48,745 nucleotides of DNA, taken from assembly GCA_019459525.1 (NCBI GenBank), contig JAIBEY010000019.1, positions 1 to 48,745 of the forward strand. Direction: 5' to 3'. This DNA is from Prolixibacteraceae bacterium (GTDB taxonomy: Bacteria > Bacteroidota > Bacteroidia > Bacteroidales > Prolixibacteraceae). Shown in pieces: positions 1 through 48,745 of the stretch. The stretch's first letter is position 1; the number at the start of each line of letters is the position of its first letter. Under the pieces are notes generated by a model. That model worked only from the letters and a program-made list of their open reading frames with translations, was not told the DNA's origin and did not search any database. The position numbers and the translations under genes are program-made.

Positions 1-38
1 TTTTTTTTGTTTGAGGGGGACGTGCGCCGTGTTGTTAA

Positions 39-677
39 CTCCGGGCCCGGACGATTGTAACAAAAGACAAGCTGGCAAATGTTGTACCTCTGTTTATTCA
101 GAGCTATTATTCCGGAGGAGGACAATTGGGCAGCATTGAGCAACCGAACCCAACGATAACCGGAGTGCCAAAACAACGTCTGACAACACTAAACTTCATA
201 GACCAGCAGTATGGTATGTCTAAGCCATCGAGCGTTGAAGATCCGGCAGGAACGGTAACCGCTAATCCGAAACTTAACCTGGTTACGGCGGAACGATTTT
301 TATTGAATCCTCAGTATTCAAATAAAGGTGGATCTCTTGATAAACCATGCTTCACTCTGATAGCTCGTATGGATAAAATGCCTCCTTACTTGGTTTCTAC
401 CAACTCCGGAAAGATTTTTGCAGTTCCGATTTTTGATCAGGAATCAGAAACGATGAAGAAGATTCGCATATTCATGGCTATTTACGGCATAGTCGATATC
501 AAAATGCGGATGCTGGTCATCAACGAACTGTTGCGCATACAGGGTTTCCCGGAAGGTTACCGGTTGGAAGGAACCCAAACCGAACGCAAGAAGTTCATTG
601 GTAATGCCGTGATACCTTTGGTTGCTAAAGCTTTGATCAAAACAAATACAAAATCTATTGAAATGATCTTTAATTAA
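39..677 (+). CDS. DNA (cytosine-5) methyltransferase, C-terminal part
   Basis: This is the C-terminal part of a C5-cytosine DNA methyltransferase, which methylates cytosine in a specific DNA site using S-adenosylmethionine. Visible are repeated target-recognition phrases (YYSGGGQ, SIEQPNPTITGVPKQRL), the late catalytic-domain motif LLRIQGFPEGY and the final motif FIGNAVIP. The catalytic PC and ENV motifs are not in the window. The frame is open from 39, just after a TAA at 36-38. An earlier TTG at 126 cannot be the true start because the domain already runs through it. Upstream bases read sensibly in another frame (GDVRRVVNS), so a frameshift around 36-48 is likely. It may be the element's own modification enzyme. 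The family is clear; whether the gene is intact is not. Confidence 0.75.
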   Translation, partial: LRARTIVTKDKLANVVPLFIQSYYSGGGQLGSIEQPNPTITGVPKQRLTTLNFIDQQYGMSKPSSVEDPAGTVTANPKLNLVTAERFLLNPQYSNKGGSLDKPCFTLIARMDKMPPYLVSTNSGKIFAVPIFDQESETMKKIRIFMAIYGIVDIKMRMLVINELLRIQGFPEGYRLEGTQTERKKFIGNAVIPLVAKALIKTNTKSIEMIFN

Positions 678-699
678 GAGTATAATAAAACAAATAAAC

Positions 700-1902
700 A
701 TGAAAAAATTACTTTCGCTACTATTGCTCATTGCATATGTCACTCTTTCTTCCGCACAAACATATGATAGAAAGTGGAGTGTTGGAATAGGAACTGGTTC
801 TTGGGGCACATTCGGCGCCGGTGTGGATCTTAATCCTGAACTGTATATAAGTGCCTACTTAAATTCCAGATTTGATTTAATGTCAAAAAGTAATCTAGGA
901 ATATTTGATTCTAAACTTTCAAGTAGTATAAACCTCGTGTTCAAACAGTCTGATGAGAGCAAGAAGTTTAAACCGTATTTATATGCAGGACCGGGGTTAA
1001 TGTCATATGGCTCGGAGGTGGGGCTAAACTTTGATGTTGGAGTTGGAACCAAATACTATTTCAATCCGGCTACGGCTTTTTATATGTCAGCGGGCTATGT
1101 CAAAGAAATCAAATCTATAATCGCGGACAACACAAAAAAGAATGATTTTTGGGAGTTAACGGTCGGTTTACAATTTGATTTTGGAAAAACTCATGATTCT
1201 GATATGGATGGAATACCCGATAAAAAAGATAAATGTCCTGATACTTCAGATGGTGTTAGTGTTGATGCAAATGGATGTCCGATTGATTCCGATGGAGACG
1301 GAGTATTTGATTACATTGACGATTGTCCTACTGATGCAGGATTAACTTCGCTTAAGAGATGTCCTGAAACAAAAAAGGTCGATGAATCTACAGATCCTGG
1401 CATTGTGGCTGAAATAAAAGTTATTCAACCAGAAACAAATAATAACGAAGTAACTAATGCTGATCACAGTCTGCCAATAACACAACTAAAAAGAGAAGAT
1501 AATGCTTCTGTTAATAAACTTGGTGATGAAGTCGTGGCTGATCAAATTATTATTCAAAAAATAAAGACAACTCCTGTTCATTTTGTTTCAGGAAAAAGTT
1601 ACCTGACAGACTACTCAAAAGGAATCCTGGATAAACTTATCAAGACTTTGAACTCTGATCAAGACTATAAAGTAAATATGTTTGGGTATTCCGACAGCCA
1701 GGGAGCTGATGAAGATAATGTAAATCTATCCCGGCGGAGAATCGATTCGGTAATCGTATATCTTACTTCAAATGGAATTAGCGCAAATCGCATTATTCAC
1801 CAAAAAACATTCGGAGAATCTAATCCGATTGCGTCAAACGATACAGAAGAGGGTCGCTTAAAAAATCGACGTGTTGAATTCGAGATTTTTAAAATGAAAT
1901 AG
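700..1902 (+). CDS. OmpA-family outer-membrane protein with thrombospondin type 3 repeats
   Basis: A secreted outer-membrane protein of 400 residues. A signal peptide (about residues 1-20, ending SSAQ) leads into a likely outer-membrane beta-barrel domain. Calcium-binding thrombospondin type 3 repeats follow at about 166-210 (DSDMDGIPDKKDKCPDT, DSDGDGVFDYIDDCP), then an acidic linker, then a peptidoglycan-binding OmpA domain at about 290-400 with the typical LSRRRIDSV and GRLKNRRVEF motifs. Such proteins tie the outer membrane to the wall. It sits 22 bp after the methyltransferase and ends at a clear terminator, so it is its own unit next to the mobilisation genes. A role in stabilising the envelope for mating is only a guess. 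Confidence 0.85.
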   Translation: MKKLLSLLLLIAYVTLSSAQTYDRKWSVGIGTGSWGTFGAGVDLNPELYISAYLNSRFDLMSKSNLGIFDSKLSSSINLVFKQSDESKKFKPYLYAGPGLMSYGSEVGLNFDVGVGTKYYFNPATAFYMSAGYVKEIKSIIADNTKKNDFWELTVGLQFDFGKTHDSDMDGIPDKKDKCPDTSDGVSVDANGCPIDSDGDGVFDYIDDCPTDAGLTSLKRCPETKKVDESTDPGIVAEIKVIQPETNNNEVTNADHSLPITQLKREDNASVNKLGDEVVADQIIIQKIKTTPVHFVSGKSYLTDYSKGILDKLIKTLNSDQDYKVNMFGYSDSQGADEDNVNLSRRRIDSVIVYLTSNGISANRIIHQKTFGESNPIASNDTEEGRLKNRRVEFEIFKMK

Positions 1903-1923
1903 TAAGACAAATTACACAAATTT

Positions 1924-1951
1924 AAAGCCCTGCCTTCATTGCAGGGCTTTT
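1924..1951 (+). terminator. Rho-independent terminator after the OmpA gene
   Basis: A perfect 10-bp stem (AAAGCCCTGC with GCAGGGCTTT) around a 7-base loop, ending in Ts, lies 22 bp after the OmpA stop codon. It separates the OmpA gene from the relaxase gene. Confidence 0.85.
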
Positions 1952-1966
1952 CTGTTAATAAGACTT

Positions 1967-3388
1967 ATGATCGTAAAAATACTGTCCAGTACAGCAACCT
2001 TCAATGGTGTTAGATATAACACCAATAAAATGGAGAAAAAAACAGGAGAGTTGATGAGTATTAAAAATTTCGGATCAATTGGAAGTGGGTCTCAATTAAC
2101 TCCGGAAGAAGTTAAAAATTACATGAAAAGCTTTTGTGCCTCCAATAAGCGTGTGAAAAATCCACAATTTCATGCAACGATTTCATGTCAGGGCCGAGAA
2201 TACTCAAAAGAAGAACTTGCGCAAATTGCCGAAAAGTGGTTAATAAAAATGGGATACGGATCAAATCCTTTTATTATAGTTCACCATTCTGACACTTCAA
2301 ATAATCATGTACATATTATCTCAACCAGGGTTGACTCTTGCGGGAAAAAAATAAGTGACAAGTTTGAGGGGATAAGGGCGAAGGCCGAACTGGATAAAAT
2401 AATGAAAGTGGAGTCCAGGCTGGATAAAAAAGAAACAATCGATAGACTCTTTTCCTATTCCTTTTCTACAATATCTCAGTTTAAGCTGTTGTGTGAAAAA
2501 TCCGGATTGACTACTGCTGAGCAAAATCAAAACCTCAGTATTTATTATTTTAATGACAATCTAAAAACCTATTCAAAAAGTGAAATAGATCAGAAAATCG
2601 CAGATTACAGTAAAAAAGAAGCTGATATTAAACAAATATGGGCAATCATCAATAAATATCAGGCAGTAAGAGAAACAGACTTAACGCCAGACTACTACAA
2701 ACTGACCGGAGGAAGGTCTGGTCAGGTTTCAGGTTATCATTCTGAGCTAACAAACTACTTACAACAAGCGTTCGGGTTACAGTTTGTATTTCACTTCAAA
2801 GACAATAAACCGCCATATGGGTACACAATAATTGATCACAAAAATAAGGTAGTTTATAAAGGTAGCGAAATACTAAAAATGAACTTGCTGATAGAAAATA
2901 AGAACCCAACCCAAAAGGTTGTTTCAAAAATCGATGAAAGAGCTGGTCTGGCAAATCGGTATAACATTGAATCTAAAGATCACATCCAGATCCTCGCAAA
3001 GTATTATAAGATTCCTGAATATAAACTACACCCGGAGGAACGTATTTTAAAAGAAACGGAAAAACAGTATTATAAAACCATGCTCTCCTATTTTTTAGAA
3101 CGAAATCCGGTTCAGAGCTTACCCGAACTTAATATTACGCCAGTCAAAGAGGATAACAAATTGTTTCTACTTGACACCGGTTCAATGAACATCTTATATG
3201 CAGAGGAAGTACTTGATCCTGAATATGTAACTTCTTTAAGTGAAAATTTAGGGTTGGATACACCGTCTGGTAAAATCACAAACGAACCGGAATTTCACAA
3301 TCATTTTAGTTTTGATGTCTTTTCCTCGGATGTGGATGATGAAAAAGCACATGGACGAGAAAGAAAAAGAAAAAGAAATAATAGTTAA
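1967..3388 (+). CDS. Relaxase / mobilisation nuclease (MobP-like)
   Basis: A 473-residue relaxase that should nick one strand at the origin of transfer and stay bound to it. The N-terminal 150 residues hold the nuclease. A tyrosine at 17 within VRYNTNK fits the catalytic Tyr, and the metal-binding histidine triad is seen at 106-116 in HHSDTSNNHVHIISTR. The C-terminal half is not recognised and ends in a Lys/Arg-rich tail. Length and motifs fit Bacteroidota relaxases. It begins just after the OmpA terminator, so a promoter and possibly oriT may lie in the short gap at 1952-1966 or nearby; none could be recognised. The ParA-like ATPase follows after 19 bp. Confidence 0.88.
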   Translation: MIVKILSSTATFNGVRYNTNKMEKKTGELMSIKNFGSIGSGSQLTPEEVKNYMKSFCASNKRVKNPQFHATISCQGREYSKEELAQIAEKWLIKMGYGSNPFIIVHHSDTSNNHVHIISTRVDSCGKKISDKFEGIRAKAELDKIMKVESRLDKKETIDRLFSYSFSTISQFKLLCEKSGLTTAEQNQNLSIYYFNDNLKTYSKSEIDQKIADYSKKEADIKQIWAIINKYQAVRETDLTPDYYKLTGGRSGQVSGYHSELTNYLQQAFGLQFVFHFKDNKPPYGYTIIDHKNKVVYKGSEILKMNLLIENKNPTQKVVSKIDERAGLANRYNIESKDHIQILAKYYKIPEYKLHPEERILKETEKQYYKTMLSYFLERNPVQSLPELNITPVKEDNKLFLLDTGSMNILYAEEVLDPEYVTSLSENLGLDTPSGKITNEPEFHNHFSFDVFSSDVDDEKAHGRERKRKRNNS

Positions 3389-3407
3389 AACTTTAAAGCT
3401 TATTACT

Positions 3408-4037
3408 ATGATTTACACATTTGGAAACCAAAAGGGTGGCTCAGGAAAAAGTACCCTGGCAATTTTATTTGCAAACTACCTGGCAAAAGAAAAAAATAAA
3501 AACATTATCGTATTCGATTTTGATTATCAAAAGTCAATTTTTAAAAAGTATGAAGCTGCCAAATTAATCAACGACACTCCAGAACTGTATGGTGTAATGG
3601 AAGTTGAACTAGTACAGTTCCCATATCTACTCGAACAATTGGCAAAAGTAGATGATCAGGATTTTATCATTGATTTGCCGGGAAAACTCGATGATAACGA
3701 TTTGGTTCCGGTACTGGAATCTACAGACGTTTTTATAATTCCGTTTGCATATGAAGAAATGAGCTTCCAGGCTACAGTAACCTTTACAATTATAGCAGAA
3801 CATTTCACCAAACAACATGGTGAAAAAAACGCTAAAATGTTTTTTGTGCCCGGGCGAATTAGCAAATCAGTAAAATACGAACTTGCCGAATCCATTCATT
3901 CTGAATTTAGAAGATATGGTACTGTTACTGAGCCCTTTCACGAGAAGGTTTGTTTTCAGCGAATCACAACAAAAGACCTGACCAGAGAGCAACTGGAGGG
4001 GATAAGACCAATTTTTGAAGAAATTTTAAAAATCTAG
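3408..4037 (+). CDS. ParA/TraA-like partition-type ATPase
   Basis: A 209-residue ATPase of the ParA/MinD class. The deviant Walker A motif KGGSGKST is at residues 9-16, with the following FDFDYQKS and the conserved DLPGKLDD. The longer frame opening at 3312 runs through the end of the relaxase gene, and the ParA fold starts at MIYTFGNQKGG, so 3408 is chosen. ParA proteins of this type are usual beside Bacteroides mobilisation genes and probably help position or maintain the element. Its stop codon touches the next gene, so the two are co-transcribed. Confidence 0.88.
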   Translation: MIYTFGNQKGGSGKSTLAILFANYLAKEKNKNIIVFDFDYQKSIFKKYEAAKLINDTPELYGVMEVELVQFPYLLEQLAKVDDQDFIIDLPGKLDDNDLVPVLESTDVFIIPFAYEEMSFQATVTFTIIAEHFTKQHGEKNAKMFFVPGRISKSVKYELAESIHSEFRRYGTVTEPFHEKVCFQRITTKDLTREQLEGIRPIFEEILKI

Positions 4038-4039
4038 TG

Positions 4040-4441
4040 ATGGCAATAGACATTAAGACCCTTGCGGATTCTTTAACAAAAAAACCGCCGATTGCGAATG
4101 CTGAAATTCAGCAGATAAAAGAACAAGTTAAGCCTTATGCTGTGGATGCTCCTATATCAAAAAAGGAAAACTTAATCGCAAAAAAAAGAAAGGAGGAAAA
4201 AAAAGAAGAATCAAAACACCCGGTTGTGAACGGGATTATCAATCAAATATTGGATTTCAATAACTACTCGGAAGCTAATAGTGTTAATATTCGATTAAAC
4301 GAAAAAGCAAGGAAACAATTAGCCTTATTGTCATTTTGCAAGATAAGTAATCAAAAATTTGTAGCTTTTGCTGTAGAAAAATTATTGGAAAATCCTGAAA
4401 TTCAATCTAAGTTAAAACAAATAAAAAATGAAATGGAATAA
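4040..4441 (+). CDS. Small mobilisation-associated protein (DUF3408-like)
   Basis: A basic protein of 133 residues. The N-terminal half is charged and probably disordered (KKRKEEKKEE). The C-terminal part (about 75-130, SVNIRLNEKARKQLALLSF) looks like a short DNA-binding or RHH-type module. Position after relaxase and ParA matches the DUF3408 proteins of Bacteroides elements, which are thought to be relaxosome helpers. This assignment rests on context and general shape, not on a firm motif. A GTG at 4037 overlaps the previous stop; the ATG at 4040 is preferred. Confidence 0.55.
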   Translation: MAIDIKTLADSLTKKPPIANAEIQQIKEQVKPYAVDAPISKKENLIAKKRKEEKKEESKHPVVNGIINQILDFNNYSEANSVNIRLNEKARKQLALLSFCKISNQKFVAFAVEKLLENPEIQSKLKQIKNEME

Positions 4442-4772
4442 TCCTTTAATTTTGACTTTTGCCGTTTATGCGGCCTATTATTTGATTAATATCATTTTCG
4501 ATCTGATCAGAAACAAATTTAAAGACGAAGCTGCACTGTCGGAAATGTTGACGATGGAAGGGGGCGTAAAAATGGTTGATGTCAACCCTGTAATTGTTAA
4601 TGAGGATTTTTTTAACAAACCTCTAATTGTTAACGAACCTACCTTCGACACGGGCAACATACACACGAAACCCAGAGATGGGATGAAAATAAGCGAATTG
4701 AGCGAACTCTTTAAGATGAGCGATGCAAAAGCAGTTCTACTAGCATCACAAATAAACTTTCAAGAAGCCTAA
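4428..4772 (+). CDS. Small membrane-anchored protein of unknown function
   Basis: A 114-residue protein with one N-terminal membrane helix (about residues 7-24, LILTFAVYAAYYLINIIF) and a soluble tail. Its start overlaps the end of the previous gene by 14 bp, which points to translational coupling. A terminator lies 31 bp after its stop, so this is the last gene of the mobilisation operon. No family is recognised. Confidence 0.6.
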   Translation: MKWNNPLILTFAVYAAYYLINIIFDLIRNKFKDEAALSEMLTMEGGVKMVDVNPVIVNEDFFNKPLIVNEPTFDTGNIHTKPRDGMKISELSELFKMSDAKAVLLASQINFQEA

Positions 4773-4802
4773 TTCGCTTATCATATCAATATTGAATATA
4801 CC

Positions 4803-4829
4803 GCAACCCTCTCAGGTTGCTTTTTTTTT
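4803..4829 (+). terminator. Rho-independent terminator before the tra operon
   Basis: A 6-bp stem GCAACC/GGTTGC with a 6-base loop is followed by nine Ts. It closes the relaxase operon and leaves about 30 bp before traE, so the transfer operon promoter must overlap or follow it, or there is read-through. Confidence 0.85.
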
Positions 4830-4859
4830 ATCATTTTTTTCACATTTAAATATTTCATT

Positions 4860-5168
4860 ATGAAAAACAAAGTTATTAAATCGATTTTGTGTTTTTGTGT
4901 TTTTGCACTCTTTGCAGAGGTTGTTTTAGCTGACGGCCTGCAATCTGGTATTTCTGCAGCAACAAGTCAACTAAAAGGTTACGTAGATTCAATCATTACT
5001 CTTGTGATGGTTATTGGTGGCATCGTAGGTATTGTTGGCGGTATTCGCATTTACACAAAGTGGTCACACGGTGATCACGACATTAATAAGGAACTAATGT
5101 CTTGGGGCGGAGCTGCTATTTTTTTGGTACTAGTACCAATTGTCATCAAGGCTGTCTTCAACCTTTAA
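4860..5168 (+). CDS. traE: TraE (DUF4134), VirB2-like conjugation membrane protein
   Basis: A 102-residue protein with a signal or first helix (residues 6-24) and two further hydrophobic segments (about 44-64 and 82-100). The short motif GIRIYTKWSHGDHD between them is typical of DUF4134/TraE proteins of Bacteroides conjugative transposons. TraE is thought to be the pilin-like subunit of the mating apparatus. It is the first gene of the type IV secretion operon, three bases before traF, as in known elements. Confidence 0.88.
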   Translation: MKNKVIKSILCFCVFALFAEVVLADGLQSGISAATSQLKGYVDSIITLVMVIGGIVGIVGGIRIYTKWSHGDHDINKELMSWGGAAIFLVLVPIVIKAVFNL

Positions 5169-5171
5169 ATT

Positions 5172-5474
5172 ATGCACCAATATTCTATTTACAAGGGGCT
5201 TCAAAAGCCCCTTGTTTTTAAAGGTTTCAAGGGTCGATATATGTACTGGGCCATTGGATTTATTATCCTCGGGATAGTGCTTGCAGCCGTTGTTGGCACT
5301 CTTCTAAATTTCTTATTTGGAGCCGCGGCACTAATAGTTACCGCAGTCGGCGGAATCATTTATACTTCACAAAGACAAAAAGGTGGATTATACGATAAAA
5401 CCAAAAGTTATGGTATTTATATACTACGTGTTAATTTAAGAGGAAACAGAAATGTCAAAGAAAAAAATATTTAA
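5172..5474 (+). CDS. traF: TraF (DUF4133), VirB3-like inner-membrane protein
   Basis: A 100-residue protein starting MHQYSIYKGLQKPLVFKGFKG, with two membrane helices (about 22-62) and a short basic tail. The YxxYKGLxxPxxFKGxxGxY pattern is characteristic of TraF/DUF4133, the VirB3 equivalent that pairs with the VirB4-type ATPase. The traG start lies inside its last 23 bp. A strong hairpin with a T-run sits 19 bases into the gene. Confidence 0.88.
   Translation: MHQYSIYKGLQKPLVFKGFKGRYMYWAIGFIILGIVLAAVVGTLLNFLFGAAALIVTAVGGIIYTSQRQKGGLYDKTKSYGIYILRVNLRGNRNVKEKNI
5191..5219 (+). terminator. Terminator-like hairpin inside the start of traF
   Basis: A perfect 11-bp stem (ACAAGGGGCTT with AAGCCCCTTGT), a 3-base loop and five Ts. 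It has the form of an intrinsic terminator but lies within codons 7-16 of traF. It could attenuate traF and everything downstream after traE, which would favour pilin excess. Activity is not shown. Confidence 0.55.
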
Positions 5475-8400
5475 GTTGCCTTATGTAGGCATTGAATCCG
5501 GGTTTGACGAGCATCTACATCTACTGCTTGGATTAAAATCAGAAATCAGCGCGGTTGTTGAAATTAAAAACCCCGTGTTACAATATTGCGCAGATCCTGA
5601 CAGCTATTTGTCCTTTCATTCAAGCTTGGTGAACCTAATTAAGACAATAGGGGAAGGACACATTATCCAAAAGCTTGATGTCCTTTCCAAAACACAGTTT
5701 AAGAACAAAAATGCTTCATCTGAATTTCTCCAGAAAAAATATGATGAGCATTTCGAAGGCAGAACTTATAACAATCTCTATTCTTACCTGGTTATTACCA
5801 AACAGGGAGTTGATAAAAAAATAGAAAAAAACCTTAATGAGTTCAAAGAGTTAGTTCTAAAAGCAGTACAAAGTCTTCAGACATCAGGATTCAAACCCAG
5901 ACTACTCAAAAAGGACGAAATTAATAGCTTGATTTACCGTTTTTTGTCAATGGATTTCAATTCAAGCACAATTGTGCTTGACAACATGAAGCCCACTGAC
6001 CATTGTATTGAGGTAGGAAATCAGTCAATTAAATGTTTGTCATTAATTGATATTGATCGTATTGACCTCCCGGAGCAAGTTGCTCCTTATACAGAAAGAA
6101 ACGATAACGAAGCGATCAAAGGCTTTCCTGTCGACAACATGTCCTTTCTTTACAGTGTGCCAGAATTTGAAACGCTCGTATATAACCAGGTTGTTGAGAT
6201 ACCAAAACAAGTCTTAACGGTCCAAAAACTTCAGGTGAAGCGCAACAGGCACACGGGGATACCGGATCCGGAAAATGACATGTGTGTCGAGGATATAGAC
6301 AAACTTTTAATAGATGTCGCACGGGAAAATCAATTGTTGGTCAACGCGCATTTTTCAATATCTATCAAGGCGGATAACCAGGTCATTCAAAAGTCAATCA
6401 ACTCCATCGAGAATTCCTTGTTTCTAAATGGTATTATTCCGTCAAGAAACTGCTATAACCAACTTGAACTTTTTCGTGCAACACTCCCGGGAAATGCAGT
6501 TGAACTTAAAAACTATGACCTTTACCTCACAACCTCAGATGCTGCGTTGACTTTTTTTTTTAAAGAAGCCCTGCCTGTTTCGGAACCAGCCACAAAAGGT
6601 TTTTCAATAAGGTTCACAGACAGGCAGGGCATACCGATTTCCATCGACCCTGCAGACTATTCAAGGGAAATAGGACGAATTAACAATCGAAACAAATTTG
6701 TACTTGGCCCATCAGGATCAGGAAAATCCTTCTTCATGAATGCCCTTATAGAGCAGTACCTGCTCTATAATATGGATGTGGTAATTGTAGATACCGGCGA
6801 CAGCTATTCCGGTACTTCGGCTTATCTGGGGGGTAAATACATAACATACAGGGCTGACAAGCCCGTAACTATGAACCCATTTTTAATAAGTGAAGCGGAA
6901 TATAACCTTGAAAAAAAGGACTTTCTTGTAACTCTTATTGCCCTGCTTTGGAAAGGAACAGATGGTTCTATTTCGCAGGTGGAAAGAGATGTAATCAATG
7001 ATGTTATCGTTAATTACTACCAAAACTTCTTTAATAAAAAAGATGAACTTTGGTTTGAAAACGCATCTATACAAGCACTTGAAAAGCACCTTGAGAATTA
7101 CGGAATCGCAATAGATACGCTTTTCGATCAAGCAAAAGAACAATTGCTAAAAGAAATAGGAAGATCTTCACAAGACCACTATGCCATATTGGGGATCGAC
7201 AAATTTGCTACCATCGATGATATTAAAGGAGTTTACCGGGAGCTGGCAATGGTTCATCATCCTGATAAAATCAGAAATCAAAGCGATCAGAATCATGAGC
7301 TTTTCCTTTCAATTAAGGAAGCATATGAAACGTTGACAGACCTTGAGAGACGTAAAAACTATGATCTCTCCAGGCAACTGACAAACCTGACCCTTTATAG
7401 CGGCGGGCTTAAATCAGAACCGGTAGAAAATAATAAACTGAATGTCTTGTACAATTCACTTCTTAAAAGAAAAGCAATCGAACTTGACGAGAAATTTAAA
7501 GTTCAAAGCCTTAATTTCAATTCTTTCTATGAATTTGCCCTTTTTCTTATCCCCAGAATGATAGAAAAGGAAAACATTGAATTTGAATTCGATGTGTTCA
7601 AATTCGTACTTCGCAAATTCTATAAGGGTGGTGAATTTGAAACAATTCTAAACGAAAATTCAGACAGCAGCCTGTTCAACGAACGCCTGATTATCTTCGA
7701 GATAGATAATATCAAGGAAAATAAAATCCTATTTCCCATAGTGACTCTGATAATAATGGACGTATTTATTCAAAAAATGCGTTTTCGGAGTCAGCAGCGT
7801 AAGGCCCTTATAATCGAGGAAGCCTGGAAAGCAATTGCATCTCCGATGATGGCAGGCTACATTTTATATTTATACAAAACAGTACGAAAGCATAACGGTG
7901 AGGCTGTTGTTGTTACACAGGAACTTGATGATATTATAAGTAACGCTGTCGTTAAAGATAGTATTATCAATAACTCGGATACCATTTGCCTGCTGGATCA
8001 AACCAAGTTCAAGGATAACTATTCCGCTATTTCGAAATTGCTTTCCATTAACGAGGTAGAACGCCGGAAAATATTTACAGTCAACAACCTTGACAACAAG
8101 GTAAATCGATCACCGTTTAAGGAAGTTTATATCCGAAGAGGAACGACCGGCGAAGTATATGGAATTGAAGTTTCTTTATTTCAATACCTTACCTACACCA
8201 CGGAAAAACCAGAAAAGCTGGCCGTAGAAACTTATGCAAACACTTTCAACGGCTATCCTGAAGGACTGGATTCTTTTGTGCAAGACTTTAAGCGATCACA
8301 ACTACCTCTGTCAAACTTTGTAATGCTTGTCAATTTTGTCGAGAAGCCACTTTTTGATAAGGCTTTTGAATTACTGAAAATTTACAGAACCCAATGGGGA

Positions 8401-8493
8401 AATGAAGCAATAACCAAGTTGAAGGCCGATTTTAACCATAGCGGCTTTTCAAGATTTACTGACTGGATAGAAAATAACGAATTTAAATTTTGA
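5452..8493 (+). CDS. traG: TraG, VirB4-like conjugation ATPase with an inserted DnaJ J-domain
   Basis: The motor ATPase of the mating channel, 1013 residues; common Bacteroides TraG proteins are about 830. Walker A is GPSGSGKS at 419-426 and Walker B KALIIEEAW at 784-792, followed by the conserved YKTVRKHNGEAVVVTQELDDI and SDTICLLDQTKFK. Between the two ATPase halves, after VIVNYYQNFFN, an extra segment of about 120-130 residues is present. It contains a J-domain at about 575-639 (DHYAILGIDKFATIDDIK, YRELAMVHHPDK, then KEAYETLTDLERRKNYDL). The diagnostic HPD is at 603-605. The normal TraG sequence resumes at LNFNSFYEFALFLIP. The start ATG overlaps traF. The J-domain could recruit Hsp70 (DnaK) to the transfer machine. 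Confidence 0.93.
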   Translation: MSKKKIFKLPYVGIESGFDEHLHLLLGLKSEISAVVEIKNPVLQYCADPDSYLSFHSSLVNLIKTIGEGHIIQKLDVLSKTQFKNKNASSEFLQKKYDEHFEGRTYNNLYSYLVITKQGVDKKIEKNLNEFKELVLKAVQSLQTSGFKPRLLKKDEINSLIYRFLSMDFNSSTIVLDNMKPTDHCIEVGNQSIKCLSLIDIDRIDLPEQVAPYTERNDNEAIKGFPVDNMSFLYSVPEFETLVYNQVVEIPKQVLTVQKLQVKRNRHTGIPDPENDMCVEDIDKLLIDVARENQLLVNAHFSISIKADNQVIQKSINSIENSLFLNGIIPSRNCYNQLELFRATLPGNAVELKNYDLYLTTSDAALTFFFKEALPVSEPATKGFSIRFTDRQGIPISIDPADYSREIGRINNRNKFVLGPSGSGKSFFMNALIEQYLLYNMDVVIVDTGDSYSGTSAYLGGKYITYRADKPVTMNPFLISEAEYNLEKKDFLVTLIALLWKGTDGSISQVERDVINDVIVNYYQNFFNKKDELWFENASIQALEKHLENYGIAIDTLFDQAKEQLLKEIGRSSQDHYAILGIDKFATIDDIKGVYRELAMVHHPDKIRNQSDQNHELFLSIKEAYETLTDLERRKNYDLSRQLTNLTLYSGGLKSEPVENNKLNVLYNSLLKRKAIELDEKFKVQSLNFNSFYEFALFLIPRMIEKENIEFEFDVFKFVLRKFYKGGEFETILNENSDSSLFNERLIIFEIDNIKENKILFPIVTLIIMDVFIQKMRFRSQQRKALIIEEAWKAIASPMMAGYILYLYKTVRKHNGEAVVVTQELDDIISNAVVKDSIINNSDTICLLDQTKFKDNYSAISKLLSINEVERRKIFTVNNLDNKVNRSPFKEVYIRRGTTGEVYGIEVSLFQYLTYTTEKPEKLAVETYANTFNGYPEGLDSFVQDFKRSQLPLSNFVMLVNFVEKPLFDKAFELLKIYRTQWGNEAITKLKADFNHSGFSRFTDWIENNEFKF

Positions 8494-8496
8494 ACA

Positions 8497-9153
8497 ATGA
8501 AAAACATAGTTATTCTTTTAGTTTTTAGCATTTTGTGCTTACACTCAAATGCACAAACTCTGTATGCTGACATTTTTACGCCAGGTCTATTGGCTACGGC
8601 AGGAAGTGATCTGAGAAACCGCCTTGATGAAACAAATGAAAATCTTTCAGCAATTAACAGGGCTCAGTTGGCCGTGGCTGGCACATTGGTGGTTGCAAAC
8701 GATCTGCAAAATAAGGTTCTGAAGGGACTTAATACCGTTTCAGGCGTTGTAAAAGATGCAATTACAGTCAAATATATTGGCGAAACTGTACAGGATATTT
8801 TCGATGAAATTAAAGAAACAAAAGATTTGGTCTCAGATCATCCTGAATTTGCAGTCTTCGCAGCAAAAGGCGCCAGTGATTTTTTTGTGCGTGCAACAGC
8901 ATTGGCAGCAGAAGTAACCAATGTATTAACATCAGGAGAAACAAACCTGATGAACGCAGGGGACAGGTATAAATTACTAAACCACATCTACCTGGAAGTC
9001 AGAGTTCTGCGTGCAAATGCCTTTCAAATAAAACATTCAGTAAAATGGGCCATACGTGCCGGGTTCTGGAAAAGCCTTTCTCCATTTAAAACATGGGTTA
9101 ACCAGGATAGAATGATTATGGATGAAATCATGAAAAACGTAAAAAGACTCTAG
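8497..9153 (+). CDS. Secreted conjugation-operon protein, paralogue 1 of 3
   Basis: A 218-residue exported protein with a signal peptide (about 1-19, ending SNAQ) and an otherwise helical sequence. It shares layout and motifs with the next two genes: a central IGETVQDIF..I segment, a DHPEF motif, and a C-terminal W..LSPFKTWVNQDRMIMDEIM..VKRL motif. Position between traG and traJ is where TraI (DUF4141, possibly VirB5-like) lies in Bacteroides elements, and the helical layout is similar, so it may be a TraI-type protein. Three bases separate it from traG. Identity as TraI is inferred from context only. Confidence 0.7.
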   Translation: MKNIVILLVFSILCLHSNAQTLYADIFTPGLLATAGSDLRNRLDETNENLSAINRAQLAVAGTLVVANDLQNKVLKGLNTVSGVVKDAITVKYIGETVQDIFDEIKETKDLVSDHPEFAVFAAKGASDFFVRATALAAEVTNVLTSGETNLMNAGDRYKLLNHIYLEVRVLRANAFQIKHSVKWAIRAGFWKSLSPFKTWVNQDRMIMDEIMKNVKRL

Positions 9154-9156
9154 GTT

Positions 9157-9807
9157 ATGAGAATAACAATCACTGTTATTGCTGTTTTGTTTTCATTTCA
9201 ACTATTTGGACAAGGAAAAGGATACATCAACTATCTGCTGATTCATACCGAGGTTAATAACAGCCGAAAAGAACATGAAATACAAAAAAAGGCAAAAAAC
9301 AATGAAGCATTGGTTATGGCCAATGAATCGGTTAATAAGAAAACCACATCTGAATTCCAGGAAAAATATAAAAAAGTAAAATCAAGACTTAATAGCCTTG
9401 GAATCCTTATAGATGGAGCTAAGTTCCTTTACGATGCAATACCCCTTGTCAGCTCAATTAAAGATAGTCAGGAACAAATATTTGAAATGGTCAAGGATCA
9501 TCCCAAATTTATCCCTATTGCCATACTAGGTGAAGAGGAATTCATTATAAAGGCAAGCTCCGTAGTAACTTTTATAGCTGGGCTTTGTCTTTCGGTCGGC
9601 GACTTGAACCAAATGGAACCTGCAAACAGAAAAATTCTTCTGGATTTCGCAATCTCCGAACTGCGCCATCTTGATGGGATGTGCCTTATTCTAAAACATT
9701 CGCTTAATACCCGGATTATAATGGATAATGCTGGGTTATTAAAGAATTGGGTAACTCCAGATAAAAAAATCGTTGACGATATTTTAAGGAATATCAAAAA
9801 TTTCTGA
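9157..9807 (+). CDS. Secreted conjugation-operon protein, paralogue 2 of 3
   Basis: A 216-residue exported protein with a signal peptide (about 1-18, ending LFGQ). It aligns with its two neighbours over the second half: IKDSQEQIFEMVKDHPKFIPIAILG, a helical stretch, and the ending LLKNWVTPDKKIVDDILRNIKNF. It lacks the W..L.PF part of the C-terminal motif seen in the other two copies. The middle copy is the most diverged. It begins three bases after paralogue 1. Function is unknown; a periplasmic or surface role in the mating apparatus is likely from its position. Confidence 0.7.
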   Translation: MRITITVIAVLFSFQLFGQGKGYINYLLIHTEVNNSRKEHEIQKKAKNNEALVMANESVNKKTTSEFQEKYKKVKSRLNSLGILIDGAKFLYDAIPLVSSIKDSQEQIFEMVKDHPKFIPIAILGEEEFIIKASSVVTFIAGLCLSVGDLNQMEPANRKILLDFAISELRHLDGMCLILKHSLNTRIIMDNAGLLKNWVTPDKKIVDDILRNIKNF

Positions 9808-9829
9808 TGAAACGCTAAAAACTACAAAA

Positions 9830-10501
9830 ATGAAAGCTCTCTCCCTTTTTATCATTTTAAGTTTATCCATCTCTTTACTTTCTAAAGGACAATATGTTAC
9901 TTCATATTACGATCCCAAAAGGATAGAAAAAATGTCGTTAAACTATATTTCACGCATTCTAGCTGAAAAATCCCTGAGTTCGGAAACAGATACAATCAAA
10001 AAAAACGTCGAAAAAATTAGTTTAAACACAACAAAACTGGTTGCAGCGAAAACCATAATATACAAATCTCTTGTTACTGTAAACGAAGCAATTAAAGACG
10101 GTAAGGAAATAATGTATATCGGTCAGGCAATAACTGATATTATCAAACTTACTGGCGATATCCTGGATATTGCGAAAGACAATCCAGAACTTGTTTTGAT
10201 TGCAACAAAAACAATATCAACCATCAAGCTACAGGCTATTGAACTCTACAATGAAATTTCTAAAGTAATTACCAAGGAGGGCTCTGTTGAAGTTATGATG
10301 GACTATAATCAGCGGGATGAACTGTTAAGGGACATTTCAACAAGGTTGTCCATCATCCGAGGTGGCCTATATGCTATCTACAACGGTTTCTATTATGCAA
10401 AAATGAATGGTATATGGAAATCTCTTAACCCCTTTCAGTCATGGGTTAATCAGGATAAACAAATTATTGATAACATTTTAAGAAACACAAAAAGGCTTTA
10501 A
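9830..10501 (+). CDS. Secreted conjugation-operon protein, paralogue 3 of 3
   Basis: A 223-residue exported protein with a signal peptide (about 1-20, ending SKGQ). Shared motifs with paralogue 1 are MYIGQAITDIIKLTGDILDIAKDNPELVLIA and the C-terminal IWKSLNPFQSWVNQDKQIIDNILRNTKRL. The high likeness of the ends of copies 1 and 3 shows a tandem gene family that arose by duplication. It is 22 bp after paralogue 2. It could form hetero-oligomers with the others. Confidence 0.7.
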   Translation: MKALSLFIILSLSISLLSKGQYVTSYYDPKRIEKMSLNYISRILAEKSLSSETDTIKKNVEKISLNTTKLVAAKTIIYKSLVTVNEAIKDGKEIMYIGQAITDIIKLTGDILDIAKDNPELVLIATKTISTIKLQAIELYNEISKVITKEGSVEVMMDYNQRDELLRDISTRLSIIRGGLYAIYNGFYYAKMNGIWKSLNPFQSWVNQDKQIIDNILRNTKRL

Positions 10502-10518
10502 CCACAAAACAAATCAAT

Positions 10519-11340
10519 ATGAAAAAATTCTTTTTGGGCGTTCTACTGAACGCCTTTTTTATTTCCGTTTACGGGCAGGCCGTAATCCAGATTAATGACC
10601 CTTATTTTAATGCCCAGGAGGATCGAATGGTAATAACTCAATGGGGAAATTTTCTTCCAAAACCACGCTATTTTCTTGGTGTTCAAACAAATGTTCATTA
10701 TATGGCTACCTGGGGCTGGCTCGCTCCGGAATATAGCAGAGATTACAGAAATGGTCCGGATATACGACCGTTAGGCTTCTTTGGGCAACAAACCCAACGC
10801 ATGATACTCAACTCAAGCCTTGTGAGTGTAAATAAGATCCACCGGGAGATCACTGATTCAATAGCAAAAACGGCTCAAAGCGAGATAATAAACAATTCCG
10901 GGCTGCTTTCTTCAGCCGACCCTCTGTGGTTGCTCTATTACAAAAGGGAGCTTAAAGGGGTAAAAGATTATGATTTGGACAATACTAAATCTGATTTGAG
11001 TAACAGCCAGCTCCAACGTTTATCCGAAACAGGAGTACTAGACTGGTACGACAACGAAATGACTCGCATGAAAGAACGGTTAGAGGGTGCTTTTAACTCT
11101 GATATGGAAAGAAGCAACCGCATAATGGCCTATCACCGCATTATGATGGAATATCGTAAGGTCAAATCAAAATGGAATAACTCCCTTGTATCTGCATCTA
11201 AATCATTTTCCTTTAACGAAACTTATAATAAAACAAAGAAAATAACGTCAATCGGTGAAAACCTTAAAGGATGGGATAACTCTAGCGATCGGCAAATCAT
11301 GAATACTATTTTATTAAACGAAAAGAATAAAAGAAAATGA
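10519..11340 (+). CDS. Secreted conjugation-associated protein of unknown function
   Basis: A 273-residue exported protein; signal peptide about 1-19, ending VYGQ. The mature N-terminus is rich in aromatic residues (TWGWLAPEYSRDYRNGPDIRPLG) and the rest is helical and charged. Position after the TraI-like genes suggests a part of the mating apparatus, perhaps related to DUF5045 proteins, but no motif fixes this. The stop overlaps the topoisomerase start by 4 bp (ATGA). A terminator-like hairpin lies within the signal-peptide codons. Confidence 0.65.
   Translation: MKKFFLGVLLNAFFISVYGQAVIQINDPYFNAQEDRMVITQWGNFLPKPRYFLGVQTNVHYMATWGWLAPEYSRDYRNGPDIRPLGFFGQQTQRMILNSSLVSVNKIHREITDSIAKTAQSEIINNSGLLSSADPLWLLYYKRELKGVKDYDLDNTKSDLSNSQLQRLSETGVLDWYDNEMTRMKERLEGAFNSDMERSNRIMAYHRIMMEYRKVKSKWNNSLVSASKSFSFNETYNKTKKITSIGENLKGWDNSSDRQIMNTILLNEKNKRK
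10537..10560 (+). terminator. Terminator-like hairpin in the signal-peptide codons
   Basis: A 7-bp stem GGCGTTC/GAACGCC with loop TACT is followed by six or more Ts, starting 18 bases after the ATG at 10519. It is inside the coding sequence and in the sense direction. Confidence 0.45.
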
Positions 11341-13418
11341 AAGCAATAATAGCAGAAAAACCATCAGTGGCCAGAGAAATCGCAGCAATTGTCGGAGCCA
11401 CAGAAAAAAAAGACGGATACATGGAGGGAGCTGGTTACAAAGTAACCTGGGCTTTTGGCCATCTAATTGCCCTGGCTATGCCGTCATTATATGGCATCAC
11501 AGGATGGAAGAGGGAAAATCTGCCAATTGTTCCTCCGGATTTTATCATTACTCCAATACAAAAAAAGGATACTAAAAGCGGTAAATACATCGAAGATCCT
11601 GGAGCGCTTAAACAACTTAAGATTATAGGCAGCATTTTTAACGAATGTGAAAAAATTATTGTTGCTACAGATGCTGGCCGGGAGGGAGAGTTGATCTTCA
11701 GATTGATCTATCGTTACCTGAAATGCTCAAAACCTTTCGATAGACTTTGGATTTCGTCGCTTACTGAAAAAGCTATCCGGGATGGTTTAAAAAATCTTAA
11801 GCCCGGACAGGATTACAACAACCTGTACGAAGCTGCCAGACAAAGAAGCGAATCTGACTGGCTTGTTGGAATCAATGCATCTCAAGCCCTTTCCATATCA
11901 GCTCAAAAGGGGCTGTTCTCTCTGGGGCGGGTCCAAACTCCTACCCTGGCAATGATCTGTAAGCGATACCTAGAAAACAAGAATTTCATTCCACTTCCAT
12001 TTTGGCAGATCAAAATCTTCACAGAAAAAGATTCAATCCCATTTCACGCAATAACTCCGGAACAACTTTTTGAAAGAGAAAATGCTGAAAAAATTTATCT
12101 GGCTGTTAGTACCCAAAAATCTGTAGTAGTCCGGTCGGTTAACAAAAAAACAATAGTTCAGCAACCTCCCTTGTTGTATGACCTCACTTCCCTTCAACAG
12201 GACGCAAACAGGTTATATTCTCTAACGGCTGATACCACGCTTTCTATCGCTCAAAAGTTATATGAAAATAAAGCAATCACCTATCCCCGCACAGGAAGCC
12301 GGTACATCTCAGATGATGTATTCGAAGAAATCCCGGCATTAATAAACTTTGCAGCCAAACTGGGAAATTTTGCCATCTATGCTGCAAAACTGGCAGGCAA
12401 AGAACTTAATGTCAGATGTGTCAATTCGTCAAAGGTAACTGACCATCACGCGCTGCTACCTACTGGAACTGATAAAAAAGATCTGCAAGGAAATGACGAA
12501 AAGGTATATAACTTAATTATTGCGCGCATGCTTGAAGCCTTTTCTCCCCCTTGTATAAAAGACGTCACAACGGTTAATATTAATGTTGCAAACATCGATT
12601 TCGAGGCTAAAGGTTACCTTATTAAACAAACCGGTTGGCGCGAGGTACAAAGCGAAGCTGAAGCAGAAGATGAGCATGGAGGCCAGCTTCCCGAAATCAA
12701 TTCGGATGACATCTTGCCGATAAACAAAGCTGAGCTCCTATCAAAACAAACAAAATCCAAGCCACTGTTTACAGAAGCTTCATTACTTGCATCGATGGAG
12801 AGCGCAGGGAAAGATCTGGACTCCGAAGAAGAACGGGAAGCAATGAAAAACTCCGGACTCGGTACACCAGCAACCCGTGCAGGGATCATTGAAACCTTGC
12901 TTTTACGTGATTACATTAGTCGTGACAAGAAGAACCTTATCCCAACCGATAAAGGACTACAGGTTTTTGATGTGGTAAAAGAAAAACAAATTGCAGATAT
13001 CGCAATGACTGGGAAGTGGGAATACGCACTCTCAAAAATAGAAAATGGGGAATTGAAGCCTGTAGTTTTTTCCGAGAAAATAAGGGATTATACAAAGCAA
13101 ATCACATCCGAGCTTCTTAACGTTCCAGTCCAAATTAACACTCCATCCATACAATACAAGCTATATAAATGTCCCAGGTGTGGTAAGGAAGCGGTTGGTA
13201 TATTTAAGAATGTTGCAAAATGTTCAGACTGTGACCTTGTTGTTTTTCGCAAAATAGCGGAGAAAATGATAACTGACGCACAATTAATATCCCTGATCGT
13301 TGACCGGCAGACAAAGCTCATCAAAGGCTTTACCGGAAAAGCCAATAAAACATTTGACGCTTCACTCATACTTAACAATGACTTTAAGGTAATATTTGAA
13401 TTCCAGAAAAACACTTGA
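11337..13418 (+). CDS. topB: DNA topoisomerase III (type IA)
   Basis: A 693-residue type IA topoisomerase that passes single strands and can resolve DNA intermediates. The toprim domain is at the N-terminus (IIAEKPSVAREIA; ATDAGREGELIFR). The active-site tyrosine is Y316 in AITYPRTGSRY. A four-cysteine zinc ribbon (CPRCGK, CSDC) and a final topoisomerase repeat (LIKGFTGKANKTFDASLIL) form the C-terminus. Such TopB copies are usual in Bacteroidota conjugative elements. It starts on the stop of the gene before it and lies within the tra operon, unlike many relatives where it is outside. Confidence 0.93.
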   Translation: MKAIIAEKPSVAREIAAIVGATEKKDGYMEGAGYKVTWAFGHLIALAMPSLYGITGWKRENLPIVPPDFIITPIQKKDTKSGKYIEDPGALKQLKIIGSIFNECEKIIVATDAGREGELIFRLIYRYLKCSKPFDRLWISSLTEKAIRDGLKNLKPGQDYNNLYEAARQRSESDWLVGINASQALSISAQKGLFSLGRVQTPTLAMICKRYLENKNFIPLPFWQIKIFTEKDSIPFHAITPEQLFERENAEKIYLAVSTQKSVVVRSVNKKTIVQQPPLLYDLTSLQQDANRLYSLTADTTLSIAQKLYENKAITYPRTGSRYISDDVFEEIPALINFAAKLGNFAIYAAKLAGKELNVRCVNSSKVTDHHALLPTGTDKKDLQGNDEKVYNLIIARMLEAFSPPCIKDVTTVNINVANIDFEAKGYLIKQTGWREVQSEAEAEDEHGGQLPEINSDDILPINKAELLSKQTKSKPLFTEASLLASMESAGKDLDSEEEREAMKNSGLGTPATRAGIIETLLLRDYISRDKKNLIPTDKGLQVFDVVKEKQIADIAMTGKWEYALSKIENGELKPVVFSEKIRDYTKQITSELLNVPVQINTPSIQYKLYKCPRCGKEAVGIFKNVAKCSDCDLVVFRKIAEKMITDAQLISLIVDRQTKLIKGFTGKANKTFDASLILNNDFKVIFEFQKNT

Positions 13419-13430
13419 TACTTCGCTAAT

Positions 13431-14609
13431 ATGAAAACAATAAAAATAATGTTACTGAGAGGGTTGCTGTTTGCAGCCCTTCTTGTTTTTACAATACCAG
13501 TGTTTGCTCAAACAACTGTTCCAAACGACTTTAAAAAAGCAGTGGAGTATACAAATGGAGAATCAACATATGAGCCTTGGTTCATGGATTCGTTTGTCGT
13601 ACAAATGAAAGAAATCATTTATGAAGACTTCGATGCGTTTATAGAATTTGCCCAGGTACTTGCCGCAATAATGTCAATATTATATTTTGCATTGCGCTCG
13701 TACCAGATGATGACCGGAGAGAAAAAATGGGAGATCCTGCCCCTTATGCGCCCATTTGGACTGGCAATGATAATCATCTACTGGATTCCATTTGTACAGT
13801 TAATTTCTAAACCAGCCGATGCATTAACGGAAGCCATGTCTGAGAAACAGCGTGAAAAAATGGTAGAAGTTGATAACCTATTTAAACTAAGAGCCAAATA
13901 CCAATTGGCTATGTCCAGTATATTATGGGATAAAGCCGCCGAAATTGATGTTGCGGCAGGTCAGTCAACAGCTTTTTTTGCAGACCCCACTGTGGCAATA
14001 GGAGCAGCGGTAATGGAAGAACTCACAACTTTGTTTCAACCCATCCTTGCCCTCAAAATGAAATTAACAACACATATCAACCTCCTGGTTGCCCAACTTT
14101 TAGAAAAACTGGCACAGATGATCTTGCGTCTATCGGTTTATGTTGTTTTCATGCTACAGTTGATTTATATGGGAATCTTGATAATGCTCGGGCCGATCTC
14201 TGTTGCCTTGAGCATCCTGCCGATGTTCAGGGAAAGTTTTTCAACATGGATTTCAAGGTTTATTTCGGTCAACTTCTACGGTGTAGTCGCATACCTGGTC
14301 ATGTACGTTGGCGGTATAATCCAACAAGCTGCATTAGAATCGGAAATAAACCGATATAAAGAAATTGTAGATTCTGATGGACATCTGGTGTCAATGGAAA
14401 CCTTAATGTTTTTGATAAACAGTGGCATACTGACCTTTGGAATGGTAATTCTCGCATTTCTGATCACAGCCGTTTGTATGTTCACTGTTCCATCCATTTC
14501 AACCTGGATAGTATCAACTTCTGGAGTTAATTCCGCCGTTTCAACTACAGGGAGGGCAGGTTCAAAGGTGTTTGGCGCAGCCAAGGCCGCTGCAGGAAAA
14601 ATATTCTAA
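13431..14609 (+). CDS. traJ: TraJ, VirB6-like polytopic membrane protein
   Basis: A 392-residue membrane protein. A signal peptide (about 1-26, ending PVFAQ) is followed by at least five hydrophobic segments, among them AAIMSILYFALRS, LAMIIIYWIPFVQLI, a long stretch near 240-265, and GMVILAFLITAVCMFTVPS. The segment GEKKWEILPLMRPFGLAMIIIYW is typical of TraJ of conjugative transposons. It forms the inner-membrane channel platform. It follows topB by 12 bp. A terminator-like hairpin lies in the first 60 bases. Confidence 0.88.
   Translation: MKTIKIMLLRGLLFAALLVFTIPVFAQTTVPNDFKKAVEYTNGESTYEPWFMDSFVVQMKEIIYEDFDAFIEFAQVLAAIMSILYFALRSYQMMTGEKKWEILPLMRPFGLAMIIIYWIPFVQLISKPADALTEAMSEKQREKMVEVDNLFKLRAKYQLAMSSILWDKAAEIDVAAGQSTAFFADPTVAIGAAVMEELTTLFQPILALKMKLTTHINLLVAQLLEKLAQMILRLSVYVVFMLQLIYMGILIMLGPISVALSILPMFRESFSTWISRFISVNFYGVVAYLVMYVGGIIQQAALESEINRYKEIVDSDGHLVSMETLMFLINSGILTFGMVILAFLITAVCMFTVPSISTWIVSTSGVNSAVSTTGRAGSKVFGAAKAAAGKIF
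13460..13490 (+). terminator. Terminator-like hairpin in the signal-peptide codons of traJ
   Basis: An 8-bp stem with one G-U pair (AGGGTTGC with GCAGCCCT) and a 5-base loop, followed by a broken T-run (TTGTTTTT). It starts 29 bases into traJ. Confidence 0.4.
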
Positions 14610-14630
14610 TTTTAAAATCACCACTATATT

Positions 14631-15245
14631 ATGATACTAAAAAACATCGAAAGCAAAATCAGGCTGGCTACAACAATATCAATCCTTTCAATTGTCTTTA
14701 GTTTAATTGTTGTTATTATACTTACAGTATTTTATTCGATCCAATTAACCCAAGCAAGAAAAACAATTTATATCCTTGACAGGGATGTACCCATACTGGC
14801 TAAACAGACTGACAATGAGGTTAACCGCCCGGTGGAATATAGAGCACATGTTGACCTCTTTCACTCTCTTTTTTTTACCATCACCCCAGATGACAAATTT
14901 ATAGAGTATCAGATGAAACGGGCAATGTACCTTGTCGATGAAACTGGAATACAACAATACAATAACCTGAAGGAAAAAGGATTCTACAACCAGATCCTAT
15001 CGTCTTCCGCTGTTCTTACCCTACAAACAGACAGCATAACTGTTGACCCGGTCAAAAAACACTTCATTTTTTACGGGAAACAACGAATTGAACGAAAATC
15101 TTCAATCGTAATACGTAGCCTTATTACAGAGGGGGATCTGAAAGATATTCCCCGAAGCGCCAACAACCCTCACGGGGTTATTATTCAAAGATGGAAAACA
15201 ATTCAAAATAACGACATTGACAATGAATCAAAGAACATTTTCTGA
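14631..15245 (+). CDS. traK: TraK, VirB8-like conjugation protein
   Basis: A 204-residue inner-membrane protein with one N-terminal helix (about 13-36) and a periplasmic domain. The motif pattern VEYRAHVDLFHSLFFTITPDDKFIEYQMKRAMYLVD and the later RSLITEGDLKDIPRSANNPHGVIIQRW is typical of TraK, the VirB8 equivalent that nucleates the channel. It is 21 bp after traJ and its end overlaps the traL start by 23 bp. Confidence 0.9.
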   Translation: MILKNIESKIRLATTISILSIVFSLIVVIILTVFYSIQLTQARKTIYILDRDVPILAKQTDNEVNRPVEYRAHVDLFHSLFFTITPDDKFIEYQMKRAMYLVDETGIQQYNNLKEKGFYNQILSSSAVLTLQTDSITVDPVKKHFIFYGKQRIERKSSIVIRSLITEGDLKDIPRSANNPHGVIIQRWKTIQNNDIDNESKNIF

Positions 15246-15612
15246 ACCTGAAAATTCTATTGAGGAAAAACAATCTAAATTCAAGGAATACGCTCAAAGA
15301 AATCCGAAAGTAACATTTTATGTCATGATTGGCATAATGGCGGTTTCTATTATTATCTCTATTTCCTACAATAGTTACCAATCCAAACACCGAGAAAAAG
15401 CAGGCAGAAAAAGTTTGCCAGCTTTTTCTGTCCCAATTGACGATGGAATAAACAGCGCAAGTTCTCTTTTTGAGGTTTTAAACCTCAAAAAGGAGATTAA
15501 TGAACTGCTCTCAAAACAGACGTTAACTCAAGAAGACAGTTTAAATCTGCTTCAAGCACTTAAAAAACTGGAGTCCCTTAATAAATCAATTATCAAAAAA
15601 CCGGAAAAATGA
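15223..15612 (+). CDS. traL: TraL-like small membrane protein
   Basis: A 129-residue protein with a single membrane helix (about 30-50, VTFYVMIGIMAVSIIISIS) and a helical periplasmic tail. Position between traK and traM and the size fit TraL of Bacteroides elements, although sequence likeness is hard to judge. The ATG at 15223 is chosen over TTG at 15217. The ATG lies inside the traK end, so translation is probably coupled. Its short sequence carries two notable inverted repeats. Confidence 0.7.
   Translation: MNQRTFSEPENSIEEKQSKFKEYAQRNPKVTFYVMIGIMAVSIIISISYNSYQSKHREKAGRKSLPAFSVPIDDGINSASSLFEVLNLKKEINELLSKQTLTQEDSLNLLQALKKLESLNKSIIKKPEK
15393..15429 (+). terminator. Terminator-like hairpin inside traL
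   Basis: A 9-bp outer stem (AGAAAAAGC with GCTTTTTCT), one A-A mismatch, a 4-bp inner stem (GGCA/TGCC) and a 9-base loop. The sense-strand 3' arm supplies a T5 run. Confidence 0.4.
15467..15491. repeat. 25-bp near-perfect palindrome inside traL
   Basis: TTTTTGAGGTTT and AAACCTCAAAAA flank a single T, giving a 12-bp perfect inverted repeat. It lies 38 bp after the hairpin at 15393. It could be a protein-binding site or a hairpin in the mRNA. Confidence 0.6.
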
Positions 15613-16835
15613 AAAAAATAAGTTTTGCACAAAAACGGTACGTTTTTCCCTTGTTTTTTCTGCCACTCATTCTAATCCTAATCTTTGTTTATGGAGATGA
15701 AAAAGAAGAAGTAAAAATAACAGACAGTGAAAACTTACAGGCTTCAATCGCTCCTCCATCAAACGATGTTGTAAAAAAAGAAATACAGGATAAGCTAACC
15801 ACTTACCGTGAGAATTTTCGCAATGCTGACGGTTATACAGCGGTGGATAATCTTAACGAAGAAGACCAAGAACAAAATAGCTTTGAAAATTTGTATTCGA
15901 CAACCGAAAAATTAAGGCTCGACAGCATCAGGGAAGCAAATAAATTTAAATCCAGGTCGGAATCAATAAGCGATTCCGACCGTGAATTAATTGAATTGTT
16001 AAACGGCAACGGCGGAAGAACCCAAAAGGCAGAACCCGAAAAACGTCCAATTCCTAAAGAAGATCCACTAAAACTAATGCGCCAACAATACGCATTGCTG
16101 GACAGCTTCCAAAAGGCCAACAATCCTGATTACCAGATTCTGGAGGCTAAACAAAAAGCACGAATGGAATTGGAGAAAAAGCAGGAGCAATATAAACTGA
16201 ACCGGGTCAGTGTCTATAAATCCAACAAAAAGAATCTGCACTTTAACACCATCACGGCAGAAAATAATGATTCGTTTATTAAGGCGATCATCGACGAACA
16301 AATCAAAGTCTATGCAGGATCTCGGGTCAGAATCCGGCTTCTGGAAGATGTTTTTATAGATAATATCCTTTTACCTCAGGGAGCTTACTTGTACGCAATT
16401 GTTGACGGATTTTCCACACAGCGGCTAACGTTTACAATTACCTCTATCATGATGAACAACAAAATCTACCCCGTCGAACTCAAAATTTATGACCTTGACG
16501 GTTTACCGGGTTTATATGTGCCAGCTTCAGCTTTCAGGGAATTCACCAAAGAACTGGGAGGAAACTCGTTCCAGGGAATGAATATGTCAACATCAACAGC
16601 AGAAAATCAAAGCCAATTCCTAATGTCAACGGCTCAACGATTTTTGCAATCTACCTCTCAGGCTGTTTCAAGGGCTGTGATGAAAAATAAAGCACGGCTG
16701 AAATATTCCACATACATCTATCTTGTTGACAATACGATGCTGGATGAAGCGACAAAACAAAATAATCCGGGAGGAATCTTCGGCCGCCCAGACCTTGAAC
16801 TTATGAAAAACGATGAAGAATCTAATGGAAACTAA
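15609..16835 (+). CDS. traM: TraM, VirB10-like conjugation protein
   Basis: A 408-residue protein with one N-terminal helix (about 10-29, YVFPLFFLPLILILIFVYG), a long charged and probably disordered or coiled linker (about 60-210), and a C-terminal beta-rich domain (about 215-380). Motifs such as IKAIIDEQIKVYAGSRVRIRLLEDV and DLDGLPGLYVPASAFREF are typical of TraM, the VirB10-like protein that links inner and outer membranes. It overlaps traL by 4 bp. Confidence 0.9.
   Translation: MKKISFAQKRYVFPLFFLPLILILIFVYGDEKEEVKITDSENLQASIAPPSNDVVKKEIQDKLTTYRENFRNADGYTAVDNLNEEDQEQNSFENLYSTTEKLRLDSIREANKFKSRSESISDSDRELIELLNGNGGRTQKAEPEKRPIPKEDPLKLMRQQYALLDSFQKANNPDYQILEAKQKARMELEKKQEQYKLNRVSVYKSNKKNLHFNTITAENNDSFIKAIIDEQIKVYAGSRVRIRLLEDVFIDNILLPQGAYLYAIVDGFSTQRLTFTITSIMMNNKIYPVELKIYDLDGLPGLYVPASAFREFTKELGGNSFQGMNMSTSTAENQSQFLMSTAQRFLQSTSQAVSRAVMKNKARLKYSTYIYLVDNTMLDEATKQNNPGGIFGRPDLELMKNDEESNGN
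15955..15981. repeat. Inverted repeat inside traM
   Basis: A perfect 10-bp stem (GGTCGGAATC with GATTCCGACC) with a 7-base loop, without a T-run. It encodes part of the acidic linker. Confidence 0.5.
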
Positions 16836-16853
16836 AATTTTAAAAGAAACAAG

Positions 16854-17687
16854 ATGAAAACTAAAGTATTTAACTTCATAATCACATTGGTCTGTTTGTT
16901 CCTTTTTGCGTCCGCAAACGCACAACAAAAGACCAAGCCGGATTTGCCTTCCTTTCATATTCAGAAAGATGTGGCAATCCATTTCGTTTCACCAGAACCA
17001 ATCCAGTTCGTAGATATCTCAACGAACTGGATTGTTGGAGACATTCCCGTAGATAATGTATTAAGAATTAAATATGTCGATTTGGAATCCAAAACAATAA
17101 GCGATTCTGCTGCTGCAATTATTACGATCATAGGACAAAGTTTCATTGCCCAATACAAAATGATCTATAACCCGGCACCTAAGTCTGTATGTTCGCATAT
17201 TGAAGTATTACCTGAGCATATGAATCCCCTTGAGTTCCCTAAAATCACAATGTCTTTCCAAAAAATGAAAGATTTTGCAACCCAAATACTTTATAAGGAA
17301 CCAAATTTCAAAAATGTGACAAACAAAAATTTGGGGATGACAGCTAACCTTAATAATATCTTTGCGTTAGGTGATTATATCTTTTTGGATCTCTCCTTTA
17401 AAAATAGCACCAATATTAAATATGATATCGACCAGGTGCGATTTAAAATAAGAGACAAAAAAATCACAAAGGCAACCAATGTTCAGGACGTGGAAGTCAA
17501 ACCTACATTTACACTGTATAAGAATCAATCGTTCAAAAAGAGCTATAGAAACATCTTTGTCTTTCCCAAATTGACCTTCCCGGGGAACAAGACTTTTACT
17601 ATCCAATTAACCGAAAAACAAATTTCCGGACGGGTTGTCGAACTAGATATTGATTACAGTGATTTACTTCAAGCTGATACGCTGTAA
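16854..17687 (+). CDS. traN: TraN, VirB9-like conjugation protein
   Basis: A 277-residue exported protein; signal peptide about 1-23, ending ANAQQ. The core begins HFVSPEPIQFVDISTNWIVGDIP, a hallmark of TraN, followed by RIKYVD and IGQSFIAQYKMIY. The rest is beta-rich, with INFTLYKNQ-type segments. TraN is the VirB9-like periplasmic or outer-membrane partner of TraM. It lies 18 bp after traM. A strong 13-bp inverted repeat covers the TraN hallmark codons. Confidence 0.9.
   Translation: MKTKVFNFIITLVCLFLFASANAQQKTKPDLPSFHIQKDVAIHFVSPEPIQFVDISTNWIVGDIPVDNVLRIKYVDLESKTISDSAAAIITIIGQSFIAQYKMIYNPAPKSVCSHIEVLPEHMNPLEFPKITMSFQKMKDFATQILYKEPNFKNVTNKNLGMTANLNNIFALGDYIFLDLSFKNSTNIKYDIDQVRFKIRDKKITKATNVQDVEVKPTFTLYKNQSFKKSYRNIFVFPKLTFPGNKTFTIQLTEKQISGRVVELDIDYSDLLQADTL
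16999..17034. repeat. 13-bp inverted repeat inside traN
   Basis: CAATCCAGTTCGT and its exact reverse complement ACGAACTGGATTG are separated by 10 bases. There is no T-run after it. It lies in the codons for PIQFVDISTNWI. Confidence 0.6.
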
Positions 17688-17707
17688 AAAAATAAAACCT
17701 AAAATAT

Positions 17708-19702
17708 ATGGAAGAAAGTAAGGAATTGCAGAAACTCTATAGTTTCATGCAGGTTGCAGTGTATTTTACTGTAATACTAGACGTCATTATTAATATTTTT
17801 CTGCCACAGGTGGTTCTTGGAAGGGTGTCGGTGATTTTCGCCAGGTTGACTACAATACCAGTCTTTGGTGTGCCTTTATACACCAAAATTTTTACTCTTG
17901 TCCTGATCTGTTTGGTAGGTATCGGCACAAGAGCTCAGAAAGACCTTGAGCTTAACCCCCGAAAGCAAATCATTATCCCAATGGCAATAGGGCTGGTAAC
18001 TTTATTTACCAGCCTTTTTTTTATCTCAGAACAGCACCCACAAGAAAAGGTCCACGTGGGACTCGATGAAGCTTGTTACATTCTTTTCTCTTTCGCCGGG
18101 GCATTGATTACCAACATTTCCATTGACAACATTTCAAAACTCATTAAATCCGGATTCGGAAAAGATAAGTGGAATGTGGAAGAGGAATCATTCATGCAGG
18201 ATAAAGAAGCATTAAAATCACCAACCTCGATCAACATCCCAATGAAATTTTACTGTGACAAGAAAGTCTATGATGGGTTCATTAACCTTAACCCTTTCAG
18301 AGGAACTATGGTGATTGGAACGCCGGGATCCGGTAAATCTTTTGGTGTCATTAACCCTACAATAAGGCAAATGTTGGCTAAAAATTTTACCATGTGCCTT
18401 TACGATTTTAAATTTCCTGATCTGGCACAGATAGCATACTATCATTACTTGTTAGCGAAAAAAAGAAATGATATTCCAAATCTGAAATTTCAGGTCATAA
18501 ACCTTGACGACGTGACCAAAAGCTCACGAGTGAACCCGTTAAAAAAGGAATATGTCAAAACCCTCGCCGAAGCACAGGAAATTTCTGAAGCCCTTGTCGA
18601 AGCCCTGAAAAAGGGAAGCGGAAGCGGTGGCGGCGCTGACCAGTTCTTTACACAGTCGGCGATAAACTTCCTGGCGTGCTCTGTCTATTTCTTTGCTCAA
18701 TATGATAACGGTAGGTATTCTACTCTTCCCCACATCATGTCATTTATCAATCAGCCATACGACAAAGTATTCCCGGTTTTATTCTCTAATCCGGAACTGC
18801 ACAGCTTGTTGTCTCCTTTTAAAAGCGCTTTCGAAAAGAAAGCATTTGACCAGCTTGAAGGACAGATCGGTACGTTGAAGATTTTTATTTCGCGACTTTC
18901 CACAAAAGAATCATTTTGGGTATTCACAGGAGACGATGTAAACCTTAAAATATCGGATAAAGACAATCCGGGAATACTTATACTTGCCAACAATCCGGCT
19001 ACCCAGAATATTAATTCTGCCCTCTATGCCCTTGTCATCAACAGGCTGGTAAGGCTTATCAATTCAAAAGGAAATCACCCCTGCGCCATCATTGCAGATG
19101 AAGTTCCGACCCTGTTCATTCACAAGGTCGAAAACCTGATTGCAACCGCACGAAGCAACAAGGTGGCCGTCATGATGGGTTTGCAGGAATTACCACAGTT
19201 TAAACAACAGTACGGACGCGAAACTGCAGAAACAATAAGCTCGGTTATCGGAAACATCCTGTCCGGATCTGTTCGAAACAAAGAAACGCTGGATTGGCTG
19301 GAAAGATTATTCGGCAAGGTTAAGCAAAAAGGTCATTCCCTTAATATTGACCGAAACAGAACTACCTCTGGGATGAGCGAAAAGATTGATTCTCTCATCC
19401 CTGCAGGAAAAATAGCAAGCCTGAAAACCGGTGAAATGGTCGGAATACTGGCGAAAGACGTACCAGACGAATATACCGGAGAATATGTTTCTTCTGCTGT
19501 AAACTGCAAAATCAACCTGGATTTAAAAGAAATACAATACGAAGAAAAAAACTATCCTCCCATGCCATATTATTACACATTCAAAGACAAGGCGGGCAAT
19601 GATAATATGAACAGTATCTTAATCAAAAATTTCACAAATATTAACGAGCAGGTAGCGAAGGCTGTTGACTTAATCCTGACACAAATGCATGAAGGAATAT
19701 GA
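17708..19702 (+). CDS. VirD4-type coupling ATPase (MobC/TraG-like, YWFCY-type N-terminus)
   Basis: The type IV coupling protein, 664 residues, which brings the relaxase-DNA complex to the channel. The N-terminus has membrane helices (about 12-32, 55-75, 88-107, 120-145). Walker A is GTPGSGKS at 204-211, and the C-terminal half has the coupling-protein motifs LILANNPATQNINSALYALVINRL, CAIIADEVPTLF (Walker B) and MMGLQELPQFKQQYGRETAETI. It lies at the end of the tra genes rather than beside the relaxase. Its last codons overlap the next gene by 4 bp. A very strong hairpin with eight Ts lies about 280 bases into the gene. Confidence 0.92.
   Translation: MEESKELQKLYSFMQVAVYFTVILDVIINIFLPQVVLGRVSVIFARLTTIPVFGVPLYTKIFTLVLICLVGIGTRAQKDLELNPRKQIIIPMAIGLVTLFTSLFFISEQHPQEKVHVGLDEACYILFSFAGALITNISIDNISKLIKSGFGKDKWNVEEESFMQDKEALKSPTSINIPMKFYCDKKVYDGFINLNPFRGTMVIGTPGSGKSFGVINPTIRQMLAKNFTMCLYDFKFPDLAQIAYYHYLLAKKRNDIPNLKFQVINLDDVTKSSRVNPLKKEYVKTLAEAQEISEALVEALKKGSGSGGGADQFFTQSAINFLACSVYFFAQYDNGRYSTLPHIMSFINQPYDKVFPVLFSNPELHSLLSPFKSAFEKKAFDQLEGQIGTLKIFISRLSTKESFWVFTGDDVNLKISDKDNPGILILANNPATQNINSALYALVINRLVRLINSKGNHPCAIIADEVPTLFIHKVENLIATARSNKVAVMMGLQELPQFKQQYGRETAETISSVIGNILSGSVRNKETLDWLERLFGKVKQKGHSLNIDRNRTTSGMSEKIDSLIPAGKIASLKTGEMVGILAKDVPDEYTGEYVSSAVNCKINLDLKEIQYEEKNYPPMPYYYTFKDKAGNDNMNSILIKNFTNINEQVAKAVDLILTQMHEGI
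17991..18022 (+). terminator. Terminator-like hairpin inside the coupling-protein gene
   Basis: A perfect 9-bp stem (GGCTGGTAA with TTACCAGCC), a 6-base loop and a run of eight Ts. By form this is as strong as the intergenic terminators, yet it lies in codons for a membrane helix. Confidence 0.55.
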
Positions 19703-20322
19703 AACTAATATTTGTATTCATTTTTTCATTTGTCATGTTAACCCTTTCGGGTCAAACATTTAACTCAGTTGTCAAACATCCTAAAGCCAAGGAAGTAAAA
19801 AAAAAGAACGTTAAAGGTCCGATTGCTAAATATCAACATTCTGATTCTTTATCGATCCAAAAAACAGATAACGATAAAGACAGTCTATCCATCGAAAGAC
19901 GAATTTTATTTTCATCTCCACTGAACCACCTGAAACTAAATTCTGCTTTTGGACTAAGAAAACACCCGATTCTTGGAAAAATGAAGAATCATAACGGGAT
20001 TGACCTAAAAGCAAGAGCAGACACCGTAAAATCAATTCTTCCGGGTGTTGTCAAAGATTGCGGCTATGATGCAGGAGGTTTAGGGTATTTCATTCGGATC
20101 TCTCATTCACATGGAGGATATGAAACTATTTATGGCCACCTTTCTAAATTCCTGATTGATAAAAACCTATTTGTCAATCCCGGACAAGCGATTGGCATTA
20201 CTGGAAGTTCTGGCCTTTCAACCGGTGAACATCTCCATTTTGAAGTACTTCAAAATGGCAAGCCTATCAATCCTATAAATTTCTTATCAAGGATATCCAT
20301 TTGCGCCAAAAATCTTGAGTAA
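19699..20322 (+). CDS. M23-family (LytM) peptidoglycan endopeptidase
   Basis: A 207-residue exported protein; signal peptide about 1-19, ending LSGQ. The M23 zinc peptidase domain spans about 78-197. Zinc ligands H98 and D102 are in NHNGID, and HLH is at 178-180 in GEHLHFEV; the YGHLS motif with H147 is also seen. All key residues are present, so it should cut peptide cross-links in the wall. Fused by overlap to the coupling-protein gene, it is probably the wall-opening enzyme of the transfer system, where other elements use a lysozyme-like protein. Confidence 0.9.
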   Translation: MKLIFVFIFSFVMLTLSGQTFNSVVKHPKAKEVKKKNVKGPIAKYQHSDSLSIQKTDNDKDSLSIERRILFSSPLNHLKLNSAFGLRKHPILGKMKNHNGIDLKARADTVKSILPGVVKDCGYDAGGLGYFIRISHSHGGYETIYGHLSKFLIDKNLFVNPGQAIGITGSSGLSTGEHLHFEVLQNGKPINPINFLSRISICAKNLE

Positions 20323-20379
20323 AAGATTTTTACGGTGCGGTGTGGCTCAATTAACAATCAAAAATTAAAATTATTGCAT

Positions 20380-23300
20380 ATGAAAAAAGTCGTTTACGCC
20401 CTTCTATTGTCCGTCTTCTTATCGTTGACGGGTATTTCACTTCACGCACAATTTATCATGAAGTTTAATATTCCTTCCACTTCGCTTGGGCTAACCATCC
20501 CAACTACTGGAACCGGATATAATTACAATGTTGACTGGGGCGATGGAAACACCAGTTCCGGTCTTACCGGTAACGGCACTCACACTTATGCCGCTGACGG
20601 TAGTTATAACGTCAGCATTACCGGTAGTTTTCCACGGATTTATTTTAATGGAATTGCAGATGCCAAAAAGTTAACAGAAATAGTACAATGGGGTAATAAT
20701 TCATGGTCAAGTTTCAACCATGCCTTTGCTGGCTGTCATAATCTAACAACGCTTAGTGCTTCTGATTCACCCGACCTAAGCAATCTTACAGACATAAGTA
20801 ATATGTTTGCGAACTGCTTAGCATTTAGCGGTGATCTCAGTGCCTGGAATACTTCCAATGTTACCAGCATGAACAGCGTGTTTGTAGGCTGCTTAGCATT
20901 TAACAGCGATCTCAGTGCCTGGAATACTTCCAATGTTACCAACATGTCTTGGATGTTTAGGAACTGTCGCTCTTTTAACAGCGATCTCAGTACCTGGAAT
21001 ACTTCCAATGTTACCAACATGAGCCAGATGTTTTATGACTGTAGCTTGTTTAACAGCGATCTCAGTGCCTGGAATACTTCCAATGTTACCAGCATGAGCT
21101 GCATGTTTGGTTACTGCTGGGCATTTGACAGTGATCTCAGTGCCTGGAATATTTCCAATGTTACCAACATGAGCGGCATGTTTGTGTATTGTTACTCTTT
21201 TAACAGTGATCTCAGTGCCTGGAATACTTCCAATGTTACCAGCATGTATCAAATGTTTTATGACTGTAGCTTGTTTAACAAACCCTTCACTGTAAGCTTA
21301 AAATCGGTCACTACAATTGATCAAATATTTCATAGTACAAAAATAAGTACGTGCAATTATGACCAAACGCTTGAGGCATGGGCGGCTGATCCGAATACCC
21401 CAGCAAACCTTTCAATAAATTCAAGTAAGAATTACTGTATGGCGACAAGCGCAGTAGCAACGCTTCAGTCAAAGGGCTGGACAAACATAGGATCTCAACT
21501 GTGTATAACTATAACTGACAAGTCGATTACAAAATGTAGCGGTAATACCTTCACTGTCAGTCCTGTTAACGGAACCGGAGGTGATGTAATTCCATCGGGA
21601 ACCACTTTCTCATGGTCTGCCCCATCTGTACCCGGAATAACTGGCACAACATCTGCAACGAATGCTAATAATATCAGCGGAACACCAACAAACACATTAA
21701 ATATACCTGTTGATGTGGTTTATATTGTGACCCCAAAAGATGCCACTGGTTGCGAAGGAACCCCTTTTAAAGTAACGGTAACGGTCAACCCAAGTACTGG
21801 TACTCCAATTTTCACCACCGGTGCAATAACCCTTTGCCAGGATGCACCCGATGAAACTTATACCGCTACCGCTACCAACAGCACATCGATAACCTATTCG
21901 GTTTCGCCTGCAGCTGCCGGAACAATTGACCCTACCGGTGTGATGAATTGGGATGCCGCCTTCAGCGGATTGGCTACAATCAACGCTTCAGCTTCAGGTT
22001 TGTGCGGTACAACTACTGCAGATAGAACCGTTACTGTCAACCCATCAATAGGACCGGCCAGTTTCACCACCGGTGCTACAACCCTCTGCCAGGACGCTCC
22101 GGATGAAACTTACACCGCTACCGCGGATAACAGCACTTCAATCGTTTATTCCTTTTCGCCTGTAGAGGCCGGAACGATTGACCCTGCTACCGGTGTCATA
22201 AATTGGGATGCCACCTTCAGCGGAACGGCAACCATCTCTGCAACGGCTTCGGGTTTGTGCGGTACAACTACTGCAGATCGAACCGTTACTGTCAATCCAT
22301 CAACAGGATCGATCAACTTTACTGCAGGCGCTACAACCCTTTACCAAAATGCACCGGATGTAAGTTACGCCGCGACTGCTGACAATAGTACCTCAATCGT
22401 TTATTCGGTTTCGCCTGCAGCTGCCGGAACAATTCATTATACTGTAGGGTTGATGAACTGGAACCCTGATTTCAGCGGAACGGCTATAATCACTGCAACA
22501 GCATCTAATTGGTGTGGCACAACCTCGACAGATAGAATCGTTACCGTCATTGCAGCACCGCCAACAGGATCGGTCAGTTTCCCAATAAGTGCACCAACAA
22601 CCATTTACCAAAATGCACCAGATATTACCTATTCTGCTACGGCCAGTAACAGTACATCAATCGTGTTCTCTGTCTCGCCTCCAGAGGCCGGTACAATTAA
22701 TCCAACAACAGGGGTTATGAACTGGAACCCTGATTTTAGCGGAAAAGCTACAATCACGGCAACCGCATCCGGATTAAACGGTACAACAACTTCAAACATC
22801 GTTGTCACCGTGATTCCGGCTGCTCCAACAGGAGAAGTCAGCTTCCCCACCAATGTGCCTACAACTATTTACCAAAATGCACCGGATGTTAGTTACGCCG
22901 CGAATGCTGACAACAGTACCTCAATCGTTTATTCCGTTTCGCCTCCTGAGGCTGGCACAATCGATCCTAACACCGGAAAGATGAACTGGAATGCCGATTT
23001 CAGCGGAACTGCAACCATCTCTGCAACGGCAACCGGACTAAACGGTACAACAACTTCAAACATCGTTGTCACCGTCATTCCCGCTGCTCCAACAGGAGAA
23101 GTCAGCTTTCAGTCCGGCGCAACAACCCTTTGCCAGGATGCACCCGATGAAACTTACACCGCTACCGCGGATAACAGCACTTCAATCGTTTATTCCTTTT
23201 CGCCTGTAGAGGCCGGAACGATTGACCCTGCTACCGGTGTCATGAGTTGGGATGCCACCTTCAGCGGAACGGCAACCATCTCTGCAACGGCTTCGGGTTT

Positions 23301-23889
23301 AAATGGAACAACAATCGGGAATCGCGTGATAACAGTAAACCCCAAAATAGGCACAATCAGTTTCATCAACGGTGCAATTTCTATTGATCAGGATGCTCCT
23401 GACGAAACCTATACTGCCATGGCGGACAACAGCACTTCAATCGTTTATTCCTTTTCGCCTGTAGAGGCCGGAACGATTGACCCTGCTACCGGTGTCATGA
23501 ACTGGGATGCCGCTTTCAGCGGAACTGCAACCATTACCGCCACGGCATCGGGCTTGTGTGGAACAACTTCGGCAGACCAGCTTGTAACTGTCAATAAGAT
23601 AGTGATACATTGTCCTGAAATATTTACTCCTAATGGCGATGGGAAACAAGATCTTTACCGAATCAGATCTATTGAAAACTATAAGAATGTTAGTTTCTGT
23701 GTATATAATCGATGGGGTGATCTGATTTATCAAAATAATCACTACGGAGATACCGATCTATCAGAACAGGAGGCCTGGTGGGATGGGAGTTCCTTGGGAA
23801 ACAAACTACAATCCGGAACCTACTTTTACATCCTTGACCTTAATAATGGCTCAAAACCAAAATCAGGCTCAATTTACCTCAAAAGATAG
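20380..23889 (+). CDS. Large surface adhesin: BspA/DUF285 repeats, Ig-like repeats, T9SS type B sorting domain
   Basis: A 1169-residue surface protein. Order: signal peptide (about 1-24, SLHAQ); a short beta domain with VDWGDG; about six to seven BspA/DUF285 repeats of 25 residues (about 137-303, unit SDLSAWNTSNVT..MF..C); a linker domain; seven Ig-like repeats of about 82 residues (about 480-1070, with QDAPDETYTATADNSTS and SPVEAGTIDP); and a C-terminal sorting domain (about 1075-1169, FTPNGDGKQDLYRI, YNRWGDLIYQ, SGTYFYIL). That last domain sends proteins through type IX secretion and to the surface. The ATG at 20380 starts a proper signal peptide; an upstream ATG at 20335 would spoil it. 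It may act in cell contact during mating. Confidence 0.9.
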   Translation: MKKVVYALLLSVFLSLTGISLHAQFIMKFNIPSTSLGLTIPTTGTGYNYNVDWGDGNTSSGLTGNGTHTYAADGSYNVSITGSFPRIYFNGIADAKKLTEIVQWGNNSWSSFNHAFAGCHNLTTLSASDSPDLSNLTDISNMFANCLAFSGDLSAWNTSNVTSMNSVFVGCLAFNSDLSAWNTSNVTNMSWMFRNCRSFNSDLSTWNTSNVTNMSQMFYDCSLFNSDLSAWNTSNVTSMSCMFGYCWAFDSDLSAWNISNVTNMSGMFVYCYSFNSDLSAWNTSNVTSMYQMFYDCSLFNKPFTVSLKSVTTIDQIFHSTKISTCNYDQTLEAWAADPNTPANLSINSSKNYCMATSAVATLQSKGWTNIGSQLCITITDKSITKCSGNTFTVSPVNGTGGDVIPSGTTFSWSAPSVPGITGTTSATNANNISGTPTNTLNIPVDVVYIVTPKDATGCEGTPFKVTVTVNPSTGTPIFTTGAITLCQDAPDETYTATATNSTSITYSVSPAAAGTIDPTGVMNWDAAFSGLATINASASGLCGTTTADRTVTVNPSIGPASFTTGATTLCQDAPDETYTATADNSTSIVYSFSPVEAGTIDPATGVINWDATFSGTATISATASGLCGTTTADRTVTVNPSTGSINFTAGATTLYQNAPDVSYAATADNSTSIVYSVSPAAAGTIHYTVGLMNWNPDFSGTAIITATASNWCGTTSTDRIVTVIAAPPTGSVSFPISAPTTIYQNAPDITYSATASNSTSIVFSVSPPEAGTINPTTGVMNWNPDFSGKATITATASGLNGTTTSNIVVTVIPAAPTGEVSFPTNVPTTIYQNAPDVSYAANADNSTSIVYSVSPPEAGTIDPNTGKMNWNADFSGTATISATATGLNGTTTSNIVVTVIPAAPTGEVSFQSGATTLCQDAPDETYTATADNSTSIVYSFSPVEAGTIDPATGVMSWDATFSGTATISATASGLNGTTIGNRVITVNPKIGTISFINGAISIDQDAPDETYTAMADNSTSIVYSFSPVEAGTIDPATGVMNWDAAFSGTATITATASGLCGTTSADQLVTVNKIVIHCPEIFTPNGDGKQDLYRIRSIENYKNVSFCVYNRWGDLIYQNNHYGDTDLSEQEAWWDGSSLGNKLQSGTYFYILDLNNGSKPKSGSIYLKR
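20790..21290 (+). repeat. Tandem 75-bp repeats encoding DUF285 units
   Basis: The string gatctcagtgcctggaat, or a near copy, returns every 75 bases at 20833, 20908, 20983, 21058, 21133 and 21208. Copies are almost identical at the DNA level, so the array may expand or shrink by slippage or recombination. Confidence 0.9.
21829..23595 (+). repeat. Seven tandem repeats of about 250 bp encoding Ig-like domains
   Basis: Each unit begins near a QDAP or QNAP codon set and ends near the TVTVN or VTVIPA codons. Stretches of about 75-80 bp are nearly identical between units 2, 6 and 7 (starting near 22120, 23160 and 23425), which points to recent duplication or gene conversion. Confidence 0.85.
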
Positions 23890-23916
23890 CTGATTTACTT
23901 TTAATCATTCCATTCA

Positions 23917-23951
23917 GGGGACAGAAACGAAATTTTCTGTCCCCTTCTTTT
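23917..23951 (+). terminator. Rho-independent terminator after the adhesin gene
   Basis: A perfect 11-bp stem (GGGGACAGAAA with TTTCTGTCCCC), a 6-base loop and a T-rich tail, 27 bp after the adhesin stop and 19 bp before the PorP/SprF gene. Confidence 0.88.
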
Positions 23952-23969
23952 AACTCTAAATTCAAAAAA

Positions 23970-24941
23970 ATGAACTTTCTAAAATATAACCTGAGGACTC
24001 CTTGTCCTTTCAATCCTGTTGTATTCGTATTCGTCTTGCTGCTTATATCCTTGGGTTCTTTAAAAAAGACCTTCGCGCAACAAGATCCTATGTACACACA
24101 ATACAACTTTAATACTCAAACGATTAACCCCGCTTACGCGGGAACATGGGAAACTCTTGGCTTTACTGTACTTGGAAGATACCAATGGATCGGAATTGAT
24201 AATTCACCTCACACTTACTCTCTCTCCCTTCAAATCCCAACCGGAAAGAAAAATATCGATTTAGGATTAAACGTTGTCAACGACGAAATCGGATTGGAAC
24301 AGCACCTTTCCATAATGGCGGATTATTCGTATCGGGTCAGGCTGAATATGAGCACTTCTTTAAGGTTTGGACTTAGGGCTGGATTTACTAATTACAGCAA
24401 TCCTCTAGCAAATTATATTCAGGATGTAGATGTAACACAACAAGAAGTTTTTGAAAGCATGGATTCAAAACTCATCCCCAATTTTGGGGTTGGAGCCTTT
24501 ATTTACAACCCGGATTTTTACCTCTCATTTTCAACCCCTAAAATCTTGGAAACAAAGCTCCAACCAGAATCATCCGACTTCAACTATTCTAACTATGCAG
24601 AACTAAGACACTTCTATTTTCAAGGTGCTTATGTCTTTCCTTTGGGCGACCTGATCAAATTTAAACCGACCCTACTGGCCAAGGTAACCATCAATGCTCC
24701 GATTGCCATTGATGTTACCGCAAATTTTCTCTTAGCAGATAAATTTTGGATCGGGCCTATGATAAGATCTTCAAAGTCTTTCGGCTTTTTGGCTCAATGG
24801 ATAACTCCCAATAATTTAAGACTCGGTTATGCCATAGATTTTAATACCGCAAAATTAAGCCCTTTTGGTGGAACTCACGAACTCATGGTTTCCTATGAAC
24901 TTAATTCTCGCTCAAGATCGAGAATGCCAAGCTTATTTTAA
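23970..24941 (+). CDS. PorP/SprF-family type IX secretion membrane protein
   Basis: A 323-residue outer-membrane beta-barrel protein. A signal peptide (about 15-36, ending TFAQ) is followed by the family signature QDPMYTQYNFNTQTINPAYAG and TVLGRYQWIGID, then amphipathic strands to an aromatic end. PorP/SprF proteins are needed for export or anchoring of partner adhesins with type B sorting domains. It directly follows such an adhesin, so the two almost surely act as a pair. An internal signal-peptide start is possible, but the first ATG fits the spacing. Confidence 0.92.
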   Translation: MNFLKYNLRTPCPFNPVVFVFVLLLISLGSLKKTFAQQDPMYTQYNFNTQTINPAYAGTWETLGFTVLGRYQWIGIDNSPHTYSLSLQIPTGKKNIDLGLNVVNDEIGLEQHLSIMADYSYRVRLNMSTSLRFGLRAGFTNYSNPLANYIQDVDVTQQEVFESMDSKLIPNFGVGAFIYNPDFYLSFSTPKILETKLQPESSDFNYSNYAELRHFYFQGAYVFPLGDLIKFKPTLLAKVTINAPIAIDVTANFLLADKFWIGPMIRSSKSFGFLAQWITPNNLRLGYAIDFNTAKLSPFGGTHELMVSYELNSRSRSRMPSLF

Positions 24942-25181
24942 ATGCTTAACTACAAAAAAATGATTCTATATACTCATTCTTTTCTACTTCGGGATACAAT
25001 TACGCTTAATGGCGAAACATATGAAATAACCGGGCTTCTGCCTGGTAGGGAAATCCAGGTTTCTGAGCTAAGTTCAACAAAACTATTGAAGCTATCACCT
25101 CAGGATGATCTCTATAAGGCTTTGCTTAAAGAAAAAACAGAAAATTTAAATACCCAGAAATTTAAATCATTTAAACGTTAA
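24942..25181 (+). CDS. Small protein of unknown function
   Basis: A 79-residue protein starting directly after the stop of the PorP/SprF gene. It has no signal peptide or membrane helix; the middle reads NGETYEITGLLPGREIQVSEL. A second ATG at 24960 is possible. It leads the accessory gene group up to the methylase-helicase. Function is not known. Confidence 0.5.
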   Translation: MLNYKKMILYTHSFLLRDTITLNGETYEITGLLPGREIQVSELSSTKLLKLSPQDDLYKALLKEKTENLNTQKFKSFKR

Positions 25182-25198
25182 AAGTTAAAACTAACATC

Positions 25199-26419
25199 AT
25201 GGAAAAATATAAAATACAAGATTTATCAATTCAGGATTTTGAGGCCTTGGGCTTAGTTGAAAAAGGCATAATCAAGCTGGATCAGGAAACGCAGGATTCA
25301 TTAATGAATGGGCAAGTAACTAACCTGATCAGGCTGGATAAATTAAAAATTGAAGGAATTAAAAATATTTCCCTCGATGCAAAACTTTCGTTGTATAAAA
25401 AAAATGATGGCAAAATGGGTCTTCTCGTTCACCCAATTTACAAGGAAAGAAAAAACCACACTGCACTAACACCGGAAGAAAACAAGTATTTTGCACAAGA
25501 AGGAGGAATACACCCTAAAGATACTGCCGCTTATGGAAAAATAACTCGGATTGATAAGGCTCCGTTTGGCTTTATCGATAAAAACGATCCATCGTTTTTT
25601 GTCGAAATCGAAAAGAACGGCGAAAAAAAAATATTTTGGGGTGAAGAAATAAAAAACGAGGTCGAACGATGCCGGCACAAAACTGGTGATGAAATCCAGA
25701 TAACTTTATTGGGCGAAAAAGATAATAAGCTCCTTTGGAATGTTAAACCACTCGACAACAAAAACAAAAAAGAAGAATCCGTACTGTTTGAGTTCGATAC
25801 AGATACAAATAGTTTCGTTTCTCTCAATACCTCGGACTTGGTAGTCCCTGACGAAGTTAACGGAATACCTCTTTCCTTGCAGCAAAAACAAAGGTTCAAA
25901 AATGGACAACCCACCCAAATTGGGGAAGATGGCCCTACCATCCAGGCATCTCCAACTGCAAAAAACAATATCAAAGCAGATCGCCGTATTCTGATCCTTT
26001 CAATTCTTGTGGACGGTGGTATCTCATACCTGCTTTATAAAGGAATTCAAGCCATTGTCCAGCACCGTCAGATGAAATCGCAAAACGAAAACCTGTATTC
26101 TAAAGGTTATATGGATGCACTTAAAAAAGTGCAGGTTGACCTGGAAAGAAAACAAACACGATTCCCTAACGACAAACTCATTTCCAAAGACATAAACGTC
26201 GTTAAGGATGAGATGGAACGACTGGTACCCGGCGGTTCATATAAAGGTAGTATCGAAGAACAGGGCGTTAATGATCCGGAACTCGAACAAGATGCCGATC
26301 AACGTATTAATAAAAATACCGAAAAGGAAATCAATACTGAGATGGAAAAAATGGGTGTCGAGCCGGAAGATTCACCGGAAGAAGCAGAAAAAATCATTAC
26401 GGCTAAAACAAAAAGATGA
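25199..26419 (+). CDS. DUF4099/DUF3945-like conjugative-element protein
   Basis: A 406-residue protein. Residues about 5-95 (DLSIQDFEALGLVEKGII, SLDAKLSLYKK, LLVHPIYKERKN) match the pattern of the DUF4099/DUF3945 proteins common in Bacteroides conjugative transposons. Residues about 108-175 (KAPFGFIDKNDPSFFVEIEKNG, FWGEEI) resemble the small beta module fused to some plasmid relaxases and primases. One membrane helix lies at about 262-285 (ILILSILVDGGISYLLYKG), and the tail is acidic and helical. The precise role is unknown. Confidence 0.6.
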   Translation: MEKYKIQDLSIQDFEALGLVEKGIIKLDQETQDSLMNGQVTNLIRLDKLKIEGIKNISLDAKLSLYKKNDGKMGLLVHPIYKERKNHTALTPEENKYFAQEGGIHPKDTAAYGKITRIDKAPFGFIDKNDPSFFVEIEKNGEKKIFWGEEIKNEVERCRHKTGDEIQITLLGEKDNKLLWNVKPLDNKNKKEESVLFEFDTDTNSFVSLNTSDLVVPDEVNGIPLSLQQKQRFKNGQPTQIGEDGPTIQASPTAKNNIKADRRILILSILVDGGISYLLYKGIQAIVQHRQMKSQNENLYSKGYMDALKKVQVDLERKQTRFPNDKLISKDINVVKDEMERLVPGGSYKGSIEEQGVNDPELEQDADQRINKNTEKEINTEMEKMGVEPEDSPEEAEKIITAKTKR

Positions 26420-27048
26420 TTGACTCATGCATATTGAAAATGTTCGGTTTCAACCAAAATATTATTTGCCGGTTTGAAAACAACATCAGTGAAGCGAATG
26501 GGGAGATTGTTTTTACTATCCCCGAATCAAATACGATAGAAAAAATGTCCTGTTTAGGTGATATTACATTGCCGCAGGACTCATTCTTTCAACTTAACCC
26601 TGACAAAAGCCTTATTAATAAGGCTTTTGTCTTTTCTTCCGTGTTTGAACTTATTGCTTTTTACCAACTGTTCAAACCACAAAATTCTTTACTGTATGCA
26701 ATTGGGAGTCGTCCGTCGGTTATTACGGTAAAAAGAATGACACAGAATAGGTTTATCCTGGCATTGGGGAATTCTTTGCAAGGTCGCCTCAGTGATATTC
26801 GACTAGCGTGTCTGATCAGCAAGAATATCGAACCACTGTTTAAAATAGAAAACGACATAATCTATGTAAAAGCTGAGAAATACCAGGCACAGGCAGATCA
26901 GGATAGAATAACTCTTTCAGCATTTAATAAACAAAGCAGGTTCAGGGCGAATCTCATTAAAACGATCAAACCACCGCCTACTGTCAACTCTTTTGTAGAA
27001 CTCCTAATTAAAACGACAAATCCGAATTTTAAACCATTAATAATATGA
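26416..27048 (+). CDS. Protein of unknown function with weak toprim-like features
   Basis: A 210-residue cytoplasmic protein overlapping the gene before it by 4 bp. The stretch KAFVFSSVFELIAFYQLF recalls the E.aiDalS motif of toprim-like proteins in mobile elements, but the acidic residues needed for catalysis are not clear, so this is a weak link. A perfect 30-bp palindrome followed by TTTTC lies about 186 bases into the gene. The stop overlaps the next start by 4 bp. Confidence 0.5.
   Translation: MIDSCILKMFGFNQNIICRFENNISEANGEIVFTIPESNTIEKMSCLGDITLPQDSFFQLNPDKSLINKAFVFSSVFELIAFYQLFKPQNSLLYAIGSRPSVITVKRMTQNRFILALGNSLQGRLSDIRLACLISKNIEPLFKIENDIIYVKAEKYQAQADQDRITLSAFNKQSRFRANLIKTIKPPPTVNSFVELLIKTTNPNFKPLII
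26602..26631. repeat. Perfect 30-bp palindrome inside a coding sequence
   Basis: GACAAAAGCCTTATT is followed at once by its exact reverse complement. The sense strand continues with TTTTC. As a hairpin it would form a long stem with a tiny loop and act like a terminator; as DNA it could bind a dimeric protein. Confidence 0.75.
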
Positions 27049-27689
27049 AAACTCTTTTAATCTTTACTGCTATCCTTTTAATTCCTTTCTTCTTTAGCTG
27101 TAGAAGCAAACACCGGATGAAAGCCGGGAAAATAGATCTAGAAGTTATTGTTTACCACGACCCCGGTGGCGACCTGAACAACTCAAACAAACTGCCTGTA
27201 TCTACTATATACTTTCTTGACAATGAAATTTTTGAAAAAGTACCGATCCTTGATTCTCTAAGCATCCCACTTATTTACTATATAAAAGATAAAAACTTTT
27301 ATCAAACAAACACGGAAAATTATGAATTGAGCAAACCGCTCCCTCTTTCTCAAAAAAAAACAGGTGCTATGTTTATCGAAAAACAGGTACCTGAATTTGA
27401 AACAAGGGTAAACATGAACGATACTACAATGAATGGTGTTTTCTTTAAACGAGCAAAAATCGTTACTCCGAGCGAATACTCCGTTTTTTATATCCACCCT
27501 TGCGATTCAATAATTCCATATTCTTTATCAAAAGAATTTGATAAGGAATACAAAGGGATTCTGAAGCGAATTGACACTTATGACCGGGTCAATGATCGCT
27601 TTATCTCGCTTCGCCTTAACTACACAAATGGACTACCGCAAAACGTTTTCGAAATGTTTAAAAACTTAAAAAATGCCGGAAAACAATAA
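27045..27689 (+). CDS. Putative lipoprotein of unknown function
   Basis: A 214-residue lipoprotein with a lipobox near residue 19 (IPFFFSCRSK), so cleaved and acylated at the Cys. The mature part mixes strands and short helices (VIVYHDPGGD, IYFLDNEIFEKVPIL). It is co-transcribed with its neighbours (4-bp overlap before, 17-bp overlap after). No known family was recognised. A mating-related envelope role is possible from context. Confidence 0.6.
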   Translation: MKTLLIFTAILLIPFFFSCRSKHRMKAGKIDLEVIVYHDPGGDLNNSNKLPVSTIYFLDNEIFEKVPILDSLSIPLIYYIKDKNFYQTNTENYELSKPLPLSQKKTGAMFIEKQVPEFETRVNMNDTTMNGVFFKRAKIVTPSEYSVFYIHPCDSIIPYSLSKEFDKEYKGILKRIDTYDRVNDRFISLRLNYTNGLPQNVFEMFKNLKNAGKQ

Positions 27690-28134
27690 ACTTATCGCAG
27701 AAATCAAGCCCTCAGGAATATATGCTGCAATAAAGGTCTCAAAATTCATCTGTGTGGCAATCCTTTTTGCGCTGATTGGAGCTTTCTTCAATTTCTTTTT
27801 TCTATTTGGTGTAGTTTTTGCCTTATTCGGATATCTGAAATTTCTTTTGATAATCTATACTAAGTATTCAATCTATGAAGAAACTATTTCAATACAAAAA
27901 GGCATCTTCTCTGTTCGGACAGATAACCTTGAATTATATAGAGTCAAGGATTATATTATTGAACAGCCATTCCTGTTAAGGCTATTTAAGCTTATGATCG
28001 TAAAACTCTATACAACGGATTTAAATAATGAAATAATCATTTTGGAGGGCCTTAAATCTTCAGATATTACGCAAACAATCAGGGAGCTTGTTCAGGTTGC
28101 CCGAATAAGAAACAGGATCTTCGAAATTAACTAA
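27673..28134 (+). CDS. Membrane protein with bacterial PH-like domain
   Basis: A 153-residue protein with two close membrane helices (about 22-60) followed by a soluble region (YSIYEETISIQKGIFSVRTDNLELYRVKDYIIEQP). This layout and motif are typical of bPH2 (DUF304, YdbS-like) proteins. It overlaps the lipoprotein gene by 17 bp. Members are found in many envelopes and their role is unclear. Confidence 0.7.
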   Translation: MPENNKLIAEIKPSGIYAAIKVSKFICVAILFALIGAFFNFFFLFGVVFALFGYLKFLLIIYTKYSIYEETISIQKGIFSVRTDNLELYRVKDYIIEQPFLLRLFKLMIVKLYTTDLNNEIIILEGLKSSDITQTIRELVQVARIRNRIFEIN

Positions 28135-28163
28135 GGATTTATTAACCCTTAAATTCTATATTC

Positions 28164-28676
28164 ATGAAAACTTTTAACTCTTTAAAAATTCTGACTTTCG
28201 TACTATTAACGTTCACTTTCTTCGCCTGCAGCAAAGGTGATGATTCTTTAGAAACCAAAATTGATGAAGAAAAAATTGTCAAATTGGTTATCAATTACTC
28301 TGGCGATGTGAATGCCTATTATGAATCGCTCGCCTGTCAGGCGACAACATATTTTAGTGTCTCAACAATTAATGTAACAGGAACACTGTGGGATAAGGTT
28401 GATCGGTATGATGTTGCCGCCGGGCAAGGAACTGCCGTATTTAGCAAGCTAAAAAACTTAGATGGAGCAACAAAAACGCTGGAAACATCCCAAAAAGTAA
28501 CCGCCCTTACCTGGGAGGCATCTTATGGATTCGTAAATGTTAATGATTCGGGAAAGTCCATCAATGTCACTGTTGATGTATATGTTGCCGGTAAAAAGGT
28601 AACCACTAAATCTTATTCTATTACAGGAGATAATCCTAGTTTCAACGAATTAACCATTGTTTCTGATTATAAATAA
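28164..28676 (+). CDS. Putative lipoprotein of unknown function
   Basis: A 170-residue lipoprotein with a clear lipobox (TFFACSKGDD) at about residue 22. The mature domain is beta-rich (VKLVINYSGDVNAYYESLACQ, INVTVDVYVAGKKV), perhaps an Ig-like or beta-sandwich fold. A short palindrome (TCGCCTG-T-CAGGCGA) lies near 28329 in the codons for SLACQAT. Thirty bases follow the previous gene. Function unknown. Confidence 0.6.
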   Translation: MKTFNSLKILTFVLLTFTFFACSKGDDSLETKIDEEKIVKLVINYSGDVNAYYESLACQATTYFSVSTINVTGTLWDKVDRYDVAAGQGTAVFSKLKNLDGATKTLETSQKVTALTWEASYGFVNVNDSGKSINVTVDVYVAGKKVTTKSYSITGDNPSFNELTIVSDYK

Positions 28677-28695
28677 TCCACATAAATACATTATT

Positions 28696-29118
28696 ATGAA
28701 AATGTTTGATGAGCTAAACACTGCTGATGTATTCCAAAACCGCATTTTTAAATACATCCTCGATTATCACCCTTATCTCCTGGAAGATCGGGAAGTGGCA
28801 AAAGAAATCATTATCACCAGAGCCAACCTGGCCAGAGAATCATATAAAAAGGCATCGCTGGATGGAAAGCCACATTACATGGCAATGGAAGAGGCAAACA
28901 CGATTCTACATGCCGGACTTGAATTCTCTCCAATTTCATTTCTTCAGGAAATATATAAATCCGCCACACACGGCGAGGATCTGGACGACAAAAAGGCTGT
29001 TGAAATCTATAAAAAGACGAAAGACATCTTTGAAAAATTCGGCAACGATGTAGAGGGCACGGATCAAGAAGACTTGCTGGTTAATGAGCTTATTCCATTT
29101 CTAAATCTCAAATTATGA
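28696..29118 (+). CDS. DUF1896-family conjugative-element protein
   Basis: A 140-residue acidic helical protein. The sequence YHPYLLEDREVAKEIIITRANLARESYKKASLDG and the ending NDVEGTDQEDLLVNELIPFLNLKL fit DUF1896 proteins, which in Bacteroides elements lie directly upstream of the large methylase-helicase. Here the gene overlaps that gene by 4 bp. The ATG at 28696 is chosen, since a longer frame from 28657 would run through the previous gene's end. Its job may be to help the antirestriction enzyme. Confidence 0.75.
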   Translation: MKMFDELNTADVFQNRIFKYILDYHPYLLEDREVAKEIIITRANLARESYKKASLDGKPHYMAMEEANTILHAGLEFSPISFLQEIYKSATHGEDLDDKKAVEIYKKTKDIFEKFGNDVEGTDQEDLLVNELIPFLNLKL

Positions 29119-32100
29119 GTCCAAAAGATAAACTACTGACAAACATTGCCGCAATCGAAGCAATGTTTGCCCTGGAAAAGGGGGAACCACAAACGGATGA
29201 ACGACGACAAAAGCTAAAGTCATACCTGGGATTCGGAGAACTTAAATGCATTCTGCTTGATCCCAAACAACCGGACCAGTTTACCGATAGTGAAAAGAAT
29301 TTAATACCTTATGTAGATCAATTACATAAGGTATTATTTTTTAATAGCAAATCTGATCGTGAATTCAACATGTATCTGGATTCTTTAAAAAGTAGTGTTC
29401 TTACTGCCTTTTATACACCTAAAGAACTTGTTTCAGCTATCAACGACGCTCTCTCTTCAAATAAAATTTCTTTTCAAAACATTCTTGAACCATCTGCAGG
29501 ATCAGGAGTATTTCTGGCTAACATTAAAGGGGAAAAGTTTACTGCCATTGAAAAAGACTTGTTAACCGGGAAAATACTGAAACATTTAAATCCTGATAAA
29601 GAAGTGCGTATTGGTGGTTTTGAGGAAACCCCAAAGAGTTTTAACGAAAAATTTAACCTGGTAATTTCCAATATACCTTTTGGTGATTTTAAAGTCTTCG
29701 ATCCGGATTTAATGAGGCAGAAAGACTCAGAAAGAGCAAGGGCGTGCAATACGATTCATACCTATTTTTTCGAAAAGGGGCTGGATATGATCAAAGACGG
29801 AGGAATCCTTGCGTTTATCACTTCCACCGGTGTCATGGATGCCCGGAGAAATGAATTGTTCAGAAAACACCTGCTTTCCAGATCAAACCTGATCTCTGCG
29901 ATACGTCTGCCTCAAAATACGTTCGAGGGAACAAAGGTGCAGTCAGATTTGATCGTCTTGCAAAAAAACAGCCACAAAAGGGAGCTTTCCGCAAGAGAAA
30001 ATCAATTTATTAAATTAACCGAATCTGAACTTGTGCCTGGGTATTTCTTTAATTCTCTATACGATGATGATCGCAGAATAATTTATACCAAGGCCTGGGC
30101 TGACACTAACCTCTATGGCAAACCTGCCATGCTCTATGAACACCATGACGGAATCAATGGCATTGTTGATGATGTTAGAAAACTACTTTCAAAAGATCTG
30201 TCGATCAACTTTGACCGGAGCCTGATCAATATTCAAAGCGAAAAGGCGACTGCTCCTTTGCAACTTTCTTTCTTCGATCAGTTTGCTGAATTTGCAAATA
30301 TTGAAGTTAAAGCACCCAAACAAAAAGGAATACAAAAAACCGGCATCGCTGTACCTATTGTTCCCAAAACATTCAGATATGAAAATGCGATCTTCAACCA
30401 AACAGGTTCTTTCCAAAAAAGCGGCAACCTGATAGGTATTGCTACTTCTGAAAGAATGGCGGATGTAATCCATTTTGAACCTCAGACTGCTGAAATTGTC
30501 AAATCTTACATCGATCTCCGCGATTGCTACCTCCGGCTGAAAGAGTACGAGAATAGTAAATTAACTGAAGCTCCGGAACTCCGTGAAAACCTTAATCTGG
30601 TTTATGATACTTTCTCAGCAAAATATGGCCATTTTACCGATCTTTCCGGAATTCTGGTTTCTGATGTCTCTTTCGCTGAAATCAAAGGACTGGAAATTCT
30701 TACAAATGGACAGATCAAAAAGGCCGACATTTTTAGGGAGCCTGTTGCCTTCAGTATAATAAAAAGCAAACTTACTCCAGAAGAGGCATTGTCGGTTTCC
30801 TTAAATAAATTCAATAAGGTAAACATTGATTTTATTTGTTCATTAACCGAACTTAAAGAGTTTGAAGTTCTTGAAAAACTTGAGGATAAAATATTCCTTA
30901 ACCCTGAAACTTATCAATACGAACAGGCTGATGTGTTTTTGTCTGGAAATGTTGTTGAGAAACTAGACTACGCCATCGAGGAACTTCAGAAAAATGATAC
31001 AAACCGACAACTTTATAACGCGGTTAAATCCCTTGAACGTGTTATTCCCTCTAATATCAGCTTTGAAGATATTGGAATCTCACTAGGCGAAAGATGGATT
31101 CCTGACGGCTTTTTCTCTGAATTTGCCTCAGAACATTTCCAACAGCCTGTCAACATTCGTTATAACTCAATAATTGACGATTTTAATGTAGATGGATGGG
31201 CTTCTTTTCAATCACGCGAAAAATACAGCGTAAAGTCCGAAAACCGCTATTATTCAGCATCAGAGGTTCTGCGCTTTGCAATGCTTGATAATACCCCCGA
31301 AATGACGAAGTCGGTCTGGAACGGGGAAAATAGGGTCAAAGTGCCCGATACGGAGGGCATTCAAAAAATGAATGCTGCAATAAATCTGCTGCAAACTGAA
31401 TTTAAGACATGGCTCACAACTTTACCGTCAGAGAAAAAACAGTTTCTTGAAAATATCTACAACCGTCGTTTTAACTGTTACGTCAAAACCCAGTATGATG
31501 GTGGTTTTCAAACATTCCCCGACCTGGATAAGGAAAAATTAAACATCGATGACCTTTACCTTTCTCAGAAAAATGCAATCCTCATGCTTAAAAATAATGG
31601 GGGTGGCATCATTGACCATGAAGTTGGTGGCGGCAAAACACTTATTCAATGCGTAGCCGCATATGAAATGAAGCGATTGGGTCTTGCAAACAAACCTTGT
31701 ATTTTAGGATTAAAAGCAAATATCAGCCAGGTGGCGGAAACATTTCAAAAAGCTTATCCTTTCGCCAAAGTATTGTTTCCAGGAAAAGAGGATTTTAGTA
31801 AAGACAACCGGGAGAGTTTTTTTAATAAAATTCAGAACAATAACTGGGATTGCATCATTATGACGCATGAACAATTTAAAGAGATTCCTCAATCGCTGGA
31901 GATCCAGCGCGACATTATTTCCGAGGAGATCGACAAAATTGAAGAATCAATCAGAGAATCAAAAAACGGGGAAACATCCAGTTTTAAACAGATCGAAAAA
32001 AACCTCTTAAAAAGAAAGGAAAATTTAACCGCGAAACTTCATTCGATCATCCACAACATCAACCTTTCAAAGGATAACGTTGTCGATTTTAAAACGATGG

Positions 32101-34103
32101 GAATCGATCATCTTTTTGTTGATGAGAGCCACAAATTCAAAAACCTGATGTTCACAACCAGGCACCAACGGGTAGCCGGATTAGGAAACTCAATTGGCTC
32201 AGACAGATCGCTTAACCTGTTGTTCGCTATCCGCACAATACAACAGCGCAGCGGTAAAGACTTGGGGGCAACATTCTTGTCCGGGACAACCATTTCCAAT
32301 TCACTGACTGAACTGTATAATATCTTTAATTTTCTGCGTCCTGAAGCTCTTCGTAAACAGAGTATCTTCTCCTTCGATGCCTGGGCAAGTATTTATACTT
32401 TGAAGTCAAAGGACTTTGAATTTAATGTGACCAATGACCTGGTGCAAAAAGAAAGGTTCAGACAATTTGTAAAAGTGCCTGAGCTGGCCATGTTCTATTC
32501 TCAAATGACTGACTACAAAACAGCAGAGGATATCGGTATCGACCGACCGAAGAAAAATGAAATTTTTGTGGCCCTTGATCAGACCATTCAACAAAGAGAT
32601 ATGTTCGCAAGGTTAAAAAACTTTGCAAAAACCGGTGACGGAAAACTCATTTACCGACCTCCGCTTTCAGAATCAGAAGAAAGGGCAAAGATGCTAATCG
32701 CCACAAATACTGCAAAAAAAGCAGCACTGGATATGCGCCTAATCAACAGTTCCATCTTTTCGGATGAACCGGACAACAAAATAAATGTGGTTGCCGGTAA
32801 GATCTATGAGTATTATACAAAATTCAATCAACACAAAGGCACTCAGTTTGTATTCTCCGATATCGGAACGTATAAGCCTGGCAGTGAATTTAATGTGTAT
32901 AGTGATATGAAACAAAAGCTTGTCGAAATGGGAATCCCTGCTAACGAGATACAATTTATCCAAACGGTCAATACGGATAAAAAAAGATTGGAGCTATTCA
33001 AAAAAATGAATGCCGGAGAATGCAGGGTTCTTTTAGGAAGCACTGAAATGCTGGGAACTGGAGTTAATGCTCAGGAAAGATGTGTTGCTATCCACCATTT
33101 TGATATCCCCTGGACTCCAAAAGACTTGGAACAACGCAACGGCCGGGGGGTCAGAACAGGGAATAAGGTGGCTAAGCAATACGCCGGGAACCAGGTTGAT
33201 GTCCTTGTTTACGGTACAAAGGAAACGCTCGATACATACAAATTTAATTTACTCAAAAACAAAACGTTGTTTATCTCTCAAATCAAAAATAACAATATCG
33301 GCGTTCGCTCTATCGACGAGGGCGGTATTGACAAGGATTCCGGGATGAGCTTCGCAGAATATATTGCAGTGCTTTCCGGAAATACCGACCTGCTGCAGAA
33401 GGCTAAACTGGAGAAGGTTGTTACTCAACTCAAGGCAGAAGAAACCGTTTTTCTAAAGCAAATCAGGGAAAAGGAACTAAAGCTGCTGAATTTGAAACAG
33501 GGCGTTCAGGATAAAGAAAAATACCTGGATCTTTTTAAATCAGACCAGAAAACCTTTGCTTCCTTTCCAAAAGATAATGACGAAAAATGTATTGTCGAAT
33601 ATACACTTGGAACCCAAAAATTCACAGATACCAAACTCTTTGGAGATGCCTTGGTGAGAATAATGGAAACGCCCAATCTTGTCTCTGATTATAAAAAAAT
33701 CGGTCAGGTTGGCGGTTTTGATCTTGTTACAAAATCAGAGAAAATTCTTAGGGATAGCGAGCTGCCACTGATTAAAAACAAATTGTATGTTCAGGGTAAT
33801 CTGAAATATTCATACAATTCCGGGGACGTAGCAAAAACACCAGAGCTGGCCGGAAAATACGTAATAAATTCTTTAACCCGGATTCCTGGACTGATTGAAT
33901 CTTATGAGGCTAAAATCAAAGAAGAAAACAAAAACATCGGGGATTTGGAAAGTCTGGAATTAGTATTTCTTAATAAAGAAAAACTGGAATCCTCAGTACT
34001 GGAACTTAAAAGGCTGACAGAAAAAATAGATCAGGAACTAAACAAAACAATGGATTCTGTACAACACCAAGAGGAAACTCCTAAAAACAAGTTCTCAAGA
34101 TAA
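29115..34103 (+). CDS. Large N6-adenine methylase / SNF2-type helicase fusion (DarB/BcpM-like)
   Basis: A 1662-residue enzyme. The N-terminal methylase has a SAM-binding motif (LEPSAGSGVFLA, about 122-133) and the catalytic NIPF at 186-189, in place of the usual NPPF/Y. The C-terminal SNF2 helicase has Walker A VGGGKT at 837-842, DESH at 1003-1006, LSGTTISNSL, and motif VI QRNGRGVRTG near 1340-1349. A coiled-coil region is near 1450 and the C-terminus. Such fusions protect incoming DNA from restriction, as DarB does in phage P1. Stop at 34103; the next gene is 116 bp away. A terminator-like hairpin occurs 190 bases in. Confidence 0.9.
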   Translation: MSPKDKLLTNIAAIEAMFALEKGEPQTDERRQKLKSYLGFGELKCILLDPKQPDQFTDSEKNLIPYVDQLHKVLFFNSKSDREFNMYLDSLKSSVLTAFYTPKELVSAINDALSSNKISFQNILEPSAGSGVFLANIKGEKFTAIEKDLLTGKILKHLNPDKEVRIGGFEETPKSFNEKFNLVISNIPFGDFKVFDPDLMRQKDSERARACNTIHTYFFEKGLDMIKDGGILAFITSTGVMDARRNELFRKHLLSRSNLISAIRLPQNTFEGTKVQSDLIVLQKNSHKRELSARENQFIKLTESELVPGYFFNSLYDDDRRIIYTKAWADTNLYGKPAMLYEHHDGINGIVDDVRKLLSKDLSINFDRSLINIQSEKATAPLQLSFFDQFAEFANIEVKAPKQKGIQKTGIAVPIVPKTFRYENAIFNQTGSFQKSGNLIGIATSERMADVIHFEPQTAEIVKSYIDLRDCYLRLKEYENSKLTEAPELRENLNLVYDTFSAKYGHFTDLSGILVSDVSFAEIKGLEILTNGQIKKADIFREPVAFSIIKSKLTPEEALSVSLNKFNKVNIDFICSLTELKEFEVLEKLEDKIFLNPETYQYEQADVFLSGNVVEKLDYAIEELQKNDTNRQLYNAVKSLERVIPSNISFEDIGISLGERWIPDGFFSEFASEHFQQPVNIRYNSIIDDFNVDGWASFQSREKYSVKSENRYYSASEVLRFAMLDNTPEMTKSVWNGENRVKVPDTEGIQKMNAAINLLQTEFKTWLTTLPSEKKQFLENIYNRRFNCYVKTQYDGGFQTFPDLDKEKLNIDDLYLSQKNAILMLKNNGGGIIDHEVGGGKTLIQCVAAYEMKRLGLANKPCILGLKANISQVAETFQKAYPFAKVLFPGKEDFSKDNRESFFNKIQNNNWDCIIMTHEQFKEIPQSLEIQRDIISEEIDKIEESIRESKNGETSSFKQIEKNLLKRKENLTAKLHSIIHNINLSKDNVVDFKTMGIDHLFVDESHKFKNLMFTTRHQRVAGLGNSIGSDRSLNLLFAIRTIQQRSGKDLGATFLSGTTISNSLTELYNIFNFLRPEALRKQSIFSFDAWASIYTLKSKDFEFNVTNDLVQKERFRQFVKVPELAMFYSQMTDYKTAEDIGIDRPKKNEIFVALDQTIQQRDMFARLKNFAKTGDGKLIYRPPLSESEERAKMLIATNTAKKAALDMRLINSSIFSDEPDNKINVVAGKIYEYYTKFNQHKGTQFVFSDIGTYKPGSEFNVYSDMKQKLVEMGIPANEIQFIQTVNTDKKRLELFKKMNAGECRVLLGSTEMLGTGVNAQERCVAIHHFDIPWTPKDLEQRNGRGVRTGNKVAKQYAGNQVDVLVYGTKETLDTYKFNLLKNKTLFISQIKNNNIGVRSIDEGGIDKDSGMSFAEYIAVLSGNTDLLQKAKLEKVVTQLKAEETVFLKQIREKELKLLNLKQGVQDKEKYLDLFKSDQKTFASFPKDNDEKCIVEYTLGTQKFTDTKLFGDALVRIMETPNLVSDYKKIGQVGGFDLVTKSEKILRDSELPLIKNKLYVQGNLKYSYNSGDVAKTPELAGKYVINSLTRIPGLIESYEAKIKEENKNIGDLESLELVFLNKEKLESSVLELKRLTEKIDQELNKTMDSVQHQEETPKNKFSR
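29303..29342 (+). terminator. Terminator-like hairpin inside the methylase-helicase gene
   Basis: A perfect 13-bp stem (AATACCTTATGTA with TACATAAGGTATT), a 7-base loop, then A and six Ts in the sense direction. AU-rich, so weaker than the GC-rich ones. Confidence 0.4.
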
Positions 34104-34219
34104 GTTCTTTTGGAAGAGGCCGTCAGATTAAATAATCTCCCGGTTTCTTTTTATTCCAGACTGAAAATTATCCATTAATCTACGTTACAACATTGAAATC
34201 TTTAATTCTTCCCTACATT

Positions 34220-34753
34220 ATGACACATACAAGCGCCAATTATGCTGTTGCCCTTTTTAATTTCTTTTCAGACAACGAACAAGGCGTGAACGATCTTATT
34301 TCACACCATCAATCGTATAAACATTTCTATGATGAATATATCAAAGTGGTTCAACCCCTGAAGCCTGAAATGTTTGCCCTGTTGCTTTCAAAATCTTCCT
34401 ACGGACAAATTGCCCTGGCTTTTAACTCTGTCTATCGAGAGACTCATAATACTGATCCAGATAAACTGATCGCAACATACATGAATCAATTGATCTCTGT
34501 TTTTGCAATGAACTTGTTTTTCAGCAATTTCATGGGAAATGGACTACGTGAAATATTTGATAAGTTTCCCAGTTTTGAAAAAGAGTTTCTCTCTTTAAAA
34601 CAACATGGTGTAATCAACTTCCTCTCCTCAGATAGTTTCTGGAAATTATTTTTCAAAGCATCTCCCCCTCTTCAACAGGAATTAACCAATAAAGCTCTAG
34701 AGTTATACGGACAGAAAATTTTAGCTAACATCTATTTCAACCTGAATTCATAA
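34220..34753 (+). CDS. Helical protein of unknown function
   Basis: A 177-residue protein of helical character, Phe-rich (ALFNFFSDNEQGV, AMNLFFSNFMGNGLREIF, FWKLFFKASPP). No signal peptide or known motif is seen. A TTG at 34193 would add nine residues, but ATG at 34220 is preferred. It is the last gene before a strong terminator and thus the likely end of the plus-strand element block. Confidence 0.5.
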   Translation: MTHTSANYAVALFNFFSDNEQGVNDLISHHQSYKHFYDEYIKVVQPLKPEMFALLLSKSSYGQIALAFNSVYRETHNTDPDKLIATYMNQLISVFAMNLFFSNFMGNGLREIFDKFPSFEKEFLSLKQHGVINFLSSDSFWKLFFKASPPLQQELTNKALELYGQKILANIYFNLNS

Positions 34754-34800
34754 ACTCGCTGTATTCAAATTTGAAATAACTCCAGATAACTAATACCTTA

Positions 34801-34849
34801 AAAAAACTCGTTTAAAAGATTCCTGACAGGGATTTTTTAAACGAGTTTT
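34801..34849 (+). terminator. Strong terminator at the end of the plus-strand block
   Basis: A perfect 15-bp stem (AAAACTCGTTTAAAA with TTTTAAACGAGTTTT) encloses a loop with a short inner pairing around CCTGACAGG. It is A-rich before and T-rich after, so it works for both strands. The strand of genes changes after this point. Confidence 0.85.
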
Positions 34850-34970
34850 GGAACATGAGCGTACGTTTTTTTCCAATCAATTTCCAGGGGTCTCCGAAAT
34901 GAGGAGATTTTCGTACATCTGAATCAAAAAAACTAACTGATATTTGGCCAAAGAATCGATAAAAAGTGGG

Positions 34971-35567
34971 CTACCATTGTATTTTTAAGTTTCTTATTTC
35001 GAGATTTCCATTTGAGTATGAGCCTCCACCATCAGCATTTCGAAATCGATATCTGAGAGTCAAAAACTTTAAAATATCGGTGCTTGGCATTATGTTCCTA
35101 AAAATAATATAACTTTTCGTTGGAACACCTGAAGGTACTGTCGCACAAATTCGGTAAGTCGTAGTTTGATTGGCAATTGAAGCTTCTTTAGCGGCAAAGA
35201 AATTTCCAAGTTCGTCAGCAGCTTGTGCATCATCTGTTCTGATACCCATACAAACTTCCTGGTGTGGTAACTTGTGAGAAATCAAAACTTCAACCATAAC
35301 AGTTTGAAGTCCCCTGTCTCCTTTACAGGATAAAAGCTCTACATTAAAATCTTTACTGAAAGATACCAGTTCAAATTCTTTGGGCTGATTAAAAAAATCG
35401 CACATATTAATCTTTTTATTCAGAAAGGCAGTATCCTGCTTCAAACTATTGATAACAGCTTTCAAATTCAGGTTCTCCTTTTTTATAGCATCAATATTTT
35501 GTGCCGTTTGCCCAGCAGTATTAATCGTTATTAAACCAACAAATGCGAGAATTACGAATCTTTTCAT
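34971..35567 (-). CDS. Secreted protein of unknown function
   Basis: A 198-residue exported protein with a signal peptide (about 1-19, ending TAGQ), a short coiled-coil (about 25-50, IDAIKKENLNLKAVINSLK) and a beta-rich domain that includes three cysteines (CDFF, LLSCKGDRG, EVCMGIRT). It is the last gene on the minus-strand island. No family recognised. A hairpin separates it from the RDD gene. Confidence 0.6.
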   Translation of the reverse strand: MKRFVILAFVGLITINTAGQTAQNIDAIKKENLNLKAVINSLKQDTAFLNKKINMCDFFNQPKEFELVSFSKDFNVELLSCKGDRGLQTVMVEVLISHKLPHQEVCMGIRTDDAQAADELGNFFAAKEASIANQTTTYRICATVPSGVPTKSYIIFRNIMPSTDILKFLTLRYRFRNADGGGSYSNGNLEIRNLKIQW

Positions 35568-35595
35568 TTCTAATTAATTTAAAAATTTAACAACA

Positions 35596-35622
35596 CTACT
35601 GTCTCTTTTAACGAGACAGTAG
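35596..35622 (-). terminator. Hairpin between the RDD and secreted-protein genes
   Basis: A 10-bp perfect stem CTACTGTCTC/GAGACAGTAG around a 7-base loop, 24 bp after the RDD gene stop on the minus strand. The tail is T/A-rich. Probably a terminator. Confidence 0.6.
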
Positions 35623-35646
35623 TTAGGTGTACAAATCAAATGCAGA

Positions 35647-36159
35647 TTATACATCATGACTTTCGTTGCTTATTCTAACTACAACGGTATGAGCTATAAA
35701 ATCATGAATAGCACGTCGCTTAGGATTACTCAGCATTGTAACCAATTCGAGCAACAACCAAAGGAACGACCAGGGACTCATAAAATCGTCGTAATTCTTA
35801 GTTATTAACTCTGTATTTTGTAACGAGATAATAAAATAAACCAGTGCTACACAAGTAATCCCAATTCCAACTATATCGCGCATAATAGCCTGCTGAAATG
35901 TCACCGGGCAGGCTTCAGATACATCCACCAGCTTCACTTTCAGAACCATTTTCCCCAACGTTTGGCCATATCTGGTATGCATTATTACCGAATAACCGCA
36001 CGAAAGGATTACACAAAAGATTTGCCACAGGATAAACCCGACTTTGTTTTCCGTTGATAAAAACAGGTGTTTTTCAACGATAACAAAAGGTAAGAAAACC
36101 AGTCCATCAATCATAGCAGCCCAGAATCTGGCGCCACCGGTGGAGTATTTTTGTTCCAT
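35647..36159 (-). CDS. RDD-family membrane protein
   Basis: A 170-residue membrane protein. The RDD signature is seen in GARFWAAMIDGLVFLPFV (Arg and Asp in the first helix) and RYGQTLGKMVLKVKLVD, with about four hydrophobic segments and the conserved NPKRRAIHDFIAHTVVV at the end. RDD proteins are thought to carry or sense ions or small molecules. Its role in the peptide island, if any, is unknown. Confidence 0.88.
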   Translation of the reverse strand: MEQKYSTGGARFWAAMIDGLVFLPFVIVEKHLFLSTENKVGFILWQIFCVILSCGYSVIMHTRYGQTLGKMVLKVKLVDVSEACPVTFQQAIMRDIVGIGITCVALVYFIISLQNTELITKNYDDFMSPWSFLWLLLELVTMLSNPKRRAIHDFIAHTVVVRISNESHDV

Positions 36160-36353
36160 ATGTTATTTTTAATAGTTCATATTTTTTGTATTCGACCTAT
36201 ACACTAATGTGAATATTCTCCTAAGGACGGGAAGGTTATCTTTGTGTTTTAAACTATTTTGGGTTATAAATCCAGAAAAGTAAAGTTAAGAGGTTAAACT
36301 TAAAACCCTTTTCGAGTTTATTGCGGCATGATAATTTACATAGGATAATCTAT

Positions 36354-36614
36354 TTATTTAGTTTCTTCATCCATTGAGAAACTTGCATTATTAAATTCAT
36401 CAATCAGTCCTTTTGCGCGTACAAAATCAGAATCTTTAACCTTAACCTTCACAGGTGCAACTCCGCCAGAGCATATTTGCGATGGTATAATACTCCCCAT
36501 CAGTTCATTTTCAAGAAATGCAAGAGTTCCATTATCTTCAAGGATTTCTTTGATCATTTCAGCTTGCCATAACTCTCCAGCAAATATTTCAACGAATTCA
36601 AGTTTGTTTTCCAT
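36354..36614 (-). CDS. DUF2007-like small cytoplasmic protein
   Basis: An 86-residue protein. The layout (VEIFAGELWQAEMIKEILEDNGTLAFLEN followed by PVKVKVKDSDFVRAKGLIDEF) fits DUF2007, the putative signal-transducing domain common in Bacteroidota. About 125 bp of AT-rich DNA separates it from the CPBP gene. Function unknown. Confidence 0.75.
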   Translation of the reverse strand: MENKLEFVEIFAGELWQAEMIKEILEDNGTLAFLENELMGSIIPSQICSGGVAPVKVKVKDSDFVRAKGLIDEFNNASFSMDEETK

Positions 36615-36739
36615 TGCTTATGTATTTTTATATTAATTATTTAAAGATAATTAATGAATTACATTACTCGAAAGTAAGCAAAAAGGCGGGAAGATTTCTA
36701 TTACTTATAAACAGGAAACGAGGTAATCTTTGTATAACT

Positions 36740-37528
36740 TTAATCGTAACACTGCAAGTATTTCTTTAAGTTTTTTTGTGTTCCGAACAAGTAAAATCCA
36801 CAGAGAATAAAAACAATAGTTGAAATGGAATATATAGTCAATGAGTATTCATTATATATGCTTAGTAATGAAGAATTTAAATTATCGTGATTAAAGATGT
36901 CCGATGCTAAGCCAGAAGCGTTTGCTGTTACGTGTAATAAAATACATAACAAGATACTTTTGGTACGATAAAAGAAGTACCCAAAAACCAAGCCCCAGAA
37001 TAATGCAGGTATTACCTGTATTATTTTTACGTGGATTAGACCAAAAATTAATGCAGATAATATTATAGCTTTTCTACTATTCTTGTAATTATCTAGCATT
37101 CCATTTAAGATTATTCCTCTAAACATAAGCTCTTCAACAATTGGGCCAATAAGAATTGCTCCTAAATAATAAATGAAACCTATATTAATAACAGCTGTGT
37201 GGTTTGGTGAGAAGTAAATAGATAAAAAATTAATTATTGGGGAAATAACCAATTGATAAGAAATTACTGTAAGCAAAATTATTAATAGGTCTCGATTTAC
37301 TGCTATATGGCAACTAAAGGAAAGTGAAAAACCATTTCGTATATTTATTAACAGTGCTAATAAAAAACCAATAACACCAAAAACTGATCCAACCACAATT
37401 TCATATATCTCCTTCGAAGATTCCTTAAGTAGTTGTTCTTTAAAAGAAAACAGTAGAGTTGTAAAGGCTAAACCAATAAATAACAAAAGGATTGATTGGA
37501 TGATATTTGAAGGAAATCTCTTTTTCAT
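36740..37528 (-). CDS. CPBP-family intramembrane metalloprotease (likely peptide immunity or processing)
   Basis: A 262-residue membrane protein with seven or eight hydrophobic helices. The CPBP (Abi) active-site motifs are present: EELMFRG with E132, E133 and R137, then FGLIH with H166, and HVTAN with H199. In bacteria CPBP proteins often lie beside bacteriocin genes and give self-immunity or process peptides. Here the gene is 111 bp downstream of GG peptide 1 on the same strand, separated by a hairpin. The immunity role is inferred from this context. Confidence 0.88.
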   Translation of the reverse strand: MKKRFPSNIIQSILLLFIGLAFTTLLFSFKEQLLKESSKEIYEIVVGSVFGVIGFLLALLINIRNGFSLSFSCHIAVNRDLLIILLTVISYQLVISPIINFLSIYFSPNHTAVINIGFIYYLGAILIGPIVEELMFRGIILNGMLDNYKNSRKAIILSALIFGLIHVKIIQVIPALFWGLVFGYFFYRTKSILLCILLHVTANASGLASDIFNHDNLNSSLLSIYNEYSLTIYSISTIVFILCGFYLFGTQKNLKKYLQCYD

Positions 37529-37598
37529 AAAATCTTTTTTACAATTTTTATCGTCGGATTAACCCAATCATGGCTATTTTCTAGATATATAAAGATAT

Positions 37599-37624
37599 GC
37601 TAGCGCAATTTATACTACGCTAGC
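37599..37624 (-). terminator. Hairpin between GG peptide 1 and the CPBP gene
   Basis: A 7-bp stem GCTAGCG/CGCTAGC with a 12-base loop, 15 bases after the peptide stop on the minus strand. It may end or dampen transcription, so that the peptide is made in excess over CPBP, or protect the mRNA 3' end. Confidence 0.5.
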
Positions 37625-37639
37625 AATAATTTGACAAAA

Positions 37640-37816
37640 CTAGTCCCCAAAGTAATTTCTGATTGCAGCGGCTCCGTTATGAATTAATACTATTCCATTA
37701 CACAAAGCCTCAAAAGCGTAAGATGCTCGATTTTGTGTACCAGACCACTGCGTATCCCAATATGCAACTTTGCCTCCATCAACCCCCATTAACTCATTTT
37801 TTTCTAACTCTTTCAT
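37640..37816 (-). CDS. GG-leader peptide precursor 1 (bacteriocin-like)
   Basis: A 58-residue peptide. Leader MKELEKNELMGVDGG (15 residues) has the double glycine at 14-15, the cut site for C39 peptidases. The 43-residue core starts KVAYWDTQWSG, is rich in Trp, Tyr, Gly and Ala, and has one Cys, with a small hydrophobic run CNGIVLIHNGAAAI. Leader residues Leu4, Leu9 and Met10 match the hydrophobic spacing of such leaders. The leader is almost the same as that of precursor 2, while the cores differ. A conserved block lies just upstream and a CPBP gene downstream. Activity is not known. Confidence 0.75.
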   Translation of the reverse strand: MKELEKNELMGVDGGKVAYWDTQWSGTQNRASYAFEALCNGIVLIHNGAAAIRNYFGD

Positions 37817-37835
37817 TGATGTAAATTTAAAATAA

Positions 37836-37937
37836 TTTTTCCTACTCGTATCTGGCTTTTCGGAACCCGCCTAAGTTTTTGTGCACGAAACTCAGGAGTA
37901 AAAGTAAAGCGGCTCACTCTCAAATTTTGAGAGTGAG
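37836..37937 (-). promoter_or_regulatory. Conserved upstream block of GG peptide 1
   Basis: About 100 bp that recurs upstream of GG peptides 2 and 3. Strictly kept strings include CCTACTCGTATCTGGCTTTTCGGAA, given here on the plus strand and split across 37841-37865, and AAGTTTTTGTGCAC. The block ends in a 12-bp inverted repeat (CTCACTCTCAAA-T-TTTGAGAGTGAG, 37913-37937). Promoter and 5' untranslated leader are the simplest reading. Confidence 0.6.
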
Positions 37938-38034
37938 AAAATTATTTTTGTTAAAATTAACGAAACAGGCCAAATTAGTAAACCCGCCGTTTTCTTTTTG
38001 CAGTTCATTGTACGATAGTTCTTTCCGGAAGAAT
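37920..38034 (-). pseudogene. Remnant of the HTH-GG protein tail
   Basis: The minus strand reads FRKELSYNELQKENGG, then FTNLACFVNFNKNNFLTLKI and a stop. This is nearly the same as the C-terminal 38 residues of the HTH protein at 44352-44687. The HTH part is missing, and there is no start codon in frame before an upstream stop. The copied region runs on into the conserved block. Confidence 0.65.
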
Positions 38035-38044
38035 ACCGCTCCTC

Positions 38045-38140
38045 CAGGTATAATACCTTATTGTTCGGCATGGCTGACTACGGATCTGTGATCCGGATAA
38101 AACTACGCGAACAAAATTTCTACCAGCCATTTTTGCCCGA
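38045..38140. repeat. Dispersed repeat family, copy A
   Basis: Degenerate copy shared with copy B: ATAATACCTTATTGTTC.GC.TGGCTG, then GGATCTGTGA.CCG, then TTTCTACCAGCC.TTTTTGCCCG. In plus-strand frame it reads MADYGSVIRIKLREQNFYQPF. Nature unknown. Confidence 0.6.
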
Positions 38141-38198
38141 GAGAGCACGGAGAGTCAAGGAATTAGAAGTACTGTTTAATTAGGCAGAACCAGTATTT

Positions 38199-38519
38199 TT
38201 ATAGTATGGCAGAAAGTTTTCGAATTTGATTGAAGCGTTCGGTAAGTGTTTTGTCGGCACGTGCTATTTGCATATTGTAACGTGTTTGCATGTTCACCAA
38301 TGTATCTGGATCAACCCCAAGTGCGGCTTCAATGAGTAGTGCAAATTCAGTATTTACGGGGCGTTTGGCGTTCAATATTTCATTTAGCAAGGTGTGGGAT
38401 ACGCCTATTTTTGCAGCAAGTTTGCGCTGTGATATTCCGCGATACTCAATTTCATCTTTAAGTATTTCGCCCGGATGTGTTGGGCGAAGTGGTGTCATTT
38501 TATTTGCAGTAGCATCCAT
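38199..38519 (-). CDS. higA: HigA-type antitoxin (XRE helix-turn-helix)
   Basis: A 106-residue antitoxin. The motif PLRPTHPGEILKDEIEYRGISQRKLAAKIGVSHTLLNEIL is the classic HigA/VapI start followed by the XRE helix-turn-helix. It should bind and block HigB and repress the operon. The frame is open further upstream to 38573, but the ATG at 38519 gives the usual start and a 7-bp gap after higB. It is not clearly tied to the peptide system but may stabilise the island. Confidence 0.92.
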   Translation of the reverse strand: MDATANKMTPLRPTHPGEILKDEIEYRGISQRKLAAKIGVSHTLLNEILNAKRPVNTEFALLIEAALGVDPDTLVNMQTRYNMQIARADKTLTERFNQIRKLSAIL

Positions 38520-38526
38520 AACTATT

Positions 38527-38847
38527 TTATTTATAGTGATTTGATAATTCAATGATATTACAAACGGTAACAATAGTGTCGGTTTCTTTCAAGCTTGTTG
38601 TGATAAACTCCATACGATAATGGTCGTTTACCCGAATAGATGAAATGCCTTTTTTGTTTCCTTTCAATACCTCATAATTCAATGAATTGAATTTGTAAAG
38701 GGCTTCCAGGTTAGGGGCGCCAACCAGCATGTCAACACAACGAACGTATTTTGAAACAACCTGAGGCTGGAAACGATGTTTCTTATCAGTTGCCTTTTCT
38801 GTTTCGTACAATTCCCGCAGATACTCTTTTCCGAATGTGACAATCAT
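38527..38847 (-). CDS. higB: HigB-type toxin (RelE superfamily)
   Basis: A 106-residue toxin of the RelE/HigB mRNA-cleaving class. Motifs include RFQPQVVSKYVRCVDML, LNYEVLKGNKKGISSIRVNDHYRMEF (the SIRVN-xYR core) and the C-terminal ELSNHYK. The toxin gene lies before the antitoxin gene, as is typical of hig loci. The ATG at 38847 matches the family start; the longer frame to 38871 is less likely. Confidence 0.92.
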   Translation of the reverse strand: MIVTFGKEYLRELYETEKATDKKHRFQPQVVSKYVRCVDMLVGAPNLEALYKFNSLNYEVLKGNKKGISSIRVNDHYRMEFITTSLKETDTIVTVCNIIELSNHYK

Positions 38848-38961
38848 TGTTCGTTCGATTATTCGGTGCAAATATAAGGCAATTTTTCAAGTGTTCACAA
38901 ATAAGTGAACTTTTACATGTCTTGTTGAAGTTACGCTATAAATCCAGAAGCCCCAGCTATT

Positions 38962-39200
38962 CCGGATATAATGCCTTATTGTTCTGCGTGGCTGGTGTTA
39001 ATTTGTAATCGACACCTCTTGATCGCGGATCTGTGAGCCGTATTTACCTAAACGAAGAGTATTTCTACCAGCCCTTTTTTGCCCGGATAATGGCGTGCCA
39101 AAACGGTAAAGCACTCAACGTTGTTTAGCTGGATTGAAAATCCGGAACCTAAAAAATCTAGCTCCTGCAAACCTTGGGATATATCCGCAGAGCAGGGATT
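38962..39200. repeat. Dispersed repeat family, copy B, in a 377-bp gap
   Basis: The gap 38872-39248 holds the hig promoter side and this repeat. It shares its left part with copy A and its right part (CCGTATTTACCTAAACGAA, TTTCTACCAGCCC, GGATAATGGCG, then the CCGGATT-like hairpin and CTCCTGCAAACCTTGG) with copies C and D. The plus strand reads SRIYLNEEYFYQPFFARIMA but soon stops. Confidence 0.7.
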
Positions 39201-39248
39201 GTTGAGTTTTTTGGTTCAATTAATGGCTGAAAATTATAAACAGTTATA

Positions 39249-40514
39249 CTATTTATTATAAAAAAGTGGCCTTTTAATTAAATGGTAAAGGCGAGTAGAA
39301 TTGTTTAACGTGAGATTTAAAGAGTTCCCACTATGCATTTCGGATTGAATTATCGAGTATAATCTACACTTTTCGTATCTTTCTTTAAGTTTTTCAATGT
39401 CTATATCATTAACTGATTTAATCTCGTCTCCTAAATTAATGCCTTCAATTTGGGCACTTGATTTATCCCAAACATAATTTATGAGTACCATATTTGAATC
39501 AGATATTTCAAAATTGAATCCAAAGGATTGAATACTTTGAAATGAAGGTACGAGAGGATTTCGTAGGATATAAAAGCGTTTTTTGCGAAAATCAAGTGTT
39601 AAGTTTAAGTAATCGAGAAGGCCTAGACCAATCGATGATTCTTTATCAACAAAAGCAATGGGATTTGTAATAGTATCTTTCCCTATTATAAATAAATCGC
39701 TTTTACATAGTTGGTTATGAATAGAATCATTGATATGACTAAAAATCAGTTTCACAGATTTGCCTTTTCCCTCAAGTATTTGAGATTTTCGTAAATAAGG
39801 CAGCATTGTTTGGTTGATAGCGATAGCGGCATCATCTCCCAGATCAATTAATGTTGTAAAACGTGGACGGCTGAATGTGGAGTACAAATACGGGTAAGAA
39901 TTACCTAATCCTTGCATAATTAACTTCCCTCCAAGATTGCCAATATTATCCAAAGATTCAACTCTATTGGAAATAATAACACTATCTTTAGAGATTTGCC
40001 AAATGCATTTATTCATTAAATTGTTCCCAATTATCCCATCAATATTACACAGATTATCGATTCCAAATTCATAATCATTGATACTTGCAAAAGCAATGTT
40101 GATAAACTTAACCCCATTTAATGAAACATTCAGCATTCTGTACTCAGCATTTCTCCTCGTAATTCCATCTGAAAGACTGTCTTTAGCATAAACTTTAAGA
40201 CCCAATTCATTAACAATGGATGCTGAAATAATGCTTGGCGAGCCTGAATCGAGAATAAACCTATATCGTTTTTGAGATCCTTCGATTTCAACATTTTCGA
40301 TTAAATATTTCTTTTTTTCAATTACAGAACTTAGTTGCGTTTTAAACTCTTTGTTAGCAATATATCCCTTTTTTAGTAACTTATGCACTGTTTGCCCGGA
40401 GAGAGTAATAGAATGCAATAAAATAAAGAATAAAAACAGAAACCCAATATTTCTACTTGCCGCAAAAGTATATTTACACTCTCCAAACTTGAGTCTTATC
40501 TTTGATTTGAACAT
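39249..40514 (-). CDS. Secreted retropepsin-like aspartic protease with PDZ domain
   Basis: A 421-residue exported protein. A signal segment (about 22-41, ending LSGQ) is followed by two aspartyl protease halves: ILDSGSP with the catalytic D89, and TLIDLGDDAA with D224 (a DLG variant of DTG). A PDZ-like domain lies at about 335-410 (AQIEGINLGDEIKSVNDIDIEKL). It belongs to the PF13650-type group in Bacteroidota. It lies downstream of a broken GG peptide gene in the same direction, which suggests it was the partner gene of that module. Substrate unknown. Confidence 0.85.
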   Translation of the reverse strand: MFKSKIRLKFGECKYTFAASRNIGFLFLFFILLHSITLSGQTVHKLLKKGYIANKEFKTQLSSVIEKKKYLIENVEIEGSQKRYRFILDSGSPSIISASIVNELGLKVYAKDSLSDGITRRNAEYRMLNVSLNGVKFINIAFASINDYEFGIDNLCNIDGIIGNNLMNKCIWQISKDSVIISNRVESLDNIGNLGGKLIMQGLGNSYPYLYSTFSRPRFTTLIDLGDDAAIAINQTMLPYLRKSQILEGKGKSVKLIFSHINDSIHNQLCKSDLFIIGKDTITNPIAFVDKESSIGLGLLDYLNLTLDFRKKRFYILRNPLVPSFQSIQSFGFNFEISDSNMVLINYVWDKSSAQIEGINLGDEIKSVNDIDIEKLKERYEKCRLYSIIQSEMHSGNSLNLTLNNSTRLYHLIKRPLFYNK

Positions 40515-40694
40515 TATTTAAATAGTTAGTTATTAATAAAATTATTCGCAGGTATGATTTGACGATTTAATCCTTGCTACAAATAGTCTCACCAAAGATT
40601 ATTAAGCATCATTGATGAGACCTGTAGATGCCTGTGAATCAGTTTTTTAGACTTCAAAAAAAGATTTCACTGCCAAAATTGAAAAAAATTGTTG

Positions 40695-40838
40695 TTATGC
40701 CCATCTGGATTTACATTTAACTTCGCCATTGTTTCTTACAACAACTTTAAGATCCCAGGTTCCGTCGCCGTCAATGTCCAATCTATTTTTTAACGAAATA
40801 CCGCCAACAATTTTCTTTAATGTTTGCTCCGTATTTAC
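40695..40838 (-). pseudogene. Start-less GG peptide frame (precursor 4 remnant)
   Basis: An open minus-strand frame of 47 codons bounded by an upstream TAG at 40839-40841. It reads VNTEQTLKKIVGG and then a core starting ISLKNRLDIDGDGTWDLK and ending CKSRWA. The leader's LKKIVGG pattern fits C39 cleavage. No ATG, GTG or TTG precedes the GG, because the 5' part has been replaced by repeat copy C. Probably a decayed precursor, unless an unusual start is used. Confidence 0.6.
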
Positions 40839-40977
40839 CTAAACGAAAAGTATTTCTACCAGCCCTTTTTTGCCCGGATAATGGCGGGCCAAAACGGCAA
40901 AGCACTCAAGGTTATTTGGCCGGATTGCAAATCTAACTCCTGCAAACCTTGGTATATATCCGCAGGAGCGGGGATTC
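40786..40977. repeat. Dispersed repeat family, copy C
   Basis: Shares its first 55 bp with copy D, over the LKKIVGGISLKN codons on the minus strand, and the rest with copies B and D. The plus strand is open: IYLNEKYFYQPFFARIMAGQ and on to a stop at 40996. The gap 40515-40993 holds only this repeat and the precursor 4 remnant. Confidence 0.7.
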
Positions 40978-40993
40978 CAAGGAGCGAGGGAAG

Positions 40994-41401
40994 TTAATCA
41001 ATCCTTGTAGCTTCCACATAATCGATAGAATTTTTATCAAATTTTTCTGGCCGTTCTCCGCAAGAATTTGGGTTAATCTGTAATTGAATCGTATTATCAT
41101 TGATTAATTGAATGATACCACGAACTGTAACATTAGAATAGTCAGATATAATATCTATCTTATATGGTTTTCTTTTCCCCGTAATCTTGTAAGTAAGCTT
41201 CGTTTTTTTTAGCAGCTTATCACTAGATTCAACAGATTTATAGGTTTGACTATCAATGGATATACGATATTCAGAATTTGAATCAAATTCTATAATTACT
41301 TCCTTTTTTGCTTGATTTTGGTATGTCCATTTGCCAATAAAGTTTTGACCAATACTGGAAAGAATTAGAAAATTAAATACGATTGTAATTATTGTTCTCA
41401 T
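40994..41401 (-). CDS. Small secreted lipocalin-like protein
   Basis: A 135-residue exported protein; signal peptide about 1-18 (ILSSIGQ). The mature start NFIGKWTYQNQ recalls the GxW motif of lipocalin-like proteins, followed by alternating strands (EVIIEFDSNSEYRISID, LTYKITGKRK). Two-thirds are beta-prone. It lies downstream of GG peptide 2 on the same strand, after a hairpin and a gap with a decayed frame. It may be a partner or immunity protein, but this is a guess from position. Confidence 0.6.
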   Translation of the reverse strand: MRTIITIVFNFLILSSIGQNFIGKWTYQNQAKKEVIIEFDSNSEYRISIDSQTYKSVESSDKLLKKTKLTYKITGKRKPYKIDIISDYSNVTVRGIIQLINDNTIQLQINPNSCGERPEKFDKNSIDYVEATRID

Positions 41402-41709
41402 GAGTATTTTTTTGATTTTAATTTGTCACACGGAATTCGTTTGATTCGCCAACTATCAAATAATCATTTCGATTGGTCTCATCTTTGTCGAGATGCTCAT
41501 CGTATTCGTATAAAATATTTTTGCCATGTTAAGATTAAGAACGTACTCATTGAGTGGCAGTATGCCAGCTAGTATAAGGTTTGTGTGAGCTTTCACTCTC
41601 ATGGTGGGTTCCATATAATAGTAAATGTTATGAATCTATAAATAAATACGGAAGATAATCCGTATTTATTTTTAAATGAATAGCTATGGATATTGTTTGG
41701 GGAAGGATT
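41402..41709. other. 308-bp gap downstream of GG peptide 2
   Basis: Holds a strong hairpin at 41641-41670 and, on the minus strand, a short frame reading ILYEYDEHLDKDETNRNDYL and ending FRVTN near 41420. That frame has no start codon after an upstream TAA and may be a gene remnant. Nothing else is recognised. Confidence 0.4.
41641..41670 (-). terminator. Hairpin downstream of GG peptide 2
   Basis: A perfect 12-bp stem AATAAATACGGA/TCCGTATTTATT with a 6-base loop, 39 bases after the peptide stop on the minus strand. Probably a terminator or mRNA end stabiliser. Confidence 0.6.
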
Positions 41710-41874
41710 CTACCAATAATCGAAAACAATCTGGCCAAGAATATTAGATAATTCGCCTGTTTCATAATTCAAGAAAAAGATTTCCTTACAACCACAATTG
41801 CCATCTAAGCCAATCAATTTTTGAGTAAATCCGCCATCAACCCCCATTACCTCATTTTTTTCTAACTCTTTCAT
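41710..41874 (-). CDS. GG-leader peptide precursor 2 (bacteriocin-like)
   Basis: A 54-residue peptide. The leader MKELEKNEVMGVDGG differs from that of precursor 1 in one residue. The 39-residue core starts FTQKLIGLDGNCGCK, with a CGC pair that could form a disulfide or be modified, and ends IVFDYW. Core and leader evolve separately: leaders are almost the same, cores are unrelated. The conserved upstream block is present. A C39 exporter is encoded 3 kb away on the same strand. Activity unknown. Confidence 0.75.
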   Translation of the reverse strand: MKELEKNEVMGVDGGFTQKLIGLDGNCGCKEIFFLNYETGELSNILGQIVFDYW

Positions 41875-41878
41875 AGTC

Positions 41879-42046
41879 TTAAAGTATTAAAATTTCTCCT
41901 ACTCGTATCTGGCTTTTCGGAATCCGCCCAAGTTTTTGTGCACTAAACTCAGGAGTAAAGTTCGGTTCACTCTCATAAAAAAGTAGTGAAGCATTTTTTA
42001 ACGAAATACCACCAACAATTTTCTTTAATGTTTGCTCCGTATTTAC
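41879..42046 (-). pseudogene. Chimeric start-less GG peptide frame
   Basis: A 55-codon minus-strand frame: VNTEQTLKKIVGGISLKN as in the precursor 4 remnant, which then runs (ASLLFYESEPNFTPEF) straight into the conserved upstream block of peptide 2. It looks like a deletion join between an old precursor gene and the next module. No start codon after the TAG at 42047-42049. Confidence 0.6.
41892..41973 (-). promoter_or_regulatory. Conserved upstream block of GG peptide 2
   Basis: About 80 bp nearly the same as the blocks before peptides 1 and 3 (CTCGTATCTGGCTTTTCGGA, AAGTTTTTGTGCAC and AAACTCAGGAGTAAA on the plus strand). Here the terminal inverted repeat is broken after CACTCTC. Confidence 0.6.
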
Positions 42047-42154
42047 CTAAACGAAAAGCATTTCTGCCAGCTCTTTCTCGTCCTGGATAATGGCGGGCCA
42101 AAACGGTAAAGCACTCAAGGTTATTTGGCCGGATTGAAAATCCGGAACCTAAAA
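41993..42154. repeat. Dispersed repeat family, copy D
   Basis: Matches copy C from the GG peptide codons through CCGTATTTACC, GGATAATGGCGGGCCAAAAC and GGTTATTTGGCCGGATTG, and ends with CCGGATT-GAA-AATCCGG as in copy B. The plus-strand frame is broken. Confidence 0.7.
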
Positions 42155-42312
42155 GTGGTGATTTTAAGTCAGCACTGGCGACTGCAAAATTTTTGTGTAT
42201 CCGGAGGATCAGGAGAAGTTTGACAAACTTCCAGGAAGTTAAGGAATGTTCGCCTCAAGCGAGTTACAAGGAGCGAAGATGTAAAATGCCTAGAATTTCA
42301 TTTCCAAGCCGA

Positions 42313-42783
42313 TTATACTTCCCTTAAAGCTAAAGCAGAATTCTCGATTGTCGATTTGTCGGGAAGAACTTTGTTTAAGGGTGGAGTTATACAAACCAAC
42401 TGCACATAAAGCTTTTTTGATAGAATGTTTTGTAAAGGTATTGATGCAAGGGCTATACCACTTCCCAGCGCAACTATTTCCCATCTGGGCGATTGGCCAT
42501 CAATAGAACGTCCAACCTGGCTGCCAATTATAAATCCACCAACACATGCTGTAATAACTCCGGTAGAGTATAATTTTTGCGATGACTTCATTAGTGAATA
42601 AGCTGGTTCATAAGTCTTCGTCACTAATACCAGTTGTTTAACTGATAGTTTTTCACCGTTTTGAATGAAGTTATATCCGCCAAAAACTTTCTGTATTCTG
42701 ATCGTGTCAGATTTCAAGTTTCGAGCAGCTCCTTGAAAAACAAAAGCAATGATTAGAATAAAAATAAATAATGTCTGTTTCAT
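42313..42783 (-). CDS. Small exported membrane-associated protein, C-terminus possibly frameshifted
   Basis: A 156-residue protein with a signal peptide (about 1-20, VFQGAARN). A central Gly-rich hydrophobic stretch (VITACVGGFIIGSQVGRSIDG) and a second one (IVALGSGIALASIPL) suggest membrane contact. The end ENSALALREV is odd. Beyond the stop, another frame reads YNRLGNEILGI, so a frameshift near 42316 may have changed the end. It follows the carboxypeptidase-regulatory-like gene by 38 bp and is likely co-transcribed. Family not recognised. Confidence 0.55.
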   Translation of the reverse strand: MKQTLFIFILIIAFVFQGAARNLKSDTIRIQKVFGGYNFIQNGEKLSVKQLVLVTKTYEPAYSLMKSSQKLYSTGVITACVGGFIIGSQVGRSIDGQSPRWEIVALGSGIALASIPLQNILSKKLYVQLVCITPPLNKVLPDKSTIENSALALREV

Positions 42784-42821
42784 AGTTTTATTATTTAAGG
42801 TTTGGTCGCACTTAATAACGT

Positions 42822-44009
42822 TCATTTCAGCAGTTCTATAACTTTTTTTTCTTCCGAGGTTAATTGTATTGCATTTTGCCTTTCCCAAAATGCTGACTGA
42901 TAATTATTTCCTAGAGGGTATAATGATTTTTTTGTGTAATTGCTTTTGAATGGATGAGCATCAGGTGATTCATTAACAAACTTGTTAACCAATAAATCAC
43001 TTGAAAAACCAAACGTTACATTTAGCTTTTTATTGTTCCACATCCTAATCTCGGCACGTTTACTAATGTACCAGGGTTGATAGATACCATTATTTACGAG
43101 GAACAGGGCAAAAATCTCCTGTTGGAGAAGTTGTGCCTTTAAAACAATCATATTGGTTATCTTTGGCGTTTTTGAATCATTTTGTTCTAAGCTATATGAA
43201 CATGACAAGATATATTTACTTTGTTCGTCAATAATAATTTTACCCTGAAGAAGAAGTTCTTTAATATTTTCTTTTGGTGTAAAAGTAATTTGCACCTGAC
43301 CTTTTATGTTTTTCTCAGCTTTAGAGCCAACATGGAATTCATACTTATCAGCGTTCTCGATAATTTTACTAATCGCATTTAAAAAGAATGGACTAATCAT
43401 CTTTTCTATGTCTAGAGGAGAATTTAAATTCCAATCGATCTCCTTGTCGGCTTCAGTATTTAATTCATTTGCCCGCGATTGTTTAACAAAAACTTTTGTT
43501 TTAGGATCTACTGCTTCTCCTGATAAATCATAATCTATAAGTCCATCAGAGAACTTGGTATATTTGTTGTTTTCCTTCACAAATTCGCGATAATATGTTT
43601 CTAATCGAAAAGGTAATTTAAGATTGGCTTTAGATATAGATAGAGCTTCTTTCAGTTGATCTAAAGCACTATTACCATGAATAGTTACTTCATCTATTGT
43701 AAATGTTTTGGGGGTAAGTTTAATAGTTTTATGCTCCTTTAACTCTGAAATAATTATAGTTTTCGGCTCATAAGCTATATGACGAATAAGGATAGAATCG
43801 CAGAGGGTAAAGTTTCCCAAAAGAATAAAATATCCTTCACTATTTGTAATTGTATTGGTGTTTTTGCCCTTAATCATGATCTGGGTGTAAGCCAAGGAAT
43901 CTCTATCATTTTCGGAAACTACGATTCCCTCGACACTTGCCAACTGAGCAAAAGTAATGTTGATAGATAGAGAAAAAAGAATTGTAAAGAAAAAGCAATA
44001 ATTCTTCAT
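42822..44009 (-). CDS. Exported protein with carboxypeptidase-regulatory-like domain
   Basis: A 395-residue exported protein; signal peptide about 1-21 (NITFAQ). The N-terminal domain (about 22-105, ASVEGIVVSENDRDSLAYTQIMIKG and TNSEGYFIL) is the CarboxypepD_reg-like beta-sandwich common in Bacteroidota surface proteins. The rest resembles DUF5686-like exported proteins (LETYYREFVKENNKYTKFSDGLIDY). The ATG at 44009 is chosen. It is the first gene downstream of GG peptide 3, 81 bp away across a hairpin, so it may be its partner. Confidence 0.75.
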   Translation of the reverse strand: MKNYCFFFTILFSLSINITFAQLASVEGIVVSENDRDSLAYTQIMIKGKNTNTITNSEGYFILLGNFTLCDSILIRHIAYEPKTIIISELKEHKTIKLTPKTFTIDEVTIHGNSALDQLKEALSISKANLKLPFRLETYYREFVKENNKYTKFSDGLIDYDLSGEAVDPKTKVFVKQSRANELNTEADKEIDWNLNSPLDIEKMISPFFLNAISKIIENADKYEFHVGSKAEKNIKGQVQITFTPKENIKELLLQGKIIIDEQSKYILSCSYSLEQNDSKTPKITNMIVLKAQLLQQEIFALFLVNNGIYQPWYISKRAEIRMWNNKKLNVTFGFSSDLLVNKFVNESPDAHPFKSNYTKKSLYPLGNNYQSAFWERQNAIQLTSEEKKVIELLK

Positions 44010-44052
44010 CGCATAAAATTTAATGATTAAATGCCTACTATTTAAATTAAGA

Positions 44053-44079
44053 TAATGGGTTGAAGGTATCAACCCATTA
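44053..44079 (-). terminator. Hairpin downstream of GG peptide 3
   Basis: A perfect 11-bp stem TAATGGGTTGA/TCAACCCATTA with a 5-base loop, 11 bases after the peptide stop on the minus strand. Confidence 0.55.
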
Positions 44080-44090
44080 TTAGAGAACCC

Positions 44091-44249
44091 TTAAATATCA
44101 AATGTCATATCTCCTCCCGAGAAGATAAATCCGATGGCAAGACTTGCGGCAAAACCAAGTAATGCCTGCCACCATTTCATACCACCCTGTACTTCTTTGA
44201 GTTCTTCACAAGAAAGTTCCTTAAATCCTTTAGTTTCTAAATTATTCAT
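44091..44249 (-). CDS. GG-leader peptide precursor 3 (class II bacteriocin-like)
   Basis: A 52-residue peptide with a textbook leader: ELSCEELKEVQGG, GG at 22-23, with the LSxEEL motif of C39-processed leaders. The 29-residue core starts MKWWQALLGFAASLAIGF and ends GGDMTFDI. It is very hydrophobic and could form one membrane helix, like pore-forming class II bacteriocins. The leader is unlike that of precursors 1 and 2. It lies just after the HTH-GG gene and the conserved block and 2.8 kb from the exporter end. Confidence 0.82.
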   Translation of the reverse strand: MNNLETKGFKELSCEELKEVQGGMKWWQALLGFAASLAIGFIFSGGDMTFDI

Positions 44250-44261
44250 TGCTGTAAATTT

Positions 44262-44367
44262 AAATAATTTTTCCTACTCGTATCTGGCTTTTCGGAACCC
44301 GTCCAAGTTTTTGTGCACCAAACTCAGGGGTAAAAGTAAAGCGGCTCACTCTCAAATTTTGAGAGTG
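44262..44367 (-). promoter_or_regulatory. Conserved upstream block of GG peptide 3
   Basis: About 105 bp closely matching the block at 37836-37937, including the 10-bp inverted repeat CACTCTCAAA-T-TTTGAGAGTG at 44347-44367, which spans the stop codon of the HTH gene. It may be an operator for that regulator, a terminator, or a leader RNA structure. Confidence 0.6.
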
Positions 44368-44687
44368 ATAAAATTATTTTCATTAAAATTTACCAAACAG
44401 GCTAAATTATAAAAACCGCCGTTTACTTTTTGCAGTTCGTTGTACGATAGTTCTTTGCGGAAGAACCCACACATAAAATTAACTTCGTCGGAATATACAT
44501 AGCTTTGGTAGCGTATGCTGAACTCAACCGGGGCATCCATTCCTTTAATGGTTTCAATCAGTCGGTAAAGCGATGCCTCCGAAATGTCAAGCCGTTGGGC
44601 AAATTTCTTTGGTGTTCCGGTCGATTTAAGGCGAATCAGTTGGTCGATCCGCTCAATTAACTCGATTTGCTGAAGTAGTTTGTTCAT
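44352..44687 (-). CDS. Small helix-turn-helix protein with a GG-leader-like C-terminus
   Basis: A 111-residue protein. Residues about 5-50 form a helix-turn-helix (IDQLIRLKSTGTPKKFAQRL, ISEASLYRLIETIK), like small HTH proteins of Bacteroidota. The segment VEFSIRYQSYVYSDEVNFMCGFF follows. The tail from residue 79 (ELSYNELQKVNGG, GG at 90-91) looks like a double-glycine leader followed by a 20-residue core starting FYNLACLVNFN. It may be a regulator that senses or binds the C39 system, or a precursor fused to an HTH by recombination. It lies between the exporter genes and peptide 3. Confidence 0.7.
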   Translation of the reverse strand: MNKLLQQIELIERIDQLIRLKSTGTPKKFAQRLDISEASLYRLIETIKGMDAPVEFSIRYQSYVYSDEVNFMCGFFRKELSYNELQKVNGGFYNLACLVNFNENNFITLKI

Positions 44688-44736
44688 AACTGTTATGATA
44701 TTAGACTTTAGACAATAGATATTAGACTTTTTTATT

Positions 44737-44762
44737 CCTGACAGGTTTTAAAACCTGTCAGG
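44737..44762. repeat. 26-bp perfect palindrome between exporter and HTH genes
   Basis: CCTGACAGGTTTT is followed by its exact reverse complement AAAACCTGTCAGG. Strings of this type are scattered between genes in many Bacteroidota, so it is probably a small mobile or structural repeat. It may also end transcription of the exporter gene. Confidence 0.75.
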
Positions 44763-44770
44763 TCTGAATT

Positions 44771-44798
44771 CCCCTCCCTCGGAGTTGGCTAGGGGAGG
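44771..44798 (-). terminator. GC-rich inverted repeat over the exporter stop codon
   Basis: CCCCTCC and GGGGAGG flank a 14-base loop; the exporter stop (44789-44791) lies between the arms. With the next palindrome it could form a terminator. Confidence 0.4.
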
Positions 44799-46942
44799 CT
44801 TCTTTGCCGCTGCCACATCTGGTAATAGTAGCCTTGCTGCGCATACAGTTCAGTATGGTTGCCTTGTTCGGTAATCCGACCTTCGCGGAGTACCACAATC
44901 TCATGGGCATCGACTACTGTACTGAGGCGGTGGGCAATCAGAACAACAGTTTTGACTTCAGCGACCAGTTGGCGGATGGTTTGTTGTACCACTTGTTCCG
45001 ATTCGGAGTCGAGGTTCGAGGTTGCTTCGTCCATCACCAAAATCTCGGGTTGGCGGTACAAAGCACGGGCAATAGCCAGGCGTTGACGTTGCCCGCCCGA
45101 GAGTGTGGCTCCATGCTCACCTATGTATGTGGCCAGCCCGTTGGGCATTTTATCGATAAAGCTGAGCATATCCAGTTGCCGGCAAATTTTCAGCAGGCGT
45201 TCCATATCGGGGGCGAATTCGCCTACTGCAATATTTTCTATCACGCTTCCGGCAAACAATTCGAGGTTTTGGGGCACAATGCCCACCACTTGCCGCAAGC
45301 TTTCGGCGCTGGCATAACGTATGTTAATCTCGCCAATGGTAATTTGTCCCTTATTTACGGGGTACAGCCGTTGCAACAAGGCGGCTATGGTGGTTTTGCC
45401 CGAACCGCTCTCGCCAATAATGGCAGTGAGTTTGCCTTGTTTCAGTTCGAGGTTGAAATTTTCGAACACATCAACCCGTGTACCGTAGCTAAACGAAACT
45501 TCGTTGAATACAATGTTCCCGAGTAATTGGGGTGTAAGTTCAACGGTTTGCTCAGGTTCGTCGTCGCGTTCCAGGTCCATGATTTCGAACAGGCGGTCGG
45601 CAGCAATGCGCGCGTTCTGCCAGGTTTTGTTCATTCCGATCAGCGAACTTACCGGTCCGGTGAAATAACCGATAAGGGCATAAAACGACATCAGCTCGCC
45701 CGGAGTAATGGTATGGTCGATCACGAGCAAACTACCACTCCAGAGTAAAACGATGGTAAACAGGCGGGTAACCAGTTGTGAAGCATTACCGGTATAAATC
45801 CCGTTCAGCCCCGACTGGTAAATGTTGTCGAGCAGTCGCATAAACCGGGTTTCGGTTTTCAGGTTATTAAACTCTTCAAGGTTCAATTGCTTGATGGCCT
45901 TGGCTGCGTTAACCGACTCAACCAGTTGTGTTTCCAACTCGGCAGCGTTTTCCATGATTTTGCGTTCCCGTTTTTTGTTGAGTTGGTTGGTAACCCAATA
46001 AAGCAAGGCATATAGTGGGATTACAATCGTCATGATCAGCGCCAGCTTCATGCTGTAAATAAACATCAGTACAAAAGAGAACATGAGAATGAACAGGTTG
46101 ACCAGGATGTTGATCATGGTATCGTTGATGAATGCCCGGATTTTTACTGCATCGTTGATGCGCGAGATGATTTCGCCGGTACGCATGGTATCGAAAAACC
46201 GCTGGGGCAACTTCAGCAGGTGTTTGTAGTAACCCAAAATCAGGCGGGCATCGATCAACTGTCCGGTTCGCAGCACGAATACCGATTGCAGCGAGCCAAT
46301 CACGATTTGCACCAACAGAATAACCACCATGCCCACGCTGAGTAAGTTGAGCAGGTTTTTGTTCCCGTCGGGCAATACAAAATCGGTTATTTTCTGGATA
46401 TAGATTGACGTTGACAAGCCCAGCACGGTGTAAACAATTGCCCCGATTAATGCCTGAACCAGTATTTTTCGGTGTGGGTAAAGCAGATAACGGAAGCGCG
46501 CCAGTACCGGCACTTTCTCGTCGCGGGCAATAAACCCCTGATCGGGCGACAGCAGGATGAGTACGCCAGTCCATTCTTCAGCAAATTCGGCGTGGGTTTT
46601 CCGGTGGATTTGACCATCGCCGGGATCCATAATTTCCACGTAATTTTTTGTGAATTTATATACCACTACATAGTGTTGCAATACTTTTTTTACTACCACA
46701 TGGGCAATGGCGGGTAATGGAACTTCGTTCATCGCGTCAAGTTCGCCTTTCACCCCTTTGGCTGAAAAGCCTAATTTTTCGGCTGCCTTGATGAGTCCCC
46801 AGGCATTGGTTCCCTTTTTATCTGTTCCGGCCCACTGGCGGATGCGCGCGATGGGGATTTTCAGGTTGTAATGTGCCGAAATCGAAGCCAGGCAAGCCGC
46901 ACCGCAATCGGTAATGTCATGTTGTTTTATTTTTATGCTCAT
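44789..46942 (-). CDS. C39-peptidase ABC exporter (bacteriocin maturation and export)
   Basis: A 717-residue transporter that cuts GG leaders and exports the core. The C39 peptidase is at 1-135: QHDITDCGAACLAS with the catalytic C13, H90 in LQHYVVVYK and D106 in MDPGDG. A six-helix membrane domain follows (about 155-440). The ATPase has Walker A GESGSGKT (510-517), signature LSGGQ (614-618), Walker B ILVMDEATSNLD with D638, and the switch His in IAHRLS. All key residues are present. GC is higher than in the peptide genes. The HlyD-type gene lies 75 bp upstream, so both form one export machine. Confidence 0.95.
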   Translation of the reverse strand: MSIKIKQHDITDCGAACLASISAHYNLKIPIARIRQWAGTDKKGTNAWGLIKAAEKLGFSAKGVKGELDAMNEVPLPAIAHVVVKKVLQHYVVVYKFTKNYVEIMDPGDGQIHRKTHAEFAEEWTGVLILLSPDQGFIARDEKVPVLARFRYLLYPHRKILVQALIGAIVYTVLGLSTSIYIQKITDFVLPDGNKNLLNLLSVGMVVILLVQIVIGSLQSVFVLRTGQLIDARLILGYYKHLLKLPQRFFDTMRTGEIISRINDAVKIRAFINDTMINILVNLFILMFSFVLMFIYSMKLALIMTIVIPLYALLYWVTNQLNKKRERKIMENAAELETQLVESVNAAKAIKQLNLEEFNNLKTETRFMRLLDNIYQSGLNGIYTGNASQLVTRLFTIVLLWSGSLLVIDHTITPGELMSFYALIGYFTGPVSSLIGMNKTWQNARIAADRLFEIMDLERDDEPEQTVELTPQLLGNIVFNEVSFSYGTRVDVFENFNLELKQGKLTAIIGESGSGKTTIAALLQRLYPVNKGQITIGEINIRYASAESLRQVVGIVPQNLELFAGSVIENIAVGEFAPDMERLLKICRQLDMLSFIDKMPNGLATYIGEHGATLSGGQRQRLAIARALYRQPEILVMDEATSNLDSESEQVVQQTIRQLVAEVKTVVLIAHRLSTVVDAHEIVVLREGRITEQGNHTELYAQQGYYYQMWQRQRSLP

Positions 46943-47017
46943 GATTTTAGTTACTATTTGATTATTTACTATTTACAATTTTGAGCCGCGAACATTAAAT
47001 GGTAAATCGTCAATGTT

Positions 47018-48166
47018 TTAATGGTCAATAAGTTTAGGGTTTAGCCAGTCATCGGCTTTGTCGAATAGCAATTCATATAAGCTCCGGCGGTTTATTAAGA
47101 AACGTGAGGTAAGAGTCAGTCCATTTTTCAGTTTTCCTTGATAACCTGATTTTAGAGAAAGACAATCCTGATTAAGTTTGCATTTCACCTTAAAATAAAC
47201 CGATTCCTTTTCCTGATAGGGTTGATTGGAAATATCAATAATTTCGCCGGTAGCCAGTCCCCATTGGTTGTAGTTGTAGGCATCAACCTGAAATGTTACA
47301 GATTTGCCCTTTTGTAGATATCCAATATCGTTTGGGCTGACGTAACATTCAACAATCAGGCTATCGGACGGAGTTATGGCTGCAATGGTTTGGTTTAGAA
47401 AAATGAAGCTACCAGTTTGTACTCCGGTAAAATTCGAAATATAGCCATTGGCTGGGGCAATCACCACGTAAAAACGTTCTTCAAATCGAAGTTGATCACG
47501 GTTATCGGTAAGCGATTGTAGTTCTGACTTGTATTGAAACAGTTGCTGGTGCCAGCTTGCCTTTTTCTGGCTGGTATAAAAATCACGTTCCTTAATCAAT
47601 TGATTCAATTCCAACTCTTTCTTCTCAAACTCGGCAGCCGCAATGACTTCTTTTTCGAACAACGACTTGGTCCGCTGAAAATCCTTACTGGCGGTTTCAA
47701 GACGCATCTGGTATTCTCTTAATTTCTGATTGTATTCAGCAGAACTGCTTTCCAACAATTCGCTCTGAACACGAGTACTCTTACCGTTCACCAAATTTTC
47801 AAGATCACGTATATAGCCTGAATACAATTCTATTCTATCATCGAACATCCGCAGTTGGTCATCAATTTTTTCCGGGGCGAGCCAAATTAAGGTATCGCCA
47901 ATCGTAACCTTCATGTTTTCGCGGATGCATATTTTTTGTACTTGCCCTGTAACTGGAGCCTGAATACTGGTTGGCTCCGTTTGTGAACGGATAATTCCGC
48001 GGGATTGTGCAGTTACATCAACTTTTAAAATGGGAAGAGCAACTAGTGTAGCAGTTATGACTCCGATAAGAACAAGGTAAACTGCGATTGAATGCCTTGA
48101 AAACCGTGCATAATGGCTCTCAAGCGAGAACATGATAATTTCCTTTGGGAAAATGGTCTGTTTCAT
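47018..48166 (-). CDS. HlyD-family membrane-fusion protein of the peptide exporter
   Basis: A 382-residue adaptor with one membrane helix (about 28-48, AVYLVLIGVITATLVALPI). A biotinyl-lipoyl-like half-motif follows (SIQAPVTGQVQKICIRENMKV), then a long coiled coil (about 105-215), the second half (VIAPANGYISNFTGVQTGSFI) and a C-terminal beta domain. It spans the periplasm and links the C39 ABC exporter to an outer-membrane channel, which is not in the window. The ATG at 48166 is used; another at 48133 (MFSLESHY) is equally possible. Confidence 0.92.
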   Translation of the reverse strand: MKQTIFPKEIIMFSLESHYARFSRHSIAVYLVLIGVITATLVALPILKVDVTAQSRGIIRSQTEPTSIQAPVTGQVQKICIRENMKVTIGDTLIWLAPEKIDDQLRMFDDRIELYSGYIRDLENLVNGKSTRVQSELLESSSAEYNQKLREYQMRLETASKDFQRTKSLFEKEVIAAAEFEKKELELNQLIKERDFYTSQKKASWHQQLFQYKSELQSLTDNRDQLRFEERFYVVIAPANGYISNFTGVQTGSFIFLNQTIAAITPSDSLIVECYVSPNDIGYLQKGKSVTFQVDAYNYNQWGLATGEIIDISNQPYQEKESVYFKVKCKLNQDCLSLKSGYQGKLKNGLTLTSRFLINRRSLYELLFDKADDWLNPKLIDH

Positions 48167-48607
48167 GGGGTGGATAAATTAATCTTTGCCTGCCTTTGGT
48201 TTAATTGTAAAGAAAAACTAATACGTTAATTTCATCTTATCAGAAGTACACTTTCTATTAACAAAATGATACTTCCTTATTAGACCTTGACTATTATTCA
48301 TTTCTCGAAGCAATTTCTGAAAGTTTGCTTTTCTATAGTATATTTTAGTATATCCTGCTTGTGATAAAAAAGTAACCCGCTTGCTTCTGTGCATTATACC
48401 GAATGGTTTATATTTTAGGTTAAACGGCCGATTAAGTACGTTGAAATTGATTATTAAGCTATACTATTCATCAAGTATTAGCTGCCACTATGCAGAAAGT
48501 GGAAGTAAAATAAGTCGCCCTTTCTAATCAATACTTCTTAAAAATAAAATCGATTTTTTTTCAGAATAACACCGATAGTTTAAACGAATGCTTAATCTCA
48601 CGACAAT
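48167..48607. other. 441-bp divergent intergenic region
   Basis: AT-rich DNA between the minus-strand exporter operon and the plus-strand gene at the window end. It should hold both promoters. No clear Bacteroidota promoter (TTTG and TANNTTTG pair), repeat or RNA gene could be named with confidence. Confidence 0.4.
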
Positions 48608-48745
48608 ATGATATTTAACGAAGAACAAAAAAAGAAAGCCGAGTTTATACGAAACAGCCAGTTTTCCAGACTGTCAGACCTTTTACCTAATGAACTTAAG
48701 GACCTGGCGGTTGTATGGTGTTATTATTCCGGAAAGATTGAAGGG
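48608..48745 (+). CDS. N-terminus of a possible Fic-family protein (cut by the window end)
   Basis: The first 46 codons of a plus-strand gene starting MIFNEEQKKKAEFIRNSQF. The segment NELKDLAVVWCYYSGKIEG recalls the SxxIEG motif near the start of Fic proteins, where the motif lies in the inhibitory or N-terminal helix region. The Fic core (HPFxxGNGR) would be beyond the window. Confidence 0.5.
   Translation, partial: MIFNEEQKKKAEFIRNSQFSRLSDLLPNELKDLAVVWCYYSGKIEG

What the first reader, a model, noticed from the sequence alone, without database searches (positions are those of the whole stretch)
34971..48166. Modular GG-peptide (bacteriocin-like) island with at least three precursors and different partner genes
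On one strand lie an HlyD adaptor, a complete C39 ABC exporter, an HTH-GG protein, and three intact precursor genes of 52-58 residues with double-glycine leaders, missed by a 60-residue cut-off. Each precursor is built the same way: conserved upstream block, peptide, hairpin, then one partner gene (peptide 1 with CPBP protease; peptide 2 with lipocalin-like protein; peptide 3 with carboxypeptidase-regulatory-like protein). A fourth, broken peptide precedes an aspartic protease. The family facts on C39, HlyD and CPBP are established; the idea of a module with swappable core and partner is inference.
Basis: partly seen in the sequence, partly recalled or inferred. Interest (0 to 1): 0.9.

Follow-up and report, generated by a model that had tools for sequence, protein, structure and literature searches.

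The report
Modular exported-peptide island with tailed regulator
A bacterium of the Bacteroidota carries a set of small, probably secreted, bacteriocin-like peptide genes built from interchangeable blocks, together with a DNA-binding regulator that carries the same kind of export signal as the peptides, which suggests a way to tie gene control to peptide export.

Summary
The island has an HlyD adaptor, a complete C39 exporter, an HTH-GG protein and three strict GG precursors, the only three in 48.7 kb (0 of 200 shuffles of the island reach three). Peptides 1 and 2 share 42 of 45 leader bases, while their cores are no more alike than shuffled sequence and their partners are unrelated: cores and partners were swapped at the GG. 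Each peptide-partner gap has a strong hairpin. Corrections: the upstream block contains a sub-threshold match to Rfam DUF805b RNA; the 'broken fourth peptide' is an HTH-GG tail remnant fused to a headless core (D-x-D-x-D-G-x-W-D); 'lipocalin-like' has no significant support. Three cassette types recur elsewhere (CPBP, CARB, aspartic protease with an intact D-x-D-x-D-G-x-W-D peptide). The surprise is HTH-GG: directly downstream of 33 of 40 independently found C39 exporters in the family, GG invariant in 30 of 30 aligned proteins, low-confidence tail, and an inverted repeat at its own 3' end; in the window that 21-base repeat occurs nowhere else in 5.5 Mb except before peptide 1. Most likely a multi-cassette class II bacteriocin-like locus with an export-coupled regulator. 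Activity, cleavage and DNA binding are untested.

The parts
47018..48166 (-). HlyD-type periplasmic adaptor
   Evidence: HlyD_3 48.2 bits, HlyD_D23 40.6 bits, both above cut-off
44789..46942 (-). C39 peptidase-containing ABC exporter, complete
   Evidence: Peptidase_C39, ABC_membrane, ABC_tran; TIGR01193 above cut-off
44352..44687 (-). HTH-GG regulator: winged HTH (residues ~1-70), double-glycine leader motif ELSYNELQKVNGG (GG = residues 90-91), 20-residue tail
   Evidence: TIGR01847 bacteriocin_sig 16.6 bits vs cut-off 15.7 at residues 78-91; GG invariant in 30 of 30; AF2 HTH pLDDT ~90, residues 89-111 below 50
44347..44367 (.). operator-like 21-bp palindrome overlapping the 3' end of HTH-GG, upstream of peptide 3
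   Evidence: only two sites with <=3 mismatches in 5.54 Mb, reversed-pattern control 0
44271..44305 (-). DUF805b-like element before peptide 3 (stem partly broken)
   Evidence: RF02914 20.9 bits, gathering 35.6
44091..44249 (-). precursor peptide 3, 52 aa, leader ...LSCEELKEVQGG
   Evidence: TIGR01847 15.8 bits vs cut-off 15.7, TIGR03949 20.7 vs 21.5
44052..44080 (-). hairpin between peptide 3 and partner
   Evidence: z -3.81
42822..44009 (-). partner 3 (CARB): protein with CarbopepD_reg_2 domain, start chosen by eye
   Evidence: 45% relative directly after a related GG peptide in G130:C294
42313..42783 (-). second gene of the peptide-3 cassette (P191), ATG start chosen by eye
   Evidence: 43% over 121 aa relative follows CARB in G130:C294
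42028..42154 (-). boundary repeat D2, copy before peptide-2 cassette
41966..42037 (-). remnant of an HTH-GG tail (EQTLKKIVGGISLKNASLLFYESE) with inverted-repeat-like end
   Evidence: resembles tails of L061/L052 HTH-GG
41896..41930 (-). DUF805b-like element before peptide 2
   Evidence: RF02914 30.7 bits, E 1.1e-5 in 6.8 kb, gathering 35.6
41710..41874 (-). precursor peptide 2, 54 aa, leader MKELEKNEVMGVDGG
41640..41671 (-). hairpin between peptide 2 and partner
   Evidence: z -5.46
40994..41401 (-). partner 2 (LIPO in my scripts): small protein, fold not established
   Evidence: only one other relative in 140 family genomes, in the C39 island of G002, there without a recognised GG peptide next to it
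40820..40965 (-). boundary repeat D2, copy before peptide-4 remnant
40695..40838 (-). peptide-4 remnant: HTH-GG tail fragment fused to core RLDIDGDGTWDLKVVVRNNGEVKCKSRWA; no start codon
39249..40514 (-). partner 4: Asp_protease_2 + PDZ protein
   Evidence: PDZ below cut-off; relatives after intact D-x-D-x-D-G-x-W-D peptides
39029..39190 (-). repeat D2, copy after the aspartic protease
38084..38139 (-). repeat D2, partial copy before peptide-1 cassette
37923..38036 (-). remnant of HTH-GG residues 74-111
   Evidence: 84% identity match
37915..37935 (.). second copy of the 21-bp palindrome, upstream of peptide 1
37839..37873 (-). DUF805b-like element before peptide 1
   Evidence: RF02914 33.2 bits, E 1.5e-6 in 6.8 kb, gathering 35.6
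37640..37816 (-). precursor peptide 1, 58 aa, leader MKELEKNELMGVDGG
37598..37625 (-). hairpin between peptide 1 and partner
   Evidence: z -2.69
36740..37528 (-). partner 1: CPBP/Rce1-like membrane protein, probable immunity protein
   Evidence: PF02517 79.5 bits vs 22.4; same family after GG peptides in other loci
36354..36614 (-). 86-aa ORF that follows CPBP
   Evidence: 62% relative in the same place in G016:C176

Best explanation
The island is a multi-cassette class II (double-glycine) bacteriocin-like locus of a Prolixibacteraceae bacterium (family inferred from named same-genus kin). One HlyD-C39 exporter is expected to cut after GG and export several unrelated core peptides. Each cassette is: operator/promoter region, DUF805b-like element, leader, core, hairpin, then a cognate partner that most likely protects the producer (CPBP for peptide 1) or handles the peptide in the envelope (CARB, small protein, aspartic protease). 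New cassettes arose by duplication of the leader end and replacement of core plus partner at the GG or just before the start codon. The regulator HTH-GG most likely binds the inverted repeat at its own 3' end, which is also the upstream region of the first peptide, and its C39-type leader most likely docks the exporter, so that export or cutting feeds back on expression. Shown by sequence: gene content, leaders, swap points, recurrence, HTH-GG/C39 linkage, GG conservation, the palindrome. Inferred: cleavage, secretion, killing, immunity, DNA binding, feedback.
For: Three strict precursors, 0 of 200 shuffles; C39 above TIGR01193 cut-off, peptide 3 and HTH-GG just above the cut-off of the short signal model TIGR01847; leader 42/45 bases identical in peptides 1 and 2 while cores align at 74/146 (0.51; shuffled cores 0.50 mean, 0.56 maximum); upstream 120 nt of peptides 1 and 3, 114/121; no hit between the four partners better than E 2.3 (all). 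CPBP partners recur: of ten partner proteins scanned (ten of 26 listed), six hit Rce1-like, five above cut-off. A 45% CARB relative stands directly after a GG peptide. Aspartic protease relatives at three loci follow intact D-x-D-x-D-G-x-W-D GG peptides. HTH-GG directly downstream (<=250 nt) of 33 of 40 C39 exporters, five more within 6 kb; GG invariant 30 of 30 aligned; HTH-GG leader pN/pS 0.26 with pS 0.73 as in the HTH part, five sequences; palindrome only at the two upstream blocks in 5.54 Mb; inverted repeats after the HTH-GG glycine codons stronger than in a coding control of the same genes, Wilcoxon p 3.8e-5, 17 of 61 loci at p<=0.05.
Against: No expression, cleavage or activity data. 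No precursor-family model is reached (best 20.7 vs 21.5, TIGR03949, peptide 3), and peptides 1 and 2 reach no model at all. The window cassettes carry one peptide each, whereas many relatives carry two. The 20 distant CARB relatives (24-28%) show no GG peptide by my pattern within about 1.5 kb, so the family is not dedicated to peptides; the G074 tandem aspartic proteases have none, nor was one seen for the more distant ones. The only relative of the small partner protein, in G002, lies about 2.6 kb beyond the nearest recognised GG peptide. HTH-GG is missing at 9 of 34 named C39 loci. 44 of 61 loci show no significant inverted repeat.
Confidence: 0.65

Rival explanations
1. The peptides are secreted signals (pheromones) or envelope factors rather than toxins, and the partners are receptors or processing proteins.
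For: Partners of peptides 2-4 are not typical immunity proteins; the D-x-D-x-D-G-x-W-D core is well conserved between the window remnant and G130:C241 (WDLK.VVRNNG.VK.K.RW), unlike what one expects of fast-evolving toxins.
Against: CPBP partners recur next to GG peptides, and CAAX proteases are counted as immunity genes in pneumococcal blp (PMC4860687, passages); no two-component receptor among the ten island proteins scanned.
Confidence: 0.25
2. The GG in the HTH protein is a relic: the HTH gene was fused by chance to a precursor leader and the tail only carries the operator of the next gene.
For: The tail codes over the inverted repeat and has reduced synonymous change (pS 0.49 vs 0.73); an HTH-tail/core fusion is seen in the window (peptide-4 remnant). 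Four to six named relatives do not have GG.
Against: GG is invariant in 30 of 30 aligned proteins of the family although synonymous sites are far diverged, and is present at 19 of the 25 named loci that have the gene, in flavobacterial, cytophagal and other relatives.
Confidence: 0.2
3. The island is a decaying relic with a few surviving frames.
For: Peptide-4 remnant without start codon, HTH-GG tail remnants, third DUF805b copy with a broken stem.
Against: Exporter, adaptor, HTH-GG, three precursors and the partner genes are open frames; a second locus (C39 85% identical, HTH-GG, two GG peptides) is present in the same genome.
Confidence: 0.08

Closest known systems
Pneumococcal blp bacteriocin locus (class IIb, double-glycine; PMC4860687, passages seen)
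   Same: One dedicated exporter, several GG peptides, CAAX-protease (CPBP) genes counted as immunity genes, recombination of peptide groups, short transposase-derived repeats proposed as recombination points.
   Different: Here no histidine kinase/response regulator was found among the ten island proteins scanned; a HTH protein with its own GG leader instead; DUF805b-like 5' elements; non-CPBP partners; Gram-negative adaptor HlyD.
Bacteroidetocins (PMC6671954, passages seen)
   Same: Bacteroidota, GG leader, ABC exporter with double-glycine peptidase domain, small ORFs often not annotated.
   Different: Bacteroidetocin regions carry a TM protein and mostly a thiol oxidoreductase, peptides have at least two cysteines, and no immunity protein was found; here HlyD, HTH-GG, CPBP, several cassettes; only peptide 2 has two cysteines.
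RiPP clusters with PCAT exporters in Bacteroidales (PMC10352776, passages seen)
   Same: GG precursors with C39 exporters; one cluster with an HTH gene.
   Different: No modifying enzyme among the ten island proteins scanned.
DUF805b RNA, RF02914
   Same: CCGAAAA-CC...GAGUAGG element about 20 nt before the start codon.
   Different: Window copies score below the gathering cut-off; elsewhere the family mostly precedes other genes.

Membership tests
Class II double-glycine bacteriocin locus | short precursor with canonical GG leader | tested here: met
   three ORFs, 0 of 200 shuffles; TIGR01847 signal model just passed by peptide 3 only (15.8 vs 15.7)
Class II double-glycine bacteriocin locus | dedicated C39 exporter in the same locus | tested here: met
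   TIGR01193 549 vs 523.85
Class II double-glycine bacteriocin locus | cognate immunity gene next to the peptide | tested here: inconclusive
   CPBP for peptide 1; function of the other partners unknown
Class II double-glycine bacteriocin locus | match to a curated precursor-family model | tested here: not met
   best 20.7 bits vs cut-off 21.5, TIGR03949, peptide 3
Class II double-glycine bacteriocin locus | antibacterial activity | not testable with these tools
   needs peptides and strains
Class IIb two-peptide bacteriocin | two adjacent GG peptides in one unit | tested here: not met
   single peptides in the window; pairs in the second own locus and in a number of relatives
Class IIb two-peptide bacteriocin | GxxxG motifs in both cores | not tested
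   -
Bacteroidetocin | thiol oxidoreductase gene (present in most described regions) | tested here: not met
   no such domain among ten island proteins
Bacteroidetocin | at least two cysteines in the peptide | tested here: not met
   read from sequence: cores of peptides 1, 2, 3 have 1, 2, 0; met by peptide 2 alone
blp-type locus | two-component quorum-sensing regulator | tested here: not met
   no histidine kinase or response regulator domain among ten island proteins
RiPP cluster | modifying enzyme | tested here: not met
   none among ten island proteins
CPBP/Rce1-like | Pfam PF02517 above cut-off | tested here: met
   79.5 vs 22.4
DUF805b RNA RF02914 | score above gathering threshold | tested here: not met
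   33.2, 30.7, 20.9 vs 35.6; the second own locus reaches 42.5
HTH_11-type regulator | Pfam HTH_11 above cut-off | tested here: not met
   18.8 vs 25; AF2 model has a winged-helix layout but no PDB match at E<=0.001

The most novel reading that the evidence does not exclude
HTH-GG is an export-coupled transcription factor: a repressor or activator that carries a C39 leader at its C-terminus, is docked or cut by the peptide exporter, and so reports export capacity to the peptide promoters through an operator written into its own 3' coding end; the released tail may itself be a signal peptide. The same kind of leader also serves D-x-D-x-D-G-x-W-D peptides paired with an aspartic protease, a peptide-protease pair that I could match to no known family here.
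Probability: 0.35. Interest if true: 0.85.

Novelty: new variant of a known kind. Interest (0 to 1): 0.66.

Why it matters
Small peptide genes of this kind are easily missed in annotation (for bacteroidetocins 45.7% of regions lacked an annotated peptide gene; PMC6671954, passage). This island gives a search rule (C39 exporter, HTH-GG, short GG ORFs): the exporter was found 40 times in 39 of 140 family genomes, and HTH-GG relatives by profile in 29 of 395 genomes across the phylum (the profile scores mainly the HTH part). If HTH-GG is processed by the exporter, it would be a direct physical link between export and transcription, testable with one purified protease domain and one gel shift. It also attaches some members of a little-studied Rfam RNA family to a defined kind of gene.

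Tried and rejected
(1) 'DUF805b RNA is specific for GG peptides': rejected. Of 92 DUF805b hits that lay in fetched regions (not all hits), 21 are followed directly by a clear GG precursor by my reading of the listing, three more possibly; the rest precede other genes or nothing clear. The script's own tally of 46 used a loose pattern and overcounts. (2) TAnnTTTG promoter upstream of DUF805b: 8 of 91 against 5.7 expected from shuffles (maximum 13), not supported. (3) The region before peptides 1 and 3 as a stable RNA fold: z -0.35 and 0.75, not supported. (4) D2 as a transposase fragment: its six-frame reading and neighbours show nothing that says so; one further copy in 140 family genomes (G008), beside a gene whose start reads like a CPBP protein and a LacI-type gene (labels by eye); origin unknown. 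(5) CARB structure: AF2 mean pLDDT 37.6 on a three-row alignment, discarded. (6) CARB and aspartic protease as dedicated partners: only the closer relatives sit beside GG peptides. (7) PDB by sequence for HTH-GG, CARB and the small protein: nothing. (8) Plasmid collection with one D-x-D-x-D-G-x-W-D peptide: no match. (9) Literature: searches (open-access library, listings only, plus passages); nothing listed describes HTH regulators with a C39 leader or this island. The paper in which I recall the DUF805 motifs were described could not be opened.

Full report
What is there. On the minus strand of 35-48 kb lie, in order of transcription, HlyD (47018-48166), a complete C39 exporter (44789-46942), HTH-GG (44352-44687), peptide 3 (44091-44249) with CARB and P191, peptide 2 (41710-41874) with a small protein, a peptide-4 remnant with an aspartic protease, a HigB-like/HTH pair, and peptide 1 (37640-37816) with CPBP and an 86-aa ORF. 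The three precursors are the only strict GG-leader ORFs in 48.7 kb; 0 of 200 dinucleotide shuffles of the island reach three. The left 34 kb carry a TraG P-loop protein, TraM, a TraG/TraD-type coupling protein and a topoisomerase, so the island sits beside conjugation genes on a contig that is as long as the window.

How the cassettes are built. The 120 nt before peptides 1 and 3 agree in 114 of 121 aligned positions, those before peptides 1 and 2 in 95 of 126. Peptides 1 and 2 share 42 of 45 leader bases, but their cores align at 74 of 146 (0.51), the level of shuffled cores (0.50 mean, 0.56 maximum), and the best hit between any two of the four partners has E 2.3. Peptide 3 has a different leader behind nearly the same upstream region. 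The exchange points are therefore the GG codons and the neighbourhood of the start codon. A hairpin of 12-13 pairs lies between each peptide and its partner (z -2.69, -5.46, -3.81). A repeat, D2, occurs four times in the own genome of 5.54 Mb, all in this island; three copies stand within about 50 nt upstream of HTH-GG tail remnants. One further copy was found in 140 family genomes. Its origin is unknown.

The upstream block. It contains three things. First, a 21-bp palindrome, CACTCTCAAAaTTTGAGAGTG, before peptides 3 and 1 and nowhere else in the genome with up to three mismatches. Second, GTGCACAAAAACT, seen in relatives too. Third, an element that matches Rfam DUF805b at 33.2, 30.7 and 20.9 bits, below the gathering score of 35.6, with one or two mismatched pairs in the four-pair stem; the second own locus reaches 42.5 bits. 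Of 70 strict GG precursors in the loci held, 22 have a DUF805b-like sequence just upstream, in 12 genomes of 5 genera; in the loci that had not been chosen by DUF805b it is 13 of 50. DUF805b is not specific for peptides, and the window copies do not fold better than shuffles.

The fourth peptide. The frame 40695-40838 reads VNTEQTLKKIVGG-ISLKNRLDIDGDGTWDLKVVVRNNGEVKCKSRWA and has no start codon. Its first part resembles the tail of HTH-GG proteins of the L061/L052 kind (TEQTAKKVIGGFSLNNASLLFYES), and the same remnant, joined to D2 at the same base, stands before peptide 2. It is thus a regulator-tail remnant run into the core of a lost precursor. The core is real: intact GG peptides with D-x-D-x-D-G-x-W-D stand directly before relatives of the aspartic protease in G130:C241 (42%), G114 (34%) and G130:C177 (28%). 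At G130:C241 no HTH-GG was found in the 14 kb fetched. Two tandem relatives in G074 have no such peptide, and none was seen by pattern beside the six more distant relatives.

Recurrence of other cassettes. Peptide 1, CPBP and the 86-aa ORF recur together in G016 (50%, 41%, 62%), where the peptide's ATG is out of frame in that assembly. Peptide 3 kin, CARB (45%) and P191 (43%) recur in G130:C294. The small protein has one other relative in 140 genomes, in the C39 island of G002, about 2.6 kb beyond the nearest recognised GG peptide, so its pairing with a peptide is not confirmed elsewhere. Of ten partner proteins from other loci (ten of 26 listed), six hit Rce1-like/CPBP (five above cut-off), one aspartic protease, one CarbopepD_reg_2, two nothing. 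In a number of relatives two GG peptides follow HTH-GG before a small membrane protein, and the second own locus (C39 85% identical) has 46- and 53-aa peptides in tandem. CAAX proteases are counted as immunity genes in pneumococcal blp (PMC4860687, passages).

HTH-GG. Searched separately, C39 exporters of this kind (E<=1e-180) number 40 in 39 of 140 family genomes, and HTH-GG relatives occur in 57 of 140 at E<=0.01, short HTH proteins without the tail included. By coordinates HTH-GG lies within 250 nt downstream of 33 of the 40, and within 6 kb of five more (one downstream, four upstream); the remaining two had none on their contig. In 30 aligned proteins, chosen from 44 ORFs, GG is invariant; of the 44, 37 match the leader pattern. 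Across the phylum 29 of 395 genomes have a profile match. Among 34 named C39 loci 25 have an HTH-GG-type ORF: 19 with GG plus a tail, three with AG, three with neither by pattern (one of these, L206, reads AG by eye); nine loci have none, five of them shorter than 8 kb. Five close relatives give pN/pS 0.18 for the HTH, 0.26 for the leader and 0.35 for the tail, with pS 0.74, 0.73 and 0.49: the leader is kept as protein, while the tail also looks constrained as DNA. That fits the palindrome, which overlaps the last codons. After the GG codons, 17 of 61 non-redundant loci have an inverted repeat at p<=0.05 (three expected), and scores exceed those of a coding control (p 3.8e-5); 44 do not reach that level. 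AlphaFold2 gives a winged-helix layout at pLDDT ~90 and low confidence from about residue 71 on, with one short helix at 82-86; Foldseek's best matches, NiaR, CggR and BirA among them, have E 0.01 or worse.

Mechanism. Cutting by C39 at GG and export with HlyD follow from the families. Immunity by CPBP is a known role of that family and fits its place. Regulation by HTH-GG at its own 3' end, and docking of its leader on the exporter, are inference. The simplest version: free exporter takes up or cuts HTH-GG, precursor-loaded exporter does not, so that promoter activity follows export capacity. Nothing here excludes the opposite sign, or a released tail that acts as signal.

Against what is known. 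It works like a multi-cassette class II locus such as blp, but no two-component system was found, the precursors reach no curated precursor-family model, and it lacks features of bacteroidetocin regions. I file it as a new variant of a known kind. The literature searches named in Tried and rejected listed nothing on HTH proteins with a C39 leader; they cover open-access papers only.

Noticed in passing
window 1-34103: Conjugation genes (TraG P-loop, TraM, TraG/TraD-type coupling protein, topoisomerase, N6-methylase/helicase) fill the left two thirds of the contig; the island may be cargo of a conjugative element.
   Followed up: partly
window 38199-38871 (-): HigB-like toxin and HTH_3 antitoxin-like pair inside the island between the aspartic protease and peptide 1.
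   Followed up: partly
G114:C1:2501000-2542900 (L071, L138): A relative with four strict GG cassettes with DUF805b in one locus, and a near-identical peptide pair repeated about 21 kb away.
   Followed up: no
L127, L128, L133, L135, L141, L162-L164: DUF805b RNAs also stand about 20 nt before genes for 87-89 aa, probably secreted proteins of one look (MKKLKSIFLPAVVVLLGVGAA...).
   Followed up: no
L078, L087, L288: Short HTH proteins of the same family without the GG tail, with no C39 exporter of this kind found beside L078 and L087.
   Followed up: partly
L252 (G008:C16): The only D2 copy outside the own genome in 140 family genomes lies between a CPBP-like and a LacI-type gene (labels by eye).
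   Followed up: partly
window 34971-36159 (-): An RDD membrane protein and a 198-aa protein at the end of the island, not tied to any cassette here.
   Followed up: no
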